Shown piece after piece: positions 1-64,000 of a stretch of DNA of 64,000 nucleotides (positions within the stretch are counted from its first letter, which is position 1; each line of letters begins with the position of its first letter). Where the stretch lies: contig CM071570.1 of NCBI GenBank assembly GCA_036426205.1, forward strand, positions 73,749,763-73,813,762, in the 5' to 3' direction. Position numbers and translations under genes: made by a program. The notes beneath the pieces were generated by a model. It was not told the DNA's origin. It saw nothing but the letters and a program-made list of their open reading frames with translations, and made no database searches. The stretch is from Ascaphus truei (Eukaryota > Chordata > Amphibia > Anura > Ascaphidae).

Positions 1-399
1 GGGGGGGGGCGGAGAAGAGAAATACACGAGAGGAGAGGAGAGCAGAGACAGAAGGGGAAAAGATGGAAAGACAAAGGCTGTGAGAGAGAAAGACACTAGG
101 GGGAAAGGATACAGAGAAAGACATGAGGGTGAGGGAGAAACAAAGGGACATGATGGGGCAAAGTATACTGAATGTGATTATGTTGTAACATCTGAAGGGG
201 CCCCATTCTTCAACTGTGTCCTGGGCCCAAACTATTCTGTTTGGGGGCCCTGCCCACTACTAACTACCCTTACTATCCATTGATTGCACTTTTTGTTCTG
301 ATTGGATATTAACAGTATCACATCTTTCCATGTGGCAAAACACTGAGGAAGTTCAAAGATGGTCAGGCTTCTTCCCTATGCTGACTTTGCACTTGCATA
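1..399. other. Unassigned sequence
   Basis: A purine-rich leader of GAGA type occupies about 1-160. AT-balanced sequence with no recognisable gene or repeat follows. The short open frames here have no coding character. Confidence 0.5.
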
Positions 400-407
400 C
401 GCTACAT

Positions 408-760
408 CAGCGGTGCGCAAACTGTGGGGCGCGACCCCCAGGGGGGGCGCGAGACTGCCGACGGGGGGCGCGGGGTTTACAGAGGCCCCGTGCGCTTCCC
501 GAAGGCACTTAAATTAAGTGCCGGGGGAGCTGCAGGGCCTCTGTAAACCATACTTACCCGTGGCTCCGGCGGCTTCCTCCCGGCGTCGCCATGGCAACGC
601 GGCGTCAAAAATGACGCTGCGAGGTCATGTGACGTCACGTTGCTATGGCAACGTGACGTCATTACGCCGGAGCGAGGGTAAGTTGGGGTTGGGGGGGGGG
701 GCGCGGGAGTGAGGGGACAGCCGGCAGGGGGGCGCAGGGAAAAAAGTTTGCGCCCCCCTG
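408..760. mobile_element. hAT-type non-autonomous element (MITE), 353 bp
   Basis: The element begins CAGCGGTGCGCAAACT and ends AGTTTGCGCCCCCCTG, so the ends are imperfect inverted repeats. It is flanked by a perfect 8-bp target duplication, CGCTACAT, at 400-407 and 761-768. An 8-bp duplication with CAG...CTG ends is the hAT hallmark. The inside is CpG-rich and contains a self-complementary block around 478-545 (TTACAGAGGCCC and its complement), which recurs near 4.8 kb and 54.8 kb. It also has a CGTGACGTCA-rich stretch at 600-665. There is no transposase. A degraded relative lies at 26469-26703. Confidence 0.88.
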
Positions 761-857
761 CGCTACATATAGTCATACATTTTTGTCTCAGTCAGTCTAG
801 AATACATTTAAGACAGAAGATATATTTTTGTTTTTGTCCCTGGCATAGAAATATGCT

Positions 858-1910
858 ATATATACACAGAGAACACCCGCACAACTTAGTATTTTGAACC
901 AATGTGAGGTGCTAACTAGGTAGAAACAAGAATGCATAAATAGAGAAAAGAAACCTAGTATATAAGCACTCTTCTTCACAACTAAATGTATAATGAATGT
1001 ATTAAAATACTTTATTTGTATCAATGAATAAAAAAACGGGGTTTAAAATAAGATATATATCAAACAGTACGTGACTGTCATTAGTAATGTAACTCTGGTA
1101 AGTTAGGTTGATGAAACATATGGGGATCCCTTATAGATATTCGGGATCCTTATGCTATTGTATAGCTGCCTATTAATATAGGACTAAGGCCGTCACTGAG
1201 CCACTGCTTAGAAACTGATCTGTCCCTTATAAGGCGGATCTGAAATGTGTAATAGTAAGCTATAAAATGCTTTATTCGTCCGCTATATGTGTAATCTGTA
1301 TAAAGACAGCTGGCAGCCTCCCTGGCGGTGTGTCTTATGAATAGGGTTAAACCAAAGCACTAGAAAAAGACCCACGTAAGAGTTTCTTCCCCACACCACC
1401 ACTAGCCTATGAGGTGTTATTGTTTAACTAAAAAGTAACCAGATGTCCCTAACTAATAAGTATACAGGCAATGACAGCCCGATGGGTACTGGATACCACT
1501 GAAGGCTAATGTGGAGCAATAAAAGTATTCTTCCCCCAATGTGGTTTAGTAAATGGTCTCCTGTATGGAGATACTGCATTTTATAGCTTACTATTACACA
1601 TTTCAGATCCGCCTTATAAGGGACAGATCAGTTTCTAAGCAGTGGCCCAGTGACGGCCTTAGTCCTATATTAATAGGCAGCTATACAATAGCATAAGGAT
1701 CCCGAATATCTATAAGGGATCCCCATATGTTTCATCAACCTAACTTACCAGAGTTACGTTACTAATGACAGTCACGTACTGTTTGATATATATCTTATTT
1801 TAAACCCCATTTTTTTATTCATTGATACAAATAAAGTATTTTAATACATTCATTATACATTTAGTTGTGAAGAAGAGTGCTTATATACTAGGTTTCTTTT
1901 CTCTATTTAT
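858..1910. mobile_element. 1.05-kb insertion with 335-bp inverted repeats and a 15-bp target duplication
   Basis: A 15-bp direct repeat, GCATAGAAATATGCT, occurs at 843-857 and 1911-1925 and brackets the block. Inside, about 932-1269 and 1574-1914 are near-identical inverted repeats, differing at only a few positions. They flank a 304-bp single-copy spacer (1270-1573). About 75 bp of non-repeated sequence lies between the left duplication and the left arm. A 15-bp duplication is too long for hAT, Harbinger or mariner and fits target-primed insertion, for example a Penelope-like or LINE-like element with inverted terminal copies. No coding sequence is visible. The class is inferred; the repeats and the duplication are seen directly. 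Confidence 0.7.
932..1269. repeat. Left arm of the inverted repeat
   Basis: Reverse complement of about 1574-1914. It includes AT-rich stretches and two GGATCC sites in palindromic context. The high identity of the arms suggests a recent insertion or gene conversion. Confidence 0.85.
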
Positions 1911-1914
1911 GCAT
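1574..1914. repeat. Right arm of the inverted repeat
   Basis: Reverse complement of about 932-1269. The open frame starting inside it at 1822 simply reads through the arm into the flank and is mirrored by a minus-strand frame in the left arm, so it is not treated as a gene. Confidence 0.85.
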
Positions 1915-1925
1915 AGAAATATGCT

Positions 1926-2850
1926 GCTTGACTGGTGGTGTTGGCCCGGATTTATCAGCACTATTCTGCCGATCACTTTGCTCTTTTTCAATGCTGATGG
2001 TTTAGCTTCACAGGGAAAGAGTAGTCACACTGCTTCAGTGTCTTACTTTCCCTTGCCATGGTTTTTCCTGTTGAACATTCCCTGGGTTTTGTACCATTAC
2101 TACCAAGAGCAGAAACAAGCACATCTCACTTCCCTTCTTCTCTCTGACTCTGAGGATCCAATTCTAAGAAGGATGTGCTCTAAATTGTGCTCACCAGTCC
2201 CCTGAGCTTTTCTTAGAGTCTGGGGAAGTCAAGAGCTTGGAAGTCGAATCGCTGGCTACAGGAAGGTACTACATAGATGCATGTTGATATTCTGTCTTTC
2301 CCACTGAGGCTGGTATGTTCAAACATATCTTTCTTCATTACAGTGCGCACACCCTGTTTAGGTTTAGCTTTGCGTGTGGAGTTACCTTACATGCAAGGTG
2401 TTGGGTTTTACTTTTGGGTTTGGCTACAGACTTAGAGAACCCTGTCTTGCCCACAGCCACTGGTGGATTAGTGGTCAATTGGGGCATTGTACTGTGCTAG
2501 GAGTATCAGCCATGTCAAAAGAAATTGAAGAAGAGCTACATGACGTAGGTAAAGGGTCTGACTGCCATAGGCATCCTGTCTTTCCCATTCCCCCACAAAA
2601 TATACATAAAATTGTCTTTTGACATTAAAAAAATACTTTTCAATTGACCAAAAGGTAAATCACCAAAACTAAATGTAAATCAAGTATAGTTTGACAGATG
2701 ATGCAGTGTGTTCAAAGTAAAATATAATTATATTGTAGCATTAATGTCTATTCCTCTTGGGTACACTCAAACAGTAAGACAAGTGCTAGATGAATTAGTC
2801 CCCCCAAATTATCAGTACATTACTCTTGAATGTTAAGAAGCTTAAAATAT
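1926..2850. other. Unassigned sequence
   Basis: Single-copy-looking sequence with no supported gene. One 127-codon frame overlaps the right arm of the inverted repeat and continues to about 2205 with no recognisable domain. Confidence 0.4.
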
Positions 2851-2864
2851 GGATTAGATGAGAG

Positions 2865-3330
2865 ATGGTGCTCAAAAGTCATATGTATACTCTATCCAGG
2901 TAATAATTATGAGTCCATAAGTATCCGGGGTGCTGTAAAGATGTCCCAAGTAAGGCAGTCCATGAAATATGTAACCCAGAAGAGATAGGGGCCTAATGTC
3001 AACCACAATAATTGGCCACAATACTTTCCTCCATAAAGGTATAATATAATAAGTGTTTAGCATAAGGTAATGTGATACAGGGCTATAGCCCATTACCTGC
3101 CAACATCTTGCCAGGACAGTCCAGCCACTCCAGGGCGTGCGATCCGTTGGCAAGAGGTCAAGAGAGTATGTAGTGGAACCAAAGCACAGCCAGAATCCAG
3201 AGATGAAAAAAATGAAGAATTTTCAAGGCAACTCCAAATAGAAATGAATTTTTTTGTGTATAGCTCACAATGGATGTAGGGTGAAAAACACACCTACGCG
3301 TTTCGTGCGTTAACAGTTTATCAAGGTTAG
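2865..3330 (-). mobile_element. Retroelement-like unit with a GAAACGCGTAGG head (minus strand)
   Basis: Read on the minus strand, the unit starts near 3326 with CCTTGATAAACTGTTAACG, followed by CACGAAACGCGTAGGTG. It runs about 450 bp to a tail near 2870. Three other places (47.9, 56.0 and 60.9 kb) share the same order: a TGATGAA-like box, GAAACGCGT, a body of about 400-450 bp, then a T-rich tail. Boundaries are approximate and no coding sequence is present. Confidence 0.4.
3293..3326 (-). other. Hammerhead-like core motif, site 1
   Basis: The minus strand reads TTGATAAA, then a short spacer, then CACGAAACGCGTAGG. This resembles the CUGAUGA ... GAAAC core order of hammerhead ribozymes, but the intervening stem is weak here and I find no partner for stem I. 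It is recorded mainly because the motif recurs. Confidence 0.2.
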
Positions 3331-3384
3331 CTTAAAATATGTACTTATTATTATTTTGCAACTGTAAAATATGACACTAATATG

Positions 3385-3540
3385 CAGTGTTCGACAAACC
3401 TATACATTTGCTCGCCCCGGGCGAGTGGATTTAACCCCCGGGCGAGTAAATATTGGCCCAAGCAGCACACGTTTGGTACTAGGTGGCGAGTAGATTTTTT
3501 TGTGTGGCGAGTAGATTTTTTGTTGATTTGTCAACCACTG
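3385..3540. mobile_element. hAT MITE, 156 bp, with repeated GGCGAGTAGAT units
   Basis: The element has inverted ends CAGTGTTCGACAAA and TTTGTCAACCACTG. It is bracketed by a perfect 8-bp target duplication, CTAATATG, at 3377-3384 and 3541-3548. The interior carries several GGCGAGTA/GGGCGAGT repeats and a CCCCGGGCGAG hairpin. It is a non-autonomous hAT derivative. Confidence 0.92.
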
Positions 3541-3548
3541 CTAATATG

Positions 3549-5640
3549 TATAACTAAAGGCAAATAAAACAGGTAAACAACACATGATTTTAATATTTGA
3601 CTAATAAAAGTGTAGCTTGGAAGATGGTGGCAATATTTCTCTACCACTACTAGATAAACTAACAGCAGTAACACTATGTCGCCCAAATAATTAGCTCGGT
3701 AAACGACCCGAAGTACTCTTTTCTGTACATGTGTAGTGCGAAAGATGCAAACTCTGTTTATTGGATCTTATCTGTCCCTTCTTTTCGGTAAAAAAAAAAA
3801 AAAAAACTATTACCACTACAGACTTACAGGGCTGAATGAAGGCAGGTCACGCCAAAAGGTAGTAGTCTAGCTTTTTGCGCACATTTAGCAAGAAATATGT
3901 GCTTAATAATAACTAATAATATTTAATATATCTTATCAAGCCCTATTCGGTAAGCAAATCAAAAACAGTAACATTAGAAGTTACAGGGATGGATTAAACT
4001 TAAAACACTCGTCTATTGTGAAAATGTAGTGAAGAACAAAACTAGATATACAATACTAATTCAACTGTAAAACAAGGGGGGGGGGGTGGCGAAAGGATAA
4101 GAGATGTAATACTCTGGCGGTCTGTGGTGCTGATCTGTTCCCTGAAGGAGGGGAAAGATTAGGCAGTGGCAGGAATCTGGGGCTGCTGGAGCATTGGGTT
4201 ATTATAGCAAAACATCACTCAGATGGAACCAAGGGATGTAAGTGCGTCCGAAGGAGAGAGCCTCTTACCCAGCTTTCCAGGCATGCACTGCTTTAATACA
4301 AACAAATGGACTGTTAGCGGTGGCCAGTCAGGCTCAGGGAGTTATCCAGAGAGCAGAGGGGGCTGTTACACAGAGTTAAGGAAAAATGACATTTGAAGGA
4401 TTGAAAGTGAGAAATGAAACATAATAAGGAGAAGAGAGAAAACTAAGGACCAGAAAACTCGGGGAATCAGAAAGAGAAAAGAAAAGGTTAAAATGAATAG
4501 ATTGCAGAAGCCAACAAGAGAATAAAAACAGGGAAAATTAAACTTAAGGGAAAACAGGAAAAGGTTCAGAGCATAATAGGGAATACAAAACAAAAGAATT
4601 AGATAACGCTAGAAAGAAACCAGAAGGTAGTCCCCAGATTAAAGTCAGATAAGGGTTACTGATCCTGGATGCAAGGGTGGATTGGAGATGGATATCGGTC
4701 CGGGCAATATCTGTTTTACCAGTCCTCCTCTCATGACGTGGAGACGCATCACCATGTGATGTCGCATTGTCATCGAAATGCGTCGCTACAGGGTGAGATG
4801 TCGCTCCAGTAAACGACACTTACAGAGGCCCCACGCTCTCCCTCGGCAATCAGCTTAATTGTTGTGGGGAAGAGTGCAGGGCCTGTGTAACCCCCATCAA
4901 GCCTCCTTACACTGTATACACGCACATACAAACAATCTTATCTGCTTGGGGTAAGGAGGTCTCCTCAGTGCTGCTCTGGTCCTACGCCAGTCCAGGGACT
5001 CCGTTACTCCCTCCTCAAGTCAGGCGGAAGTTGGACCCAATTTCCAGCTCCAACAGGGAGAGGATGCAGTGACTGCCAGGCTGAATCGGGAGCCGCTCAA
5101 AGGGAGGGCCTCTGTTGATGTCAAATTGTCAATTATCTGGCTGTCTTCATCCTGATCCCATATTTTACTGTGACATTTTTAAGAGGTTCTGTCTTTTGGG
5201 CAACATACTACTTTCCCCTCTTCCCGCACAAAAAAATTGCAAAGATTAATACTGTATGTTAGAAATACATACCACTGTGATTTTTTATTTAAAAAAATGG
5301 CTTGATCACTGTGGTATTGACTGACACAACATTTTGGTGATATGCCAGAAGGAAGCAGTGATGGAAGCACCTTATGGCACTTGTAAGTCAATTGAGTCGT
5401 AACGTTTCTTCCAGTGGTGTAGGTGTCTTATAAAGTATAACTTATTAAATATAATTCTATTTCTTTAGTTAGTTAAGAACCACAAAGCCCCTAACAAGGG
5501 AAATATTATTTCTATATTATTATATTTATTACCATGCTTTTTGTAGTGAGGCTATTGTACCTACAGTACATTGGTAAAGTTAAAAAAAAAGCGTATCTTA
5601 CACTAAGACATTTCTTTGTAGTACAGTACTTGTCTTATAG
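3549..5640. other. Mostly unassigned sequence with a MITE-like GC block at 4,720-4,900
   Basis: No gene is supported. Poly-A and poly-G runs occur at 3788-3807 and about 4077-4086. The block around 4720-4900 contains ACAGAGGCCCC and its near complement around an AATTAATT-like centre. This is the same internal hairpin as in the hAT element at 408-760, so it is probably a decayed relative. The rest shows nothing recognisable. Confidence 0.4.
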
Positions 5641-5655
5641 CACAGTTCTTTCCAG

Positions 5656-6060
5656 CTATTTAAACTCCACTATGTGCTCCGGAGGCACAATGTATTGAGC
5701 CTGGTTATCATTTATATAACCACCATCACTTAGAGTTAGTGCAGATGATTGCAGGACAAATGATAACATCAGTGGTTCTGCTTCAAGATATCTATTTTTT
5801 TCGCAGGTCTTTTCAGCTTCAGTCAAAATGATTGCAATTTCTTGAAGTACTTAAGTGTTGACTGCAAAGATCAATATCATCCATAGCAGGTTCACAGACA
5901 CAGGACAGCAATTTTTTTCCACCACAAAAGAAAGCAGTTCAGTTCATTGTATCTGTCACTTTGGAACCAATGCAAAAGGGACACTTGGGATACAAAATTC
6001 ACAACTGGCCAGTTTAGGATGCTTCTAGTTTCACATTTTCTACTAAGAAAACACTTTCAC
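5656..6060 (-). pseudogene. Unidentified coding-like remnant, frameshifted
   Basis: On the minus strand a stop-free stretch of about 60 codons runs from about 5840 down to a TAG at 5656-5658. It has ordinary protein composition: an ILTEAEKTC-type helix, then a SDGGYINDNQAQY segment, then VPPEHIVEF before the stop. Just upstream (about 5860-6000), another frame reads a FCGGKK ... LSCVCEPAMDDIDL segment that would have to join it through a frameshift, and earlier stops are present. This pattern suggests an old processed pseudogene or a broken exon. I do not recognise the protein. Chance cannot be excluded for a stretch this short. Confidence 0.3.
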
Positions 6061-6450
6061 TTGGGTAAAATAATAGGCCTGTGACTTAGATTAAAATACT
6101 TAATTATAATTTTAATAATTAAAATACTTAAAAAAAAAAATCCTAAAGGGTGCGTTAATGATCTGATAAACTGTAAATAAATATATATAATCATTCCAGG
6201 AAAACTATATAATGTTGTGTGTATATTTTCACAGAACTATTCAAAACACCCTAATAGAGTCCAAAATATAGTGCAAAAATACATGAACGTGATACAAATG
6301 TTCAAGTTCTGGAACATTTTGGTAACAGTGATCATAACATGGTCTCATTTGAAATAAATTATCAAAAAAACTTGGGTTCAACAAAGACCTTAAACTTTAG
6401 AAAGGCAGATTTTAATAAACTGAGGTCTAATCTACAAGTAATAAACTGGG

Positions 6451-8214
6451 ATGATGTTTTTGCAGGGAAAAAATGTAGAAGATAAATGTGCAGTCTTTAA
6501 AACATTGTTAGAAAAGCACACTTATCAATGTATACCCTTGGGTAATAAGTATAAAAGAAATAAATCAAAACCAATGTGGCTAAATAAACAGGTAGGGGAG
6601 GAAATGGTCAAGAAGAGGATGGCGTTTAGATTCTTTAAATCAGAAGGGACAGAGACATCGTATCAGAATTATAAGGAATGTAACAAAAATTGCAAAAGGG
6701 CAATCAAATTAGCAAAAATGGATAGTGAAAAAAGGATTTCAATAGAAAGTAAGGTCAACCCTAAAAAGTTCTTTAAGTACCTTAATAACAAAAAAATGAG
6801 AAAAGAAAATATAGGACCCTTTCAGTGTGAGATGGGGAGGCAGATTATTGGAGATAAGGAAAAAGCAGAGGTTTTAAACAAATTATTTGCCCCCTCTGTG
6901 TTTACCAGGGAAGAATCAAGTTCAATAGTAGTGCCACAGGAGGAAGCAACAACCTCCATATTAATGAACAATTGGTTAACTGAGGAAGAAGTTCATAAGC
7001 GACTTGAAAAAATTAAAGTAAATAAGGCACCTGGCCCCGATGGCATACATCCAAGAGTTCTCAAGGAGTTAAGATCAGTAATAGCCAAACCATTATATTT
7101 AATATTCAAGGGCTCCATTTCCCCAGGCTCAGTACCACAAGATTGGCGTAAAGCAGATGTGGTGCCTATATTTAAAAAGGGAGCTAGATCACAAGCGGGA
7201 AATTACAGACCTGTAGGCCTGACTTCAATAGTGGGGAAACTACTTGAAGGTTTAATACGGGATAATATTCAGGAATACCTAATGGAAAACAAAATTATTA
7301 GTAATAGTCAGCATGGATTTATGAAGGATAGATCTTGCCAAACTAACCTTATTTGTTTCATTGAGGAGGTAAGTAGGAATTTAGACCAGGGTAATGCAGT
7401 TGATGTGGTCTACTTAGATTTTGCAAAGGCTTTTGATACGGTTTCACACAAGAGGTTGGTGTACAAAATGAAGAAAATTGGACTCAGTAATAATATGTGC
7501 ACCTGGATTGAAAACTGGTTAAAGGACAGACAAGAGAGGGTTGTCATAAATGGAACTTTTTCAGGTTGGGCTAAAGTCGTGATTGGAGTACCTCAGGGAT
7601 CGGTACTGGGACCCCTGCTCTTTTACTTGTTTATTAATGACCTTGAGGTTGGGATTGAGAACAAAGTCTCCATCTTTGCTGATGATACTAAATTGTGTAA
7701 GGTAGTAGAATCAGAGCAGGATGTAATTTCTCTTCAGAAGGACTTGGAGAGACTGGAAATGTGGGGAGGTAAATGGCAGATGAGGTTTAATACAGATACA
7801 TGTAAGGTTATGCATTTGGGGTGCAAGAATAAAAAGGCGACTTACAAATTAAATGGAGATATATTGGGGGAATCCTTGATGGAGAAGGATTTAGGAGTGC
7901 TTGTAGACAGCATGCTTAGCAATAGTGCCCAAAGTTATGCAGTAGCTCCAAAGGCAAACAAGATCTTATCTTGCATCAAACGGGCAATGGATGGAAGGCA
8001 AGTAAACATAATTATGCCCCTTTACAAAGCATTAGTAAGACCACACATTGAATATGGAGTACAATTTTGGGCACCAATCCTAAGAAAAGACATTATGGAA
8101 CTAGAGAGAGTGCAAAGAAGAGCCACCAAATTAATAAAGGGGATGGATCATCTAACTTATGAGGAGAGGCTAGCTAAATTAGATTTATTTACATTAGAAA
8201 AAAGAGGCGTCTAA
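6451..8214 (+). CDS. CR1 ORF2 reverse transcriptase (long open part)
   Basis: This 587-codon frame is the polymerase part of a LINE ORF2, which copies LINE RNA into DNA at a nicked chromosomal target. Visible motifs, by residue: the linker ending in NKAPGPDG about 191-198; the first catalytic aspartate in LDFAKAFD, about residue 323; GVPQGSVLGP at about 379-388; and the FADD box with the catalytic aspartate pair at 411-412. All catalytic residues are intact. The ATG at 6451 is not the true start: the endonuclease-side reading frame enters from upstream (6321 onwards) and is out of register by one base at an A-run. The frame stops at 8214 because of a one-base insertion; the continuation is at 8223-8498. 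Confidence 0.92.
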   Translation: MMFLQGKNVEDKCAVFKTLLEKHTYQCIPLGNKYKRNKSKPMWLNKQVGEEMVKKRMAFRFFKSEGTETSYQNYKECNKNCKRAIKLAKMDSEKRISIESKVNPKKFFKYLNNKKMRKENIGPFQCEMGRQIIGDKEKAEVLNKLFAPSVFTREESSSIVVPQEEATTSILMNNWLTEEEVHKRLEKIKVNKAPGPDGIHPRVLKELRSVIAKPLYLIFKGSISPGSVPQDWRKADVVPIFKKGARSQAGNYRPVGLTSIVGKLLEGLIRDNIQEYLMENKIISNSQHGFMKDRSCQTNLICFIEEVSRNLDQGNAVDVVYLDFAKAFDTVSHKRLVYKMKKIGLSNNMCTWIENWLKDRQERVVINGTFSGWAKVVIGVPQGSVLGPLLFYLFINDLEVGIENKVSIFADDTKLCKVVESEQDVISLQKDLERLEMWGGKWQMRFNTDTCKVMHLGCKNKKATYKLNGDILGESLMEKDLGVLVDSMLSNSAQSYAVAPKANKILSCIKRAMDGRQVNIIMPLYKALVRPHIEYGVQFWAPILRKDIMELERVQRRATKLIKGMDHLTYEERLAKLDLFTLEKRGV

Positions 8215-8222
8215 GAGGGGAT

Positions 8223-8498
8223 ATGATAACTATATACAAATATATTCAGGGACAATACAAGGAGCTTTCAAAAGAACTATTCATCCCACGGGCAGTACAA
8301 AGGACTCAGGGCCATCCCTTAAGGTTGGAGGAAAGGAGATTTCACCAGCAACAAAGGAAAGGGTTCTTTACAGCGAGGGCAGTTAAAATGTGTAATTCAT
8401 TACCCATGGAGACTGTGATGGCAGATACAATAGGTTTGTTTAAACAAAGGTTGGACATCTTTTTAGATAGGAAAGGTATACAGGGATATACCAAATAA
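8223..8498 (+). CDS. CR1 ORF2 C-terminal region after a frameshift
   Basis: This 91-codon frame continues ORF2 after the frameshift near 8205. It begins MITIYKYIQG, the usual sequence after the LEKRRLRGD block in CR1 proteins. It carries RRFHQQQRKGFF and the NSLPMETVMA ... FKQRLD end typical of CR1. The stop at 8496-8498 is the natural ORF2 stop, and the CR1 3' UTR follows directly. Confidence 0.88.
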   Translation: MITIYKYIQGQYKELSKELFIPRAVQRTQGHPLRLEERRFHQQQRKGFFTARAVKMCNSLPMETVMADTIGLFKQRLDIFLDRKGIQGYTK

Positions 8499-8749
8499 GT
8501 ATACATGGGAAGGATGTTGATCCAGGGATTAATCCGATTGCCAATCCTTGGAGTCAGGAAGGAATTTATTTTTCCCCTTATGAGATATCATTGGATGATA
8601 TGACTCTGGGGTTTTTTGTTTGCCTTCCTCTGGATCAATAAGCAAGTATAGATATAGGATAAAGTATCTGTTGTCTAAATTTAGCATAGGTTGAACTTGA
8701 TGGACATATGTCTTTTTTCAACCTCATCTACTATGTAACTATGTATACA

Positions 8750-8945
8750 TAAAATGCATATGTGCAAACACAAAAAAGTGAAAACAAAACATCCCAGAAC
8801 ACATGTAGGAGCTGTAACGGAATACAACCTCACATGTGTTCTGAACCTCAAATTGACCAATCTTGTACATTCTACATGTAACAAAGAAAAAAAGTGAAAA
8901 AAGATCTCCATACATTAGTAGTCAGCAAAAGATATGATCAAAGTA
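8750..8945. other. Short unassigned stretch
   Basis: Sequence between the CR1 tail and the first copy of the TTAAAG-AGCAATC element. Nothing is recognised. Confidence 0.4.
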
Positions 8946-9303
8946 TTAAAGAGGCAATCCTACAACACTAAAAAAAAAAAAATCCTTTTTTTTTGTTTTA
9001 ATATATGAAGTCTTCGATTACCTTTATTGAAAATGAATGACCTAAGCTGCCGATTGATACGTTCTCCCGTGATCAATCAGCAAAGATCCTGCTTCCCAGC
9101 GTTCACTAAATGGCTGCCTTTCTGTTTCAGTCAATCCTTCAGTCAGTGTAACTCAGTAGCTACAATGTATCCTGATATTACTAAGGCAACATCTATTGTT
9201 ACAGTTTGCAGCTCAAACTGCTGGGAATATTGGCAACAATTTATCACAAACAGGAACATGTTGCAAAGATCTTTCACTGTTGGGGAGGTGGCTAAAACCT
9301 GGC
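8946..9303 (+). mobile_element. TTAAAG-GAGCAATC family element, copy 1 (truncated)
   Basis: Begins TTAAAGAGGCAATCC and contains the family core (TCAGTCAGTGTAACTCAG, then GCTCAAACTGCTGGGAAT). It breaks off after CTAAAACCTGGCAT, where copy 2 starts in the opposite direction. The element family has inverted ends TTAAAGGAGCAATC or near variants. The TTAA at the boundary could be a target duplication of piggyBac type, but the superfamily is not certain. Confidence 0.75.
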
Positions 9304-9953
9304 ATTAAAAGGAGCAATCAAAGCAATATCCTATATGTGTGTTTTTTATTTATTAAAAAAATCAGTTCTGTAGTATTAGATAATACTTACAGTACTACCA
9401 TTTTTTATTTTAAAATTCAACTTCTAATGCCATTTTGAATACATTTTAATATACTGAGCATCTTTTGATTTCTATAGCAGGTTTTAGCACCCCCCCCCCA
9501 GCAGTGCAAGATTTTTTGCAACACTTTCCTGTTTGTGATAATTTGTTACCAATATTCCCAGCAGTTTGAGCTGTAAACGGTAGCAATAGATAATGTTACC
9601 TTAGTAATATAAGAATACATTATAGCTGCTGAGTTACACTGACTGATGCATTGATTTGAAACTGAAAGGCGGCCATTTAGTGAACCTTGGGAAACAGAAT
9701 TTTGCTGATTAATCACGCGAGAAACCAATCAATCAGCAGCTTAGGTCATTCGTTTTCAGAAAAGGTAATCAACTGCTGCATATATTAAAACAACAACAAA
9801 AATGTTTTATTTATTTTTAAACTGCTTGGAGTGCTTCTATAGTTCAATAAAAAAAATATGAAAAATGCCGTAAGTATTATCTAATACTACAAAACTCATT
9901 TTTTTTTAAACACGTTCCCGATGTTGCATGGATTGCTCCTTTAAGAAACAAAC
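9304..9953 (-). mobile_element. TTAAAG-GAGCAATC family element, copy 2 (complete)
   Basis: This complete copy is about 650 bp. The left end is TTAAAAGGAGCAATC and the right end GATTGCTCCTTTAA. The inverted repeat extends about 100 bp inwards, as both ends contain TAGTATTAGATAATACTTAC. It lies head to head with copy 1, so 8946-9953 can fold into a long hairpin. No transposase is present, so it is a non-autonomous DNA transposon. Confidence 0.8.
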
Positions 9954-9954
9954 A

Positions 9955-10600
9955 CCTGTAATTACACACACAATGATTAAGCAGGCATATTAGTATGGGC
10001 TTGCAGTATTTCCATGCTGACGCCTATCTCTGAACAAACAAGTCGGCCCCCAGGTCTACGCATTGTGGTGTCTAGCACAGCGTCTTGCATCAGAGCCGCA
10101 TATAGTACATGTGCATGCATGACTGCCAGTCCTTTCCAAAGCATTTCTTGATATGAATCACATCACCAGGGAATGCATACATAGAGCAGTCTACCTTTCA
10201 TGCCAATAAAATAAAGAGTCAACAATCCTAAATTGTGAATTTTAAATAACTCAGTGTTAAGGGTAATACATATAAAACTATATAAAGTCTTCCCAGTTAA
10301 TGTGAATGGATTAAAAGTAAATATAGGTGAAGAGAAAAAAAGTGATACATTAATTTGCTAAAACATAACTGTCCCCATCCCTGCTGCCGTAATGGAGAAC
10401 CCCCAAACTTGATCCTATTCTCAAAAGTCCGCAAATAAAATATCCAAAAGGCGCAAATCTGATAAAGCTAAAGAGGACAGAAGAGAAAGGGAAATAGGAA
10501 AAACCAAGGGTGTAATATATTATTAGACCAATGGAAATAAGCTGAGATTTATAGTGCATTCCCAAAGCTGATTCTTGAAACGGATATAAACATTTTAAGG
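9955..10600. other. Unassigned sequence
   Basis: AT-rich, no recognisable repeat or gene. The small open frames here lack any known motif. Confidence 0.4.
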
Positions 10601-10639
10601 GTTATGATCTCTTCAAAAACCAATTATGCAGTATGTATA

Positions 10640-11876
10640 GACATATACGTGCTTATCTACTTCCCATAAACACTGGGAGGCTCCTGTCTGGACGCGACGT
10701 CTCTGTTTACGGTTTCTGCAACACGGAAGAAAGACAGGGATTCCCCATTCAGAAGAACTGAGTGATGCGACCAATGACGACACGGGTGACGCCCGCTGCT
10801 CTACCAGGCTGACGGACACTGCAAGCACCACGCCTGAGCCCTGCCCCTGTGTCATGTTCCGTGATGCGATGGGCAACGCATGCCGCGCTACCAGGCTAGG
10901 AGACACTGCACGGACCACGCTCAGGCTCTGCCCCCACGACTTCAAGGGTGATGCGCACCACACACAAGCTACGCGCAGGCTCCGCGCCCCCATGGGTATG
11001 CGAGGGGTTAACGCCATCTGCAATCATTCCTCACCTGCACTTCTCCCCACCCCGGCCTATCAGCGAACTGAATATGTCTAAGGGGCGGTGTTTCTTCATT
11101 ACCCTGCAGCTGTCTGCTATGCTACTATTGACTGTCTGTTGCTTAAATGCTCAGCCAGCCCTGCTGCAAACTGGCTGAGCATAAACTTGTGTTTGTGTAC
11201 TTGTGTTTGCCTCAAACACCCTGTTGCCCACCCATTGCCTTGTCTGAACTTTGTCTTGCTTTCTCACTCCTGTTTGACCTCAGCTTATACCTGGACCTCT
11301 GCTCTTCTCTGACCCTGACTTCGGCTTGTATTGGACTCCCACCTTCTCTACCTCTGGACCCCAGCTACGCACAACGACCATCCGACTTCTATACTCCTGG
11401 ACCCAGTCTACGCACAACGACCATCCGACTTCTATACTCCTGGACCCCATCTACGCACAACGACCATCCGACTTCTATACTCCTGGACCCCGGCTACGCA
11501 CAACGACCATCCGACTTCTATACTCCTGGATCCCGGCTACGCACAACGACCATCCGACTTCTATACTCCTGGACTCCGGATATGCACACAAAGACCATCC
11601 GACTTCTATACTCCTGGACCCCGGCTACACACAACGACCATCCGACTTCTATACTCCTGGATCCCGGCTACGCACAACGACCATCTGATTTCTCCAACCC
11701 CTGACCACGGCGAGAACAACGACCATTCTAACCTCTCCTGTCCCTGACCCGGCTACCCGACCTCCCCTCTGCACTCCGGACTTGGTTGCCTGGTTGCAGG
11801 TCGGTGGTTATCAACATTCCCACCTCAGCCTCGCGGTCCTGTCTTGTTTGTGGTGAACACACGTTACAATATCCAA
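10640..11876. repeat. LTR-like GC-rich block with internal tandem repeats
   Basis: A GC-rich block unlike its AT-rich surroundings. At 10800-10940 a unit of about 95 bp containing CTACCAGGCT ... GACACTGCA occurs twice. After 11190 there is a T/C-rich run of TTGTCTGAACTTTGTCTTG type, then the 43-bp array. The block ends near GGTGAACACACGTTAC at 11876, directly against a truncated copy of the TTAAAG-AGCAATC family. This composition resembles frog retrotransposon LTR or leader sequence, but I cannot define both ends. Confidence 0.35.
11365..11710 (+). repeat. Tandem array, 43-bp unit, about 8 copies
   Basis: Units begin CTACGCACAACGACCATCCG at 11365, 11408, 11451, 11494 and 11537, then a variant near 11580, then 11625 and 11668. 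The sixth unit carries an inserted base, shifting the register from 43 to 44-45. Because 43 is not a multiple of three, all three forward frames stay open and encode the same peptides in rotation. That explains the three overlapping long frames here without a gene. Confidence 0.93.
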
Positions 11877-12326
11877 CGTGTTTTTTTTTTTCCAGTTCTG
11901 TAGTATTAGATAATGCTTACATCTTTTTTATTTAATTCAACTCATTTTTAATGGGGCTCAATATACTGAGCATCCATGGATTTCTATGCCAGGTTTAGCA
12001 CACTTCACCAGCAGTGCAAGCTATTTGCAACACTTTGTGATAATTTGTTGCCAATATTCCCAGTTGTTTGAGCTGCAAACGGTAATAAATAATGTTACCT
12101 TAGTAATATAAGGATACATGGTAGCTGCTGAGCTGCACTGACTGAAGGATAGATTGAAACGGAAAGGCAGCCATTTAGTGAACCCTGGGAAGCGGGATCT
12201 TTGCTGACTGATCATGGAAGAACGAATCGATCAGCGGCTTAGGTAATTAGTTTTCAATAAATGTAATCAAAGGCTGGATATATAAAAAATAAAAAAATAA
12301 AGGGTATCTTAGATTGCCTCTTTAAG
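11877..12326 (-). mobile_element. TTAAAG-GAGCAATC family element, copy 3
   Basis: The minus-strand copy starts at 12326 with CCTTAAAGAGGCAATC and runs through the family core to an end near 11877, with AATATCC against the GC-rich LTR-like block. The outermost bases of this terminus are missing, so the block was probably inserted into, or rearranged with, this copy. Confidence 0.75.
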
Positions 12327-12780
12327 GCATGAATCACTATATTTAACGTATGAAATATATATTACTGTCAGCAGTTCATTGTGGTCCTAGGTGAGACCTT
12401 TTCACCACTTCACTAGCAGAAGCATTGCAGCAGTGGAGGTTAAAACATTGCGGTGTAGAAATAGGTAATTACTGCGCCTTCATTTTGGTTGTACCTGAAA
12501 CTGAACGATCCTGTCCTTATAGTGCTGATTGATGTCTTTCTTCAGGCAGATAGAAGTGTAGTTACACAATTACTGGGGGCACTAATGTGCACCTGCTAAA
12601 GGAAACACTGCACAGCTGTGGTACAGCAATTTAGGGAGTGATTAGTGATTTTTGTTTTAAAGTGCCGCATGAACTGCCTCCTTAATGTGTTAGAACTGCC
12701 CATAGGGTATGTTCCTAATTCAACCTGGATGCTGGTTGCTACTTTCACCTAAATAATTGCTACATTACATTTGTTTATAC
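12327..12780. other. Unassigned sequence
   Basis: AT-rich, with no supported gene or repeat family. Confidence 0.4.
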
Positions 12781-12785
12781 AGTAG

Positions 12786-12984
12786 CAGGGGTCTCAAACC
12801 CAGTCCTCAATGACCACCAACAGGCCAGTTTTTATGGATATCCCTGCTTCAGTACAGATGGCTCAATCAGTGGCTCAGACTTTGACATTGACTGAGCCAT
12901 TGATTGAGCCGCCTGTGCTGAAGCTGGGATCACCATAAAAGGTGACCTCTTGGTGGCCCTTGAAGACTGAGTTTGAGACCCCTG
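12786..12984. mobile_element. Palindromic hAT-like MITE
   Basis: CAGGGGTCTCAAACCCAG at the left and CTGAGTTTGAGACCCCTG at the right are near-perfect inverted repeats. They continue inwards through CAGTCCTCAA and GGCTCAATCAGTGGCTCAG to a centre near 12886. GTTTATA lies on both sides and may be part of the target duplication. A relative sits at 55085-55205 and, inverted and noisier, near 36312-36470. Confidence 0.75.
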
Positions 12985-12989
12985 GTTTA

Positions 12990-13370
12990 TAGTACAGTAC
13001 TGTATGTCTTAGTCGGGGCCCATAGCATCTTCCTTTACAGATAAAATCAGTTCTAAAAATTCTGTACTAAAGAATCAAGAATTTAAATCCCTATCATTAC
13101 TATTAATGTAAACAATAAACAATTGGAACAGCTTCCTAAAAAAATATTTGGGAATGGAAAAAAAAATTACTTTCAATTGCTATAAAGACAAACAAAATGT
13201 TCAAACAATACACTAGAAAAAGCCTCTAAGTGCACGTGGGACTAGGAAGCACCATCCATCCTCTAAAATGGCAAACATCCCAATGAGAAAATAAGTCCCC
13301 GCACTAGTATAGCCAAAAGTAGAAAAACAATTACATTTATTGTAATTTATCATAGAGCTTGATAAAGGGT
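12990..13370. other. Unassigned sequence
   Basis: No gene. At 13348-13366 a GCTTGATAAAGGGTC string resembles the start of the hammerhead-like motif, but no GAAACGCGT follows. Confidence 0.35.
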
Positions 13371-13374
13371 CATT

Positions 13375-13602
13375 GTAAAGTAAAGACACTGACTGGCACT
13401 GGGAACCGGTTCAATTCCCGGTGTCAGCTCCTTGTGACCTTGGGCAAGTCACTTTATTTCCTTGTGCCTCAGTCACTTAAAACATAGATTGTAAGCTCCA
13501 CAGGGCAGGGACCTGTACCTGCAAAATGTCTCTGTAAAGTGCTACGTAAAACTAGCAGCGCTATACAAGAACAAACTATTATTATTATTATTATTATTAT
13601 AA
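13375..13602 (+). mobile_element. CORE-SINE (MIR-like)
   Basis: A tRNA-related head carries a good RNA polymerase III B box (GGTTCAATTCC at about 13409). The vertebrate SINE core follows (GTGACCTTGGGCAAGTCACTT). The tail is GATTGTAAGCTCCACAGGGC ... AAGTGCTACGTAAAACTAGC, ending in an ATT microsatellite. This order matches CORE-SINEs of the MIR type, which are mobilised by L2-like LINEs with a related tail. Confidence 0.85.
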
Positions 13603-13981
13603 TTTCCTGAAACATTGCTTGTTTGCTATTGTTTCCTGCTGCCTGCCTTACTGAATGAATTAAAGTATGTTTTTTTAAACTTTTGGATATAATAGTGCTG
13701 TGGTCTTATCTTTTCATTGTGATGATTACTATTAATGTAAGTCCAAAAATATTTCATAAATGATTCTTCTCCCTCCCAATTGATACGTGGGTCATCAATA
13801 TCCTGCTCATAGAGAAACAGATTTGCCCTCAAGCAGGTTTTCTGACAGATATACAGAGCTTCCCAATATCCCATAAAGAGATTGACTTAACAAGGCGCAA
13901 TTCTGGTTGCCATCTCTGTCCCACAAGTCTGAAGAGAGCCCCATAGTGTTAAAATAATTGTGCTTTACACTGAATCCTTTA

Positions 13982-14304
13982 GGCCGTGTCCATGGTGAGC
14001 GCACGGCGCGATCAAAACGCCGTGCCTCTATGAGGCAGGCCTTAGAGTGCGTGACCGCGCATGCGATGAGAAGCGCCGGCGCTCGCGATCCATGAGCAGA
14101 CAAATAAATGCGTTACTGTCGCCCGGCGGCCGGGTCACGTGAGCGGTTCACCCAATGAGGGCAAACCAGCTCCGTGATGTCACAGTCACGCCTCCCCGTC
14201 GTGTCTACCCCATGGCCACTAATCTCTCCAGCTACAGGCGCGTGATGCCACAAGCACGGTCACATGGACGCATGGTCACATGGACGGTCACCATGGACGC
14301 GGCC
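13982..14304. mobile_element. Harbinger-type MITE, 323 bp
   Basis: The inverted ends are GGCCGTGTCCATGGTGAGCG and GGTCACCATGGACGCGGCC, flanked by the trinucleotide TTA at 13979-13981 and 14305-14307. A TWA duplication with GGCC...GGCC ends suits the PIF/Harbinger group. The interior is CpG-rich. A larger relative is at 58875-59543. Confidence 0.8.
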
Positions 14305-14307
14305 TTA

Positions 14308-15040
14308 CTCAGAAATTATTTTCTTTAGTGGGCATATTAATGAATAAGATACCTAAAGAGAAAGGTAAGTAGTACCCCTTAGCATACTAATTGCTACATG
14401 TTTGCCCCTTGTCCAACTATACATTGCACATAATATGTATTTGAAATAAATAAACTAAACATATACTCAGTACTAAGGTAAATAAATGCAGCTTAGTTAT
14501 GTTATGTACCTTCTCTTCAGTAAAAATTGGCTCTATTATCCCTGAATACGTGTTCAAAACGTCTTCACGAATTCATTAAGCTTCTGTTAGGAGAATTTGT
14601 TGTTAATAATATGGTGCAGAAAAATAGTGATCTCACACTAACTGTATAATTTACATAAAGGGCTAAGATGTTGAGCAATCAGCACTAACTCTGTGATTGT
14701 TTGCCAAATGCAATGCATTGCCGTTTTTTGTGCTGCAGCGTAGATACCCAATGGGGTTCTTCACTAACAAGGCAGTAACACCGTTGTTGCATATTAAATA
14801 GGGGCCAGTAAATGCCATGAAACTGTTGCAATACTGTAACAGTGGTTAGAGCTGCAGTATCAAACAGTTAAGCAGTAATCCAGATATTTCCAAAAATGTA
14901 TGATTAGCCAGTAGCCACAGCACTAGAGCACTTCAAACCTCAACACAGACAAAGAATTCTTGGGGCCATCAAGTTCAAGGTTCAAAGAAGTCCATCTCCC
15001 TTACACAGACCTCCTTTGCTCTTTCAGTTTGCCTAATTTT
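14308..15040. other. Unassigned sequence
   Basis: AT-rich with no supported feature. Confidence 0.4.
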
Positions 15041-15049
15041 AAATGCTAG

Positions 15050-15560
15050 TCTCTATAGTCCAGACTAACAGGAGTGGAGTGATTCAGCAGCTCTGCCTGG
15101 TTCCATTCTTTATAGAGAAGGGTTTGAATAGGTACCGAGAAACTTTTAATGTGGCTGTTGGAGCCGAATACATGGCTCTGATACCATTGCTGAAATGTGG
15201 GCCCAGTCCAACCCTGGTTAATACCTGAAGCATAAAGGGTCAGATAACCCTATCAAAGGCCTTCTTGGCATCTAATCATAGAATAACCACAGGAGTTAAC
15301 CTTGCATTACAGTTGTGTATAATATCTGTGATTTTTCGGTTATTATTTGCAGCTTTGCTCTCTGTGACGAATCCCAGATTGGATGTATTAAGGTCCCTAA
15401 GACCGTGTTCAATCTGGTTGCAGGATTTTAGCCAATATCTTGATATCTGTGTTTCTCAGGGAAATTGGCCGATAACGTAGGGCATAGAGCAGGGTTCTTG
15501 CCATCCTAGTTAAAGCTATTTCGAAAATAAGTCAGTATTGATTTAATACTTCACTCTAGA
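15050..15560 (-). pseudogene. L1/Tx1-type LINE reverse transcriptase fragment
   Basis: The minus strand from about 15510 downwards encodes the palm start typical of L1-like reverse transcriptases. There is an ISL(R)NTDIKILAKIL-like segment (about 15480-15420). A segment matching the search-and-bind region follows, then DAKKAFDRV-like sequence near 15270-15240, with stops and shifts. Further down, an IKNGTRQGCP-like segment is broken near 15100. Several frameshifts and stops make it inactive. It differs clearly from the CR1 copy (NTDIKILAKIL rather than VPQDWR ... NYRPV), so it is a separate lineage. Confidence 0.7.
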
Positions 15561-15564
15561 GGTT

Positions 15565-17020
15565 GCAGCTATTTATATCCCAGAGCCAGAAACTTAATAG
15601 ACAATGGGTGAGAATCATACATACTGTACCAACACTGAAGATAAAATTGGAAACAGCCTGTTCCTTTGCGTACACACTGCTGGTTAAGTGTGCTATACCT
15701 TGTTTTTTTCCTTATAGGAATGCTAGCTGTAGAAACTGTGTGGACTCTGTGGATCTGCTATATGTTATTTAGGGAGTGACCTCTGCTGCTCATATTCACC
15801 CACTCCAAAATTAAATGAAACCGAGTTCTGTTAGGTCCCTTTCCCCAGGCATTAAAGTCTGAAGGTTACTGAATAAGGGAACGAGTGTGAAAGATAGAAG
15901 GAAGAAGAAGGGGAAGAATAGGGGAGTGAAAGAAAAATAGGTAGATATTTGCATACAGTAGTTGAAAATGCCAAGGGGTAGATCCACAGAGCTTCACTAA
16001 TGACGTAATGAGATGTTAACTCCAGTTAACATCTTGTTAAGTGCTAATGAGGATCTTCACAGCTCAATAAAGATACATTAAGTGCTATTTTCAGCCGTAA
16101 CGAGCCCTTGTGTTACTATGAAGGATGTTAGTGCTAATGATATGCAAAAGAGGTGTTCCTATCTTACAATGCCTACTTATCGAGCCCCATTATCGGTAAT
16201 GCAAGCATTTAACGTTGAGTTAGGTCATAGCTAAATTTGGCGTTACTCAGATGCAGACCCTGAAATAGGACTTTTACTGAGTCTGGATAAGTGTAAGACC
16301 ACAGTTAGGTATGATTTGTTATCATGTTGCTATACACAGGGTTCTTTTTGTCTTCTGTCTTCTCTTTTTTAATTAAACACCTATTCAGGGTCTCCATGGA
16401 AGTAATGCCCCCTTTGGGTAAGACAGGTTTAACGCCATGTTATTTAAAGCTAACGCAAGGTAGTGCTAACTTCACATGGCATTAAGCCTTTGCTAATGAG
16501 ATCAACAGCTATTGTTTTTACGTATATTTCGCTTTGTGGATATCACAAACGAAAACTAATGGATGTTACCTATTTAGGTAACGTCATGTTACTAGCCCAA
16601 ATTTAATGGAGCTATGTGTATTTAACCCCAATTGTTTTAACCTGCCATTTTTGGCACATTAAAATTATATTTTTTTATGTTACTATTACTGTGCTCATCA
16701 TAAGGCATACAGACCAGACTGGCCTTCCCCAGGAGAAGGGGCAAAAAATGCAAAATGCTGCGACTTCGGGAAAGGTACCAGTTGCAGATACCTGCTGACT
16801 CCCATCATCATTAATCCCTCCTGCTGGGTATAGCTGCGAGACTGTGCCGCAGCAATGGGAAACATCAAACTATTATTTATTTTGGAAATTCCTTTGGCCT
16901 ACTAAAATGTCGTTGCAATAAGGGATACATGACTATGCTGTATTCTTACAAACTACTTTTAGTGTAAATGATATTATAGTAAATGTGCTATCCTGTCTAC
17001 ATTAGATCTTTTCTTTTTAC
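15565..17020. other. Repetitive-looking but unassigned sequence
   Basis: Between about 15975 and 16620 many short strings recur (GTTAAC, TTAACATC, GTGCTAATGA, GTTACT). Near 16025 AACTCCAGTTAACATC forms a small hairpin. This looks like an old DNA transposon, but I cannot pair its ends. No gene is supported. Confidence 0.3.
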
Positions 17021-17021
17021 A

Positions 17022-17345
17022 TGTAGCCCCCCTTTGGGACTACTATATCATTTAATGGGTTAACTGTGTGGGCTCAGGTTTCTTCCCTCCCCATCATGTG
17101 AGGTAAGATTACTATGCAGAAGGGATTGCCACTCCCTAATATGTTGTGTGACAGTGATGTCACCATAGGGAGACACAAAGGTGTATATATAGCTCCATCC
17201 AATGTTCTAGAATCAGTTTCTTCAGAGATCAGATTGGAGCCTCACAGTGAGTTCTGTAAATAGATGTGTGTATAGTTGTGTATTAAGAAGTGTCTTGTCA
17301 CCCTTCTTTTTTTTCAGTTTGGAAATGTGCCCTTTAAGTAAGGAC
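17022..17345 (+). repeat. Possible solo LTR fragment
   Basis: The sequence starts TGTAGCCCCCC. It contains a TATA-like box (TATATATAG about 17184-17192) about 160 bp in, and continues through a T-rich stretch to about 17345. The TGTAGCCCC start is shared with 63683. The far end and target duplication were not found, so the LTR call is tentative. Confidence 0.28.
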
Positions 17346-17744
17346 CAGTAGTAATGATTCAAGTTTGTTCTCACTATTGAATAGGAGGAAGAATGCTTTT
17401 AGTTAGGAGTTCTTGGCATAGTAACTCCAGAGTATGTTTTGATCGCCCCAACCAGAAAGCCCCTAGTGCAATCCTAATCACATACAGTAGGTATGGAAGA
17501 AGTATGCGGTACATAGTTCACATGTTCCTAAATCTGAAGCCTTAAGTATATTCCAGGAAAGACCTATCAGATATGGGACATTACTAGCTCTATGCAAGAC
17601 ACTGCCAATTTAACCGTTACTACGGATAATATGTGTAAGTACCTCCCCAGTGTAGGGGCGAGAGCTACAAAGGGGATAAAGCTCAGAGTATTATGTTTTG
17701 CCATGAGTTTCTGTCAAGTTTCTATTTTTAGAGTCTGTGACATC

Positions 17745-17917
17745 ACACAAGCCCTGTGGCTAGCAGGTAGGGAATTGGTTCTAGCATATTCCTGGGTTCG
17801 ATTCCTGCATGTGTATTATATAAAATGTATTCATGTTCAACTCCCACATGGTGTAGGGGTGTGTGTATGTGTCTGTTAGCAATAAAGCATTGAATGTTTA
17901 AAAAAATAAAAAAATTC
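17745..17917 (+). mobile_element. tRNA-derived SINE
   Basis: A B box matching the pol III consensus (GGTTCGATTCC at about 17796) lies downstream of an A-box-like TGGCTAGCAGG at about 17757. A body of about 90 bp and an A-rich tail (AAAAAAATAAAAAAA) follow, ending near 17917. A 22-bp string, CCACATGGTGTAGGGG..., appears both inside (17845) and just after the tail (17919), so a second partial copy or local duplication abuts it. Confidence 0.65.
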
Positions 17918-17984
17918 CACATGGTGTAGGGGGTGTGTGTGTCATGTGACCCTCCTCTGCACACAAAAGTCTACTGCAGCCTGA

Positions 17985-18045
17985 AGCAGGGAGAGCTGCA
18001 GAGAGGAGAGAGCTGCAGAGAGAAGAGAGCTGCAGTCTCATTCTG
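17985..18045 (+). repeat. Short tandem repeat GAGAGCTGCAGA
   Basis: Three to four imperfect copies of AGAGCTGCAGAGAG in a row, with PstI-type CTGCAG cores. Confidence 0.8.
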
Positions 18046-18320
18046 TGGACCACGTTATAACGGGGGTCAGCTGTAGATGCATATAATAATCTTAATCAAT
18101 ACAAAAGAACTTGGATAAAATTACTTTTCATTCACTAGGGTCTAAACAAATATGAATATAAAGACCACTGATAGGCAATCACAATTCCCATCAGTGCTGC
18201 ATGCTTGATGATTCAGAGAAAGTACATTTTAGCACATTTAGGCACAAGTATCAGAAGATATATATACGGACTCAAAAATCTAGCATTTCGAACAGTAAGG
18301 AAAATAAAATAATGGCTAAT

Positions 18321-18629
18321 CAAATGTAACGGATATTCCACCCCACCCAATCTCATATGTAGTGTGGTTTGGAGCGCTGCTGAGATAGACCTGGGTGCCC
18401 TGTTTACATTTTTCTAAATGTGCTATTTTTGTTCGCCATGAAGAAGTCACGTGCTGATTTCCCGCCCGCGCGGGAAAATGTTGCAGACGTCCGGCTTGGG
18501 GGGAAACCCTAAACCCTAAGCCCCCCGCCAACTGAATAACTCTGTGCCGAGCCAGAGTCACTTAATGAAAGAGTGTGCTGCCCAAATGTAACGGATATTC
18601 CACCCCACCCAATCTCATATGTAGTGTGG
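18321..18629. repeat. 47-bp exact direct repeat, 262 bp apart
   Basis: The 47 bases at 18321-18367 (from CAAATGTAACGGATATTCC to CATATGTAGTGTGG) recur exactly at 18583-18629. Between them lie a GC-rich hairpin (CCCGCCCGCGCGGG about 18461) and a short telomere-like AACCCTAAACCCTAA string. The two copies diverge immediately on the right. This may be a tandemly arranged LTR start (TGTAACGG), or a duplication bounding an insertion. Confidence 0.85.
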
Positions 18630-20445
18630 GTGAGTAGAACATGTGGTGTTACCGGTGTGGTGCGTATACCTGTAGGCTCACAGGAGGTCTGAGCCTCCGC
18701 TAATGAGAGCCTGGGGTGAATCTTCTGGAACGGATCTTCTTCAGCGCCTCCACCTATGTAGGATTCTAGGGAAATGTAGAATGACCCTACATAGGAACCC
18801 AATAAGGGACTACACACACAATGATTATATAACTAACTAATGACTTTACTTATGAACATGTAATAATACCTTGTGTCCCTCTCACGAGGAGACACTAACA
18901 GTGACGTCTCGCAGGACGATTCCCCGACACCCGGTGATCCCACCCAGTGTCCCAAGAACCCCACCCAATGTCCCGTACTCCTACAGAGATAGTCACTGGG
19001 TGACTGCGCAGTCACTATATGAATAGGCCTGTTGGTGCACTTATACGTTAGAGATACCTTCCGAGCACTCCGATGCTCGGGTCTGCAACTGTCTTCTAAA
19101 AGGGTCAGACGTCCGTCTGATCCTATCCAGGTACTTCTGCCGTGGACCCCAACGAGGGTCCCACCGCTTCACGGGAACACAACAGTCTCTTGGTACAGCA
19201 ACCGAACCACAGGAACAGCCACGCCGCTATCCCTGTCTATCCTTAACTAATCCTAACGTGACAGGAACCCTAACCTAGGGCCTGTCTCTGATGAACCGCA
19301 ACCTGGGGTGGCTTAGGGGAAATCTCCTAGGGCCTGCGGAGTAATACCCTGCCCCACTCCCCTAGCTACCCAGTCCCTAACTGTATCTACTACTACTACT
19401 AGATACTCCTAACAGCCTAACGCACCTGCAGCCGACACACAGCTCACACTGTCAGCCTGCAGGGATGCACACACGCTGCACACACTGCGCCCAGCACATG
19501 CAGCACAACACACACAGAACGGTACACACCATTCACTGGAGAGGGAGAGTCTATCTGGGACCTAAGGGGTTAATAGTATTCCTACTCCCCTAACGAGGCC
19601 CAGTCTTGACTCCCACTAACAACCGACTAACCTGAGTGACCCGCAGCAAACACACTGCACACACTGTGCCTATTTGCCAGTGCGCACAGCACTACCCGCT
19701 GTGGCACTGCCAAACCTGCACCTTACACACACTAAGGGTGACCTCCCTATCTAGGGCCGTCCCTTATCAGTTACCCACTAACCTGGTGGGGAGTTGGGGC
19801 CTACCTGGAGGGTGAGGGTACCTATCAGGATGCAGGAGCTGCACTCACTCCCCGCATCCTTCCTTCCCCTTCAGCTCCTCTGCTCCAACTGACGTGACTC
19901 ATGCAAAGCCCGGGAAAATGTATCTCTTTCCTCCAGGGCAGTCCTGCAGCCCTATTGGCTCCTATCAAGCACCTGGTGCCTGCCTCGCTATGCCTCATGG
20001 GAATTGTAGTCCCGAGGCCCCTACAATAACATTGAGGCCGCGTGCGTGCCTTCCCTCTGCCTACACAAACCTGTAATGGCCGCCGCAACCTCTCACTAAC
20101 TTCCCTTACTCTCGCGCGACTCTCCAGCGCCTTCCCTGCCCTCACGCAACTGTTCCCTGGCTCTAGGGTTCTCCCTGCGCATGCGCGAGCTAACTGGGCC
20201 GCCTGGGACTCACTGCGCATGCGCGAGTTGAAGCGCAATGGCGGCGCCCTGTGCAAGAGCCGCCGGAGATCTCCTGCACTCCGGCGAGCTCCCTCCTCGG
20301 CCCCCACCCTCCTGAATGGCCGTCGGGTTTGCCGCTTGCCTCTGGCAGTACCCGACAGCGTCCGTGGCCACGGAGGCTCCCTGGGGGGTCGAGGAGGGAA
20401 AAAGGTGACCTGGCTACACAAACATAAACCAGATCGTTTTAAAAG
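18630..20445. repeat. Long GC-rich repeat, probably a retrotransposon LTR or leader
   Basis: The block becomes CpG-rich rightwards (about 20020-20410). It contains CTGCGCATGCGCGAG twice (about 20176 and 20213), a match to the NRF-1 palindrome. It ends near GGTGACCTGGCTACA at 20416. The stretch GAGCCTGGGGTGAATCTT ... CAGCGCCTCCACCT at 18706-18755 is shared with 63766-63813. The open frames of 141 and 198 codons on opposite strands reflect high GC, not genes. Confidence 0.4.
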
Positions 20446-20449
20446 TGGT

Positions 20450-21280
20450 TTCCCTTTGGATCAATAAAACAATGAATTTAACATATTAATTGTGCCTGGA
20501 AACAGAGGAATGTGAATATAAATGATAAATGATGAAGATTTGTGATCATGTAGAATACAGAAAAATGCCCAGGAGTCTCAGGACAGAAAGTTAATACTAG
20601 GAGCAATGTTACAGTCTAAATGATATTGTGAGAGGCATATAGGGGCCTATGTACTAATAGAATATTTGTAATTTTCTTGCAACAATATTGTAGTGCTAAA
20701 AAGTAGTAAAAAAAAGAAAAAACTTATTGAAAAAAGCCTGGTATTTATAAAGGTTGTTATATGATTTGTTAGATATGACTCTAGAATCCGTGGCTGCAGT
20801 GGAATCACTGTACAGGGTATGTAAGAGATAATGGTAAAAGCAGGGTTGCAAACTTATCTGAGACATGAGAATGCGCAGACAAGTGATATTTTTATTTGCT
20901 AGGTATGAGTCAAAATTTGTTGTCTGAAATTGCATTTGACGCATTGGGTCGTATTGCCTATCTGCCTCATATTTAAAATAGCCATACTATAAATACATAA
21001 CATTTTGATAATGTATACAATGAGACATCCCACCTGTGTCAAAATATGTTTTCCGTTGTGATATAGCAACTTAAGCACTCCTAATTCGCTAACAATATAC
21101 AGTAAACAGACTTTTAGGATTTATTAACAAACACGCAGATACCCAGCAAGCTCTCAGAAACCCCCCAAAATTACCACAAAATATATATATTATATAAGTG
21201 TCAAAAGGAGTGCTACTGGGTGTGGCTAATTGTATAAAACAAGAAACAAAGAAGTCCAGAGCAACATCCAATGTGACAAA
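20450..21280. other. Unassigned AT-rich sequence
   Basis: A stretch near 20810-20860 (GGTATGTAAG ... GGTTGCAAACTTATCTGAGACATG) resembles the repeat at 51540-51600 (TTAGACAGGTCTGCAACCC, inverted or rearranged), so a fragment of that frog repeat is likely. Nothing else is recognised. Confidence 0.35.
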
Positions 21281-21283
21281 AAT

Positions 21284-21559
21284 ACACAGTGAAATACCTA
21301 TATATCTCTAGAAAAAGGGTAATTTAGTTAACCTTTTGGCCAAAGCATATAAGCCTGTGAGCCACTCAAGGCATGACGACCATAATATTGCAGGTCCTAA
21401 ACACTGATTAAAATCCTTATTTACCTGTAAACAGTTACTGTTTAGGACCTGCGATATCATGGTCATGCCTTGAAAGTGGCTCGCAGGCTTACACGCTTTG
21501 GCCAAAAGGTTAATTAAATGACCCCTTTTTCAAGAGATATATAGGTATTTCACTTTGTA
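21284..21559. mobile_element. Palindromic MITE, about 275 bp
   Basis: The left arm, from ACAGTGAAATACCTATATAT inwards to GCAGGTCCTAAACA (about 21286-21405), is mirrored by the right arm (about 21435-21559), ending ATATAGGTATTTCACTTTGT. The loop is about 30 bp. The arms are roughly 120 bp with a few mismatches and no coding sequence. The superfamily is not clear because the target duplication is not obvious. Confidence 0.8.
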
Positions 21560-21981
21560 GGATTTATGCAAGGTTATACTTGATGTCTAATTTTTACACA
21601 GCTTTGACGCACATATAGTATACAAATTATATTTGTACATATTATTAGCATCAGTGCGTCATGGGCAATTCTTAACACCTGTTTGTGCCAACCTCACGCA
21701 GACAAAAGTTAGTACATATACGCACACGCAATGTACTTTAAATGCCAACTATTCCATGTGCGATTCTTAATACATAGACCTCAAAGTGTCTGTAAAATAA
21801 ATACATTAAGATTATAAGTACTGCTGTAAGAAAGATTGATCCTTCCCTCAACATTGCCACGAGTCTTAAAAACATCAGAGACCGAAGGTTGCATGGGAAC
21901 CTTCTGACACTGAAATTGTTAATACTGAAGTTTGCATGACAACAAAACGCAACAGAAATTTTCAATAAATCAATGACTTAC

Positions 21982-22058
21982 GAAAAGGACATGTAGGACG
22001 ATTGCTCCATGCCTTCTGTCCTCGTTTGAGAAGATGTCACTAGGGAACTCGTGAAGAG
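21982..22058 (-). CDS. SLC24A3: SLC24A3 (NCKX3) internal exon
   Basis: On the minus strand a T/C-rich acceptor (CTTCTTGCAG) precedes 77 bases of exon, and a GTAAGT donor follows at 21981-21976. The exon supplies two bases of a split alanine codon plus 25 codons, read as LHEFPSDIFSNEDRRH then GAIVLHVLF. Potassium-dependent sodium/calcium exchangers have this segment at the end of the extracellular N-terminal part, running into a membrane helix. From my knowledge of the family, the NEDRR and IVLHVL pattern is closer to NCKX3 than to NCKX4 (which has NKERQ and LLHIL), NCKX1, NCKX2 or NCKX5. The protein exchanges sodium for calcium plus potassium at the plasma membrane. No neighbouring exon was found in the window, so the introns on both sides are very long. 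The paralogue assignment is inference; the family is well supported. Confidence 0.85.
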
Positions 22059-23220
22059 CTGCAAGAAGAATGGAAACAGTCAATGAATAATAGAATAATT
22101 GCTGCAAAGATCATGCCATCAGAAAAACTCAGTGCATCGTCTGATGATCAGTCAGGAACTAGTCATGATTAGGAAAAAAATCCCTTTCTGATAGAGTTAC
22201 AATATTGCAGTCTTTACAGGAAGGAACATATTTGACATTCTAGCTTGCCGTTCTTGCTCTCAGACAAATGGTCTGCCTCTTGCCATTTTCTCTTGATTTA
22301 CATTTGCCTAAAATTAGTCATAAAGAGCAATATATAGTGGTTTTTAACATTCTCCATGGCGTTCACTAATTAACACTGAATTTTAGGGCTCACCAACAAA
22401 TTCATAAACATGCACTTCTGTATACAAATACAGCGTTGCTTTGCTATTACCAAAACACGGTTGGCTGAGTTTCCCCAAGCGACCCAAGGACAAGACAGAA
22501 AAACACTAAACTAGTGCATGTGATGGCACATTGAGCCCTTCGCTAACAGAACAGCCCGGAGAACAAAGTGGCCTAACATTATAACAAGCTCAGTCAATTG
22601 TTTCTAAAGGTGATCACTGGTAATAGGACAGTATATTTCAATGGTGAGCAGTATCACTCACTATAAGGCTTTCTCATTGGTAGAAGTCTCACTCACATCA
22701 CATATCAGTTGTGAATGGAGAAAAACAAATGTTTACTCTGCGGTGATACTGTTGATCATATTTATTTGACCTTATTTGGCATAATAAATGCATAATCGTA
22801 ATGCAGAGAAATAATGATATTAAATAATAACATGTTATAAAGGATCAAGATCTCTGATTAAATTACATTTTAATTTAATTATAACATTTTATTTTGGATT
22901 TTGATTATCTCTTATCTTTTTCAATGATGGTCTTACTCAGTATAAGACACTTTCTCATAGGTGGACAGTCTCACTTAGTTTATAGTAGTCTCTCTCATTG
23001 ATGGGCAGCCTTCCTCCCTATTCTTTTTATGGGTGGAAAGTAGTATAGTGCTGTTCCTCTTTATTTCCCCCTGAGGTGGGCAATGATACCCAGCCTTCCA
23101 TGTATTCCACTCTTCCCCCATATCATTTAGTGTGAACCTTAAAACAGAAATCTATAAAAATTCTTCAGTTTTAACAAAACAGACAATATCTCAACATTGG
23201 ACCTTCAAGCATGTACATCC
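22059..23220. other. Intron sequence, unassigned
   Basis: It lies upstream of the exon in gene orientation and is presumably intron. No repeat is identified. The short tract TGATATTAAATAA with ATGCAGAGAAATAATG at 22801-22826 recurs near 23575-23600, and TTTACTCTGCGGTGA recurs at 22732 and 23474, so the region includes an old local duplication of about 740 bp spacing. Confidence 0.4.
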
Positions 23221-23224
23221 TTAA

Positions 23225-23392
23225 ATCATAATAATAATAGCATGTTCTTGTATAGCGCTGCTAGTTTTATGTAGCGCTTTACAGAGACATTTTGCAGGCA
23301 CAGGTCCCTGCCCCGTCGAGCTTACAATCTATGTTTTTCAAACTCAGTGCCTGTCAGTGTCTTTACTCACTGAGCCACTCCTTCTTCTGCAT
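23225..23392 (-). mobile_element. CORE-SINE related copy (minus strand), partial
   Basis: The ATAATAATA tail, then GTATAGCGCTGCTAGTTTTA, TGTAGCGCTTTACAGAGACA and CGAGCTTACAATCTATG, are the reverse complement of the tail of the SINE at 13375-13602. The tRNA-side end (CAGTGTCTTTACTCACTGAG) follows. The central core is deleted. Confidence 0.8.
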
Positions 23393-24345
23393 GGATATGT
23401 TCCCAATAAACACTCTCCCCTACAGCTGTGTTAAAGTCACATCCATATCAGTTTCGACTGAAAAAATATAAATGTTTACTCTGCGGTGACGCTGTTGAGC
23501 AGTCAGGCTTTAAGTAGCATAATTATCCTAAAAGAGAGCATCTGTGTGTGAAGCTGCACCATGGAGAACCTTAATGCTGAGAAATAATGATATTAAATAA
23601 TGACATGATAAAAGGATGAATATCTCTGATCAGATGCCCTTGCATACTTTGCTGTACATCACAATAACCAAAGCCAATAAAAATGCTTACGCAGTCAGCA
23701 TGCACACAATCGTTCTGTTAAGTCTCACTAAGCATGTGATGTATATGGTACCTTAATGAAGAACTGTAATGCTATTCCAGGAGAATAAACCTTTAAAAAA
23801 ATCGTATCAGTGACGTTATCACATGCCTGCAAGGAGTGAAACAAATCTTGTTTACAAAGATTTTATATCAGATCGTCGATATGTACAGTAAAATAAGAAA
23901 GGGGGGAAACTAATTGGAAATGCAGAGCACCGTGATGTTCAGTAAGGCATGAATTGAACATTTTAGGAGGCTTCAAAGATAACATCCCCAGCAGTTTTCA
24001 ATTTTTTATACAGAAGTGACTCAACTGGGTGACATTAAAGGCAGCTGTTTATGAAAGCCTGTAACTGCAGCACCAATAATGGTTGCTGAGACAGGTTAGC
24101 AGCAGCTCCAGACTTTACACTGAGATTGCTTGGCAGGGGGCCACATGTGCCAACAATCAACCGATTATAAGAGTGCATAGTATTGTACTTCAAAGACACC
24201 TTGCCAAAGTTGAATAATCAGTTCTACTTATTTGGTGCAAGAATATGTTTTTCCTACTTGCCCGTACTTTTACCTCTCATCCATAAACGCCATTGCAAAA
24301 TCTTTCACTTGTTTTCGGTTTGGTAGAAATAGTGATGTACAATGA
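23393..24345. other. Intron or intergenic sequence, unassigned
   Basis: No supported gene or repeat apart from the short duplicated strings shared with 22.7-22.85 kb. Confidence 0.35.
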
Positions 24346-24346
24346 G

Positions 24347-25150
24347 TACAGATGCAGCATCTTGTATCTCTAACCTGCCGCAACACATGTGGTGGTGAAA
24401 CGTGGATCAAAGGTGGAACATTCGCGGCACAGTACTTGGCAGGGGGGAATGGCCCATCAGGATTAACGCAGGGGCATCCCTGCTTCTGAATGTGACTCAC
24501 GCTGTGTGAACACTACCGGGCTGCATCAGTCTGGAAGAGACGCGCAGTGAGAGTAGAATCAATCCCTCTTGCTGTGCACATCATACAGGCGATTGCACGG
24601 CTTTTATTTGATGTTAATAACATATTCATGAAGCAGGGGGTCTCCGGAGCAGAACGGCATTAATTTCAGCCCCTGGGACCCCCTGATTCCCGAGTTATAG
24701 ACCCCGGTATGGAGTGCCGGTATCTCCTTTGCATATAAATGTCCCGTTCACATGATGCGGGAGAAGAAAACATGCAGAGAGATTCCGGCACCCCAAACCG
24801 GGCCCTGTAACTTGAGAAGCGGAGGGTCCCCGGAGCTGAAATTAATGCGTTTCAGCTCTGGAGACCCCCTGCTACAATACTCTGTTATTAAAATGAAAGC
24901 AGCGTGATCGCCTGTTAGAGGCGCACAGGAAGTGACTGATCAAGTCTCACCCTGTGTCTCTTACAGACAGGAGCATCCCGGTAGGATTCACACAGTGCGA
25001 GTCCCATTCAAACGCAGGGAACCCCCCCTGTGTTAATCCAGATGGACCATTAGTTAGGTCGCGGGGATTCTGCGAGCACGCGGGTGCCAGGACCATATCC
25101 ATGGCGGATTCCGTGCAGACTACGTGATCAACCATCATGCTACATCAGTA
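24347..25150. mobile_element. Long palindromic MITE, 804 bp, relative of the central MITE
   Basis: The ends are TACAGATGCAGCAT at the left and, on the complement, TACTGATGTAGCAT at the right. The inverted repeat runs about 380 bp per arm with moderate divergence. It includes AATGGCCCATCAGGATTAA in the left arm and AATGGTCCATCTGGATTAA in the complement of the right arm. Both the terminal sequence and that internal string are shared with the short MITEs at 30050-30283, 45635-45856 and 49711-50028, so this is the longest family member here. A nested block with GCAGGGGGTCTCC ends (about 24633-24892) forms the centre. Confidence 0.8.
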
Positions 25151-25372
25151 CATTATGATTTGAAATCACTGCAGCACTCACTCCTCAGTTAGGTATGAAG
25201 TCCCAAGGAAAGAAAGCAGCATATTGTACACCTCTGTATTGGTTGTTATAATAAAATAAAAAATAAAAATGATGTTTACATTTGAAAAGTTTTTGATATT
25301 CAACTATGAATAATATACATTACAACAAGAGAAAGTCATAACTTTAACATTAACTAGCATTTGGGTAACATA
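25151..25372. other. Short AT-rich spacer
   Basis: Nothing recognised. Confidence 0.4.
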
Positions 25373-26280
25373 GGGAGATATAAGCTCAATAAAATTAAGG
25401 TAAATAAAGCACCTGGCCCGATGGAATGCACCCAAGGGTTCTGAAATGAGCTCAGTTTAGTCATAACCAGACCCTTATATTTATTTTTCAAGGACACCAT
25501 TTCCACAAACTTAGCACCACAAGATCGGTGTAAACCAAACTTTGTACTTATACTGAAAAATCGAGCTGGATCACAACCATAGAATTACAGACCAGTAACC
25601 CAGACATCAATAGTGGGGAAGCTACTTGAATGTTTATTGAAGTAGCAAAACAACTTGCACTACAGTATATCTTTTTTTTTTTTAGTTTTAGGATTGAAGC
25701 AGGGGGTTCCCAGAGCTGGACTGTGTTAATTTCAGGCCTGGGACCCCCTGCTTCAAGAGATACGTACCGTTGTAGGATTTGCTGGTATTTCTGTGGAGTT
25801 TAAAGTCCAGGTCACGCGGGCCAATAGGAAGCCGCAGAGATGACATCACAGCTTCCTATTGGCCCGCGTGACATGAGACTTTTAAGTCGCCATTTCGTTA
25901 GCCACACAAGTTCCCTTGCTGCAGAGATACCGGCACACCCTACAGAGGGAAGTGTCTCTGGAAACAGGGGGTCCCCAGAGCTGAAAGTAAAACAGTTCAG
26001 CTCTGAAGACCCCCAACTTCAATCCTAGAACTAAAGAAAATAAAAAAGATGTAAGGTGCAAGGAGTTTTTCTGCTTTAAGAGACAATATTAAAGCATACA
26101 TTTTGGATAACAAAATTATTAGTAACAGTCACCTGGATTTCTGAGGGATAGATACTGCCAAACTAACCTTATTAGTTTATTTGAGGATGTAATTTTGAAT
26201 TTAGACCAAGACATTGCAGTTGATGTGGTCTAGTAAGACTTTGTAAATTATTTTGATACAGTGCCACACAGTATATATGT
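25373..26280 (+). pseudogene. Degenerate CR1 reverse transcriptase fragment, split by a MITE
   Basis: The part at 25376-25645 reads the same segment as 7003-7260 of the good CR1 copy (KVNKAPGPDG with one base lost, then GMHPRVL), with many indels. After an inserted MITE, the match resumes at about 26095-26275. That part corresponds to 7290-7450 and includes ISNS-like and LDQ..AVDVV segments. The first catalytic aspartate region is damaged. This is a dead, much older CR1 copy than the one at 6.3-8.7 kb. Confidence 0.85.
25646..26085. mobile_element. MITE inserted in the CR1 fragment
   Basis: Inverted ends: ACTTGCACTACAGTATATC ... TTTAGGATTGAAGCAGGGGG at the left, and CCCCAACTTCAATCCTAG ... 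TAAGGTGCAAGG at the right. An inner palindrome of about 25 bp per side, AGGAAGC ... TTCCTATTGGCCCGCG, sits at the centre near 25835. The CR1 coding match stops and restarts at its borders, so the insertion is younger than the LINE copy. Related GGGGGTCCCCAGAGCTGAA blocks lie at 24.63-24.89 kb, 54.43-54.6 kb and 60.29-60.54 kb. Confidence 0.8.
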
Positions 26281-26468
26281 AACCCTCCTTACCCAGCTCG
26301 AAAGGTGGTCACATCAGACTAGTTACGTACAATAGCAATGCTCGGTCTCTCAGGCCTGTGCAGGGTACTGGGAAGGTGTAGCCAGGGCGTGGATGAAAGT
26401 ATGGAGAAAAAGATGGGCACCAGGGAATTTTATAAAACAAAAAGGTGCTTTTTTGACACAGTCTAAAT

Positions 26469-26703
26469 CAGGTGTGCGCAAAATCAGGGGGGGGGGGGGG
26501 GGGGCACATACAGAGGCCACGTTCTCTTCACCAAGGCATTTAAATTAAATTACTACCTTGGCTCAGAAGACGCATTGTTGTGGCGACATGGTGTCATATG
26601 ACCCCTAGCATCATTTGACATTTTAGGAAGGCAAGGGGGGGGGGGGCGCGAGCACGAGAGGAGCGGTGGCAGGGGCGTAGTGCCCAAACTTTGCACACCC
26701 CTG
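26469..26703. mobile_element. hAT MITE, degraded relative of the 408-760 element
   Basis: The left end is CAGGTGTGCGCAAAATC; the right end is CTTTGCACACCCCTG. The 8-bp target duplication GTCTAAAT/GTCTAAAA is at 26461-26468 and 26704-26711 (7 of 8 matching). The interior keeps ACAGAGGCCACG and a GGCATTTAAATTAAAT string. Long G runs occur at about 26488-26505 and 26637-26646. Confidence 0.85.
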
Positions 26704-26711
26704 GTCTAAAA

Positions 26712-27015
26712 CACTTCACATGTATTGACATATGGCGAATCTCGACAAAATTCTGGACTGCATACCCTAGTTAAAAATTCCAATAATACAATAAAGGAAC
26801 ACTTATGAAGCGTTTTCTTGCATGAATGTGAATTGTAAGCTGCTGTGTTAATAATCTTTCTTTCTCAAAGAGTGCGAATAAAAACTGCACTGTATATGTT
26901 GTTATCAATGACAAAAAGGGTATAATTTCTTTTGTGATGTGGTCACATTTAATTATTTGGAATATATTGTCAACTTGGATATCCAACAAGTTTAAGAATA
27001 ATAGAGGTTGAGGGG
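26712..27015. other. Unassigned sequence
   Basis: AT-rich, no supported feature. It directly precedes the X/Y duplicated segments at 27021-27105. Confidence 0.35.
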
Positions 27016-27020
27016 AAAAA

Positions 27021-27105
27021 ACACACGTGGTATTACATCTTGAGCTCATTGATGTATTAAAAAAAATGTTTTTTCAATTTGGCAGTTGTGAAAAGATTGT
27101 GCTTA
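27021..27105. repeat. Two short segments duplicated from the right side of the L2-like LINE
   Basis: The segment at 27023-27060 (ACACGTGGTATTACATCTTG, then AGCTCATTG) recurs at 28745-28785. The segment at 27075-27104 (CAATTTGGCAGTTGTGAAAA, then GATTGTGCTT) recurs at 29478-29507 with one mismatch, inside retroviral sequence. Adjacent here, the two are about 690 bp apart there. Confidence 0.85.
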
Positions 27106-27109
27106 TTAT

Positions 27110-28740
27110 TTATTTATTTATAATAACATTTATATAGTGCCCTTATTTTAATAGGAATTTGAAGAGGGAACATTGTTGGATGGGTAGCCAGTGGAGTTGG
27201 AAAAGGAGAGGGGTGGCATGGGCAGAGCATGGTAGATTGAGGGCTGCAACGTTTTGGATTTCTTGGAGGGGTATGGAGGAGTAGAGGGTGAGACCGAAGA
27301 GCAGTGAGTTACGGTAGTCGAGATGGGTGAAGATGAGGGAGTGGATGAGAAGTTTGGCCGAGAAGAAGGAAATGGGTGAACTTATTTTTCTTATGTTATA
27401 TAGGTGGTAGTGACAGGTGGTAATGCTGGAGGTGATGGAGGTGATGTGTTTGGCGAAGAGGAGGAAAGGGTCAAGGATGACTCTAAGTTTGCAAGAAGAG
27501 GGGGAGGGGAAGATGGTGAGGGGGGAAAGGAGATGGTGGGGATTGTGGATAACGGGAGGGAGGAGGAAGCAGGAAAGTTGAGAACTTCAGTCTTAGCTGG
27601 AATAATTTGTAGGAAGTGGAAAGACATCCCACTATAAATGACAGAAAAGCAGGTAGAGATACGGATGGAAAGTTTGGGTGAGAATAGTGGGAAGGAGAAG
27701 TAGATTTGGATGTTGTCTGCGAACAAATGAACATTGAATCCATAGGAGGAGATCAGGTAAAAGAGGGGGGCAGTGTAGAGGAAAAAGAGGAGAGGACCAA
27801 GGATGGAGTCTTGGGGCAGGCCAACTTGGAGATTGGTGGGTGGAGAGGATGAATTGTTGAAGGTGACGGGGTAGGAGCGGTGGAAGAGGTAGGATGAGGG
27901 CCATGAGAGGGCGGTTCTGTGATGCCAAGGTTGGTGAGGGTGGAGATGAGAGTGGGGTGACCGATGGTGTCAAAGGTTGAGGAGGATGAGGATGGAGGAG
28001 AGTTTGGAGTGGCACACTTAGGAGAGAAAGTTGTGAATGGTGAGGAGGACAGTTTGAGTAAAGTGAGGGATGGAAGATAGACTGGACAATGTGAAAGAGG
28101 GAATGGGTGTGGATGATGCGCGTGTGGCGTTTGGAGAAGTATGGAAGGAGTGAGATAGGGAAAACGTTGGAGGGGAAGGCAGGGTAGAAAATATGTTTCT
28201 TGTGAGGAGAGGGATGACAACAGCAGTTTTAAATGACTCTGGGTATTGTCCGCTGGATATGGAAAGGTTGAAGGAGGAGAGATAGGGGAGGATGAGTGGG
28301 AGGAAAGAAGGGATGAGGGATCACAGAATGGGGTTAGAAGGGGATTTGGGGGGAGATGGGAGCTTTAGATGATTGAGAGGAGATCATCATCAGAAGTATG
28401 GGCAGAATGAGGGAAGGAGTGGGCAGGGGGTGGTGGATGGTGGGGGGGGGGAGAGCTCCGCAGTGGGGAGGGAAGCTCAGGTGATCATTTTTTGTGTTAA
28501 GTAGAAGGTGAGGACTGTTGCTGAGAGGGGGAGGCGGGGCATAGGTCAGAGAGATAGGGAGGGTCATAGCAGATTGTTTAGGGCGGAGAACAGTTGGCGA
28601 GGATGAGGTGATAAGATTGTTATAGTATATTTGTTTTTGCGATTTGAGATTGGAGACGTATTGAAGGAGGAGTGAATGGAAGGTGGTGAGTGAAGATGTG
28701 GAACGGAAACATTTCCATGATCTTTCGACAGTGAAAAAAA
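27110..28740 (-). pseudogene. L2-like LINE, inactive
   Basis: On the minus strand a degraded reverse transcriptase is recognisable. It has a GLPQDSILGPLLFLLYTAPL segment (about 27800) followed by an HLFADNIQIYFSFP segment (about 27740-27700). The catalytic box reads FADN rather than the required aspartate pair, so the enzyme would be dead even without the frameshifts. The 3' end near 27110 carries a TTTA-type microsatellite and a TTATATAGTGC tail, the style of L2-group LINEs. Upstream, the coding strand is extremely C/T-rich. It is flanked by the roughly 38-bp direct repeat described at 27021. The first part (28255-28740) is duplicated, inverted, in palindrome P1. Confidence 0.7.
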
Positions 28741-28796
28741 AAAAAACACGTGGTATTACATCTTGAGCTCATTGGTGGATTTAAAAAAGAGGAGAG

Positions 28797-28970
28797 TGGG
28801 GGTGTGTGCCGAGCATGCGCGTTTTAAGTGAAACAACTTTGTGTTTTGTCTCTTAAATTGTAATTATACGTTCAAAGGTCTTTTATTCAATCAAAAACAA
28901 AATACAATTTCAGTGACAAAACTGAAAGATGTTTGACTTAGAACGTGCGTGCTCGGCACACACCCCGTTT
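28797..28970. mobile_element. MITE with GGGTGTGTGCCGAGC ends
   Basis: GGGGTGTGTGCCGAGCATGC at the left and GTGCTCGGCACACACCCC at the right are inverted ends. The inverted repeat continues inwards for about 75 bp to a small loop containing TTTTATTCAATCAAAAAC. The mirrored copy is at about 31350-31520. The flanks are A/T runs, so the target duplication cannot be defined. Confidence 0.8.
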
Positions 28971-29133
28971 TTTTTTAATACCTTTCAAGCTCAAGTGATG
29001 AGAGAATAAAAGGAGAGTCCTTAAAAACAAAACAACTAAAATAATAAGAATGTTTTTTGGGAGGACAGTGCATGTTTGCATGAGATGTATATTTTTTGTC
29101 TAATTTAGTAGCTTTATTTTCTGACATATTGTA

Positions 29134-29386
29134 ATATTTATTTCATTGGTTATACATTGTTATTGTTTCTGTTTAATATATAAATGGAGCTGCAGTATTC
29201 AAGCCTATCTGTTTTATGGGGCTGGACACTTCTGACCATGTGCAGGTGATGCAGGATGCTTCTGCGTAGGCCGCTTCTGCGTATGCGCAGGGGTGTGCTG
29301 GTGGCACTGGTGCTTTTTGCGCATGCGCAGTAGATGTCAGATTACCCAGCGGGGGCTCACGTGCTTGTGCACGTGTCTTACATCAC
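29134..29386 (+). mobile_element. Interspersed repeat S, copy 1
   Basis: This is about 250 bp, from ATATTTATTTCATTGGTTAT to GTGTCTTACATCAC. It is shared in the same orientation with 47124-47414 and inverted in the inner arms at about 30930-31190 and 44105-44395. It is GC-rich in the middle, with several TTCTGCGCATGCGCAG-type units that match the NRF-1 palindrome. Because both copies interrupt retroviral pol sequence at different places, it is an inserted repeat and not an LTR. Confidence 0.65.
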
Positions 29387-30060
29387 TTCCATTTCACATT
29401 TTCGTCTCCATGAAGGAGTGTTGTCCCATCAAAATTTACTGGGTGCCACTAAAGAAGTTTCACTTCAAAAATGTTTGCAATTTGGCAGTTGTGAAAAGAT
29501 TGCGCTTGTGTCCCACTGGACAATACAATATATGAAATACATATTAGGGGGGCAGGACATTATTTTAAGATCACATCACAATATCCTCTTGTATACACAT
29601 AGTGGCGTTATGCAATGTCAGAAGTAAGAGACTAGTGAGATGGATGGTTACACTGCTCACGAACAATATCACAGTGGAAGAGTTACAAGAACCGCACATT
29701 TCAGTGCTAAGATTGTTGATTTCTCATGCAGTACATGAATGCCAGCCCACATTGCAGCCTGTGAAACATCCAATGTATCATGAGGGAAGTCAGGCTGATG
29801 TGACAAGTGAGCCTTCTTGGTACAGTATATTGTTGCAAGCTCATCTTTTGTGGATGGTACGGGAATGATTGGCGTTGCAGGATTGTCTGAAAAAAAAAAC
29901 ACTTGGACAGTTTTTCTTATTCTTGTAAGATTGCAGGTGATCAGTTTTCAGAAGCATCTACTCTGCTAACATTTCCACGTGCCAAGATACGTAATGGTGG
30001 ATGCCATTTGTTTATAACTGATTCATGTATGTGTTCAAAAGGTGCAGTTACTGATGCAGC
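29387..30060 (+). pseudogene. pol: Endogenous retrovirus pol: end of reverse transcriptase and first part of RNase H
   Basis: Forward frames here resemble a retroviral polymerase. A segment around 29440-29640 matches the thumb/connection region (SHHNILLY ... RLVRWM spacing at about 29570-29650). After a run of shifts, the RNase H start follows around 29900-30060, with a TDS...GAVTD-type pattern at 30018-30056, where the second catalytic aspartate region lies in this family. Several stops and frameshifts make it inactive. The frame breaks exactly where the palindromic MITE begins (30050). The rest of RNase H is not on the other side at 30283; it is found at 45860 onwards, after the second copy of the MITE. 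Confidence 0.7.
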
Positions 30061-30283
30061 CACGAGTATCCGAACACTTGCCTTTGAAAATCTGGGGCAA
30101 TCTCCCAGTAATGCTGGAACATTTCTGTGACATTTCTGCAGACAGACTAATGGCCCATCGGATTAACACAGCCGGGGTCCCTGGCAGTCCCATTCAAACT
30201 GCCAGCATTACTGGGAGATTGCCCCAGATTTTCAAAGGCAAGTGTTCGGGGTGTTTCTGGCATACTCGTGGGCTGCATCAGTA
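30050..30283. mobile_element. Palindromic MITE M at the centre of P1
   Basis: Both ends read TACTGATGCAGCC inwards, then ACTTGCCTTTGAAAATCTGG and CAATCTCCCAGTAATGCTGG. The loop of about 84 bp contains AATGGCCCATCGGATTAACA. The right side has a small extra insert (GGTGTTTCTGGC near 30250-30262). The loop is the exact reverse complement of that at 45635-45856, so both are the same original copy. It interrupts retroviral RNase H. Confidence 0.9.
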
Positions 30284-32056
30284 ACTGCACCTTTTGAACA
30301 CATACATGAATCAGTTATAAACAAATGGCATCCACCATTACGTATCTTGGCACGTGGAAATGTTAGCAGAGTAGATGCTTCTGAAAACTGATCACCTGCA
30401 ATCTTACAAGAATAAGAAAAACTGTCCAATGTTTTTTTTTTTCAGACAATCCTGCAACGCCAATCATTCCCGTACCATCCACAAAAGATAGCTTGCAACA
30501 ATATACTGTACCAAGAAGGCTCACTTGTCACATCAGCCTGACTTCCCTCATGATACATTGGATGTTTCACAGGCTGCAATGTGGGCTGGCATTCATGTAC
30601 TGCATGAGAAATCAACAATCTTAGCACTGAAATGTGCGGTTCTTGTAACTCTTCCACTGTGATATTGTTCGTGAGCAGTGTAACCATCCATCTCACTAGT
30701 CTCTTACTTCTGACATTGCATAACGCCACTATGTGTATACAAGAGGATATTGTGATGTGATCTTAAAATAATGTCCTGCCCCCCTAATATGTATTTCATA
30801 TATTGTATTGTCCAGTGGGACACAAGCGCAATCTTTTCACACTGCCAAATTGCAAACATTTTGAAGTGAAACTTCTTTAGTGGCACCCAGTAAATTTTGA
30901 TGGGACACACTCCTTCATGAGACGAAAATGTGAAATGGAAGTGATGTGACACGTGCCAAGCACTGAGCCCCCGCTGGGTAATCTGACATCTACTGCGCAT
31001 GCGCAAAAAGCACCAGTGCCACCAGCACACCCCTGCGATACGCAGAACGGCCTACGCAGAAGCATCCTGCATCACCTGCACATGGTCAGAAGTGTCCAGC
31101 CCCATAAACAGATAGGCTTGAATACTGCGCGCTCCATTTATATATAAAACAGAAACATAACAATGTATAACCAATGAAATAAATATTACAATATGTCGAA
31201 AATAAGCTACTAAATTAGACAAAAATATACATCTCATGCAAACATGCACTGTCCTCCCAAAAACACATTCTTATTTTTTTAGTTGTTTTGTTTTTAAGGA
31301 CTCTCCTTTTATTCTCTCATCACTTGAGCTTGAAAGGTATTAAAAAAAACGGGGTGTGTGCCGAGCACCACGTTCTAAGTCAAACATCTTTCAGTTTTGT
31401 CACTGAAATTGTATTTTGTTTTTGATTGAATAAAGACCTTTGAACGTATAATTACAATTTAAGAGACAACACAAAGTTGTTTCACTTAAAACGCGCATGC
31501 TCGGCACACACCCCCACTCTCCTCTTTTTAAATCCACCAATGAGCTCAAGATGTAATACCACGTGTTTTTTTTTTTTTCACTGTCGAAAGATCATGGAAA
31601 TGTTTCCGTTCCACATCTTCACTCACCACCTTCCATTCACTCCTCCTTCAATACGTCCCAATCTCAAATCGCAAAAACAAATATACTATAACAATCTATA
31701 TCACTCATCCTCGCCAACTGTTCTCCCGCCCTAAACAATCTGCTATGACCCTCCCTATCTCTCTGACCTATGCCCCGCCGCCTCCCCTCTCAGCAACAGT
31801 CCTCACCTTCTACTTACACAAAAATGATCACCTGAGCTTCCCTCCCCACTGCGGAGCTCTCCCCCCCCCCCACCATCCACCACCCCCTGCCCACTCCTTC
31901 CCTCATTCTGCCCATACTTCTGATGATGATCTCCTCTCAATCATCTAAAGCTCCCATCTCCCCCAAACCCCCTTCTAACCCCATTCTGTGATCCCTCATC
32001 CCTTCTTTCCTCCACTCATCCTCCCCCTATCTCTCCTCCTTCAACCTTCCATATCC
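30167..32056. repeat. Inner arm L' of P1 (inverted, noisier copy of 28255-30166)
   Basis: All content mirrors the left arm: RNase H and reverse transcriptase remnants on the minus strand (about 30270-30900), repeat S (about 30930-31190), the MITE (about 31350-31520) and the LINE start (about 31560-32056, plus strand). Positions add to about 60,311-60,333 with their partners. No independent genes are listed here because the frames are duplicates. Confidence 0.9.
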
Positions 32057-32070
32057 AGTCGGATAACAAA
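32057..32070. other. Junction between palindromes P1 and P2
   Basis: About 14 bases separate the last base shared with 28255 from the first base shared with 59449. Read on the complement, this joins the right end of the outer segment (59449) to its left end (28255), as expected of a head-to-tail junction of a 15.6-kb unit. Some of the 14 bases resemble the natural sequence just left of 28255, so the exact breakpoint is soft. Confidence 0.8.
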
Positions 32071-32129
32071 GGGCGGGGGAGTGGAGGTTTGACAGGGAGG
32101 GGGGCGTGGCTTGAGCGGAGGGACCCGTA

Positions 32130-32380
32130 CTCTCCCCCCCCACCCTTCCAGGATCGGGCTGGAGCTGCTGATTGGTAAGCAACACACACAACACACATAC
32201 ACACAACACATACACACAACCAACACACAGACAGACGGCAGGCACTCAGCACCAGGCACACACATACACACACACAGACAGACATCACGCACTCAGACAC
32301 ATACACACACACAGACGCACACAATCGACCAACCAGACAGGCACGCACCCACTCAGACACACACAGACAGGCCGCTGCTT
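32130..32380. repeat. CA/TG microsatellite in R'
   Basis: Mirror of 59140-59345, with (CA)n interrupted by GACAGACGG-type units. The open frames here in several registers are microsatellite read-through. Confidence 0.85.
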
Positions 32381-35300
32381 TCACTCCACACTCCTCCCGC
32401 CCCCGAAGCCTCTCTCTCACGAAGGCATCCCACTCCCATTGGCTCACAGCCACACCACGTTTGACCGTCAACGCTAGGGATCACCATTTTGTTGGGTCCA
32501 TAGCGGCTGAAGCCGCACAACAGCGTGTAGTAGTGCGCTGTGCGCAGGGGTGACGGGACCGGCTCGGAGGATTCCCCTGCTGGTGGTGAACTAGAGTGTG
32601 GCCGCCGGCCAACGAGAGCGCAGCGGGAACGAGGCCGTTACCGTAGTAATATCAGGATTCACTGTAGCTGCGAGTTACCACTACGGAAAGATGATTGGAA
32701 CTGAAAGCGGCCATTTGTACAGATTATAACAGGAGCACCAAAGGCATTACCAGCTTAGGTAAGAATATAGAACATTATCACTGCTTTACATATAAAAATA
32801 ATAAGGAAAAATGTTTCAGAAAAGTAGTATGCCTGCTAATTCCGCTGTTGCATAAGCCGAGGGAGAAGGTAAAGTTACATTTCCATTTGTGGACTAAAGG
32901 CATAAATTACTCAGCAATATGCAGATAAAAGGTAACAGTAAGGTTCTAGGTTGACCAAAAGATGTGAATTAAGTCCTGCTCTGCCACAACTGTGTGTTAA
33001 GTAAACATCGATTTGTGCCAATTTTAGATTTATAATATGATGAGATCTGCTACTTTGTTCTCTCAGCTCAAATCTTCACCAGCTCTTTAATGACCAGTTA
33101 AAGTTTCTTTGACAGTTATCTTATTATAATGACCATGTGTGTATAACTCTCTTTAAAAGTGCAATTCCCGCATAGTCGGCCATGATTTCTCCCTGCTCTG
33201 ATGGGGAGGGTTTGCAATCAAGTGTTTTCTTTTACCCTTATCAGAGAGTAATACAGACAAGGGGAATTGTGGCCTGCACAAGCACTTGAACCACACAGTG
33301 ACATTACACAGAGGGCAGGACATTAAACCACTTCCAAGTCTAACTTAAACAATTTATAAAAAAAACCTACTTATAGGTGTCAGATTTGGGTAAAAAAATG
33401 TGTAAATTACCAGATGAAGACCTCGTATCAAGTGTCACTGGAATTAGTTTACTGTGGTCCATAAGAGGGATGTAAAGCGACCTCATGTTATTTACAATTC
33501 AAATTCAAATCCCACATTCACACAATTTTATTTAAATAAGAAAAGCAATTAAATATTTTCATTTTTGAAGCGAAACACTCACGAAGGATACAGTAATTTA
33601 TGAAAAATCACTTGGCTAGCACCCTTTCTCGTAAACGAATCTAAAGTTATTCAAATGGAACTTTCAACTAAAGTCCTGCAGTTCGATTTTTTTAAACCCA
33701 TGAACCTGCACGACTAACCGAAAGACCAATGCTCCTGGACTGCGAATAAAAAATCTATTTCACTTCTTTAACAAGCTTTTTAAAAATTGTGTAAAGGATC
33801 TAAAAGGGGTTTTGAATATATGCAAAACTAGGGACGGGTGAGTTGCAGGGCCAAAAGGATAATCAATGACAGATATTTACCTTCATAAAAAAAAACAGAC
33901 CAAAACCCAATGAATTTAGACAACACCAGAACCGCCGAAAACCGATACCCTTACCCCCCAAAAAAAATGTAGAAAGAAACAAAAGGATACACAGGATTCC
34001 AGTGAGCATTGGATTTGGGACTAAACTGATCTCATGGGTTATAGTGTTGAAGTTAACCAGACATGCAGATGGTATATTTTATTAGGTTGGGCAGATTTAT
34101 AAAGCACTGTCAAAGCAATTCCCAGGCATTTGTTTTCATAATAACCATTATACAGTATAACTTTCATTAAACAGGAAATTGAGCCTGGAATCCAGATAAC
34201 CTGTAAATGTAAATATTATACCTCAGTTTGAAAATGAGTTCCAGAATTAATGGTACCGTTTATGCAAATTAATAAAAAGAATGTCAGTACTGAAAACCTA
34301 TAGAAGCATCATTTACTTACGGCAAAATCCACTCATCTGAATGAAATCAATATAAACATGCAGTCTGCTTCATTTAGCCTTTTCTTATCCCTTACAGTGA
34401 ATTAAGAAGGAGAACATGCGGACTAATTTTAAGATTAAGCAGTAGAAAATGAAAACATATGTTTCAGACATCTTATATTTAGTCAAACGGGATATTTACT
34501 AATCATTCTCTCGGTAACCCACAGAAATATTTAGGAAGCGAATTTCTCATGCACAAAACAATGTGTATATTCATTCATTCCTAGCAAAAATTACTGGAGA
34601 GGTATTTAATTTGTGTTTCCCTTAGCATATGGGACTCATGTTGTCATATGAGTTTCAGTAAAAGTGTTGGTTACCAGCTTTGAGACAGAACCTTAAAGCA
34701 GTAAAAAATGCCACAATATGTACAACAAATTCTTTGACACAAAATATCGTGATCTATCCTGATTGATCATTTCCCAACTACAACACAATGGCCAATCATT
34801 TGATTAACTTTGACTAAATATTTTGTATTAAATTCTCTATATACATCTGTCAACAATACAAATATGCATTTTACTGTTGTTGTTTTAGCTTGTAAAGGTT
34901 CTTACTGATTTAACTATATTGATAAAGAAAATGAGAACCAAGAAATACGTGAAAACTTATAGTGTTAGATATATTATATATATATATGACAGTATATATA
35001 TAGATATATAATATATAGATATATATGATACGTTATATATATGATATATAAAATAGAAGAAGAAAAAGCACCCAATCCTAGTGCATTACGGTGCAAAAAT
35101 TGTGTAATTCCCAATAAAAGCTCATAAATGAACTCACAAACATAAAGGAATAAAAAAAGCATTGTATGAGTGATACTCATGCTCCAAAAGATCTGAAGCG
35201 CTGTGCTATGCTACTCTGACTCCGTGACTCCAACCGCATCCAGTACAGCCCTCGTTGTATCTCTGCCAGCAGGGAAAACTTCACGGTCTTCAGGTCACAC

Positions 35301-38300
35301 AGTATCTCTTTCCCCGGGGAACACACCTCCAAGATAGTCAGGTTCCCACTGGGGACAATGTGTGCGGCGCGAACGAAACAGAGACGTCACGCCGTGCACG
35401 GAGATGACAGGCCACAGGCAGGAGAAGGAGAATGTCAAGCAGAACTAGTAAATCAACGTGAGGGGATCCACAGCACCAACTGGCCCTACGCTTTCAACAG
35501 CTAAACGTTTCATCAGGGGATAACGATACACGAGGGCTTGTACTGGATGCGGTGGAGGCACGGAGCAGAGTAGCAGAGCAGCAGCGCTTCCAGATCCGTA
35601 TTTTGAGGCATGAGTATAACTAATACATTTTTTATCATTATGTTTGTGAGTTATTTTATGAGCCTTGTATGGGAAGTAAACGTGATTTTTTGCACAGTAT
35701 GCACATAGGATTGGGCTCTTTTTTCTTCTATTTTCTATGCAGGTTGGAGAGAGGGAGGTCGTTGTTGCCCTTTAAAGAAGCAGCCATTTTCCTGTCAGTG
35801 CTTTTCTGTTCCTTGAATTTTTTGGACTTCATTTGGACTCCAGAGGATTTATGACAAGGGTTGTTTATGGTCCACAGCACATCTTTTATAACTATTGGCA
35901 TTGGTGCACAGTTGATGACCCAGTTAAATACTATTAGTGTGATAGAGGGTTTAATACATTTTATACATTTTCTGAAATTTATTTGTAGTGTTATTATTGC
36001 TCTTCACACTAGACCCAGACGCAGTCCTTTATGTATATATATAATATATATATAATAATATGGTTATGTAAACTCTAATATGTATCGCCAACACTTCTTG
36101 TGAAAAACATTTTTCGAATAAAACATGAAGTAAACAACAAAAAAATAGTACAGGTTTATTTTTTACATTTTGGGTCTAGTAATCAGGACTCTAACGCAGA
36201 CATTAAAAACAATTATTAAAACAATTACTGTAGATTTCTTTTAAAAGGGGATCCTTTAAAAAAAGATGTATACCATTAAAAATGTTACTTCAATGGGTTT
36301 CATTCTGTTAGAGCAGGAGTGGAACCCACTCCAGTCCTTAAGGGCCACCTATATTTTTTTATATTGTGGATATTGTCTATGTTTTTTTTTCAGATATCCC
36401 TGCTTCAGCACCGTGGGCTTCAATCAGTGGCTCAGTCAAAGGGACGGAGTTGGTTACCCCTTGTGTTTAGAAATTACTATTTCAGCCTTTCAACTTTGAA
36501 GGGTTCAGTAATGTGACAGTAATGGGGCAGATAAAGCCAGGGAATTTCGTCTTTGATTATTTATTGTTTAAGTTAGCCAAATAAAGTATTTTAAGACCAA
36601 CCTTTTACTGAAAAATAATTTTGGTTCCGGCATGGCGCATCGCCTTAAGATGACAACCCGTCATGGCGCAATGCAGCGTCACATTGTCATGTAACGTGAT
36701 GCTGTGGCGCCCATGACAACGGAACGTGCAGTGGGAGGTTGCCACCGGGACAATGGAAGAGACAGTACGAGGCCCGCGCTCTTCCCCGGAAATTAGTTTC
36801 ATTGTTGTGGTGAAGCGCGCCGGCCCTGGACACGAGTCCCGGTGCAGATCGGCAGTGGTGACGATGGCACGGCCATCAAAAGTTCTTCCCCAGGGACATA
36901 AAAAAAGGCGTCAATCTCCTGCGTTATGCAGACCAGTAGGGAGCCATATCTCACTGCTTCCTATTGTTTTGCCTGACGACAGGGATATGTAAATCGAGTG
37001 AAGTACAGCGTTGGTTTTACGTGTACGGGAAGTAACTAGGGAACCAGGGAGTCCAGGAGCTTGAAATTAATGGGTTAAGCTCGGCAAAACCCCTTATTTC
37101 CACCCATGTAAAACGTGAGAGTAGGGCGGAACTGCGCCTTGAAAATAACTGCAGACTAAAAGACTCATATCATGGGGATTACGTTTTTGACTTGCCAAGG
37201 GCAGGGTTCCCAAACTTTTTAAAATGTGTACGCCCTGCTAGAAAAGGTTTGTTTTCTGCGAACCTAGTTAATAAATCTTATTGCCTACTCATCAGATTAT
37301 TGACTCACCAAAAAACAGTTTGGCCCATCCCAGGCAAGGATAGTGTCCGGAGCCCTTGGTGACAAATCATAGTGAGCGAGAAGAATGGGGGTTATAGCTA
37401 TCAATCAAAATGCTTTGCGCTGGCATGTGGGGAGCGGACTTTGGAAACTCCTGCTGTTAAGTGGCTGATAGACGGGAAACTAAACTAAGTTTTCAACCAC
37501 CACCACCCTACACAGGTAGGTGACTTAAGTGCAGTTCGGTGCGCACCCCTCACGCCCCCGCCCTCTCCCCAAGATCAGGAGTCACTATAGGGCTGGGATA
37601 ATTACAGATTTTTTGGGGGAAACCCTTTGGAGACACATCACGCACCTAGGGTTTCCCAATCCCCTGTTGGGAATCATTTGTTAAGGAAAATTGTGATAAT
37701 ATGTTTACATTGCTGCCCTTTGGTGATGAGTTCTTGGTCGGATTGTTTACACAAACAGGGGTTTGTAAGTTAGGATGTGCAAATCATAGGTGTTTATCCC
37801 ATATTACTCATCATGTTGTTAGGTTGTGAGATGGCATACACTCCTCAAGTCTACAGATTTGGGGTGCACTTAGAGCTGGATTATTGCAATGAACATTAGC
37901 ATTCCAAGATGTCGTTTAGAAACTTTGGTATAGAGGTTTCTTGACTAAATGCACTGCTGCAAATAGTTTTATCTAAATATGCAGGACTATTTAAGGGGGG
38001 GGGGGTCGAGCAGTGAGCAGTAAAGTAGAAATGCTGGGGACACAGAGAAGACAGCTTTGATTACAAGAGAAGTACCCGATTATTGTATATCGTGAGAGGG
38101 CAAAAATAAGGGACACCAGAGAAAGTAAAGAGCCAAAAGCAACTGTAAGGAAAGCATTGGGTGTCAAGGCAGAGGATTAATTTGTAGCTATACAAAAATA
38201 AATGGAAGTCAATAAGAAGGTACAAAGACAATCTAGACAGCAGAGTTGTCCCCCCCCCAAAGAAGATAACTAAGTAACATTTAGTTTATGTGAGAAAAGA

Positions 38301-41300
38301 CATATGTCCATCAAGTTCAACCCTTTGCTCCCCTTTCTCAAGGGGAAAAAGACAGCATAAGTCCAGCTAGAAGAATGTTACATTAATCAAGACGAGAGAG
38401 AATAAGAGCATGAGTGACAGAGTGACCGAGGGGAAAAAAAGAGAGCTTATATTTTTTTATATCAAAGACGAGGAGGAAAGAAACCCTGCATTAATAACAG
38501 GGCATACACATCTGACTGGGAAAGTAGGTACTGGTGAAGTACGCAGAATTAAAAATTATTATTTTTACAAAGCCTATGATCATGGAATCAAAGGCTTGTG
38601 CAGAATTCGAATAAGTCTCTTTACAAGGAGGCAGTGGAGTTGTGGATTTAGCCCATGTAAATGATTTATCAGAACCCGGGTTCATTGGAAGGGGTTGTTA
38701 ATTATTTTTGACAGATCCCATATGTTTGGTTTGTGCATTAACGTAATTGAAACAAAACTGGTGGCACAATGTAATAGGTGAATTGTTTTGAGTATAACCA
38801 TGTTACTCCAAGTGCTGCATGATGTATCAGTTCAATGTTAAAATGTTAATAATCCTGCTTGCACAGTGTTAGAACAAGGTGGTGCTACTCTATAGTGACG
38901 CTCTTTGTTCTGCCACTGAGGTTTCCATGGGAACAGTGATGTCATCCCATTGAACATGCCGTCAACAGCTAATACAAGGTAGACAACATGTGGAGAATCA
39001 GGTATAGAGGTCTAGGCAGGTAGTGTTCATGTGAGGTGATTGATAGAGAACAGAATACCTTGGGGCTTTGTAGGAAACTTGTTGCAAAAATGTTACAATA
39101 ACTAATCAACGTTATTACCTTTACACTTGTATACCCAGGACCACAGCTCACTTAAAGAAGACTCGGTGGTCTACTGTAGGGCGACATGACAAGTTAAGTG
39201 AATATGACTTGATGATCCTTTCCTCCAACAATTTTTTAATACAAGCACTTCAAAACACTGTAACCCTGTCGCCAAACAATGTATACACAAGCCTCTTCCT
39301 GTATGAATGGACAGACAGCATTTATAAAGCCCATAACGTATAATCAGACACTAAACTCTGCTCAGAATTCCAGTGAAGGTATCCAGATTTAACATAGAAT
39401 GTAAATGGATTCACTTAAAAAAAAACATAATAACTCTAAAGGGAAGCAAATTGTGTAAAAAAAAGTGTTACAAATTCTAAAACAAAAACACTTTTTACGG
39501 GGATCATTCACTGAGCAAAACAATAGCTAAAAACATTTGTTATTTATTCCATAGATAAACAGACGCAACACACAGTGGTTACAAAATACGCAAGAAAACA
39601 CATTAACTGAGGGTATGGGTCTCAAATTCTAGACTTTCTAGTGAAATAAAGAGGTAAACAAATGCTCCTTTATGTTGCTATATATGCAAGACGGTGGAGT
39701 TCTTGTTGCCTTTTCACCCACCTACACTTAAAATGTGAATGATAAATCCTACAGCTCTGAAAATGCAAAGCCAGCAGTACAACCAACTCACACTGTCGAT
39801 ACCATTCACGATTTTGAAACATGCCTGTGAATGGTTTCTTGGCTTTGCATCTGATTCCCATGCTGTGCTTAAAAGCTGTGTTACAGCGAGCATTAGCTAT
39901 ATGGATTTTAGGCAAAAAGTGACACAGTTGTGCTCATTTGCATGTAATTTCCCAGATTCCCTGTGTGCAGTGGAATCACTATGCCAAGTGATAATGGTGA
40001 AAGGCAGGGTTGCAGACCTGTTAAGACATGTAAATATGCTCACACAGTGATCTGTTTATTTGATTGATATATAAAACAAACACACAATTAGTGCCGCAAT
40101 CAATCACCTGTTTATATCTATAATTTAAATCACAAAAGCCAGAGTAGGGATACAAATTCCCTCTGGTGATGCTAAGGACCATGAAAAATATAAAAACACA
40201 AAAAAAAAAAGATGGCTTCTCCATTTTGGCTAATTTTGTTAATAAATCACGACACAATGTAATATGTCATGTGTTGTTCTCTGAGGTTGATTACCTAATT
40301 TTAAGACCTGCTAAGGAACAGATGATTGTTATTATGTCCTGATATGTAAAACCATGGAATTCAAAGAGGGTGTACTTTCTTTTCACACCACTGTATATAT
40401 ATATATAAATATGTATCATCATTGTTGCCTTTTGCAGAAGAATTGACAGAACTACTTTGAAGATCATGATAGCTCTGCGGGAGTTCCACATGAGGTTATC
40501 AAGGTTCTGCACTGCCCTAGCAGTTTCGAAGCAGACCACTTTCTGGAATATATATATATATATATTATATAATATATATATATATATATCATATATATAT
40601 AATGCAAATATAACTGTTATGCTCATCTGCATGTCTTATATATATATATATTGTAAAGGAGATATTCATTATGCGCTCAGTCAACTCTCTATCTACATAT
40701 GCCCATTTATTTTTATTTTCTGTCATGTGGCAATGATGATGATAATAATAAAATCAAGTTGTTAACTTTCGCGCACCCATCACATACATACTTAAATGTC
40801 AATACATTCAACCATCTCAAGTGTCCATACTAGCCCCATTGTGATAGGTGACCCTTATAATCTCATTTCAAACACGCCGATCTATTAAAAGCATTTGTAA
40901 GACAATACTCTGATGAGTACAAATAAAGGTCTTCATTCATTGACCTATGTCAAGGGAACCAACTACCCTTTGCCCAGTGACAATTGTACACAGCCTTAAT
41001 GTACACAGAAACAGAATGTCCATGAATCCATTAACTCTTCATTCTTCAGTTACCTCACCAGTACCTCTTATGGTGATCAATTGCATCAACACATTAACTA
41101 GCATTAATACAGACAGAACACTCACCCTATTTTTTGTTTTGTGGACAGGAGATTAAGTTGAGTCAACATTTCTTACCATGGCAAACAATGTATACCAATT
41201 AAAAGATCAAAATAACTTCAGTTAAAACAATAAAAATATAGGATGAATAAGCAGATCGAAAATAGCATGTGCGGTTGAACTAATGCCAAAAAGACACACA

Positions 41301-41539
41301 TGATAATTGGGCACGATGTGTAATTCATATATGATATGTGTGATTAGTTACTATCATGTAAATTGTTAACAGTGTGGCTACAGTATGCCCCTGCCACTTT
41401 CTTTCCAGTTACAGTAGCATCAAATAAATTAACCAATCCTTAAATTTCTGTCATTCCCAGTTGCAAGGCAGAAATATTTCAATCCATGATAAATGTAGAA
41501 CCACAAAATATCAAGGGACAAATTTTCAATGTGGGTGCA

Positions 41540-41861
41540 GATGCAGGCACCAGTATCCGAAGATTTGCCTGGGGAATAGTGTGGCTATCTCACAGTAAAT
41601 GCTGCAACATCTCTGTGAGATTCTGCAGCCAAACTAATGGCCCATTGGATTAACACAGCGGAGGTCCCTGCAGTCCACATTCTGTTTGAATGGGACTTCA
41701 GGGACTGCAGGGACCACCCCCCACCCCCCCACTGTGTTAATCCGATGGGCCATTAGTCTGGCTGCAGAAATCTACAGAAAGTTTGCAGTTTACTGGAGAT
41801 TGCCCCAGATTTTCCAAGGCAAGTCATCGGATACTGGTGGCTGCATCTGTAATGTACAGAT
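41540..41861. mobile_element. MITE of the M family in R' (mirror of 49711-50028)
   Basis: Ends GCAGATGCAGGCACCAG and CTGGTGGCTGCATCTGT, with internal AATGGCCCATTGGATTAAC and AATCCGATGGGCCATTAG. It is part of the duplicated arm. Confidence 0.8.
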
Positions 41862-43943
41862 ACAGTAGACCAAATTGATACACTTGTACACCAAGTAGCA
41901 ACACATCAGAATAATTGGTTGGCTTTAGGATTTCAGCACTATAGAATCATCACCACTTGTTATGCCCGTAATTGCTATTCCTTATACAGTCACCGTAGTA
42001 TCCCTTCTTGATCTATGTGCTATGTGTGCGGCATTCCAAATACCGTATGAACCAATCTTGCAAAGATGTTGCCTGAATGAGGTGTATGTGGTGTAGTGTG
42101 ATATGGATGCAACCACAATCCTGTAGGTTTAGTACCCCTGTCACAGTTCATATTACACAACCCTGGCTCCAAATATTGGGGTACTGTAGCTCTACTTTAA
42201 TTTGAACAGGTGCTCAATTTTCAAAAGGGGACTCCTGTACATGTACCTTATGATACATAGTACCGTTCTGAACAACATATGTAATCTTATGAAGCTTGTG
42301 ATGTCTTGTGTTTGCTTCCCACACACCCATGTAATCCTCTCTCACCTCTGAACCACCATGCTGCAGCTTTTGAGTCCCTAGCTTAGACAATTGTGAGATT
42401 TCTCCATGTATTACAGTTTCATTCTGGGATGTGCTATTGGTGTGAAACAAAACAAATTCAGTCAGATGTGTGCATAGATCAGCAGTTCATCCCACTCTCC
42501 TTCATCCCAGAGCACAGACTGTGATGTGCAATAATTACTTTCCCACACCTCTCTGTGTAAATCGAGACCTAAGACAATCTCTCTATCCTTTTGACATATT
42601 TTTAGCTGCAACTGACATGCTCCCTGAGACAGGGTTTGTGCATCATAGAACTGTCTCCTTGTATGATTAAGAAAAAAACTTGTGTTCAGGTACATACATG
42701 AATTATATACCACATCCCAAACAATACAACGATCAAAACAATGGAAAAGAATAATAATCCCAAATGTACAAATCCACCATGTACTCCTGGAGCTTTGACA
42801 TTTCAGTAGGCCAAAGGATGCAATTCAATCATGCTTCTCAATAGTCTGCACGACTAAAAGGAAAAAACAAGAGTATAGGATCAGTCCTTATAGGATAATA
42901 TTCAAGCATTGGCTTGGGATTGGCTAATGTATATGAGTTGAGACAAAGGTGGCACTGAGTGCTCATTTGCATGTCATTCCCAGAATCCCTTGCTGCAGTG
43001 GTGGATGTAAGTGACTATATAACATATATATGTATTTATATATTAATAAAATACTAAATGAAACATTAAGAAATTAATTACCACCACTAAACCTATAAAA
43101 TCTACAAACCAAACGTGACAGTGATATAAACAAATGTCCAGAATAAATGTTCCACTCAAAAAAAAAGAAGAATCCAGAGAGATACAGTCCCAATTGAAGA
43201 TCCAGGGATCGTCCTTGCAGCTTAAGAAAGAGTGGTATAACCAACCACTATAATCTATGGACAAAAAAAACAAACAGAAGCACAAGCTCCATAGCACGTA
43301 ACTGTTTAAAAATATAGGTACATTTATTTAAAAATCAGCCACCCATAAAAAGTACACTTACAGGATTTTAAAAGAAACCATACGTGGGAGAGAAATCTCT
43401 AATGTGGTCATCTGTGAGAGTAAGGGGAGTCCCAGGAGGAGGGTGAAACTACACAACATGTAGCCACCACCAACTCATATCACGAGTTGGCGCCAAGATA
43501 GTAGGGCATTCAATGCCTCTCCGTCCTCTGCTCCGACATGAAATAGTTACCAGCCACTTAGAAATGTAGTGGTAGGATCGCAGGGACGCCCAGAACTCTG
43601 TATGCACAGACCCAAATGCGATGACGTCACCAGCCCTACGCGTTTGTCACACCAAAGGCAACTTCGTAGTGGACCTACCATGTACTGTATCAAATTCTTT
43701 CTTCCTAGGGATCTGTGGAAAAAAACAGAGAACATCTACATAATATCCCCTGTCTCACTTTAAGGCTTTCCAATACATGGCATGTTTGTATTCACTGTTT
43801 TCATCTGATATTTGAATCTGGGATACTGATAACCTAGTTTGACTGTAACTAGGAAAGGACCTTCCCAACGTTTCTTGGGAAATTTATTCACGTGGCCTTT
43901 GCCATGTTCCACTCAAGGACATATTGACCCACTGGGTACTGAC

Positions 43944-45620
43944 TTAGATCTGCAGGTTGTAAAAATCACTTTTGCGCTTTAAAGCCATAGGCGCTTCAGT
44001 AGAGCAATCAGTCCTTGCACAGTGGGTAGCATGCCTGTAACTCCTGAACCCATTCTCAGATGTCAGTGTTATGCTAGTTTGAGTATCTATGGGCAGTGTG
44101 ATGTAAGGCGTGTGCACAAGCACGTGAGCCCCCTCAGAATAATCTGACATTACTCGCGCATGCGCAAAAGCGCCAATGCCACCAGCACTCCCCTGCACGT
44201 ATGCAGAAGCGGCCTGCGCAGAAGTGTCCAGCGCCGCTCCGCATGCACAGAAGCATCCAGCATCACCTGCACTTGTGCAGAAGCGTCGCGCGCCGTAAAA
44301 CAGATAGGGATGAATACTGCAGCTCCATTTATATATTATAATAAACAGAAACAATACAATATAACCAATAAAATAAATATGAAAATGGCAGATTTTACTC
44401 AGTTCTTTCTTTAGCTGGCCATTCATCTTTTCCACAAGCCCTCCTGCCGGGGGTGATATGATAAATATGTACATTCCAGTGCAAATTAGCCAATACCCAA
44501 CCTATTTTATGATGTCATTCACAAACTCTCCTCCATTATCTGAATCCAATCTAGCTGACACATCCCATCTGCAAGAAAATCTTTTCATAAGAATTTTGCA
44601 GGTCTGCTTGCAGCTTTGTCAGGAATTTATTTTTACGTGTAGGGATTGGCAGTATGCCTACAAATCAATTTGTAACGTCTCAGGGGAGCATCTCATAAGT
44701 GCACCTCTAGTTAACTGTCTAGCTTGGTCTTATTTTGCACATGTAAGACACCTGTTAATGGGATCCTCCACATCCTTGCGTATTGTGGATCACCGCTCAA
44801 TTTACTAACTCTGTCCAGAGTTTCCTGTAATTTAGGATGTCCTTCTCCCTCCGAGCATTTACCGATGTCCGTAACAATTTTCTCAAATGTGAGGGCATTA
44901 CCCAGACCCAATTATTATTGTCACCATGTAGAAGATGTCATTAATTATTTTAAGAGTTTTATCCATTTATCTGATATGTTTAATACAGCAAAGGGAGTTT
45001 AAAGTATCCTCTTATAAGCAGTGATTTCCACACTTTTTGTTTGGAGGAACCCTTGAAATATTTGAAAAATCTCGGGAACCCCTATCTGGCTGATACATAT
45101 TAGGTTCGACTGGGGGTCAGTCACAACATTTCACACCGCACGAGCCACCTCTATTCCACACCCTCTACCCATGATTTCTTTCCCATCCATCTCACTAACT
45201 CTCACCCCTCCCGCCTCGCATGTATTTATCCCTTGCGTCTCACGCTTACTCCCTCTTTTCCTAACTCACTCCCTCCTGCCCCCCTCTTTTCTCTCACTTG
45301 CCTTACCTTCCGTCAATTACCCCAATCTCCATCAATCTGTGGTCCATAGGAGGAACCCCTGAGACTGCTTCAAGGAGCCCCACGGAACCCTGGTTGGGAA
45401 TCACGTGTCTTAAGTATTCTCTTCCTCCATGGAGGACTGATGTCAGCAGCTTTTTTTACCTCAGTTTCTGCCAAATTGTTTTGACATTTCTTTAGGTGAG
45501 CTGGGACTAATGAGTTTTATCTCACCCTGATGATCAAACACAAGCTGATCTATTATTTTCCACAACTTTCTGTGAAGAATAGGAGTGCCATCAATAGACA
45601 GCCACTGATTGTTTCCCCCA
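43944..45620 (-). pseudogene. pol: Inverted copy of the retroviral RNase H-integrase region in R'
   Basis: Minus-strand duplicate of about 45870-47590, broken into shorter frames than the right-arm copy. It includes the hAT insertion (about 45010-45412) and repeat S (about 44105-44395). It is listed so that the frames here are not taken for a second provirus. Confidence 0.8.
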
Positions 45621-45634
45621 AAACTGCAGAAAGA

Positions 45635-45856
45635 TACAGATGCAGCCACGAGTATCCGAACACTTGCCTTTGAAAATCTGGGGCAATCTCCCAGTAATGC
45701 TGGCAGTTTGAATGGGACTGCCAGGGACCCCGGCTGTGTTAATCCGATGGGCCATTAGTCTGTCTGCAGAAATGTCACAGAAATGTTCCAGCATTACTGG
45801 GAGATTGCCCCAGATTTTCAAAGGCAAGTGTTCGGATACTCGTGGCTGCATCTGTA
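45635..45856. mobile_element. Palindromic MITE M at the centre of P2
   Basis: Ends TACAGATGCAGCCACGAG and CTCGTGGCTGCATCTGTA. The arms are about 70 bp, with the same inner sequence as the P1 centre. The loop of about 84 bp equals the reverse complement of the P1 loop. The outermost bases differ between the two centres in a telling way: TACTGATG on both sides at P1 but TACAGATG on both sides at P2. A single original element would therefore have had one of each. Confidence 0.92.
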
Positions 45857-45859
45857 TCT

Positions 45860-46087
45860 TTCTGCAGTTTTGGGGGAAACAATCAGTGGCTGTCTATTGA
45901 TGGCACTCCTATTCTTCACAGAAAGTTGTGGAAAATAATAGATCAGCTTGTGTTTGATCATCAGGGTGAGATAAAACTCATTAGTCCCAGCTCACCTAAA
46001 GAAAAGTGTCAAAACAATTTGGCAGAAACTGAGGTAAAAAAAGCTGCTGACATCAGTCCTCCATGGAAGGAAGAGAATACTTTAAGA
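45860..46087 (+). pseudogene. pol: Endogenous retrovirus pol: second part of RNase H
   Basis: The forward frame of about 75 codons (within 45842-46093) starts just right of the MITE. It has the order expected of the second half of a gamma/epsilon-like retroviral RNase H: an SIDGTPI segment and a later NNLAETEVKKAA segment, the usual asparagine/alanine-rich end where the last acidic catalytic residue is expected. An AH.KG-like stretch is degraded. It continues the pol fragment that stops at 30060 on the left of the other MITE copy, same strand and next in protein order. It ends at the hAT insertion at 46088. Confidence 0.72.
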
Positions 46088-46480
46088 CAGTGATTCCCAA
46101 CCAGGGTTCCGTGGGGCTCCTTGAAGCAGTCTCAGGGGTTCCTCCTATGGACCACAGATTGATGGAGATTGGGGTAATTGACGGAAGGTAAGGGCAAGTG
46201 AGAGAAAAGAGGGGGGCAGGAGGGAGTGAGTTAGGAAAAGAGGGAGTAAGCGTGAGACGCAAGGGATAAATACATGCGAGGCGGGAGGGGTGAGAGTTAG
46301 TGAGATGGATGGGAAAGAAATACATGGGTAGAGGGTGGGAAATAGAGGTGGCTCGTGCGGTGTGAAATGTTGTGACTGACCCCCAGTCGAACCTAATATG
46401 TATCAGCCAGATAGGGGTTCCCCGAGATTTTTCAAAATATTTCAAGGGTTCCTCCAAACAAAAAAGGTTGGAAATCACTG
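46088..46480. mobile_element. hAT element, 393 bp, inserted in pol
   Basis: The ends are CAGTGATTCCCAACCAGGGT and AAGGTTGGAAATCACTG. The target duplication CTTTAAGA is perfect at 46080-46087 and 46481-46488. No transposase is present. The mirrored copy near 45010-45412 has one duplication altered (CTTATAAG instead of CTTAAAG), a typical difference of the noisier arm. Confidence 0.93.
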
Positions 46481-46488
46481 CTTTAAGA

Positions 46489-47123
46489 GGATACTTTAAC
46501 TCCCTTTGCTGTATTAAACATATCAGATAAATGGATAAAACTCTTAAAAATAATTAATGACATCTTCTACATGGTGACAATAATAATTGGGTCTGGGTAA
46601 TGCCCTCACATTTGAGAAAATTGTTACGGACATCGGTAAATGGCTCGGAGGGAGAAGGACATCCTAAATTACAGGAAACTCTGGACAGAGTTAGTAAATT
46701 TGAGCGGTGATCCACAATACGCAAGGATGTGGAGGATCCCATTAACAGGTGTCTTACATGTGCAAAATAAGACCAAGCTAGACAGTTAACTAGAGGTGCA
46801 CTTATGAGATGCTCCCCTGAGACAGGTTACAAATTGATTTTGTAGGCATACTGCCAATCCCTACACGTAAAAATAAATTCCTGACAAAGCTGCAAGCAGA
46901 CCTGCCAAAATTCTTATGAAAGAGATTTTCTGCAGATGGGATGTGTCAGCTAGATTGGATTCAGATAATGGAGGAGAGTTTGTGAATGACATCATAAAAT
47001 AGGTTGGGTATTGGCTAGATTTGCACTGGAATGTACATATTTCATATCACCCCCCAGGCAGGAGGGCTTGTGGAAAAGATGAATGGCCAGCTAAAGAAAG
47101 AACTGAGTAAAATCTGCCATTTT
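46489..47123 (+). pseudogene. pol: Endogenous retrovirus integrase: N-terminal and catalytic core
   Basis: The sequence resumes pol after the hAT element. The region around 46640-46790 corresponds to the zinc-binding N-terminal domain (a GHPKLQETLDRVS-like helix and a later cysteine-bearing segment, damaged). The region around 46930-47100 holds the core end: a DSDNGGEF box at about 46962 with the second catalytic aspartate, then after about 35 residues a KMNGQLKKEL segment at about 47070-47100 carrying the catalytic glutamate. Several frameshifts and a stop are present, so it is inactive. The frame is interrupted by repeat S at about 47124. Confidence 0.8.
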
Positions 47124-47414
47124 CATATTTATTTTATTGGTTATACATTGTAATTGTTTCTGTTTAATATATAATATATAAATGGAGCTGCAGTATTCAT
47201 CCCTATCTGTTTTACGGCGCGGGACGCTTCTGCACAAGTGCAGGTGATGCTGGATGCTTCTGTGCATGCGGAGGCGGCGCTGGACACTTCTGCGCAGGCC
47301 GCTTCTGCATACGTGCAGGGGAGTGCTGGTGGCATTGGCGCTTTTGCGCATGCGCGAGTAGATGTCAGATTATTCTGAGGGGGCTCACGTGCTTGTGCAC
47401 ACGCCTTACATCAC
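47124..47414 (+). mobile_element. Interspersed repeat S, copy 2, inserted in integrase
   Basis: Same family and orientation as 29134-29386. It contains GCGCATGCGC near 47346 and TTCTGCGCAGGCC/TTCTGTGCATGCGG units. It separates the integrase core from its C-terminal domain. Confidence 0.65.
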
Positions 47415-47784
47415 ACTGCCCATAGATACTCAAACTAGCATAACACTGACATCTGAAGAATGGGTTCAGGAGTTACAGGCATGGCTACCCACTGTGCAAG
47501 GACTGATTGCTCTCACTGAAGCCGCTATGGCTTTAAAGCGCAAAAGTGATTTTTACAACCGTGCAGATCTAAGTCAGTACCCAGTGGGTCAATATGTCCT
47601 TGAGTGGAAACATGGCAAAGGCCACGTGAATAAATTTCCCAAGAAACGTTGGGAAGGTCCTTTCCTAGTTACAGTCAAACTAGGTTCATCAGTATCCCAG
47701 ATTCAAATATCAGATGAAAACAGTGAATACAAACATGCCATGTATTGGAAAGCCTTTAAAAGTGAGACAGGGGATATTATGTAG
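47415..47784 (+). pseudogene. pol: Endogenous retrovirus integrase C-terminal domain
   Basis: The open frame runs to the stop at 47784. It carries the C-terminal SH3-like domain of retroviral integrases: a PVGQYVLEW segment at about residues 72-80 of the frame, then a KKRWEGPFLVTV segment about 20 residues on, the conserved W-EGP-F pattern of gamma/epsilon-type pol ends. This part is the best-preserved viral frame in the window. The same region in the inner arm is shorter and shifted. Confidence 0.8.
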
Positions 47785-47824
47785 ATGTTCTCTGTTTTTT
47801 TCCACAGATCCCTAGGAAGAAAGA

Positions 47825-48500
47825 ATTTGATACAGTACATGGTGAGGTCCACTGACGAAGTTGCCTTTGTGTGACAAAACGCGTAGGGCTGGTGACGTCA
47901 TCGCATTTGGGTCTGTGCATACAGAGTTCTGGGCGTCCCTGCGATCCTACCAGCTACATTTCTAAGTGCTGGTAACTATTTCATGTCGGAGCAGAGGACG
48001 GAGAGGCATTGAATGCCCTACTATCTTGGCGCCAACTCGTGATATGAGTTGGTGGTGGCTACATGTTGTGTAGTTTCACCCTGCCTCCTGGGACTCCCCT
48101 TACTCTCACAGATGACCACATTTAGAGATTTCTCTCCCACGTATGGTTCTTTTTAAAATCCTGTAAGTGTACTTTTTATGGGTGGCTGATTTTTTAAATA
48201 AATGTACCTATATTTTTAAACAGTTACGTGCTATGGAGCTTGTGCTTCTGTTTGTTTTTTTGTCCATAGATTTATAGTGGTTGGTTATACCACTCTTTCT
48301 TAAGCTGCAAGGACGATCCCTGGATCTTCAATTGGGACTGTATATCTCTCTGGATTCTTCCTTTTTTTTTGAGTGGAACATTTATTCTGGACATTTGTTT
48401 ATATCACTGTCACGTTATGGTTTGTAGATTTTATTAGGTTTAGTGGTGGTAATTAATTTCTTAATGTTTCATTTAGTATTTTATTAATATATAAATTACA
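47825..48500 (+). mobile_element. Retroelement-like unit with a hammerhead-like head
   Basis: An insertion between integrase and the env-like region. It starts near CACTGACGAAGTTGCC, with the GAAACGCGT-type string (here ACAAAACGCGTAGGG) at about 47874, then GTGACGTCATCG. It runs about 400 bp to a tail TGCTATGGAGCTTGTGCTTC (about 48228) and T runs, with TATA repeats at 48486. The architecture matches the units at 56.0 and 60.9 kb. Confidence 0.45.
47852..47888 (+). other. Hammerhead-like core motif, site 2
   Basis: CTGACGA at 47852-47858, a short interval, then ACAAAACGCGTAGGG; the mirrored copy reads GTGACAAACGCG. The downstream GTGACGTCA could supply a CGUC partner for ACG of GAAACG (a three-pair stem III with a cleavage-type GUC). 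The stem II pairing is weak. Confidence 0.25.
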
Positions 48501-48529
48501 TATATATTGTTATTATAGTCACTTTACAT

Positions 48530-48650
48530 CCACCACTGCAGCAAGGGATTCTGGGAAATGACATGCAAATGAGCACTCAGTGCCACCTTTTGTCTCAAGC
48601 TCATATTACATTAGCCAATCCTCAAGCCAATGCTTGTTAATATTATCCTA
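48530..48650. mobile_element. Fragment of the CTGCAGCAAGGGATTCTGGG repeat
   Basis: The CTGCAGCAAGGGATTCTGGG AAATGACATGCAAATGAGCAC stretch also occurs at 51595-51640 (with slight differences) and in the mirrored positions 39.95 and 42.96 kb. It is a dispersed frog repeat of unknown class. Confidence 0.6.
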
Positions 48651-48660
48651 TAAGGACTGA

Positions 48661-49310
48661 TCCTATACTCTTTGTTTTTTCCTTTTAGGTCTTGTGCAGA
48701 CTATTGAGAAGCATGATTGAATTGCATCCTTTTGGCCTACTGAAATGTCAAAGGCTTCCAGGAGTACATGGTGGATTTGTACATTTGGGATTATTATTCT
48801 TTTCCCAATTGTTTTGATCGTTGTATTGTTTGGGATGTGGTATAATTCATGTATGTACCTGAACACAAGTTTTTTTCTTAATCATACAAGGAGACAGTTC
48901 TATGATGCACAAACACTGTCTCAGGGAGCATGTCAGTTGCAGCTAAAAATATGTCAAAAGGATAGAGAGATTGTCTTAGGTCTCGATTTACACAGAGAGG
49001 TGTGGGAAAGTAATTATTGCACATCACAGTCTGTGCTCTGGGATGAAGGAGAGTGGGTGAAACTGCTGATCTATTGCACACATCTGACTGAATTTGTTTT
49101 GTTTCACAACCAGAATAGCAACATCCCAGAATGAAACTGTAATACATGGAGAAATCTCACAATTGTCTAAGCTAGGGACTCAGAAAGCTGCAGCATGGTG
49201 GTTCAGAGTGAGAGAGGATTACATGGGTGTGTGGGAATGCAAACACAAGACATCACAAGCTGTCATAAGATTACATATGTTGTTCAGAACGGCTACTATG
49301 CTATAAGGTA
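48661..49310 (+). pseudogene. env: Endogenous retrovirus env-like N-terminal region
   Basis: After a pyrimidine-rich tract ending in AG (TTTTTTCCTTTTAG at about 48676-48689, a plausible env splice acceptor), a frame of 129 codons opens at 48745. Residues 10-32 form a strong hydrophobic helix, suited to a leader or signal anchor. Possible N-glycosylation sites follow (an NTS and an NHT), together with several cysteines. A frameshift near 49094 moves the reading to a second frame with an NET site and tryptophans, to about 49306. Position after integrase, the splice site and the helix argue for env. I do not recognise the subgroup, and the sequence is broken. Confidence 0.5.
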
Positions 49311-50170
49311 CATGTACAGGAGTCCCCTTTTGAAAATTGAGCACCTGTTCAAATTAAAGTAGCTACAGTACCCCAATATTTGGAGCCAGGGTTGTGTAAT
49401 ATGAACTGGTGACAGGGGTTACTAAACCTACAGGATTGTTGGTTGCATCTACATATCACAACTACACCACATACACCTCATTTCAGGCAACATCTTTGCA
49501 AGATTGGTTCATACGGTATTTGGAATGCCCGCACACATAGCACATAGATCAAGAAGGGATACTACGGTGACTGTATAAGGAATAGCAATTACGGGCATAA
49601 CAAGTGTGATGAATTCTATAGGTGCTGAAATCCTAAAGCCAACCAATTATTCTGATGTGTTGCTACTTGGTGTACAAGTGTATCAATTTGGTCTACTGTA
49701 TCTTGTACATTACAGATGCAGCCACCAGTATCCGATGACTTGCCTTGGAAAATCTGGGGCAATCTCCCAGTAAACTGCAACATTTCTGTGAGATTTCTGC
49801 AGCCAGACTAATGGCCCATCGGATTAACACAGTGGGGGGGTGGGGGGGTGGTCCCTGCAGTCCCTGAAGTCCCATTCAAACAGAATGTGACTGCAGGGAC
49901 CTCCGCTGTGTTAATCCAATGGGCCATTAGTTTGGCTGCAGAATCTCACAGAGATGTTGCAGCATTTACTGTGAGATAGCCACACTATTTCCCCAGGCAA
50001 ATCTTCGGATACTGGTGCCTGCATCTGCACCTCACATTGAAAATTTGTCCCTTGATATTTTGTGGTCTACATTTATCATGGATTGAAATATTTCTGCCTT
50101 GCAACTGGGAATGACAGAATATTTAAGGATTGGTTAATTTATTTTGATGCTACTGTTTAACTGGAAAGAA
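49311..50170 (+). pseudogene. Probable rest of env, split by an M-family MITE
   Basis: Short forward frames with stops continue on both sides of the MITE at 49711-50028. This could be the transmembrane part of env, but no fusion peptide or disulphide motif can be identified. No 3' LTR or polypurine tract was found. Confidence 0.3.
49711..50028. mobile_element. MITE of the M family, inserted in the env-like region
   Basis: Ends TACAGATGCAGCCACCAG and GGTGCCTGCATCTG. Contains AATGGCCCATCGGATTAAC and AATCCAATGGGCCATTAG in inverted arrangement around a G run (about 49833-49851). The arms are about 150 bp. Confidence 0.85.
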
Positions 50171-51156
50171 AGTGGCAGGGCATACTGTAGCCAACACTGT
50201 TAACAATTTACATGATAGTACTAAGATCACACATATCATATATGAATTACACATCGATGCCCAATTATCATTGTTTGTCTTTTTGGCATTAGTTCAACCG
50301 CACATGCTATTTTCGATCTGCTTATTCATCCTATTATTTTGATTGTTTTAACTGAAGTTATTTTGATCTTTTAATTGGTATACATTGTTTGCCATGGTAA
50401 GAAAATGTTGACTCAACTTAATCTCCTGTCCACAAAAACAAAAATAGGGTGAGTGTTCTGTCTGTATTAATGCTAGTTAATGTGTTGATGCAATTTGATC
50501 ACCATAAGAGGTACTGTGAGGTAACTGAAGAATGAAGAGTTAATGGATTCATGGACATTCTGATTTCTGTGTACATTAAGGCTGTGTACAATTGTCACTG
50601 GGCAAAGGGAGTTGGTTCCCTTGACATAGGTCAATGAATGAAGACCTTTATTTGTACTCATCAGAGTACTTGTCTTACAAATGCTTTTTAATAGATCGGC
50701 GTGTTTGAAATGAGATTATAAAGGGTCACCTATCACAATGGGCTGAGTATGGACACTGTTGAGATGGTTGAATTGTATTGACATTTAAGTATGTATGTGA
50801 TGGGTGCGCGAAAGTTAACAACTTGATTTTATTATTATCATCATCATTGCCACATGACAGAAAATAAAAATAAATGGGCATATGTAGATAAGAGAGTTGA
50901 CTGAGCGCATAATGAATATCTCCTTTACAATATATATATATATAAGACATGCAGATGAGCATACAGTTATATTTGCATATATATATATATATATATATAT
51001 TCCAGAAAGTGGTCTGCTTCGAAGAACTGCTAGGGCAGTGCAGAACCCTTTGATAACCTCAGTGTGGAACTCGCAGAGCTATCATGATCTTCAAAGTAGT
51101 TCTGTTCAATTCTTCTGCAAAAGGCAACAATGATGATACATATTTATATATATATA
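50171..51156. other. Unassigned sequence with TA microsatellites
   Basis: AT-rich; (TA)n runs at about 50930-50942 and 50977-51001. No gene. The mirrored region is 40.4-41.4 kb. Confidence 0.4.
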
Positions 51157-51345
51157 TACAGTGGTGTGAAAAAGAAAGTACACCCTCTTTGAATTCCATG
51201 GTTTTACATATCAGGACATAATAACAATCATCTGTTCCTTAGCAGGTCTTAAAATTAGGTAAATACAACCTCAGATGAACAACAACACATGACATATTAC
51301 ATTGTGTCGTGATTTATTTAACAAAAATTAAGCCAAAATGGAGAA
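51157..51345 (+). mobile_element. Tc1/mariner-like element fragment
   Basis: TACAGTGGTGTGAAAAAGAA is the terminal sequence of a well-known Tc1-like MITE in fish and frogs. The following bases (GTACACCCTCTTTGAATTCC ... AGCAGGTCTTAAAATTAGG ... CAAAATGGAGAAGCCAT) keep the family order. The insertion abuts a TA microsatellite, as expected for TA target preference. The right-hand end is missing. The mirrored fragment near 40200-40400 has many small deletions. Confidence 0.8.
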
Positions 51346-53210
51346 GCCATCTTTTTTCTTTGTGTTTTTATATTTCATCGGTCCTTTAGCATCACCAGAG
51401 GGAATTTTGTATCCCCTACTTCTGGCTTTTGTGATTTAAATTATAGATATAAACAGGTGATTTGATTGCGGCACTAATTGTGTGTTTGTTTTATATATCA
51501 ATCAAATAAAAAGATCACTTGTGAGCATATTTACATGTCTTAGACAGGTCTGCAACCCTGCCTTTCACCATTATCACTTGGCATAGTGATTCCACTGCAG
51601 CAAGGGAATCTGGGAAATTACATGCAAATGAGCACACTGTGTCACTTTTTGCCTAAAATCCATATAAGCTAATGCTCGCTGTTAACACAGCTTTTAAGCA
51701 CAGCATGGGAATCAGATGCAAAGCCAAAGAAACCATTCACAGGCATGTTTCAAATCGTAATGGGTATCATCAGTGTGAAGTTGGTTGTACTGCTGGCTTT
51801 GCATTTTCAAGGCTGTAGGATTTATCATCACATTTTAAGTTATGGTGGGTGAAAAAGGCAACAAGAAACCTCCACCGTCTTGCATATAGCAACATAAAGA
51901 CATTGTTTTACCTCTTATTTCACCTAGGAAAGTCTAGATTTGTAGCCCAGACCCTCAGTTAATGTGTTTTCTTCTGTATTTTGTAACCCACTGTGTGTGC
52001 GTCTGTTTCTATGGAATAAATGACAAATTTGTTTTACTAACTTGTTTTGCTCAGTGAATGATCCCGGTAAAAATGTGTTTTTTTTAGAATTTGTAAACAT
52101 TTTTTTACACAATTTGCTTCCCTTTAAGTTATTATGTTCTTTTTAAGTGAATCCAATTTACATTCTATTTTAATTCTGGATACCTTCCTGAAATTGAGCA
52201 GAGTTATGTTCTGATTAGTGATAGGGCTTTTATGCTGTCTGTCCATTCATAAAGGAAGAGGCTTGTGTAATACATTTTTGGAGACAGGGTTTAAGTGTTT
52301 TGAAGTGCTTGTTTTAAAAAAATTGTTGTAGGAAAGGATCATCAAGTCATATTCACTTAACTTGATGTTCGACCTACAGTATACCGAGTCTTCTTTAAGT
52401 GAGCTGTGGTCTGGGTACAAGTGTAAAGGTAATAAAAAGTTGGATTAGTTATTGTAACATTTTTGCACAGTTTCCTACAAAAGCCCTCAAGGTATTCTGT
52501 TCTCTATCAATCACCTCACATGAACAATACCTGCTAGACTCTCTATACATGATTCTCCACATGTTGTCTACCTTGTATTAGCTGTTGACGGCATTTCATG
52601 GGATGACATCACTGTTCCCATGGAAACCTCAGTGGCAGAACAAAGAGCGTCACTGATAGAGTAGCACCTTGTTCTACAACTGTGCAGAGCAGGATACATT
52701 AACATTTTACATTGAAACTGATACATAATGCAGCAACTTGGGAGTACATGTTATATCAAAAACAGATTTCAATTACATTGTGCCACCAAGTTTTGTTTCA
52801 ATTAGCGTTAATGGCACAAACCAAACATATGGGATCTGTCAAAAATAAATTTAACAACCCCTTCCAATGAACCCGGGTTCTGATAAATCATTTAACATGG
52901 GCTAATCCACACTCCACTGTCTCCTTGTAAAAGAGACATTAATTCTGCACAAGCCTTTAAATTCCATGTCATCATAGGAGCTTTGTAAAAGTAATTTTTA
53001 ATTCTGCGTACTTCAACAGTACCTAATTTCCCAGTCAGATGTGATTGCCTGTTATTAATGCAGGGTTTCTTCCTCCTCGTCTTTGATATAAAAAAATATA
53101 ATCTGCTCTTTTTTTCCCCTCTGTCACTCATGCTCTTATTCTCTCTCGTCTTGATTAATGTAACATTCTTCTAGCTGGACTTAATGCATGTCCTTTTTCC
53201 CCTTGAGAAA
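51346..53210. other. Mostly unassigned, one dispersed repeat at 51530-51830
   Basis: Around 51540-51830 lies a repeat with GACAGGTCTGCAACCCTGCC and AAGCACAGCATGGGAATCAG; pieces recur at 48530 and perhaps 20810. The remainder, mirrored at 38.3-40.1 kb, has no recognised content. Confidence 0.4.
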
Positions 53211-53212
53211 GG

Positions 53213-53265
53213 GGAGCAAAGGTTGAACTTGATGGACATATGTCTTTTCTCAACATAAACTAAAT
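53213..53265 (+). mobile_element. CR1 3' tail fragment
   Basis: GGTTGAACTTGATGGACATA TGTCTTTTCTCAAC matches the end of the CR1 copy at 8690-8725. It is a severely 5'-truncated insertion. The mirror on the minus strand is at about 38290-38335. Confidence 0.75.
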
Positions 53266-53851
53266 GTTACTTAGGTTATCTTCTTTTTACAACTCTGCTG
53301 CTAGATTGTCTTTGTACCTTCTTATTGACTTCCATTTATTTTTGTATTAGCTACAAATTATCCTCCTGTCCTTTGGACACCAAATGCTTTCCTTAAAGTT
53401 GCCTTTTGGCTCTTTACTTCTCTGGTGTCCTTATATGTTTGCCCTCATCACTATATACAATATCGGTACTTCTCTTGTAATCAAAGCTGTCTTCTCTGTG
53501 TCCCAAGCATTTCTACTGCTCGACCCCCCCCCCTTAAATAGTCCTGCATATTTTAGATAAAACTATTTGCAGCAAGTGCATTTATTCAAGACCTCTATTA
53601 CCAAAGTTTATAAAAGAAATCTTGGAATGCTACATTTTCATTGCAATAATAAGCTATAAGGCACCCGACAATCTGTAGACTTGAATGGAGTGTATGCCAT
53701 CTCACAACCTAACAACAATGAGTAAATATGGGATAAACACCTATGATTTGCACAATCTAACTTACAACCCATCTGTTTGTGTAACAAAGCAGACCAATAA
53801 ACTATCACCAAAAGGGCAGCAATGTAAACATAATTATCACAAGATTTCCTT

Positions 53852-54340
53852 AGACAAATGATTCCCAACAAGGGGATTGGGAACCCCTAGGGGTGCGTGA
53901 TGTGTCTCCAAAGGGTTTCCCCCCAAAAAATCTGTAATTAATCCCAGGCACTATAGTGGACTCCTGAGTCTGGGGGGAGAGGGCGGGGGCGGGAGGGTGC
54001 GCACCGAACTGCACCTTAAGGTCACCGAACTGTGTAGGTGGTGGTAGGTTGAAACGTAGTTAGTTTCCGTCTATCAGCCAATTACAGCAGGAGTTTCCAA
54101 AGTCGCTCCCCACAATGCCAGCGGCAAAGCATTTTGATTGATAGCTATACCCCGCATGCTATCTGCGCTCACTATGATGTGTTCCCCAAGGGCTCAGGAC
54201 ACTATCCTGCCTGGGATGGGCCAAACTGTTTTGTGAGCAATAATCTGATGAGTAGGCAATAAGATTTATTAACTAGGGGTTCGCAGAACAAACATTTTCT
54301 AGCAGGGCGTACACAATGTTAAAAAGTTTGGGAACCACTG
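53852..54340. mobile_element. hAT element, about 490 bp
   Basis: The right end AAAAAGTTTGGGAACCACTG is the classic hAT terminus. The left end near AATGATTCCCAACAAGGGG is its imperfect inverse. Flanking TCCTTAGA and CCCTTGGG may be a decayed 8-bp duplication. The mirrored copy is at 37200-37690. Confidence 0.75.
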
Positions 54341-54429
54341 CCCTTGGGCAAGTCAACGTAATCCCCATGATATGAGTCTTTTAGTCTGCAGTTATATTTC
54401 AAGGCGCAGTTCACCCCTACCTAGCACTT

Positions 54430-54920
54430 TTTACATGGGTGGAAAGAAGGGGTTTGCCAGAGCTGAACCCCATTAATTTCAGCTCCGGGACTCCCTGGTT
54501 CCCTAGTTACTTACCGTACACGTAAAACAAACGCTGGTACTTCACTCGATTTAAATCCCTGTCGTCAGGCAAAACAATAGGAAGCAGTGAGAGATGGCTC
54601 CCTACTGGTCTGCATAACGCAGGAGATTGAAGCCTTTATTTTATTTCCCCTGGAGGAGACTTGATGGCAGTGCCATCGGCACCACTGCCGATCTGCACCG
54701 GGACTCGTGGTCACAGGGGCCAGGCGCTCTTCACCACAACAATGAAACTAATTTCCGGGGGAAGAGCGCGGGCCTCTGTAACTGTCTCTTCCATTGTCCG
54801 GTGGCAACTCCCACTGCAGCGTTCCGTTGTCATGGCGCCACAGCATCACGTTACCATGACAATGTGACGCTGCATTGCGCCATGACGGGGTGTCATCTGA
54901 GGCGATGCAGCCATGCCGGA
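54430..54920. mobile_element. GC-rich MITE cluster
   Basis: Blocks shared with other elements: a GGGTTTGCCAGAGCTGAA unit (as in 25.7 and 24.65 kb), then AGAGCGCGGGCCTCTGTAA with its near complement (as in 408-760). A GTCATGGCG ... CCATGAC palindromic stretch follows at 54828-54890. Two or more MITEs probably overlap here. Mirrored at 36600-37100. Confidence 0.5.
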
Positions 54921-55084
54921 CAAAATATTTTCAGTAAAAGGTTGGTCTTTAAAATACTTATATTTGGCTAACTTAAAACAATAAATAAATCAAAAGACGA
55001 AAGTCACCTGGCTTTAATCTGCCCATTACTGTCACATTACTGAACCTTCAAAGTTGAAGGCTGAAATAGGTAATTTCTAAAACA

Positions 55085-55205
55085 CAGGGGTAACCAACTC
55101 CAGTCCTTTGACTGAGCCACTGATTGAGCCACCTGTGCTGAAGCAGGGATATCCTGAAAACCTGAACTGTTGGTGGCCCTTGAGGACTGGAGTGGTCCAC
55201 TCCTG
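55085..55205. mobile_element. hAT-like MITE, CAGGGG...CTCCTG
   Basis: CAGGGGTAACCAACTCCAGT at the left and ACTGGAGTGGTCCACTCCTG at the right are inverted ends. CTAAAACA/CTCTAACA flank it. Inner GGCTCAATCAGTGGCTCAG-type sequence links it to 12786-12984. Confidence 0.7.
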
Positions 55206-55447
55206 CTCTAACAGATGAAACCATTGGAAGTAACATGTTTAATGGGATACATCTTTTTTAAAGATACCCTTTTAAAAGATCTACAGTATTGTTTTAATAA
55301 TTTTTTAATGTCTGCGTATAGAGTCTGATTACATAGACAAAAATGTAAAAAAATAAACTGTTACATATTTTTTGTTGTTTACTCATGTTTATTCGAAAAA
55401 TGTTTTCACAAGAAGGTGTTGGAGATACATATGTAGAGTTTACATAA

Positions 55448-55448
55448 C

Positions 55449-55482
<34 letters not shown>
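55448..55482. repeat. TA microsatellite
   Basis: About 15 TA units. The shorter mirror is near 36038-36055. Confidence 0.9.
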
Positions 55483-55782
55483 TAAAGGACTGCGCTTGGG
55501 TATAGTGTGACAGCAATAATAACAATACAATAATAAATTATCAGAAAATGTATAAATGTATATAAAAACCTATATAACAATAATAGTATTTAACTGTGCA
55601 ATCAACTGTGCACCAAATGCATAAATAGTTATAAAAAGATGTGCTGTGGACCCAATAACAAACCTTGTCATAAATCCTCTGGAGTCCAAATGAAGTCCAA
55701 AAAATTCAAGGAACAGAAAAGCACTGACAGGAAAATGGCTGCTTCTTTAAAGGGCACAACGACCTCCCTCTCCACCTGCATA

Positions 55783-56446
55783 GAAAATAGAAGAAAAAAG
55801 AGCCCAATCCTAGTGCATTACTGTGCAAAAAATAGTTTAATTCCCAATAAAAGGCTCATAAAATGAACTCACAAACATAAAGGATAAAAAAGCATTGTAT
55901 GAGTTATACTCATGCTCCAAAGGATCTGGAAGCGCTGCTGCTCTGCTACTCTGCTCCGTGACTCCACCGCATCCAGTACAGCCCTCGTGTATCGTGTATC
56001 CCCTGATGAAAACAGTTTAGCTGTTGAAACGCGTAGGGCCAGGTGTGCTGTGGATCCCCTCAGCGTTGATTTACGAGTTCTGCTTGACATTCTCCTGCCT
56101 GTCATCTCCGTGCACGGCGTGACGTCATCTGTTCGTTCCGCCGCACACATTGTCCCCAGTGGGAACCTAGACTATCTGGAGGTGTGTTCCCGGGGAAAGA
56201 ATACTGTGATGAGCCTGATGACGTGAGTTCCTGCTGGCAGAGATACACGAGGGCTGTACTGGATGCGGTGGAGTCACGGAGCAGAGTAGCAGAGCAGCAG
56301 CGCTTCCAGATCTTTTGGAGCATGAGTATAACTCATACAATGCTTTTTTTATCCTTTATGTTTGTGAGTTCATTTTATGAGCCTTTTATTGGGAATTAAA
56401 CAATTTTTTGCACAGTAATGCACTAGGATTGGGTGCTTTTTTCTTC

Positions 56447-56452
<6 letters not shown>
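55783..56452. mobile_element. Foldback element with 215-bp inverted ends
   Basis: The left arm (TAGAAAATAGAAGAAAAAAG ... ATCCAGTACAGCCCTCGTGT, to about 55995) is mirrored by the right arm (about 56240-56452). The spacer of about 240 bp contains the hammerhead-like core and GTGCACGGCGTGACGTCA. A long TA microsatellite follows (56452-56520). The mirror in R' is about 35050-35760. No coding capacity. Confidence 0.8.
56003..56038 (+). other. Hammerhead-like core motif, site 3
   Basis: A perfect CTGATGA at 56003-56009, one A, a 5-bp stem AACAG/CTGTT (56011-56015 and 56021-56025) with loop TTTAG, then GAAACGCGTAGGG from 56026. This is the best match to the hammerhead order CUGAUGA - stem II - GAAA - stem III. 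The extra A and the lack of an obvious stem I partner are weaknesses. Confidence 0.35.
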
Positions 56453-56490
<38 letters not shown>

Positions 56491-56530
56491 TATATATATA
56501 TATACTGTATATAGCTATATTATATATATA
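56452..56530. repeat. TA microsatellite
   Basis: (TA)n with a few interruptions. The mirror is at 34970-35050. Confidence 0.92.
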
Positions 56531-58660
56531 ACACTATAAGGTTTCAAAGGATTTCTTGGTTTCTCATTTTCTTTATCAATAATAGTTAAATCAGTAAGAA
56601 CTTTACAAAGCTAAAAAAACAACATTTAAAATGCAGAATATTGATTGTTGACAGATTGTAATATAAGATAATTTAATACAAAATATTTAGTCAAAAGTTA
56701 ATCAAATGTATTGCATTGTGTTGTAGTTGGGAAAAATGATAAAATCAGGATAAGATCAAGATATTTTGTGTCAAAAGAATTTGTTGTACATATTGTGGCA
56801 TTTTTTAATGCTTTAAGGTTCTGTATCAAAGCTGTAACCACACTTTTACTGAAACTCATATGACAACATGAGTACCATATGCATAAGGGAAACACAAAAT
56901 TAAATACCTCTGCCAGTATTTTGCTAGGAATGAATGAAATATACACATTTGTTTGTGCATGAGAAATTCGCTTCCTAAATATTTCTGTGGTTACCGATAG
57001 AATGATTAGTAAAATATCCACGTTTGAACTAAATATAAGATGTCTGAGAACAGATGTTTTCATTTTCTACTGCTTAATCTTTAAAATGAGTCACTGCATG
57101 TTCCCTTCCTTACATTCAACTGTAAGGGATAAGAGAAGGCTAAATGAAGCAGGAACTGCATGTTATATTGATTTCATTCAGATGAGTGGATTTGCACGTA
57201 AAGTAAATGATGCTTCTATAGTTTTCAGTACATGACATTCCTTTTTATTAATTGGCATAAACGTAACCATTAATTCTGGAACTCATTTTCAAAATGAGGT
57301 ATAATATTTACAGGTATCTGGATTCCAGGCTCAATTTCCTGTCTTAATGAAAGTTATACTGTATATGGTTATTATTAAAAACAAATGCCTGGGATTTGCT
57401 TTGGACAGTGCTTTATAAATCTGCCCAAACTAATTAAAATATACCATCTGCATGTCTGGTAATAACTCAACACTATACACCATGAGATCAGTTAGTCCAA
57501 ATCACAGATGCTCACTGGATCCTGTGTTACCTTTGTTTCTACATTTTTTTGGGGGGTAAAGGGTATCGGTTTCGGTTCTGGTGTTGTCTAAATTCCATTG
57601 GTTTTGGTTCTGTTTTTTTTATTATGGTAGAATATCTGAATTTTATCCTTTTGCCCTGCAAAACTCACCCGTCACTAGTTTGCATATATTCAAAACCACT
57701 TTTAGATCCTTTACAATGTTTTAAGCTTTTTAAGTGAAATATATTTTTTAATTCGCAGTCAGTAAGCAGTGGTCTTTAGTTAGTACGTGCAGGTTCATGG
57801 GTTTGAAATCTGAACTGCAGGAACTTTAGTTTGAAAGTTCCAGTTGAATAAACTTTAGATTCGTTTACAGGAAAGGGTGCTATGCCAAGTGTATTTTCAT
57901 AAATAGCTGTATCTTCGTGAGTGTTTTCGCTTCAAAAAATGAAAATATTTAATTGCTTTTCTTATTTAAATAAAATTGTGTGATGTGGGAATGTTGAATT
58001 GAATTGTAAAATAACATGCAGGTACGCTTTAAATACCTCTTAGGACCAAAGTAAACTAATTCCAGTGACATGGATACGAGGTCTTATCTGGGTAATTTAC
58101 ACATTTTTTTACCCAAATCTGACACCTATAAGTATTTTTTTTATAAATGTGTTAAAGTTAGACTTGGAAGTGGTTTAATGTCCTGCCTCTTGTGTAATGT
58201 CACTGTGTGTTCAGCAAGTGCTTGTGCAGCCACAATTCCCCTTGTCTGTATTTACTCTCTGATAAGGGTAAAGAAAACACTTGATTGACAAACACCTCCC
58301 CATTCAGAGCAGGGGAGAAAATCAAATGGCCGACTATGCGGGATTGCACTTTTAAAGAGAGTTATACACACATGGTCATTATATAAGATAACTGTAAAGA
58401 AACTTTAACTGTAAGGAAAGAGCTGGTGAAGATTTGAGCTGAGAGAAAAGTAGAAGATATCATCATAATTATAATCTAAATTGGCACAAATAGATGTTTA
58501 CTTAACAACACAGTGGTGGCAGAGGCAGGAACTTAATTCACAATCTTTTGTAAACCTAGAACCTTAACTGTTACATTTTATCTGCATATTGCTGAGTTAA
58601 TTTATGCCTTTAGTGCCACAAATGAAATGTACTTTACCTGCTCCCTCGGCTTATGCAACA
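56531..58660. other. Single-copy-like sequence, possible conserved noncoding DNA
   Basis: No repeat family or coding exon recognised. Apart from its mirror at 32.85-34.95 kb, I see no other copy in the window. The even composition and absence of MITE ends make it the best place in the right arm to look for conserved intronic elements. Confidence 0.35.
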
Positions 58661-58874
58661 GCTGAATTAAAGCAGCAATACTACTTTTCTTGAAACATTT
58701 TTCCTTTATTATTTTTATATGTAAAGCATGTGACAATGTTCTATATTCTTACCTAAGCTGGTAATCCTTTGGTGCTCCTGTTATAAATCTGTACAAATGG
58801 CCGCTTTCAGTTCCAATCAATCTTTCAGTCAGTGTAACTCAGCAGCTACAGTGAATCCTGATATTACTACGGTA

Positions 58875-59543
58875 CGGCCTCGGTCCCGCTGCGCTCGTTG
58901 GCGCGGGCGGCCACACGCGAGTTCCCCACCAGCAGGGGAATCCTCCCGAGCCGGTCCCGGTCACCCCTGGCGGCACAGCGCACTACACGCTGTGGCGCGT
59001 CAGCCGCTATGGGACACAACAAAATGGTGATCCCTAGCGTTGACGCGTCACGTGGTGTGGCTGTGAGCCAATGGGGAGGGGAGGCTTCGGGAGGAGGAGA
59101 GGCTTCGGGGAGCGGGGAGGAGTGTGGAGTGAAAGCAGCGTGCCTGTCTGTGTGTGTCTGAGTGGGTGCGTGCCTGTCTGTGTGTGTCTGAGTGGGTGCG
59201 TGTCTGTGTGTGTGTATGTGTCTGAGTGCGTGAGTGTCTGTCTGTGTGTGTGTATGTGTGTGCCTGAGTGCGTGAGTGCCTGCCTCTGTCTGTGTGTGTG
59301 TGTGTGTGTATGTGTGTGTGTATGTGTGTGTGTGTGTTGCTTACCATCAGCAGCTCCAGCCCGAGTCCGTGGAGGGTGGGGGGGGAGAGTAGCGGGTCCC
59401 TCCGCTCAAGCCACGCCCCCCCTCCCTGTCAAACCTCCCACTCCCGCCCACCTCCCGCTCCCTACAGACCGCATATCGCGGTCTGTGTATGTCAGCGCAC
59501 CACCTGTCTGCAGTGAAGGCGCGCTGACTCTGGGAGCGGGGCC
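58875..59543. mobile_element. Harbinger-type MITE with internal TG microsatellite
   Basis: The ends CGGCCTCGGTCCCGCTGCGC and GGGAGCGGGGCC are GC-rich and inverted, with GTA/TTA next to them. The inside holds a TG/CTGAGTG microsatellite (59140-59345). Family resemblance to 13982-14304 is in the GGCC ends and CpG richness. Confidence 0.6.
59140..59345 (+). repeat. TG microsatellite with GTGCCTGTC units
   Basis: Interrupted (TG)n with repeated GAGTGGGTGCGTG units. It explains the open frames here in all registers. Confidence 0.92.
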
Positions 59544-59799
59544 TTAGCCTACCATTATCTATTGTTACAGTTTGCAGCTCAAACTGCTGGGAATATTGGC
59601 AACAAATTATCACAAACAGGAAAGTGTTACAAAGATCTTGCACTGCTGGGGAGGTGAGCTAAAACCTGCTATAGAAATCAATGGATGCTCAGTATATTAA
59701 AACTCATAAAAATGGCATTGAGCTAAATTAAAAAAAAAAAAAAGTCCCTTAATACTACAAAACGGATTTATTAAAAAAAACAACATCAGATTTCACATT

Positions 59800-60285
59800 T
59801 TGCTGCTTTATTACTGCAACGCATACCGTTAATCCCTTACACAAGATAATTCTACTGCTCCTACCTATCAAATGTTCAGAACTTTGCTCCTAGTGATGGT
59901 AACTGTCTACATCGTACAACACATGCTAAACTGAAGACTGCATGTTTAACATTTCTGGCTGGGTGTTTTACCCTACATTACAGTTTTTATAGATCACTTG
60001 TTAGCTAACACAACATTTCAGTGTGTGCTTCAGGTTTTCAGAGGCAAAGTCAAGTACAGACAGGAATAAATATTTATGGAAGCCTGAGCTGTCAGTTTTT
60101 TCTTTTCTCCCTTCTTGATGTTTCCTAATTGATAACTAGCGTTTTCAGTTGGCTGTCACTCTGTCTTAAAATAAACTACCATCAGCAACATCTTCTGTTC
60201 TCTTGTATGGAGGGATCCTGTTGATAAAATGCCATTAACTGGTTTAAAGAACCATTCTCCCCTTAATAGCACCGCTTTTTGTTTT
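59800..60285. other. Unassigned sequence
   Basis: No supported feature. Confidence 0.4.
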
Positions 60286-60289
60286 GTAC

Positions 60290-60545
60290 GGGGTGGAAAG
60301 CTGAACTGCGCTATTTTCAGCGTGGGGGACCCCTTTTCCAGAGATACTTACCAGTGACGTTATGGGTATTCCTGTTTCTCAAAGAATTTAAATGGCCATC
60401 AAATAGGAAGCTGTAACCGATGATGTTGTGGCTTCCTATTGATTTAAATCTCCCTCTAAACAGGCAGCCAAACCTGGTAACTTCATTGGTAAGTACTGTA
60501 CCTCGGGAATAGTTGTGTCCTCGGAGCTAAAAATATTGTGATTCC
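60290..60545. mobile_element. GGGGGACCCC-type MITE
   Basis: The left part, GAACTGCGCTATTTTCAGCG TGGGGGACCCC, and the central GGAAGCTGTAACC ... GGCTTCCTATT palindrome match the design of 25646-26085. The right end is decayed. Confidence 0.5.
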
Positions 60546-60559
60546 AAACCTGAATGAAT

Positions 60560-61293
60560 ACCTTAGTAGTGGACGTCATGGTGTGGTGCCCTCAATCCTT
60601 ATAAGTTAGGATTCCTGTAATGTTTGTATTATTACTAATATTTTTGAGTCTACATAATTATTGTGTCGGACATTGGCATGTATTGTATTTATCATTTATA
60701 TTGTGCATTCTTAACTTGCATTTTTACTGTTGCATTTTTATTTTTCATTGATTACAATGTATATTTGTATCAATGAGATTTATTTTAGCAGATCGATTCA
60801 TTCAGTCTGTTTATCAGCAGATCTGCTATTTATCCTTTGTTGTCAATTGTTGCTTAGCAACAGCGGGGTATTTAAACTTCCTGTAGGCGCTATCCCAATA
60901 TCCTTTGAAAAAGTCACCTGTTGTGACGAAACGCGTCAGGACGTGACACTACGTCATCACGCATGAGACTGGTGTGGTCTGATCAGAGTCGGAGCGTTCA
61001 TCAAGACCACAAGGATATTAAGCAGGCAGCCTTTCGCACGATCTAGGCTGCATCACGCCGCCTCTGGTTCAAGTGCCCAGCTGATTGGATCCCTCTGCTC
61101 ACGCTGTGAGCTTACCATCTGAGGACAGTGATTCCGGAGCAGACACGCTGGCGGTGATATTTTATTCACACATGCTGTTTTAATTACTTACTTTTGTAAG
61201 TGTGCCTGTTTCTCCCCCCCCCCACCCAGTCAATTCCCCTTCAATTTAATTAAATACACATTTATACGCTATGGAGCGTGCGCTTTTTGTTTT

Positions 61294-61295
<2 letters not shown>
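60560..61295 (+). mobile_element. Retroelement-like unit with a hammerhead-like head
   Basis: The hammerhead-like string is at 60904-60940, followed by about 350 bp of body and a tail GCTATGGAGCGTGCGCTTTT at about 61267, then a TA microsatellite. The tail is nearly the same as that at 48228. How far it extends to the left of 60900 is uncertain. Confidence 0.45.
60904..60956 (+). other. Hammerhead-like core motif, site 4
   Basis: A perfect 5-bp stem GTCAC/GTGAC (60913-60917, 60923-60927) with loop CTGTT is followed directly by GAAACGCGTCAGG. Downstream ACTACGTCATC offers CGUC to pair with ACG of GAAACG. The CUGAUGA box is degraded here (TTTGAAA). The stem sequence differs from site 3 yet pairs equally well. 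Confidence 0.3.

Positions 61296-61296
<1 letters not shown>

Positions 61297-61326
<30 letters not shown>
61297..61326. repeat. TA microsatellite
   Basis: About 14 TA units immediately after the tail of the unit above. Confidence 0.92.
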
Positions 61327-61329
<3 letters not shown>

Positions 61330-62145
61330 TAGTTAATCAAGTACCATAAATTACATCTGAAACAGGTAGGTTTACATGGAACAAAGAGAAAAAAAAAAGG
61401 ATGCATAAATGCAATGATGGAGAATTTGATAATCCTATAATATGTTTGCCATGATGCAACGCTTCCCTAACGCCTCTTATTAATCCCTAAATCGCAAGAT
61501 GGGTCACATAAATCAAGTATTGAAGCTAAGAACTGTGATACATTGAAACAAGATCTGTAGATGTTTTGCCCTAACATCGTCTCCCTTTTAGGTCTAGGGA
61601 AATATAATTCCCTACTACTTCACTTTGCCATTAATGTAGAACATTGGTTGTCTTTCTCCTAATATCTTGGAACATTAGCGGTTTCTGTTGTTCTGTTGCA
61701 ATTTGGAAATGTAGATATATTGAATGTTTATCAATGTAGACTAATTAGTAGGCAAGTACAGTATTTGGGCATTTGTAATACCAATCAAGAGATTCTATAA
61801 TGGGCCTGGCTGGAGTTCATAAATGAATACTTCATATACAGTAACTCCCCATAGAAATGACCATGATTAAAAAACCTTGTACAGTAAATAGGCTTCACGT
61901 CTACAGACTGTGTGACCTGCCGAGTTATACGTTGGAGAGCTTAATCTAAGAATCTGAGCACGTTACTATGCAGTTAACCATATATCACATGGTTCATTAA
62001 ATTCCAACATTGCAATTTAACAACTTCAATGTCATTCTGTATGTCAGATGGATTTGGGTTGGCTAACAGAGAACATTCAGGGCACTCCGAAGAAGCAAAA
62101 AACACCCCACGTCGATGGCTAAAATACTGAGGGCGTCAGAATTTT
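61330..62145. other. Unassigned sequence
   Basis: No supported gene or repeat. Confidence 0.4.
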
Positions 62146-62149
62146 TATT

Positions 62150-62320
62150 GAATTTTTTATTTCTTTACTTAGAAAATGTTTTACCAGGAAGTAATACATT
62201 GAGAGTTACCTCTCGTTTTCAAGTATGTCCTGGGCACAGAGTTATGACAATACATGGTTACATTAAATGAACAGAGGTTATACATTCAATTTACACACAT
62301 TGAATCATCAAAATTACTCT
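62150..62320. mobile_element. Probable dispersed frog repeat
   Basis: ATGTTTTACCAGGAAGTAAT ACATTGAGAG ... GTCCTGGGCACAGAGTTATG looks like the end of a dispersed repeat I associate with frog genomes. There is no second copy in this window to prove it. Confidence 0.35.
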
Positions 62321-62329
62321 AACAGTAAA

Positions 62330-63680
62330 TACACTATTGTACAGAAGGAGATAATGGGACATACTTAATAAGCAATGCTATACCTTAACACCTTTCCAGA
62401 GCCAGGAGATCTCTTGGGGAGTAGGACCACTTAGTAAATATGGCCCTATTTGTCATGTATCCCTTTAACACTGAAAGGGTTAACGTATAGTTGGAGAGTG
62501 CAGCTTAAACATGGTGTATGATCAGTTGTTTTCATAGCAAGAGACTGATACAACCGCTTGATAATACTTTGCCAACATTATTATTGTAATGTTGATCTAA
62601 GCTTTAACAAATGCATGTGACTTTCCATATTGCATTACATATTGTGTCTTAATATTAATATGCAAGTCACTACGGAATCCCTGTTCTGCACATATGAAAT
62701 CCAATGTACTTGGTATTCTGCTTCAAAACCACATCTCTAATGACACATCTGCACATGAAAATGCACACCAAATCAACGTAACACTTATTCTCTGTGTAAG
62801 AGATGTGTGCAAAGGTTCATATAATGGAGACCGATTAGGGTGAAAGTATTTCTGGGCTTTATTGAGCCTGTTCCTTTATCCAGGCAAAACATACAAAAAA
62901 AATAAAAATAAACAACAAACCCCTATCCCTTTGTAAGGGCTAACTTACTGCCCCAGACCCTGTCTGCAGGACTGGAGGGATATTCCCATTACCAGCCTAT
63001 CACCCCAAAGTCTCAGGAAGTACCGTAAGCCGGTAGCTCTCCATGTCAGTCCCTGGCAGGTTCCTGGGTCTTCTGTGATCAGGAAATATAGGTCTCTGGG
63101 TGTCTTGATCTCAGCACAGCCTTTGTGCTCAAGACAGTGTCTGTGTGCATGTTTCTCTGCTCTCCTCCTGTCAGCCCAAATGTGAGCTAAGGAATCTCTC
63201 TCCTGTTTCTCACATCAGGATTTTTACAGAGCTCTCATTAGTTCAGGTGGAGACTAGTTAATTGAGTAGCTGCAATTAGCTCTCTCTCTGCTGGATTCTC
63301 AGAGCTCTGAGGATGCTTTATTTAAACAGGGATAAGTCCCAGTTACACTCCGGCATTCATTTTCAAATGATTAATGACAGGTTTACACATTTTGCACTTA
63401 AACAAATATATCAACCATGTGAGAAACCTCATTTAAAGTAATTTCCCTTCTCACCCCCCATCCCTTTTCACAGCATTCTTAGTAGTAATTATGTAGCAGC
63501 AATTTTTTGTAATGATGTAGGTTTGACAGCAGAATTGCATTAGAAACCTACAATATCATATGATATAATTAATGTGCACTTGAACACCTGATTATGTGAT
63601 ATCTCTTCACTACATACTGTATAACACTAGTATTAGGGGATTGTGGCAGATAACATATTTTGCTCATGGTGAGTAAAACA
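62330..63680. other. Unassigned, partly LTR-like sequence
   Basis: From 62820 to about 63350 the composition (GCCTGTTCCTTTATCCAGGC, CTCTCCTCCTGTCAGCCC) is like a retrotransposon LTR or leader, but no ends can be paired. No coding sequence is supported. Confidence 0.3.
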
Positions 63681-63682
63681 TA

Positions 63683-64000
63683 TGTAGCCCCTTTTCCCCG
63701 TAACTAAAGGAACCACTGGTACTGCCATTATCTGTTGGCTACCAGAAAGCCCGAGCCTCTGCCACTGGGAGCCTGGGGTGATCTCTTGCTCACCTCGGTG
63801 CAGCGCCTCCACCTGTGAGGGATCCCAGCATAGCAGGATAAGTCCCTCACAGGAACCAAATAGTAAATACACACAAAGGTATATAATAACGGGTTTTACT
63901 GAACATATAATATGCAACCTGTACCAAACAGTATATAACACACCACCCCAATACACCATGTGAATGTTCCCCAAAGTACATAGGGTGCTTGCCACAAAAA
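63683..64000. repeat. Start of a TGTAGCCCC repeat shared with 18.7 kb
   Basis: TGTAGCCCCTTTTCCCCGTA resembles 17022. The part GAGCCTGGGGTGATCTCTTG ... GTGCAGCGCCTCCACCTGTG matches 18706-18755. It runs off the window end. Confidence 0.5.

What the first reader, a model, noticed from the sequence alone, without database searches (positions are those of the whole stretch)
28255..59449. Two abutting giant palindromes share one central MITE: the true locus is probably 15.6 kb shorter
P1 (28255-32056) and P2 (32071-59449) are both centred on the same palindromic MITE; their 84-bp loops are exact reverse complements. The MITE's outer bases are TACTGATG on both sides of P1 but TACAGATG on both sides of P2, so each palindrome has doubled one flank. 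All content of 30167-45745 is explained as inverted L plus inverted R. The order L-M-L'-R'-M-R is what results from a 15.6-kb tandem duplication (unit end 59449 joined to start 28255) whose interior is then flipped between the two self-complementary M copies. The flip can be real recombination, or an assembler walking the loop the wrong way.
Basis: partly seen in the sequence, partly recalled or inferred. Interest (0 to 1): 0.9.

Follow-up and report, generated by a model that had tools for sequence, protein, structure and literature searches.

The report
False double palindrome at a MITE
Two back-to-back giant palindromes in this genome assembly are most likely a false duplication: long sequencing reads probably folded back at one hairpin-shaped transposon, so about 15.6 kb of noisy, inverted copy sits in the middle of a locus that is likely shorter in the real genome.

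Summary
P1 (arms 28249-30117 / 30202-32063) and P2 (arms 32077-45703 / 45788-59445) turn at the same hairpin MITE, and their 84-bp loops are exact reverse complements. The arms are not identical: 749 indel events against 179 mismatches, the reverse of other repeat pairs in this window (124 gaps, 829 mismatches). Where third repeat copies could judge, the inner arms carried more indels in 6 of 7 pairings, with one tie. The inner copy has three quality grades. L' and the M-proximal 6 kb of R' look like unpolished long-read consensus. The 7.6 kb from the L'|R' junction to about 39.7 kb looks like a raw long read. The likely explanation: two contig ends, each made of reads that folded back at the MITE, were placed side by side and bridged with raw read sequence, and polishing then went to the better outer copies. 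Its tandem-duplication-plus-flip is not: one flip leaves both loops in the same orientation, and the observed order needs two. Its collapse point would also splice two half-loops. Reads could not be checked, so a real low-depth rearrangement is not excluded. Low interest.

The parts
28249..30117 (+). Outer L arm, including the left arm of the MITE; continuous with the left flank
   Evidence: fewer indel events than L' against both R copies (6 vs 15, 9 vs 15)
30047..30285 (+). MITE copy M1, centre of P1: 71-bp arm, 84-bp loop, second arm with a 12-bp extra stretch (GGTGTTTCTGGC at 30250) and one extra G
30118..30201 (+). Loop of M1
   Evidence: exact reverse complement of 45704-45787
30202..32063 (-). 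Inner arm L' (inverted copy of L), consensus-grade but unpolished: 5 mismatches, 28 deletion events, 11 insertion events over 1839 aligned bases
32057..32076 (.). L'|R' junction; local alignments to L and R leave only 32067-32070 unassigned
32077..39720 (-). Inner arm R', distal part, raw-read grade: 168 mismatches, 294 deletion and 239 insertion events over 7274 aligned bases
39721..45703 (-). Inner arm R', M-proximal part, consensus-grade but unpolished: 6 mismatches, 135 deletion and 42 insertion events over 5904 aligned bases; quality step at about 39.54-39.86 kb
45633..45858 (+). MITE copy M2, centre of P2; equals the reverse complement of M1 apart from the outer bases and the 12-bp and 1-bp extras of M1; 45634-45857 folds to -100.6 kcal/mol as ssDNA, z -20.4
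45788..59445 (+). Outer R arm, including the right arm of the MITE; continuous with the right flank
49710..50027 (+). Related full-length hairpin MITE inside R, used as a third copy; its inner counterpart lies at 41540-41852
   Evidence: 49700-50045 folds to -126.4 kcal/mol, z -21.9

Best explanation
The two abutting palindromes are most likely a false duplication in the assembly, produced by long reads that probably folded back at one hairpin MITE from both sides, so that the true locus would be L-MITE-R and about 15.6 kb shorter. Shown: both palindromes turn in the same MITE, inner and outer copies differ almost only by indels, the excess of indels lies in the inner copies wherever a third copy could decide, and the differences come in three grades, with a raw-read-like grade next to the L'|R' junction. 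Inferred: a strand ending in the far arm of the MITE snapped back on the near arm and was copied back (or the hairpin closed the molecule). This happened once from the L side and once from the R side, and each product became a contig end. Also inferred: the two ends were placed side by side and bridged by about 7.6 kb of raw read, and polishing reads then went to the better outer copies and left the inner copies uncorrected. The outer limits 28255 and 59449 are then only where fold-back sequence stopped and need not be duplication breakpoints.
For: (1) Arm differences are indels: 749 indel events against 179 mismatches (L' 39:5, R' distal 533:168, R' proximal 177:6). In 22 other repeat pairs of this window there are 829 mismatches and 124 gap openings. 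(2) Third-copy test, indel events inner vs outer: 5 vs 1 (inner aligned over only 111 of about 215 bases), 9 vs 1, 9 vs 6, 15 vs 6, 8 vs 4, 15 vs 9; one pairing, with the noisy L' itself as probe, ties 15 vs 15. Inner worse in 6 of 7, never better; the pairings are not all independent. (3) Quality step at 39.54-39.86 kb; L' and proximal R' have 0.27% and 0.10% mismatches, distal R' 2.3% (Fisher p 2e-11 and 1e-35). High indel rates begin in the first bin after the junction. (4) In the consensus-grade parts there are only 11 mismatches over 7743 aligned bases, so there is no sign of age. (5) Opposite loop orientation excludes a single flip and is allowed by two fold-backs. (6) Precedents: fold-back reads at about 0.55-0.6% of ONT gDNA reads (PMC12870357); artificial inverted repeats at 0.18-7.33% in ligation libraries (PMC13141652); inverted duplications in an assembly of amplified DNA attributed to palindromic reads (PMC6218980); one copy left at lower quality because reads align to the better one, with false duplications acting similarly (PMC8081667); false duplications sometimes connected by incorrect gap filling (PMC9516828).
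Against: No reads, depth or second assembly could be examined. A real duplication patched with a raw read could also stay unpolished next to a better copy, so the noise alone is not proof. PMC12870357 defines fold-backs by a turn near the middle of the read; no paper that I saw ties them to a MITE. Why the raw grade starts at the L'|R' junction is not explained in detail, and the first 170 or so bases after the junction show indels but no mismatch. The longest stop-free run is not shorter in the inner arm (185 aa vs 166 aa outer), so that simple test gave no support. A 99.1% inverted repeat with longer arms at 932-1914 shows no such palindrome, so a near-perfect inverted repeat does not by itself produce one.
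Confidence: 0.86

Rival explanations
1. One chimeric read (a variant within the 0.86 of the best explanation): two fold-back products were joined end to end (28255 end to 59449 end), giving a single 20-31 kb read L-M-L'-R'-M-R that the assembler used whole. Still an artefact, but a single molecule.
For: It gives the L'|R' adjacency directly and needs no gap filling; the 15.6-kb span L+R is a plausible fragment size (inference).
Against: L' and proximal R' are of consensus grade while about 32.08-39.7 kb is raw grade, with a sharp step; one read would be expected to be uniform.
Confidence: 0.25
2. A real, recent genomic rearrangement: template switching at the MITE hairpin during replication, twice, copied L and then R backwards and left an inverted 15.6-kb extra copy (comparable in outline to ODIRA or template-switch repair).
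For: Short interrupted inverted repeats seed inverted amplification in yeast through hairpin intermediates (PMC10766183, abstract and passages); the near absence of mismatches would fit a very young event.
Against: About 10% raw-type difference over 7.6 kb suggests that very few reads supported this stretch (inference); 15.5 kb at germline copy number would be expected to be assembled like its flanks.
Confidence: 0.08
3. One reading: 15.6-kb tandem duplication, then the interior inverted by recombination between the two MITE copies.
For: The order L-M-L'-R'-M-R fits at the block level.
Against: None of the four single inversions gives the observed opposite loop orientation; two are needed. Error asymmetry as above.
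Confidence: 0.02
4. Pure assembly-graph error: a short-k graph walked through the self-complementary MITE arms and re-used the L and R sequence in reverse, with no fold-back molecule.
For: A graph with a 70-bp self-complementary arm allows the walk L-a-l-a'-L' and R'-a-l'-a'-R (inference).
Against: Re-used graph sequence would be expected to equal the outer arms; the two copies instead differ by 749 indel events.
Confidence: 0.04

Closest known systems
Fold-back (palindromic) long-read artefacts (PMC12870357, PMC13141652, PMC6218980)
   Same: A stretch followed at once by its own reverse complement; in PMC6218980 such reads are held responsible for inverted duplications in an assembly from amplified DNA.
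   Different: Here both turns lie in a hairpin MITE rather than being defined by the read midpoint, and two of them face each other at one locus; the reads themselves were not seen.
Homotype false duplication in vertebrate assemblies (PMC9516828, PMC8081667)
   Same: Extra copy with read-error-type differences, possibly joined by doubtful gap fill, of lower quality beside a better copy.
   Different: The copies are inverted and share one transposon as pivot; depth could not be measured, and the host was not shown to be a vertebrate.
ODIRA inverted triplication via hairpin-capped DNA (PMC10766183)
   Same: Template switch at a short interrupted inverted repeat yields inverted copies.
   Different: ODIRA has two separate inversion junctions at different inverted repeats and gives a triplication; here one element serves both turns and a 28255|59449 joint would be needed.

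Membership tests
Fold-back read artefact | Sequence followed immediately by its own reverse complement on the other strand | tested here: met
   P1 and P2
Fold-back read artefact | Present in individual reads, not in the genome | not testable with these tools
   no reads held; only the assembly window was available
Homotype false duplication | Copies differ by sequencing-error-type changes, not by biological divergence | tested here: met
   749 indel events: 179 mismatches versus 124 gap openings: 829 mismatches in 22 other repeat pairs
Homotype false duplication | Read depth of the false copy below haploid level | not testable with these tools
Homotype false duplication | Gap or incorrectly filled gap between the copies | tested here: inconclusive
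   Quality step at 39.54-39.86 kb and raw grade next to the junction suggest a filled gap; no N in the window
Tandem duplication with interior inverted between MITE copies | Loop orientations as produced by one inversion between inverted arms | tested here: not met
   0 of 4 single inversions give the observed order; two are needed
MITE (hairpin type) | Short element, terminal inverted repeats, more than one copy | tested here: met
   71-bp arms differing only at the outer bases (outer L vs outer R), related hairpin at 49713-50027; TA flanks seen, superfamily and genome-wide copy number not tested
ODIRA-type rearrangement | Two distinct inverted repeats at the two inversion junctions, triplication | tested here: not met
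   Both turns use the same MITE, and L and R each occur twice in the window, not three times

The most novel reading that the evidence does not exclude
The structure is real: one hairpin MITE acted as a double template-switch site, capping DNA from both sides and leaving a brand-new 15.6-kb inverted duplication, in effect a closed hairpin-ended intermediate put back into the chromosome and caught at low depth (for example in a fraction of cells).
Probability: 0.07. Interest if true: 0.7.

Novelty: not a real feature. Interest (0 to 1): 0.15.

Why it matters
If uncorrected, the locus likely carries a spurious 15.6-kb inverted duplication with indel-ridden copies of L and R, and could be scored as a giant palindrome or a gain. 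The more general lesson is testable: hairpin MITEs with near-identical arms may be places where long reads fold back and contigs end. Such false palindromes could be flagged from sequence alone by one-sided indel noise, quality steps and loop orientation.

Tried and rejected
Tried and without result: the window's own genome could not be searched, so other MITE copies, an allelic contig or similar artefacts elsewhere were not sought. No tRNA and no Rfam match at gathering scores in the window. Of four ORFs sent to Pfam, only the one at 6451-8214 matched (reverse transcriptase); two ORFs of outer R and one of inner R' gave no family at E up to 0.1. By PDB sequence search the ORF at 6451 matches R2 and LINE-1 proteins and the ORF at 47362 nothing at E up to 1. 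The organism was not identified; a LINE-type ORF suggests a eukaryote.

Considered and rejected: old genuine palindrome (mismatch rate near zero in the consensus-grade parts, indel excess); one-step inversion of a tandem duplication; missed SMRTbell adapter (the turn would lie at an insert end, not inside a MITE twice; inference). Stop-free run length as a test of which arm is noisy gave no support (185 aa inner, 166 aa outer). A first change-point estimate of 40.6 kb coincides with one 31-bp TA-repeat insertion and was replaced by the mismatch- and event-based estimates.

Unresolved: whether the true MITE is an internally deleted copy with one 84-bp loop (favoured: the M1 joint contains ACTGCCAG, which also occurs in the opposite half of the element at P2) or a full-length 308-bp hairpin from which each palindrome lost one half. 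The excess is 15,586 bp in the first case and 15,502 bp in the second.

Rows dropped: one search left out pairs under 80 bp, pairs touching 30160-45745, pairs within the VNTR at 11300-11760 and near-duplicate hits; self-hairpins (7 of the 22) count both halves.
Full report
Observation. P1 has arms 28249-30117 and 30202-32063; P2 has arms 32077-45703 and 45788-59445. Both are centred on the same hairpin element (M). Its 84-bp loops, 30118-30201 and 45704-45787, are exact reverse complements. The outermost arm bases are TACTGATG on both sides of P1 and TACAGATG on both sides of P2. A related hairpin lies at 49713-50027; the stretch 49700-50045 folds with z = -21.9. M therefore has at least one relative in the window and looks like a hairpin MITE.

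The arms are not equal. P1 is about 97% identical, and P2 93.7% and 89.6% in BLAST's two pieces. The differences are almost all insertions and deletions: L' has 5 mismatches and 39 indel events; R' from 32077 to 39720 has 168 and 533; R' from 39721 to 45703 has 6 and 177. As a yardstick, 22 other repeat pairs of at least 80 bp in the same window, leaving out pairs that touch the inner arms and pairs within a VNTR, sum to 829 mismatches and 124 gap openings (seven self-hairpins count both halves). The arms therefore do not look like diverged genomic copies.

Which copy is noisy? Dispersed relatives inside L and R serve as third copies. Indel events, outer versus inner: 1 vs 5 (inner aligned over only 111 bases), 1 vs 9, 6 vs 9, 6 vs 15, 9 vs 15 and 4 vs 8. 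One further pairing, with the noisy L' itself as probe, ties at 15 vs 15. The inner copy was worse in 6 of 7 and never better; the pairings share sequences and are not all independent. One simple test did not separate the copies: the longest stop-free run is 166 aa in outer R and 185 aa in inner R'.

Quality grades. Along the inner copy the error type changes sharply. Mismatch rates are 0.27% in L', 2.3% in distal R' and 0.10% in proximal R'. L' and proximal R' do not differ significantly (p 0.15), and both differ from distal R' (p 2e-11, 1e-35). The step lies at 39.54-39.71 kb by mismatches and 39.81-39.86 kb by mismatches plus insertion events. On the other side, the bin that starts at 32077 already has 14 indel bases per 167 matches but no mismatch; mismatches appear from the next bin, so the raw-like grade begins at or close to the L'|R' junction. 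This is the pattern of contig end, raw gap fill, contig start (inference). [quoted passage not shown] A survey of false duplications reports assembly gaps between the copies, and sometimes a connection by incorrect gap filling (PMC9516828, passages read).

Mechanism. In a symbolic enumeration, none of four possible single inversions between inverted arms gives the observed order with opposite loops; two inversions are needed. Fold-back at the MITE from each side gives L-a-l-a'-L' and R'-a-l'-a'-R, with either loop orientation possible (inference). Because the outermost arm bases are L-type on both sides of P1 and R-type on both sides of P2, each turn took place before the last bases of the far arm. 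In P1 the second arm carries a 12-bp extra stretch that resembles a slipped copy of its neighbour and may mark the turn (inference). Fold-back reads are documented at about 0.55-0.6% of ONT gDNA reads and virtually none in PacBio HiFi data (PMC12870357, part 1 of 5 and passages read). Artificial inverted repeats make up 0.18-7.33% of reads in ligation libraries (PMC13141652, passages). Palindromes were found in 0.5% of unamplified and 40-50% of amplified Arabidopsis PacBio reads (PMC6218980, passages).

Limits. Unpolished noise could also persist beside a real young duplication, so the decisive datum, read depth and spanning reads, is missing. An inverted repeat with longer arms at 932-1914 (99.1%) shows no such palindrome, so a near-perfect inverted repeat alone does not suffice. 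Six text searches were made (listings only, apart from the papers named above). Only named MITEs; it listed three papers, none of which by title and start of abstract is about fold-back reads at MITEs. This is no proof of absence.

Verdict. A false duplication is most likely (0.86, of which about 0.25 for a single chimeric read); the excess is 15.5-15.6 kb.

Noticed in passing
932-1914: Inverted repeat with 339-bp arms, 99.1% identical (3 mismatches, no gaps) and a 305-bp spacer. Its arms are longer than those of M, yet no giant palindrome surrounds it.
   Followed up: partly
8969-9819, 12786-12984, 21283-21559, 24448-25051, 25631-26085, 28799-28966, 49713-50027: Seven stretches align to their own reverse complement (68-82% identity): the window holds many long hairpin elements.
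   Followed up: no
6451-8214: 587-aa ORF with a reverse transcriptase domain (Pfam RVT_1, E 1.9e-30) and R2/LINE-1 proteins as closest PDB sequences: a LINE-type retrotransposon ORF.
   Followed up: partly
11343-11753: Tandem repeat with a unit of about 43 bp (self-BLAST offsets).
   Followed up: no
26001-30000: Strong local GC skew (+0.42 and +0.37 in two 2-kb bins), a G-over-C stretch that includes the left limit of P1.
   Followed up: no
40602: A 31-bp TA-rich insertion in the inner R' arm relative to the outer arm (at 50978); could be microsatellite slippage or a real allele.
   Followed up: no
35425, 36365-36390, 38026, 38258, 38430: Other inner-arm insertions of 5-13 bp relative to the outer arm, among others; read noise or allelic differences not resolved.
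   Followed up: no
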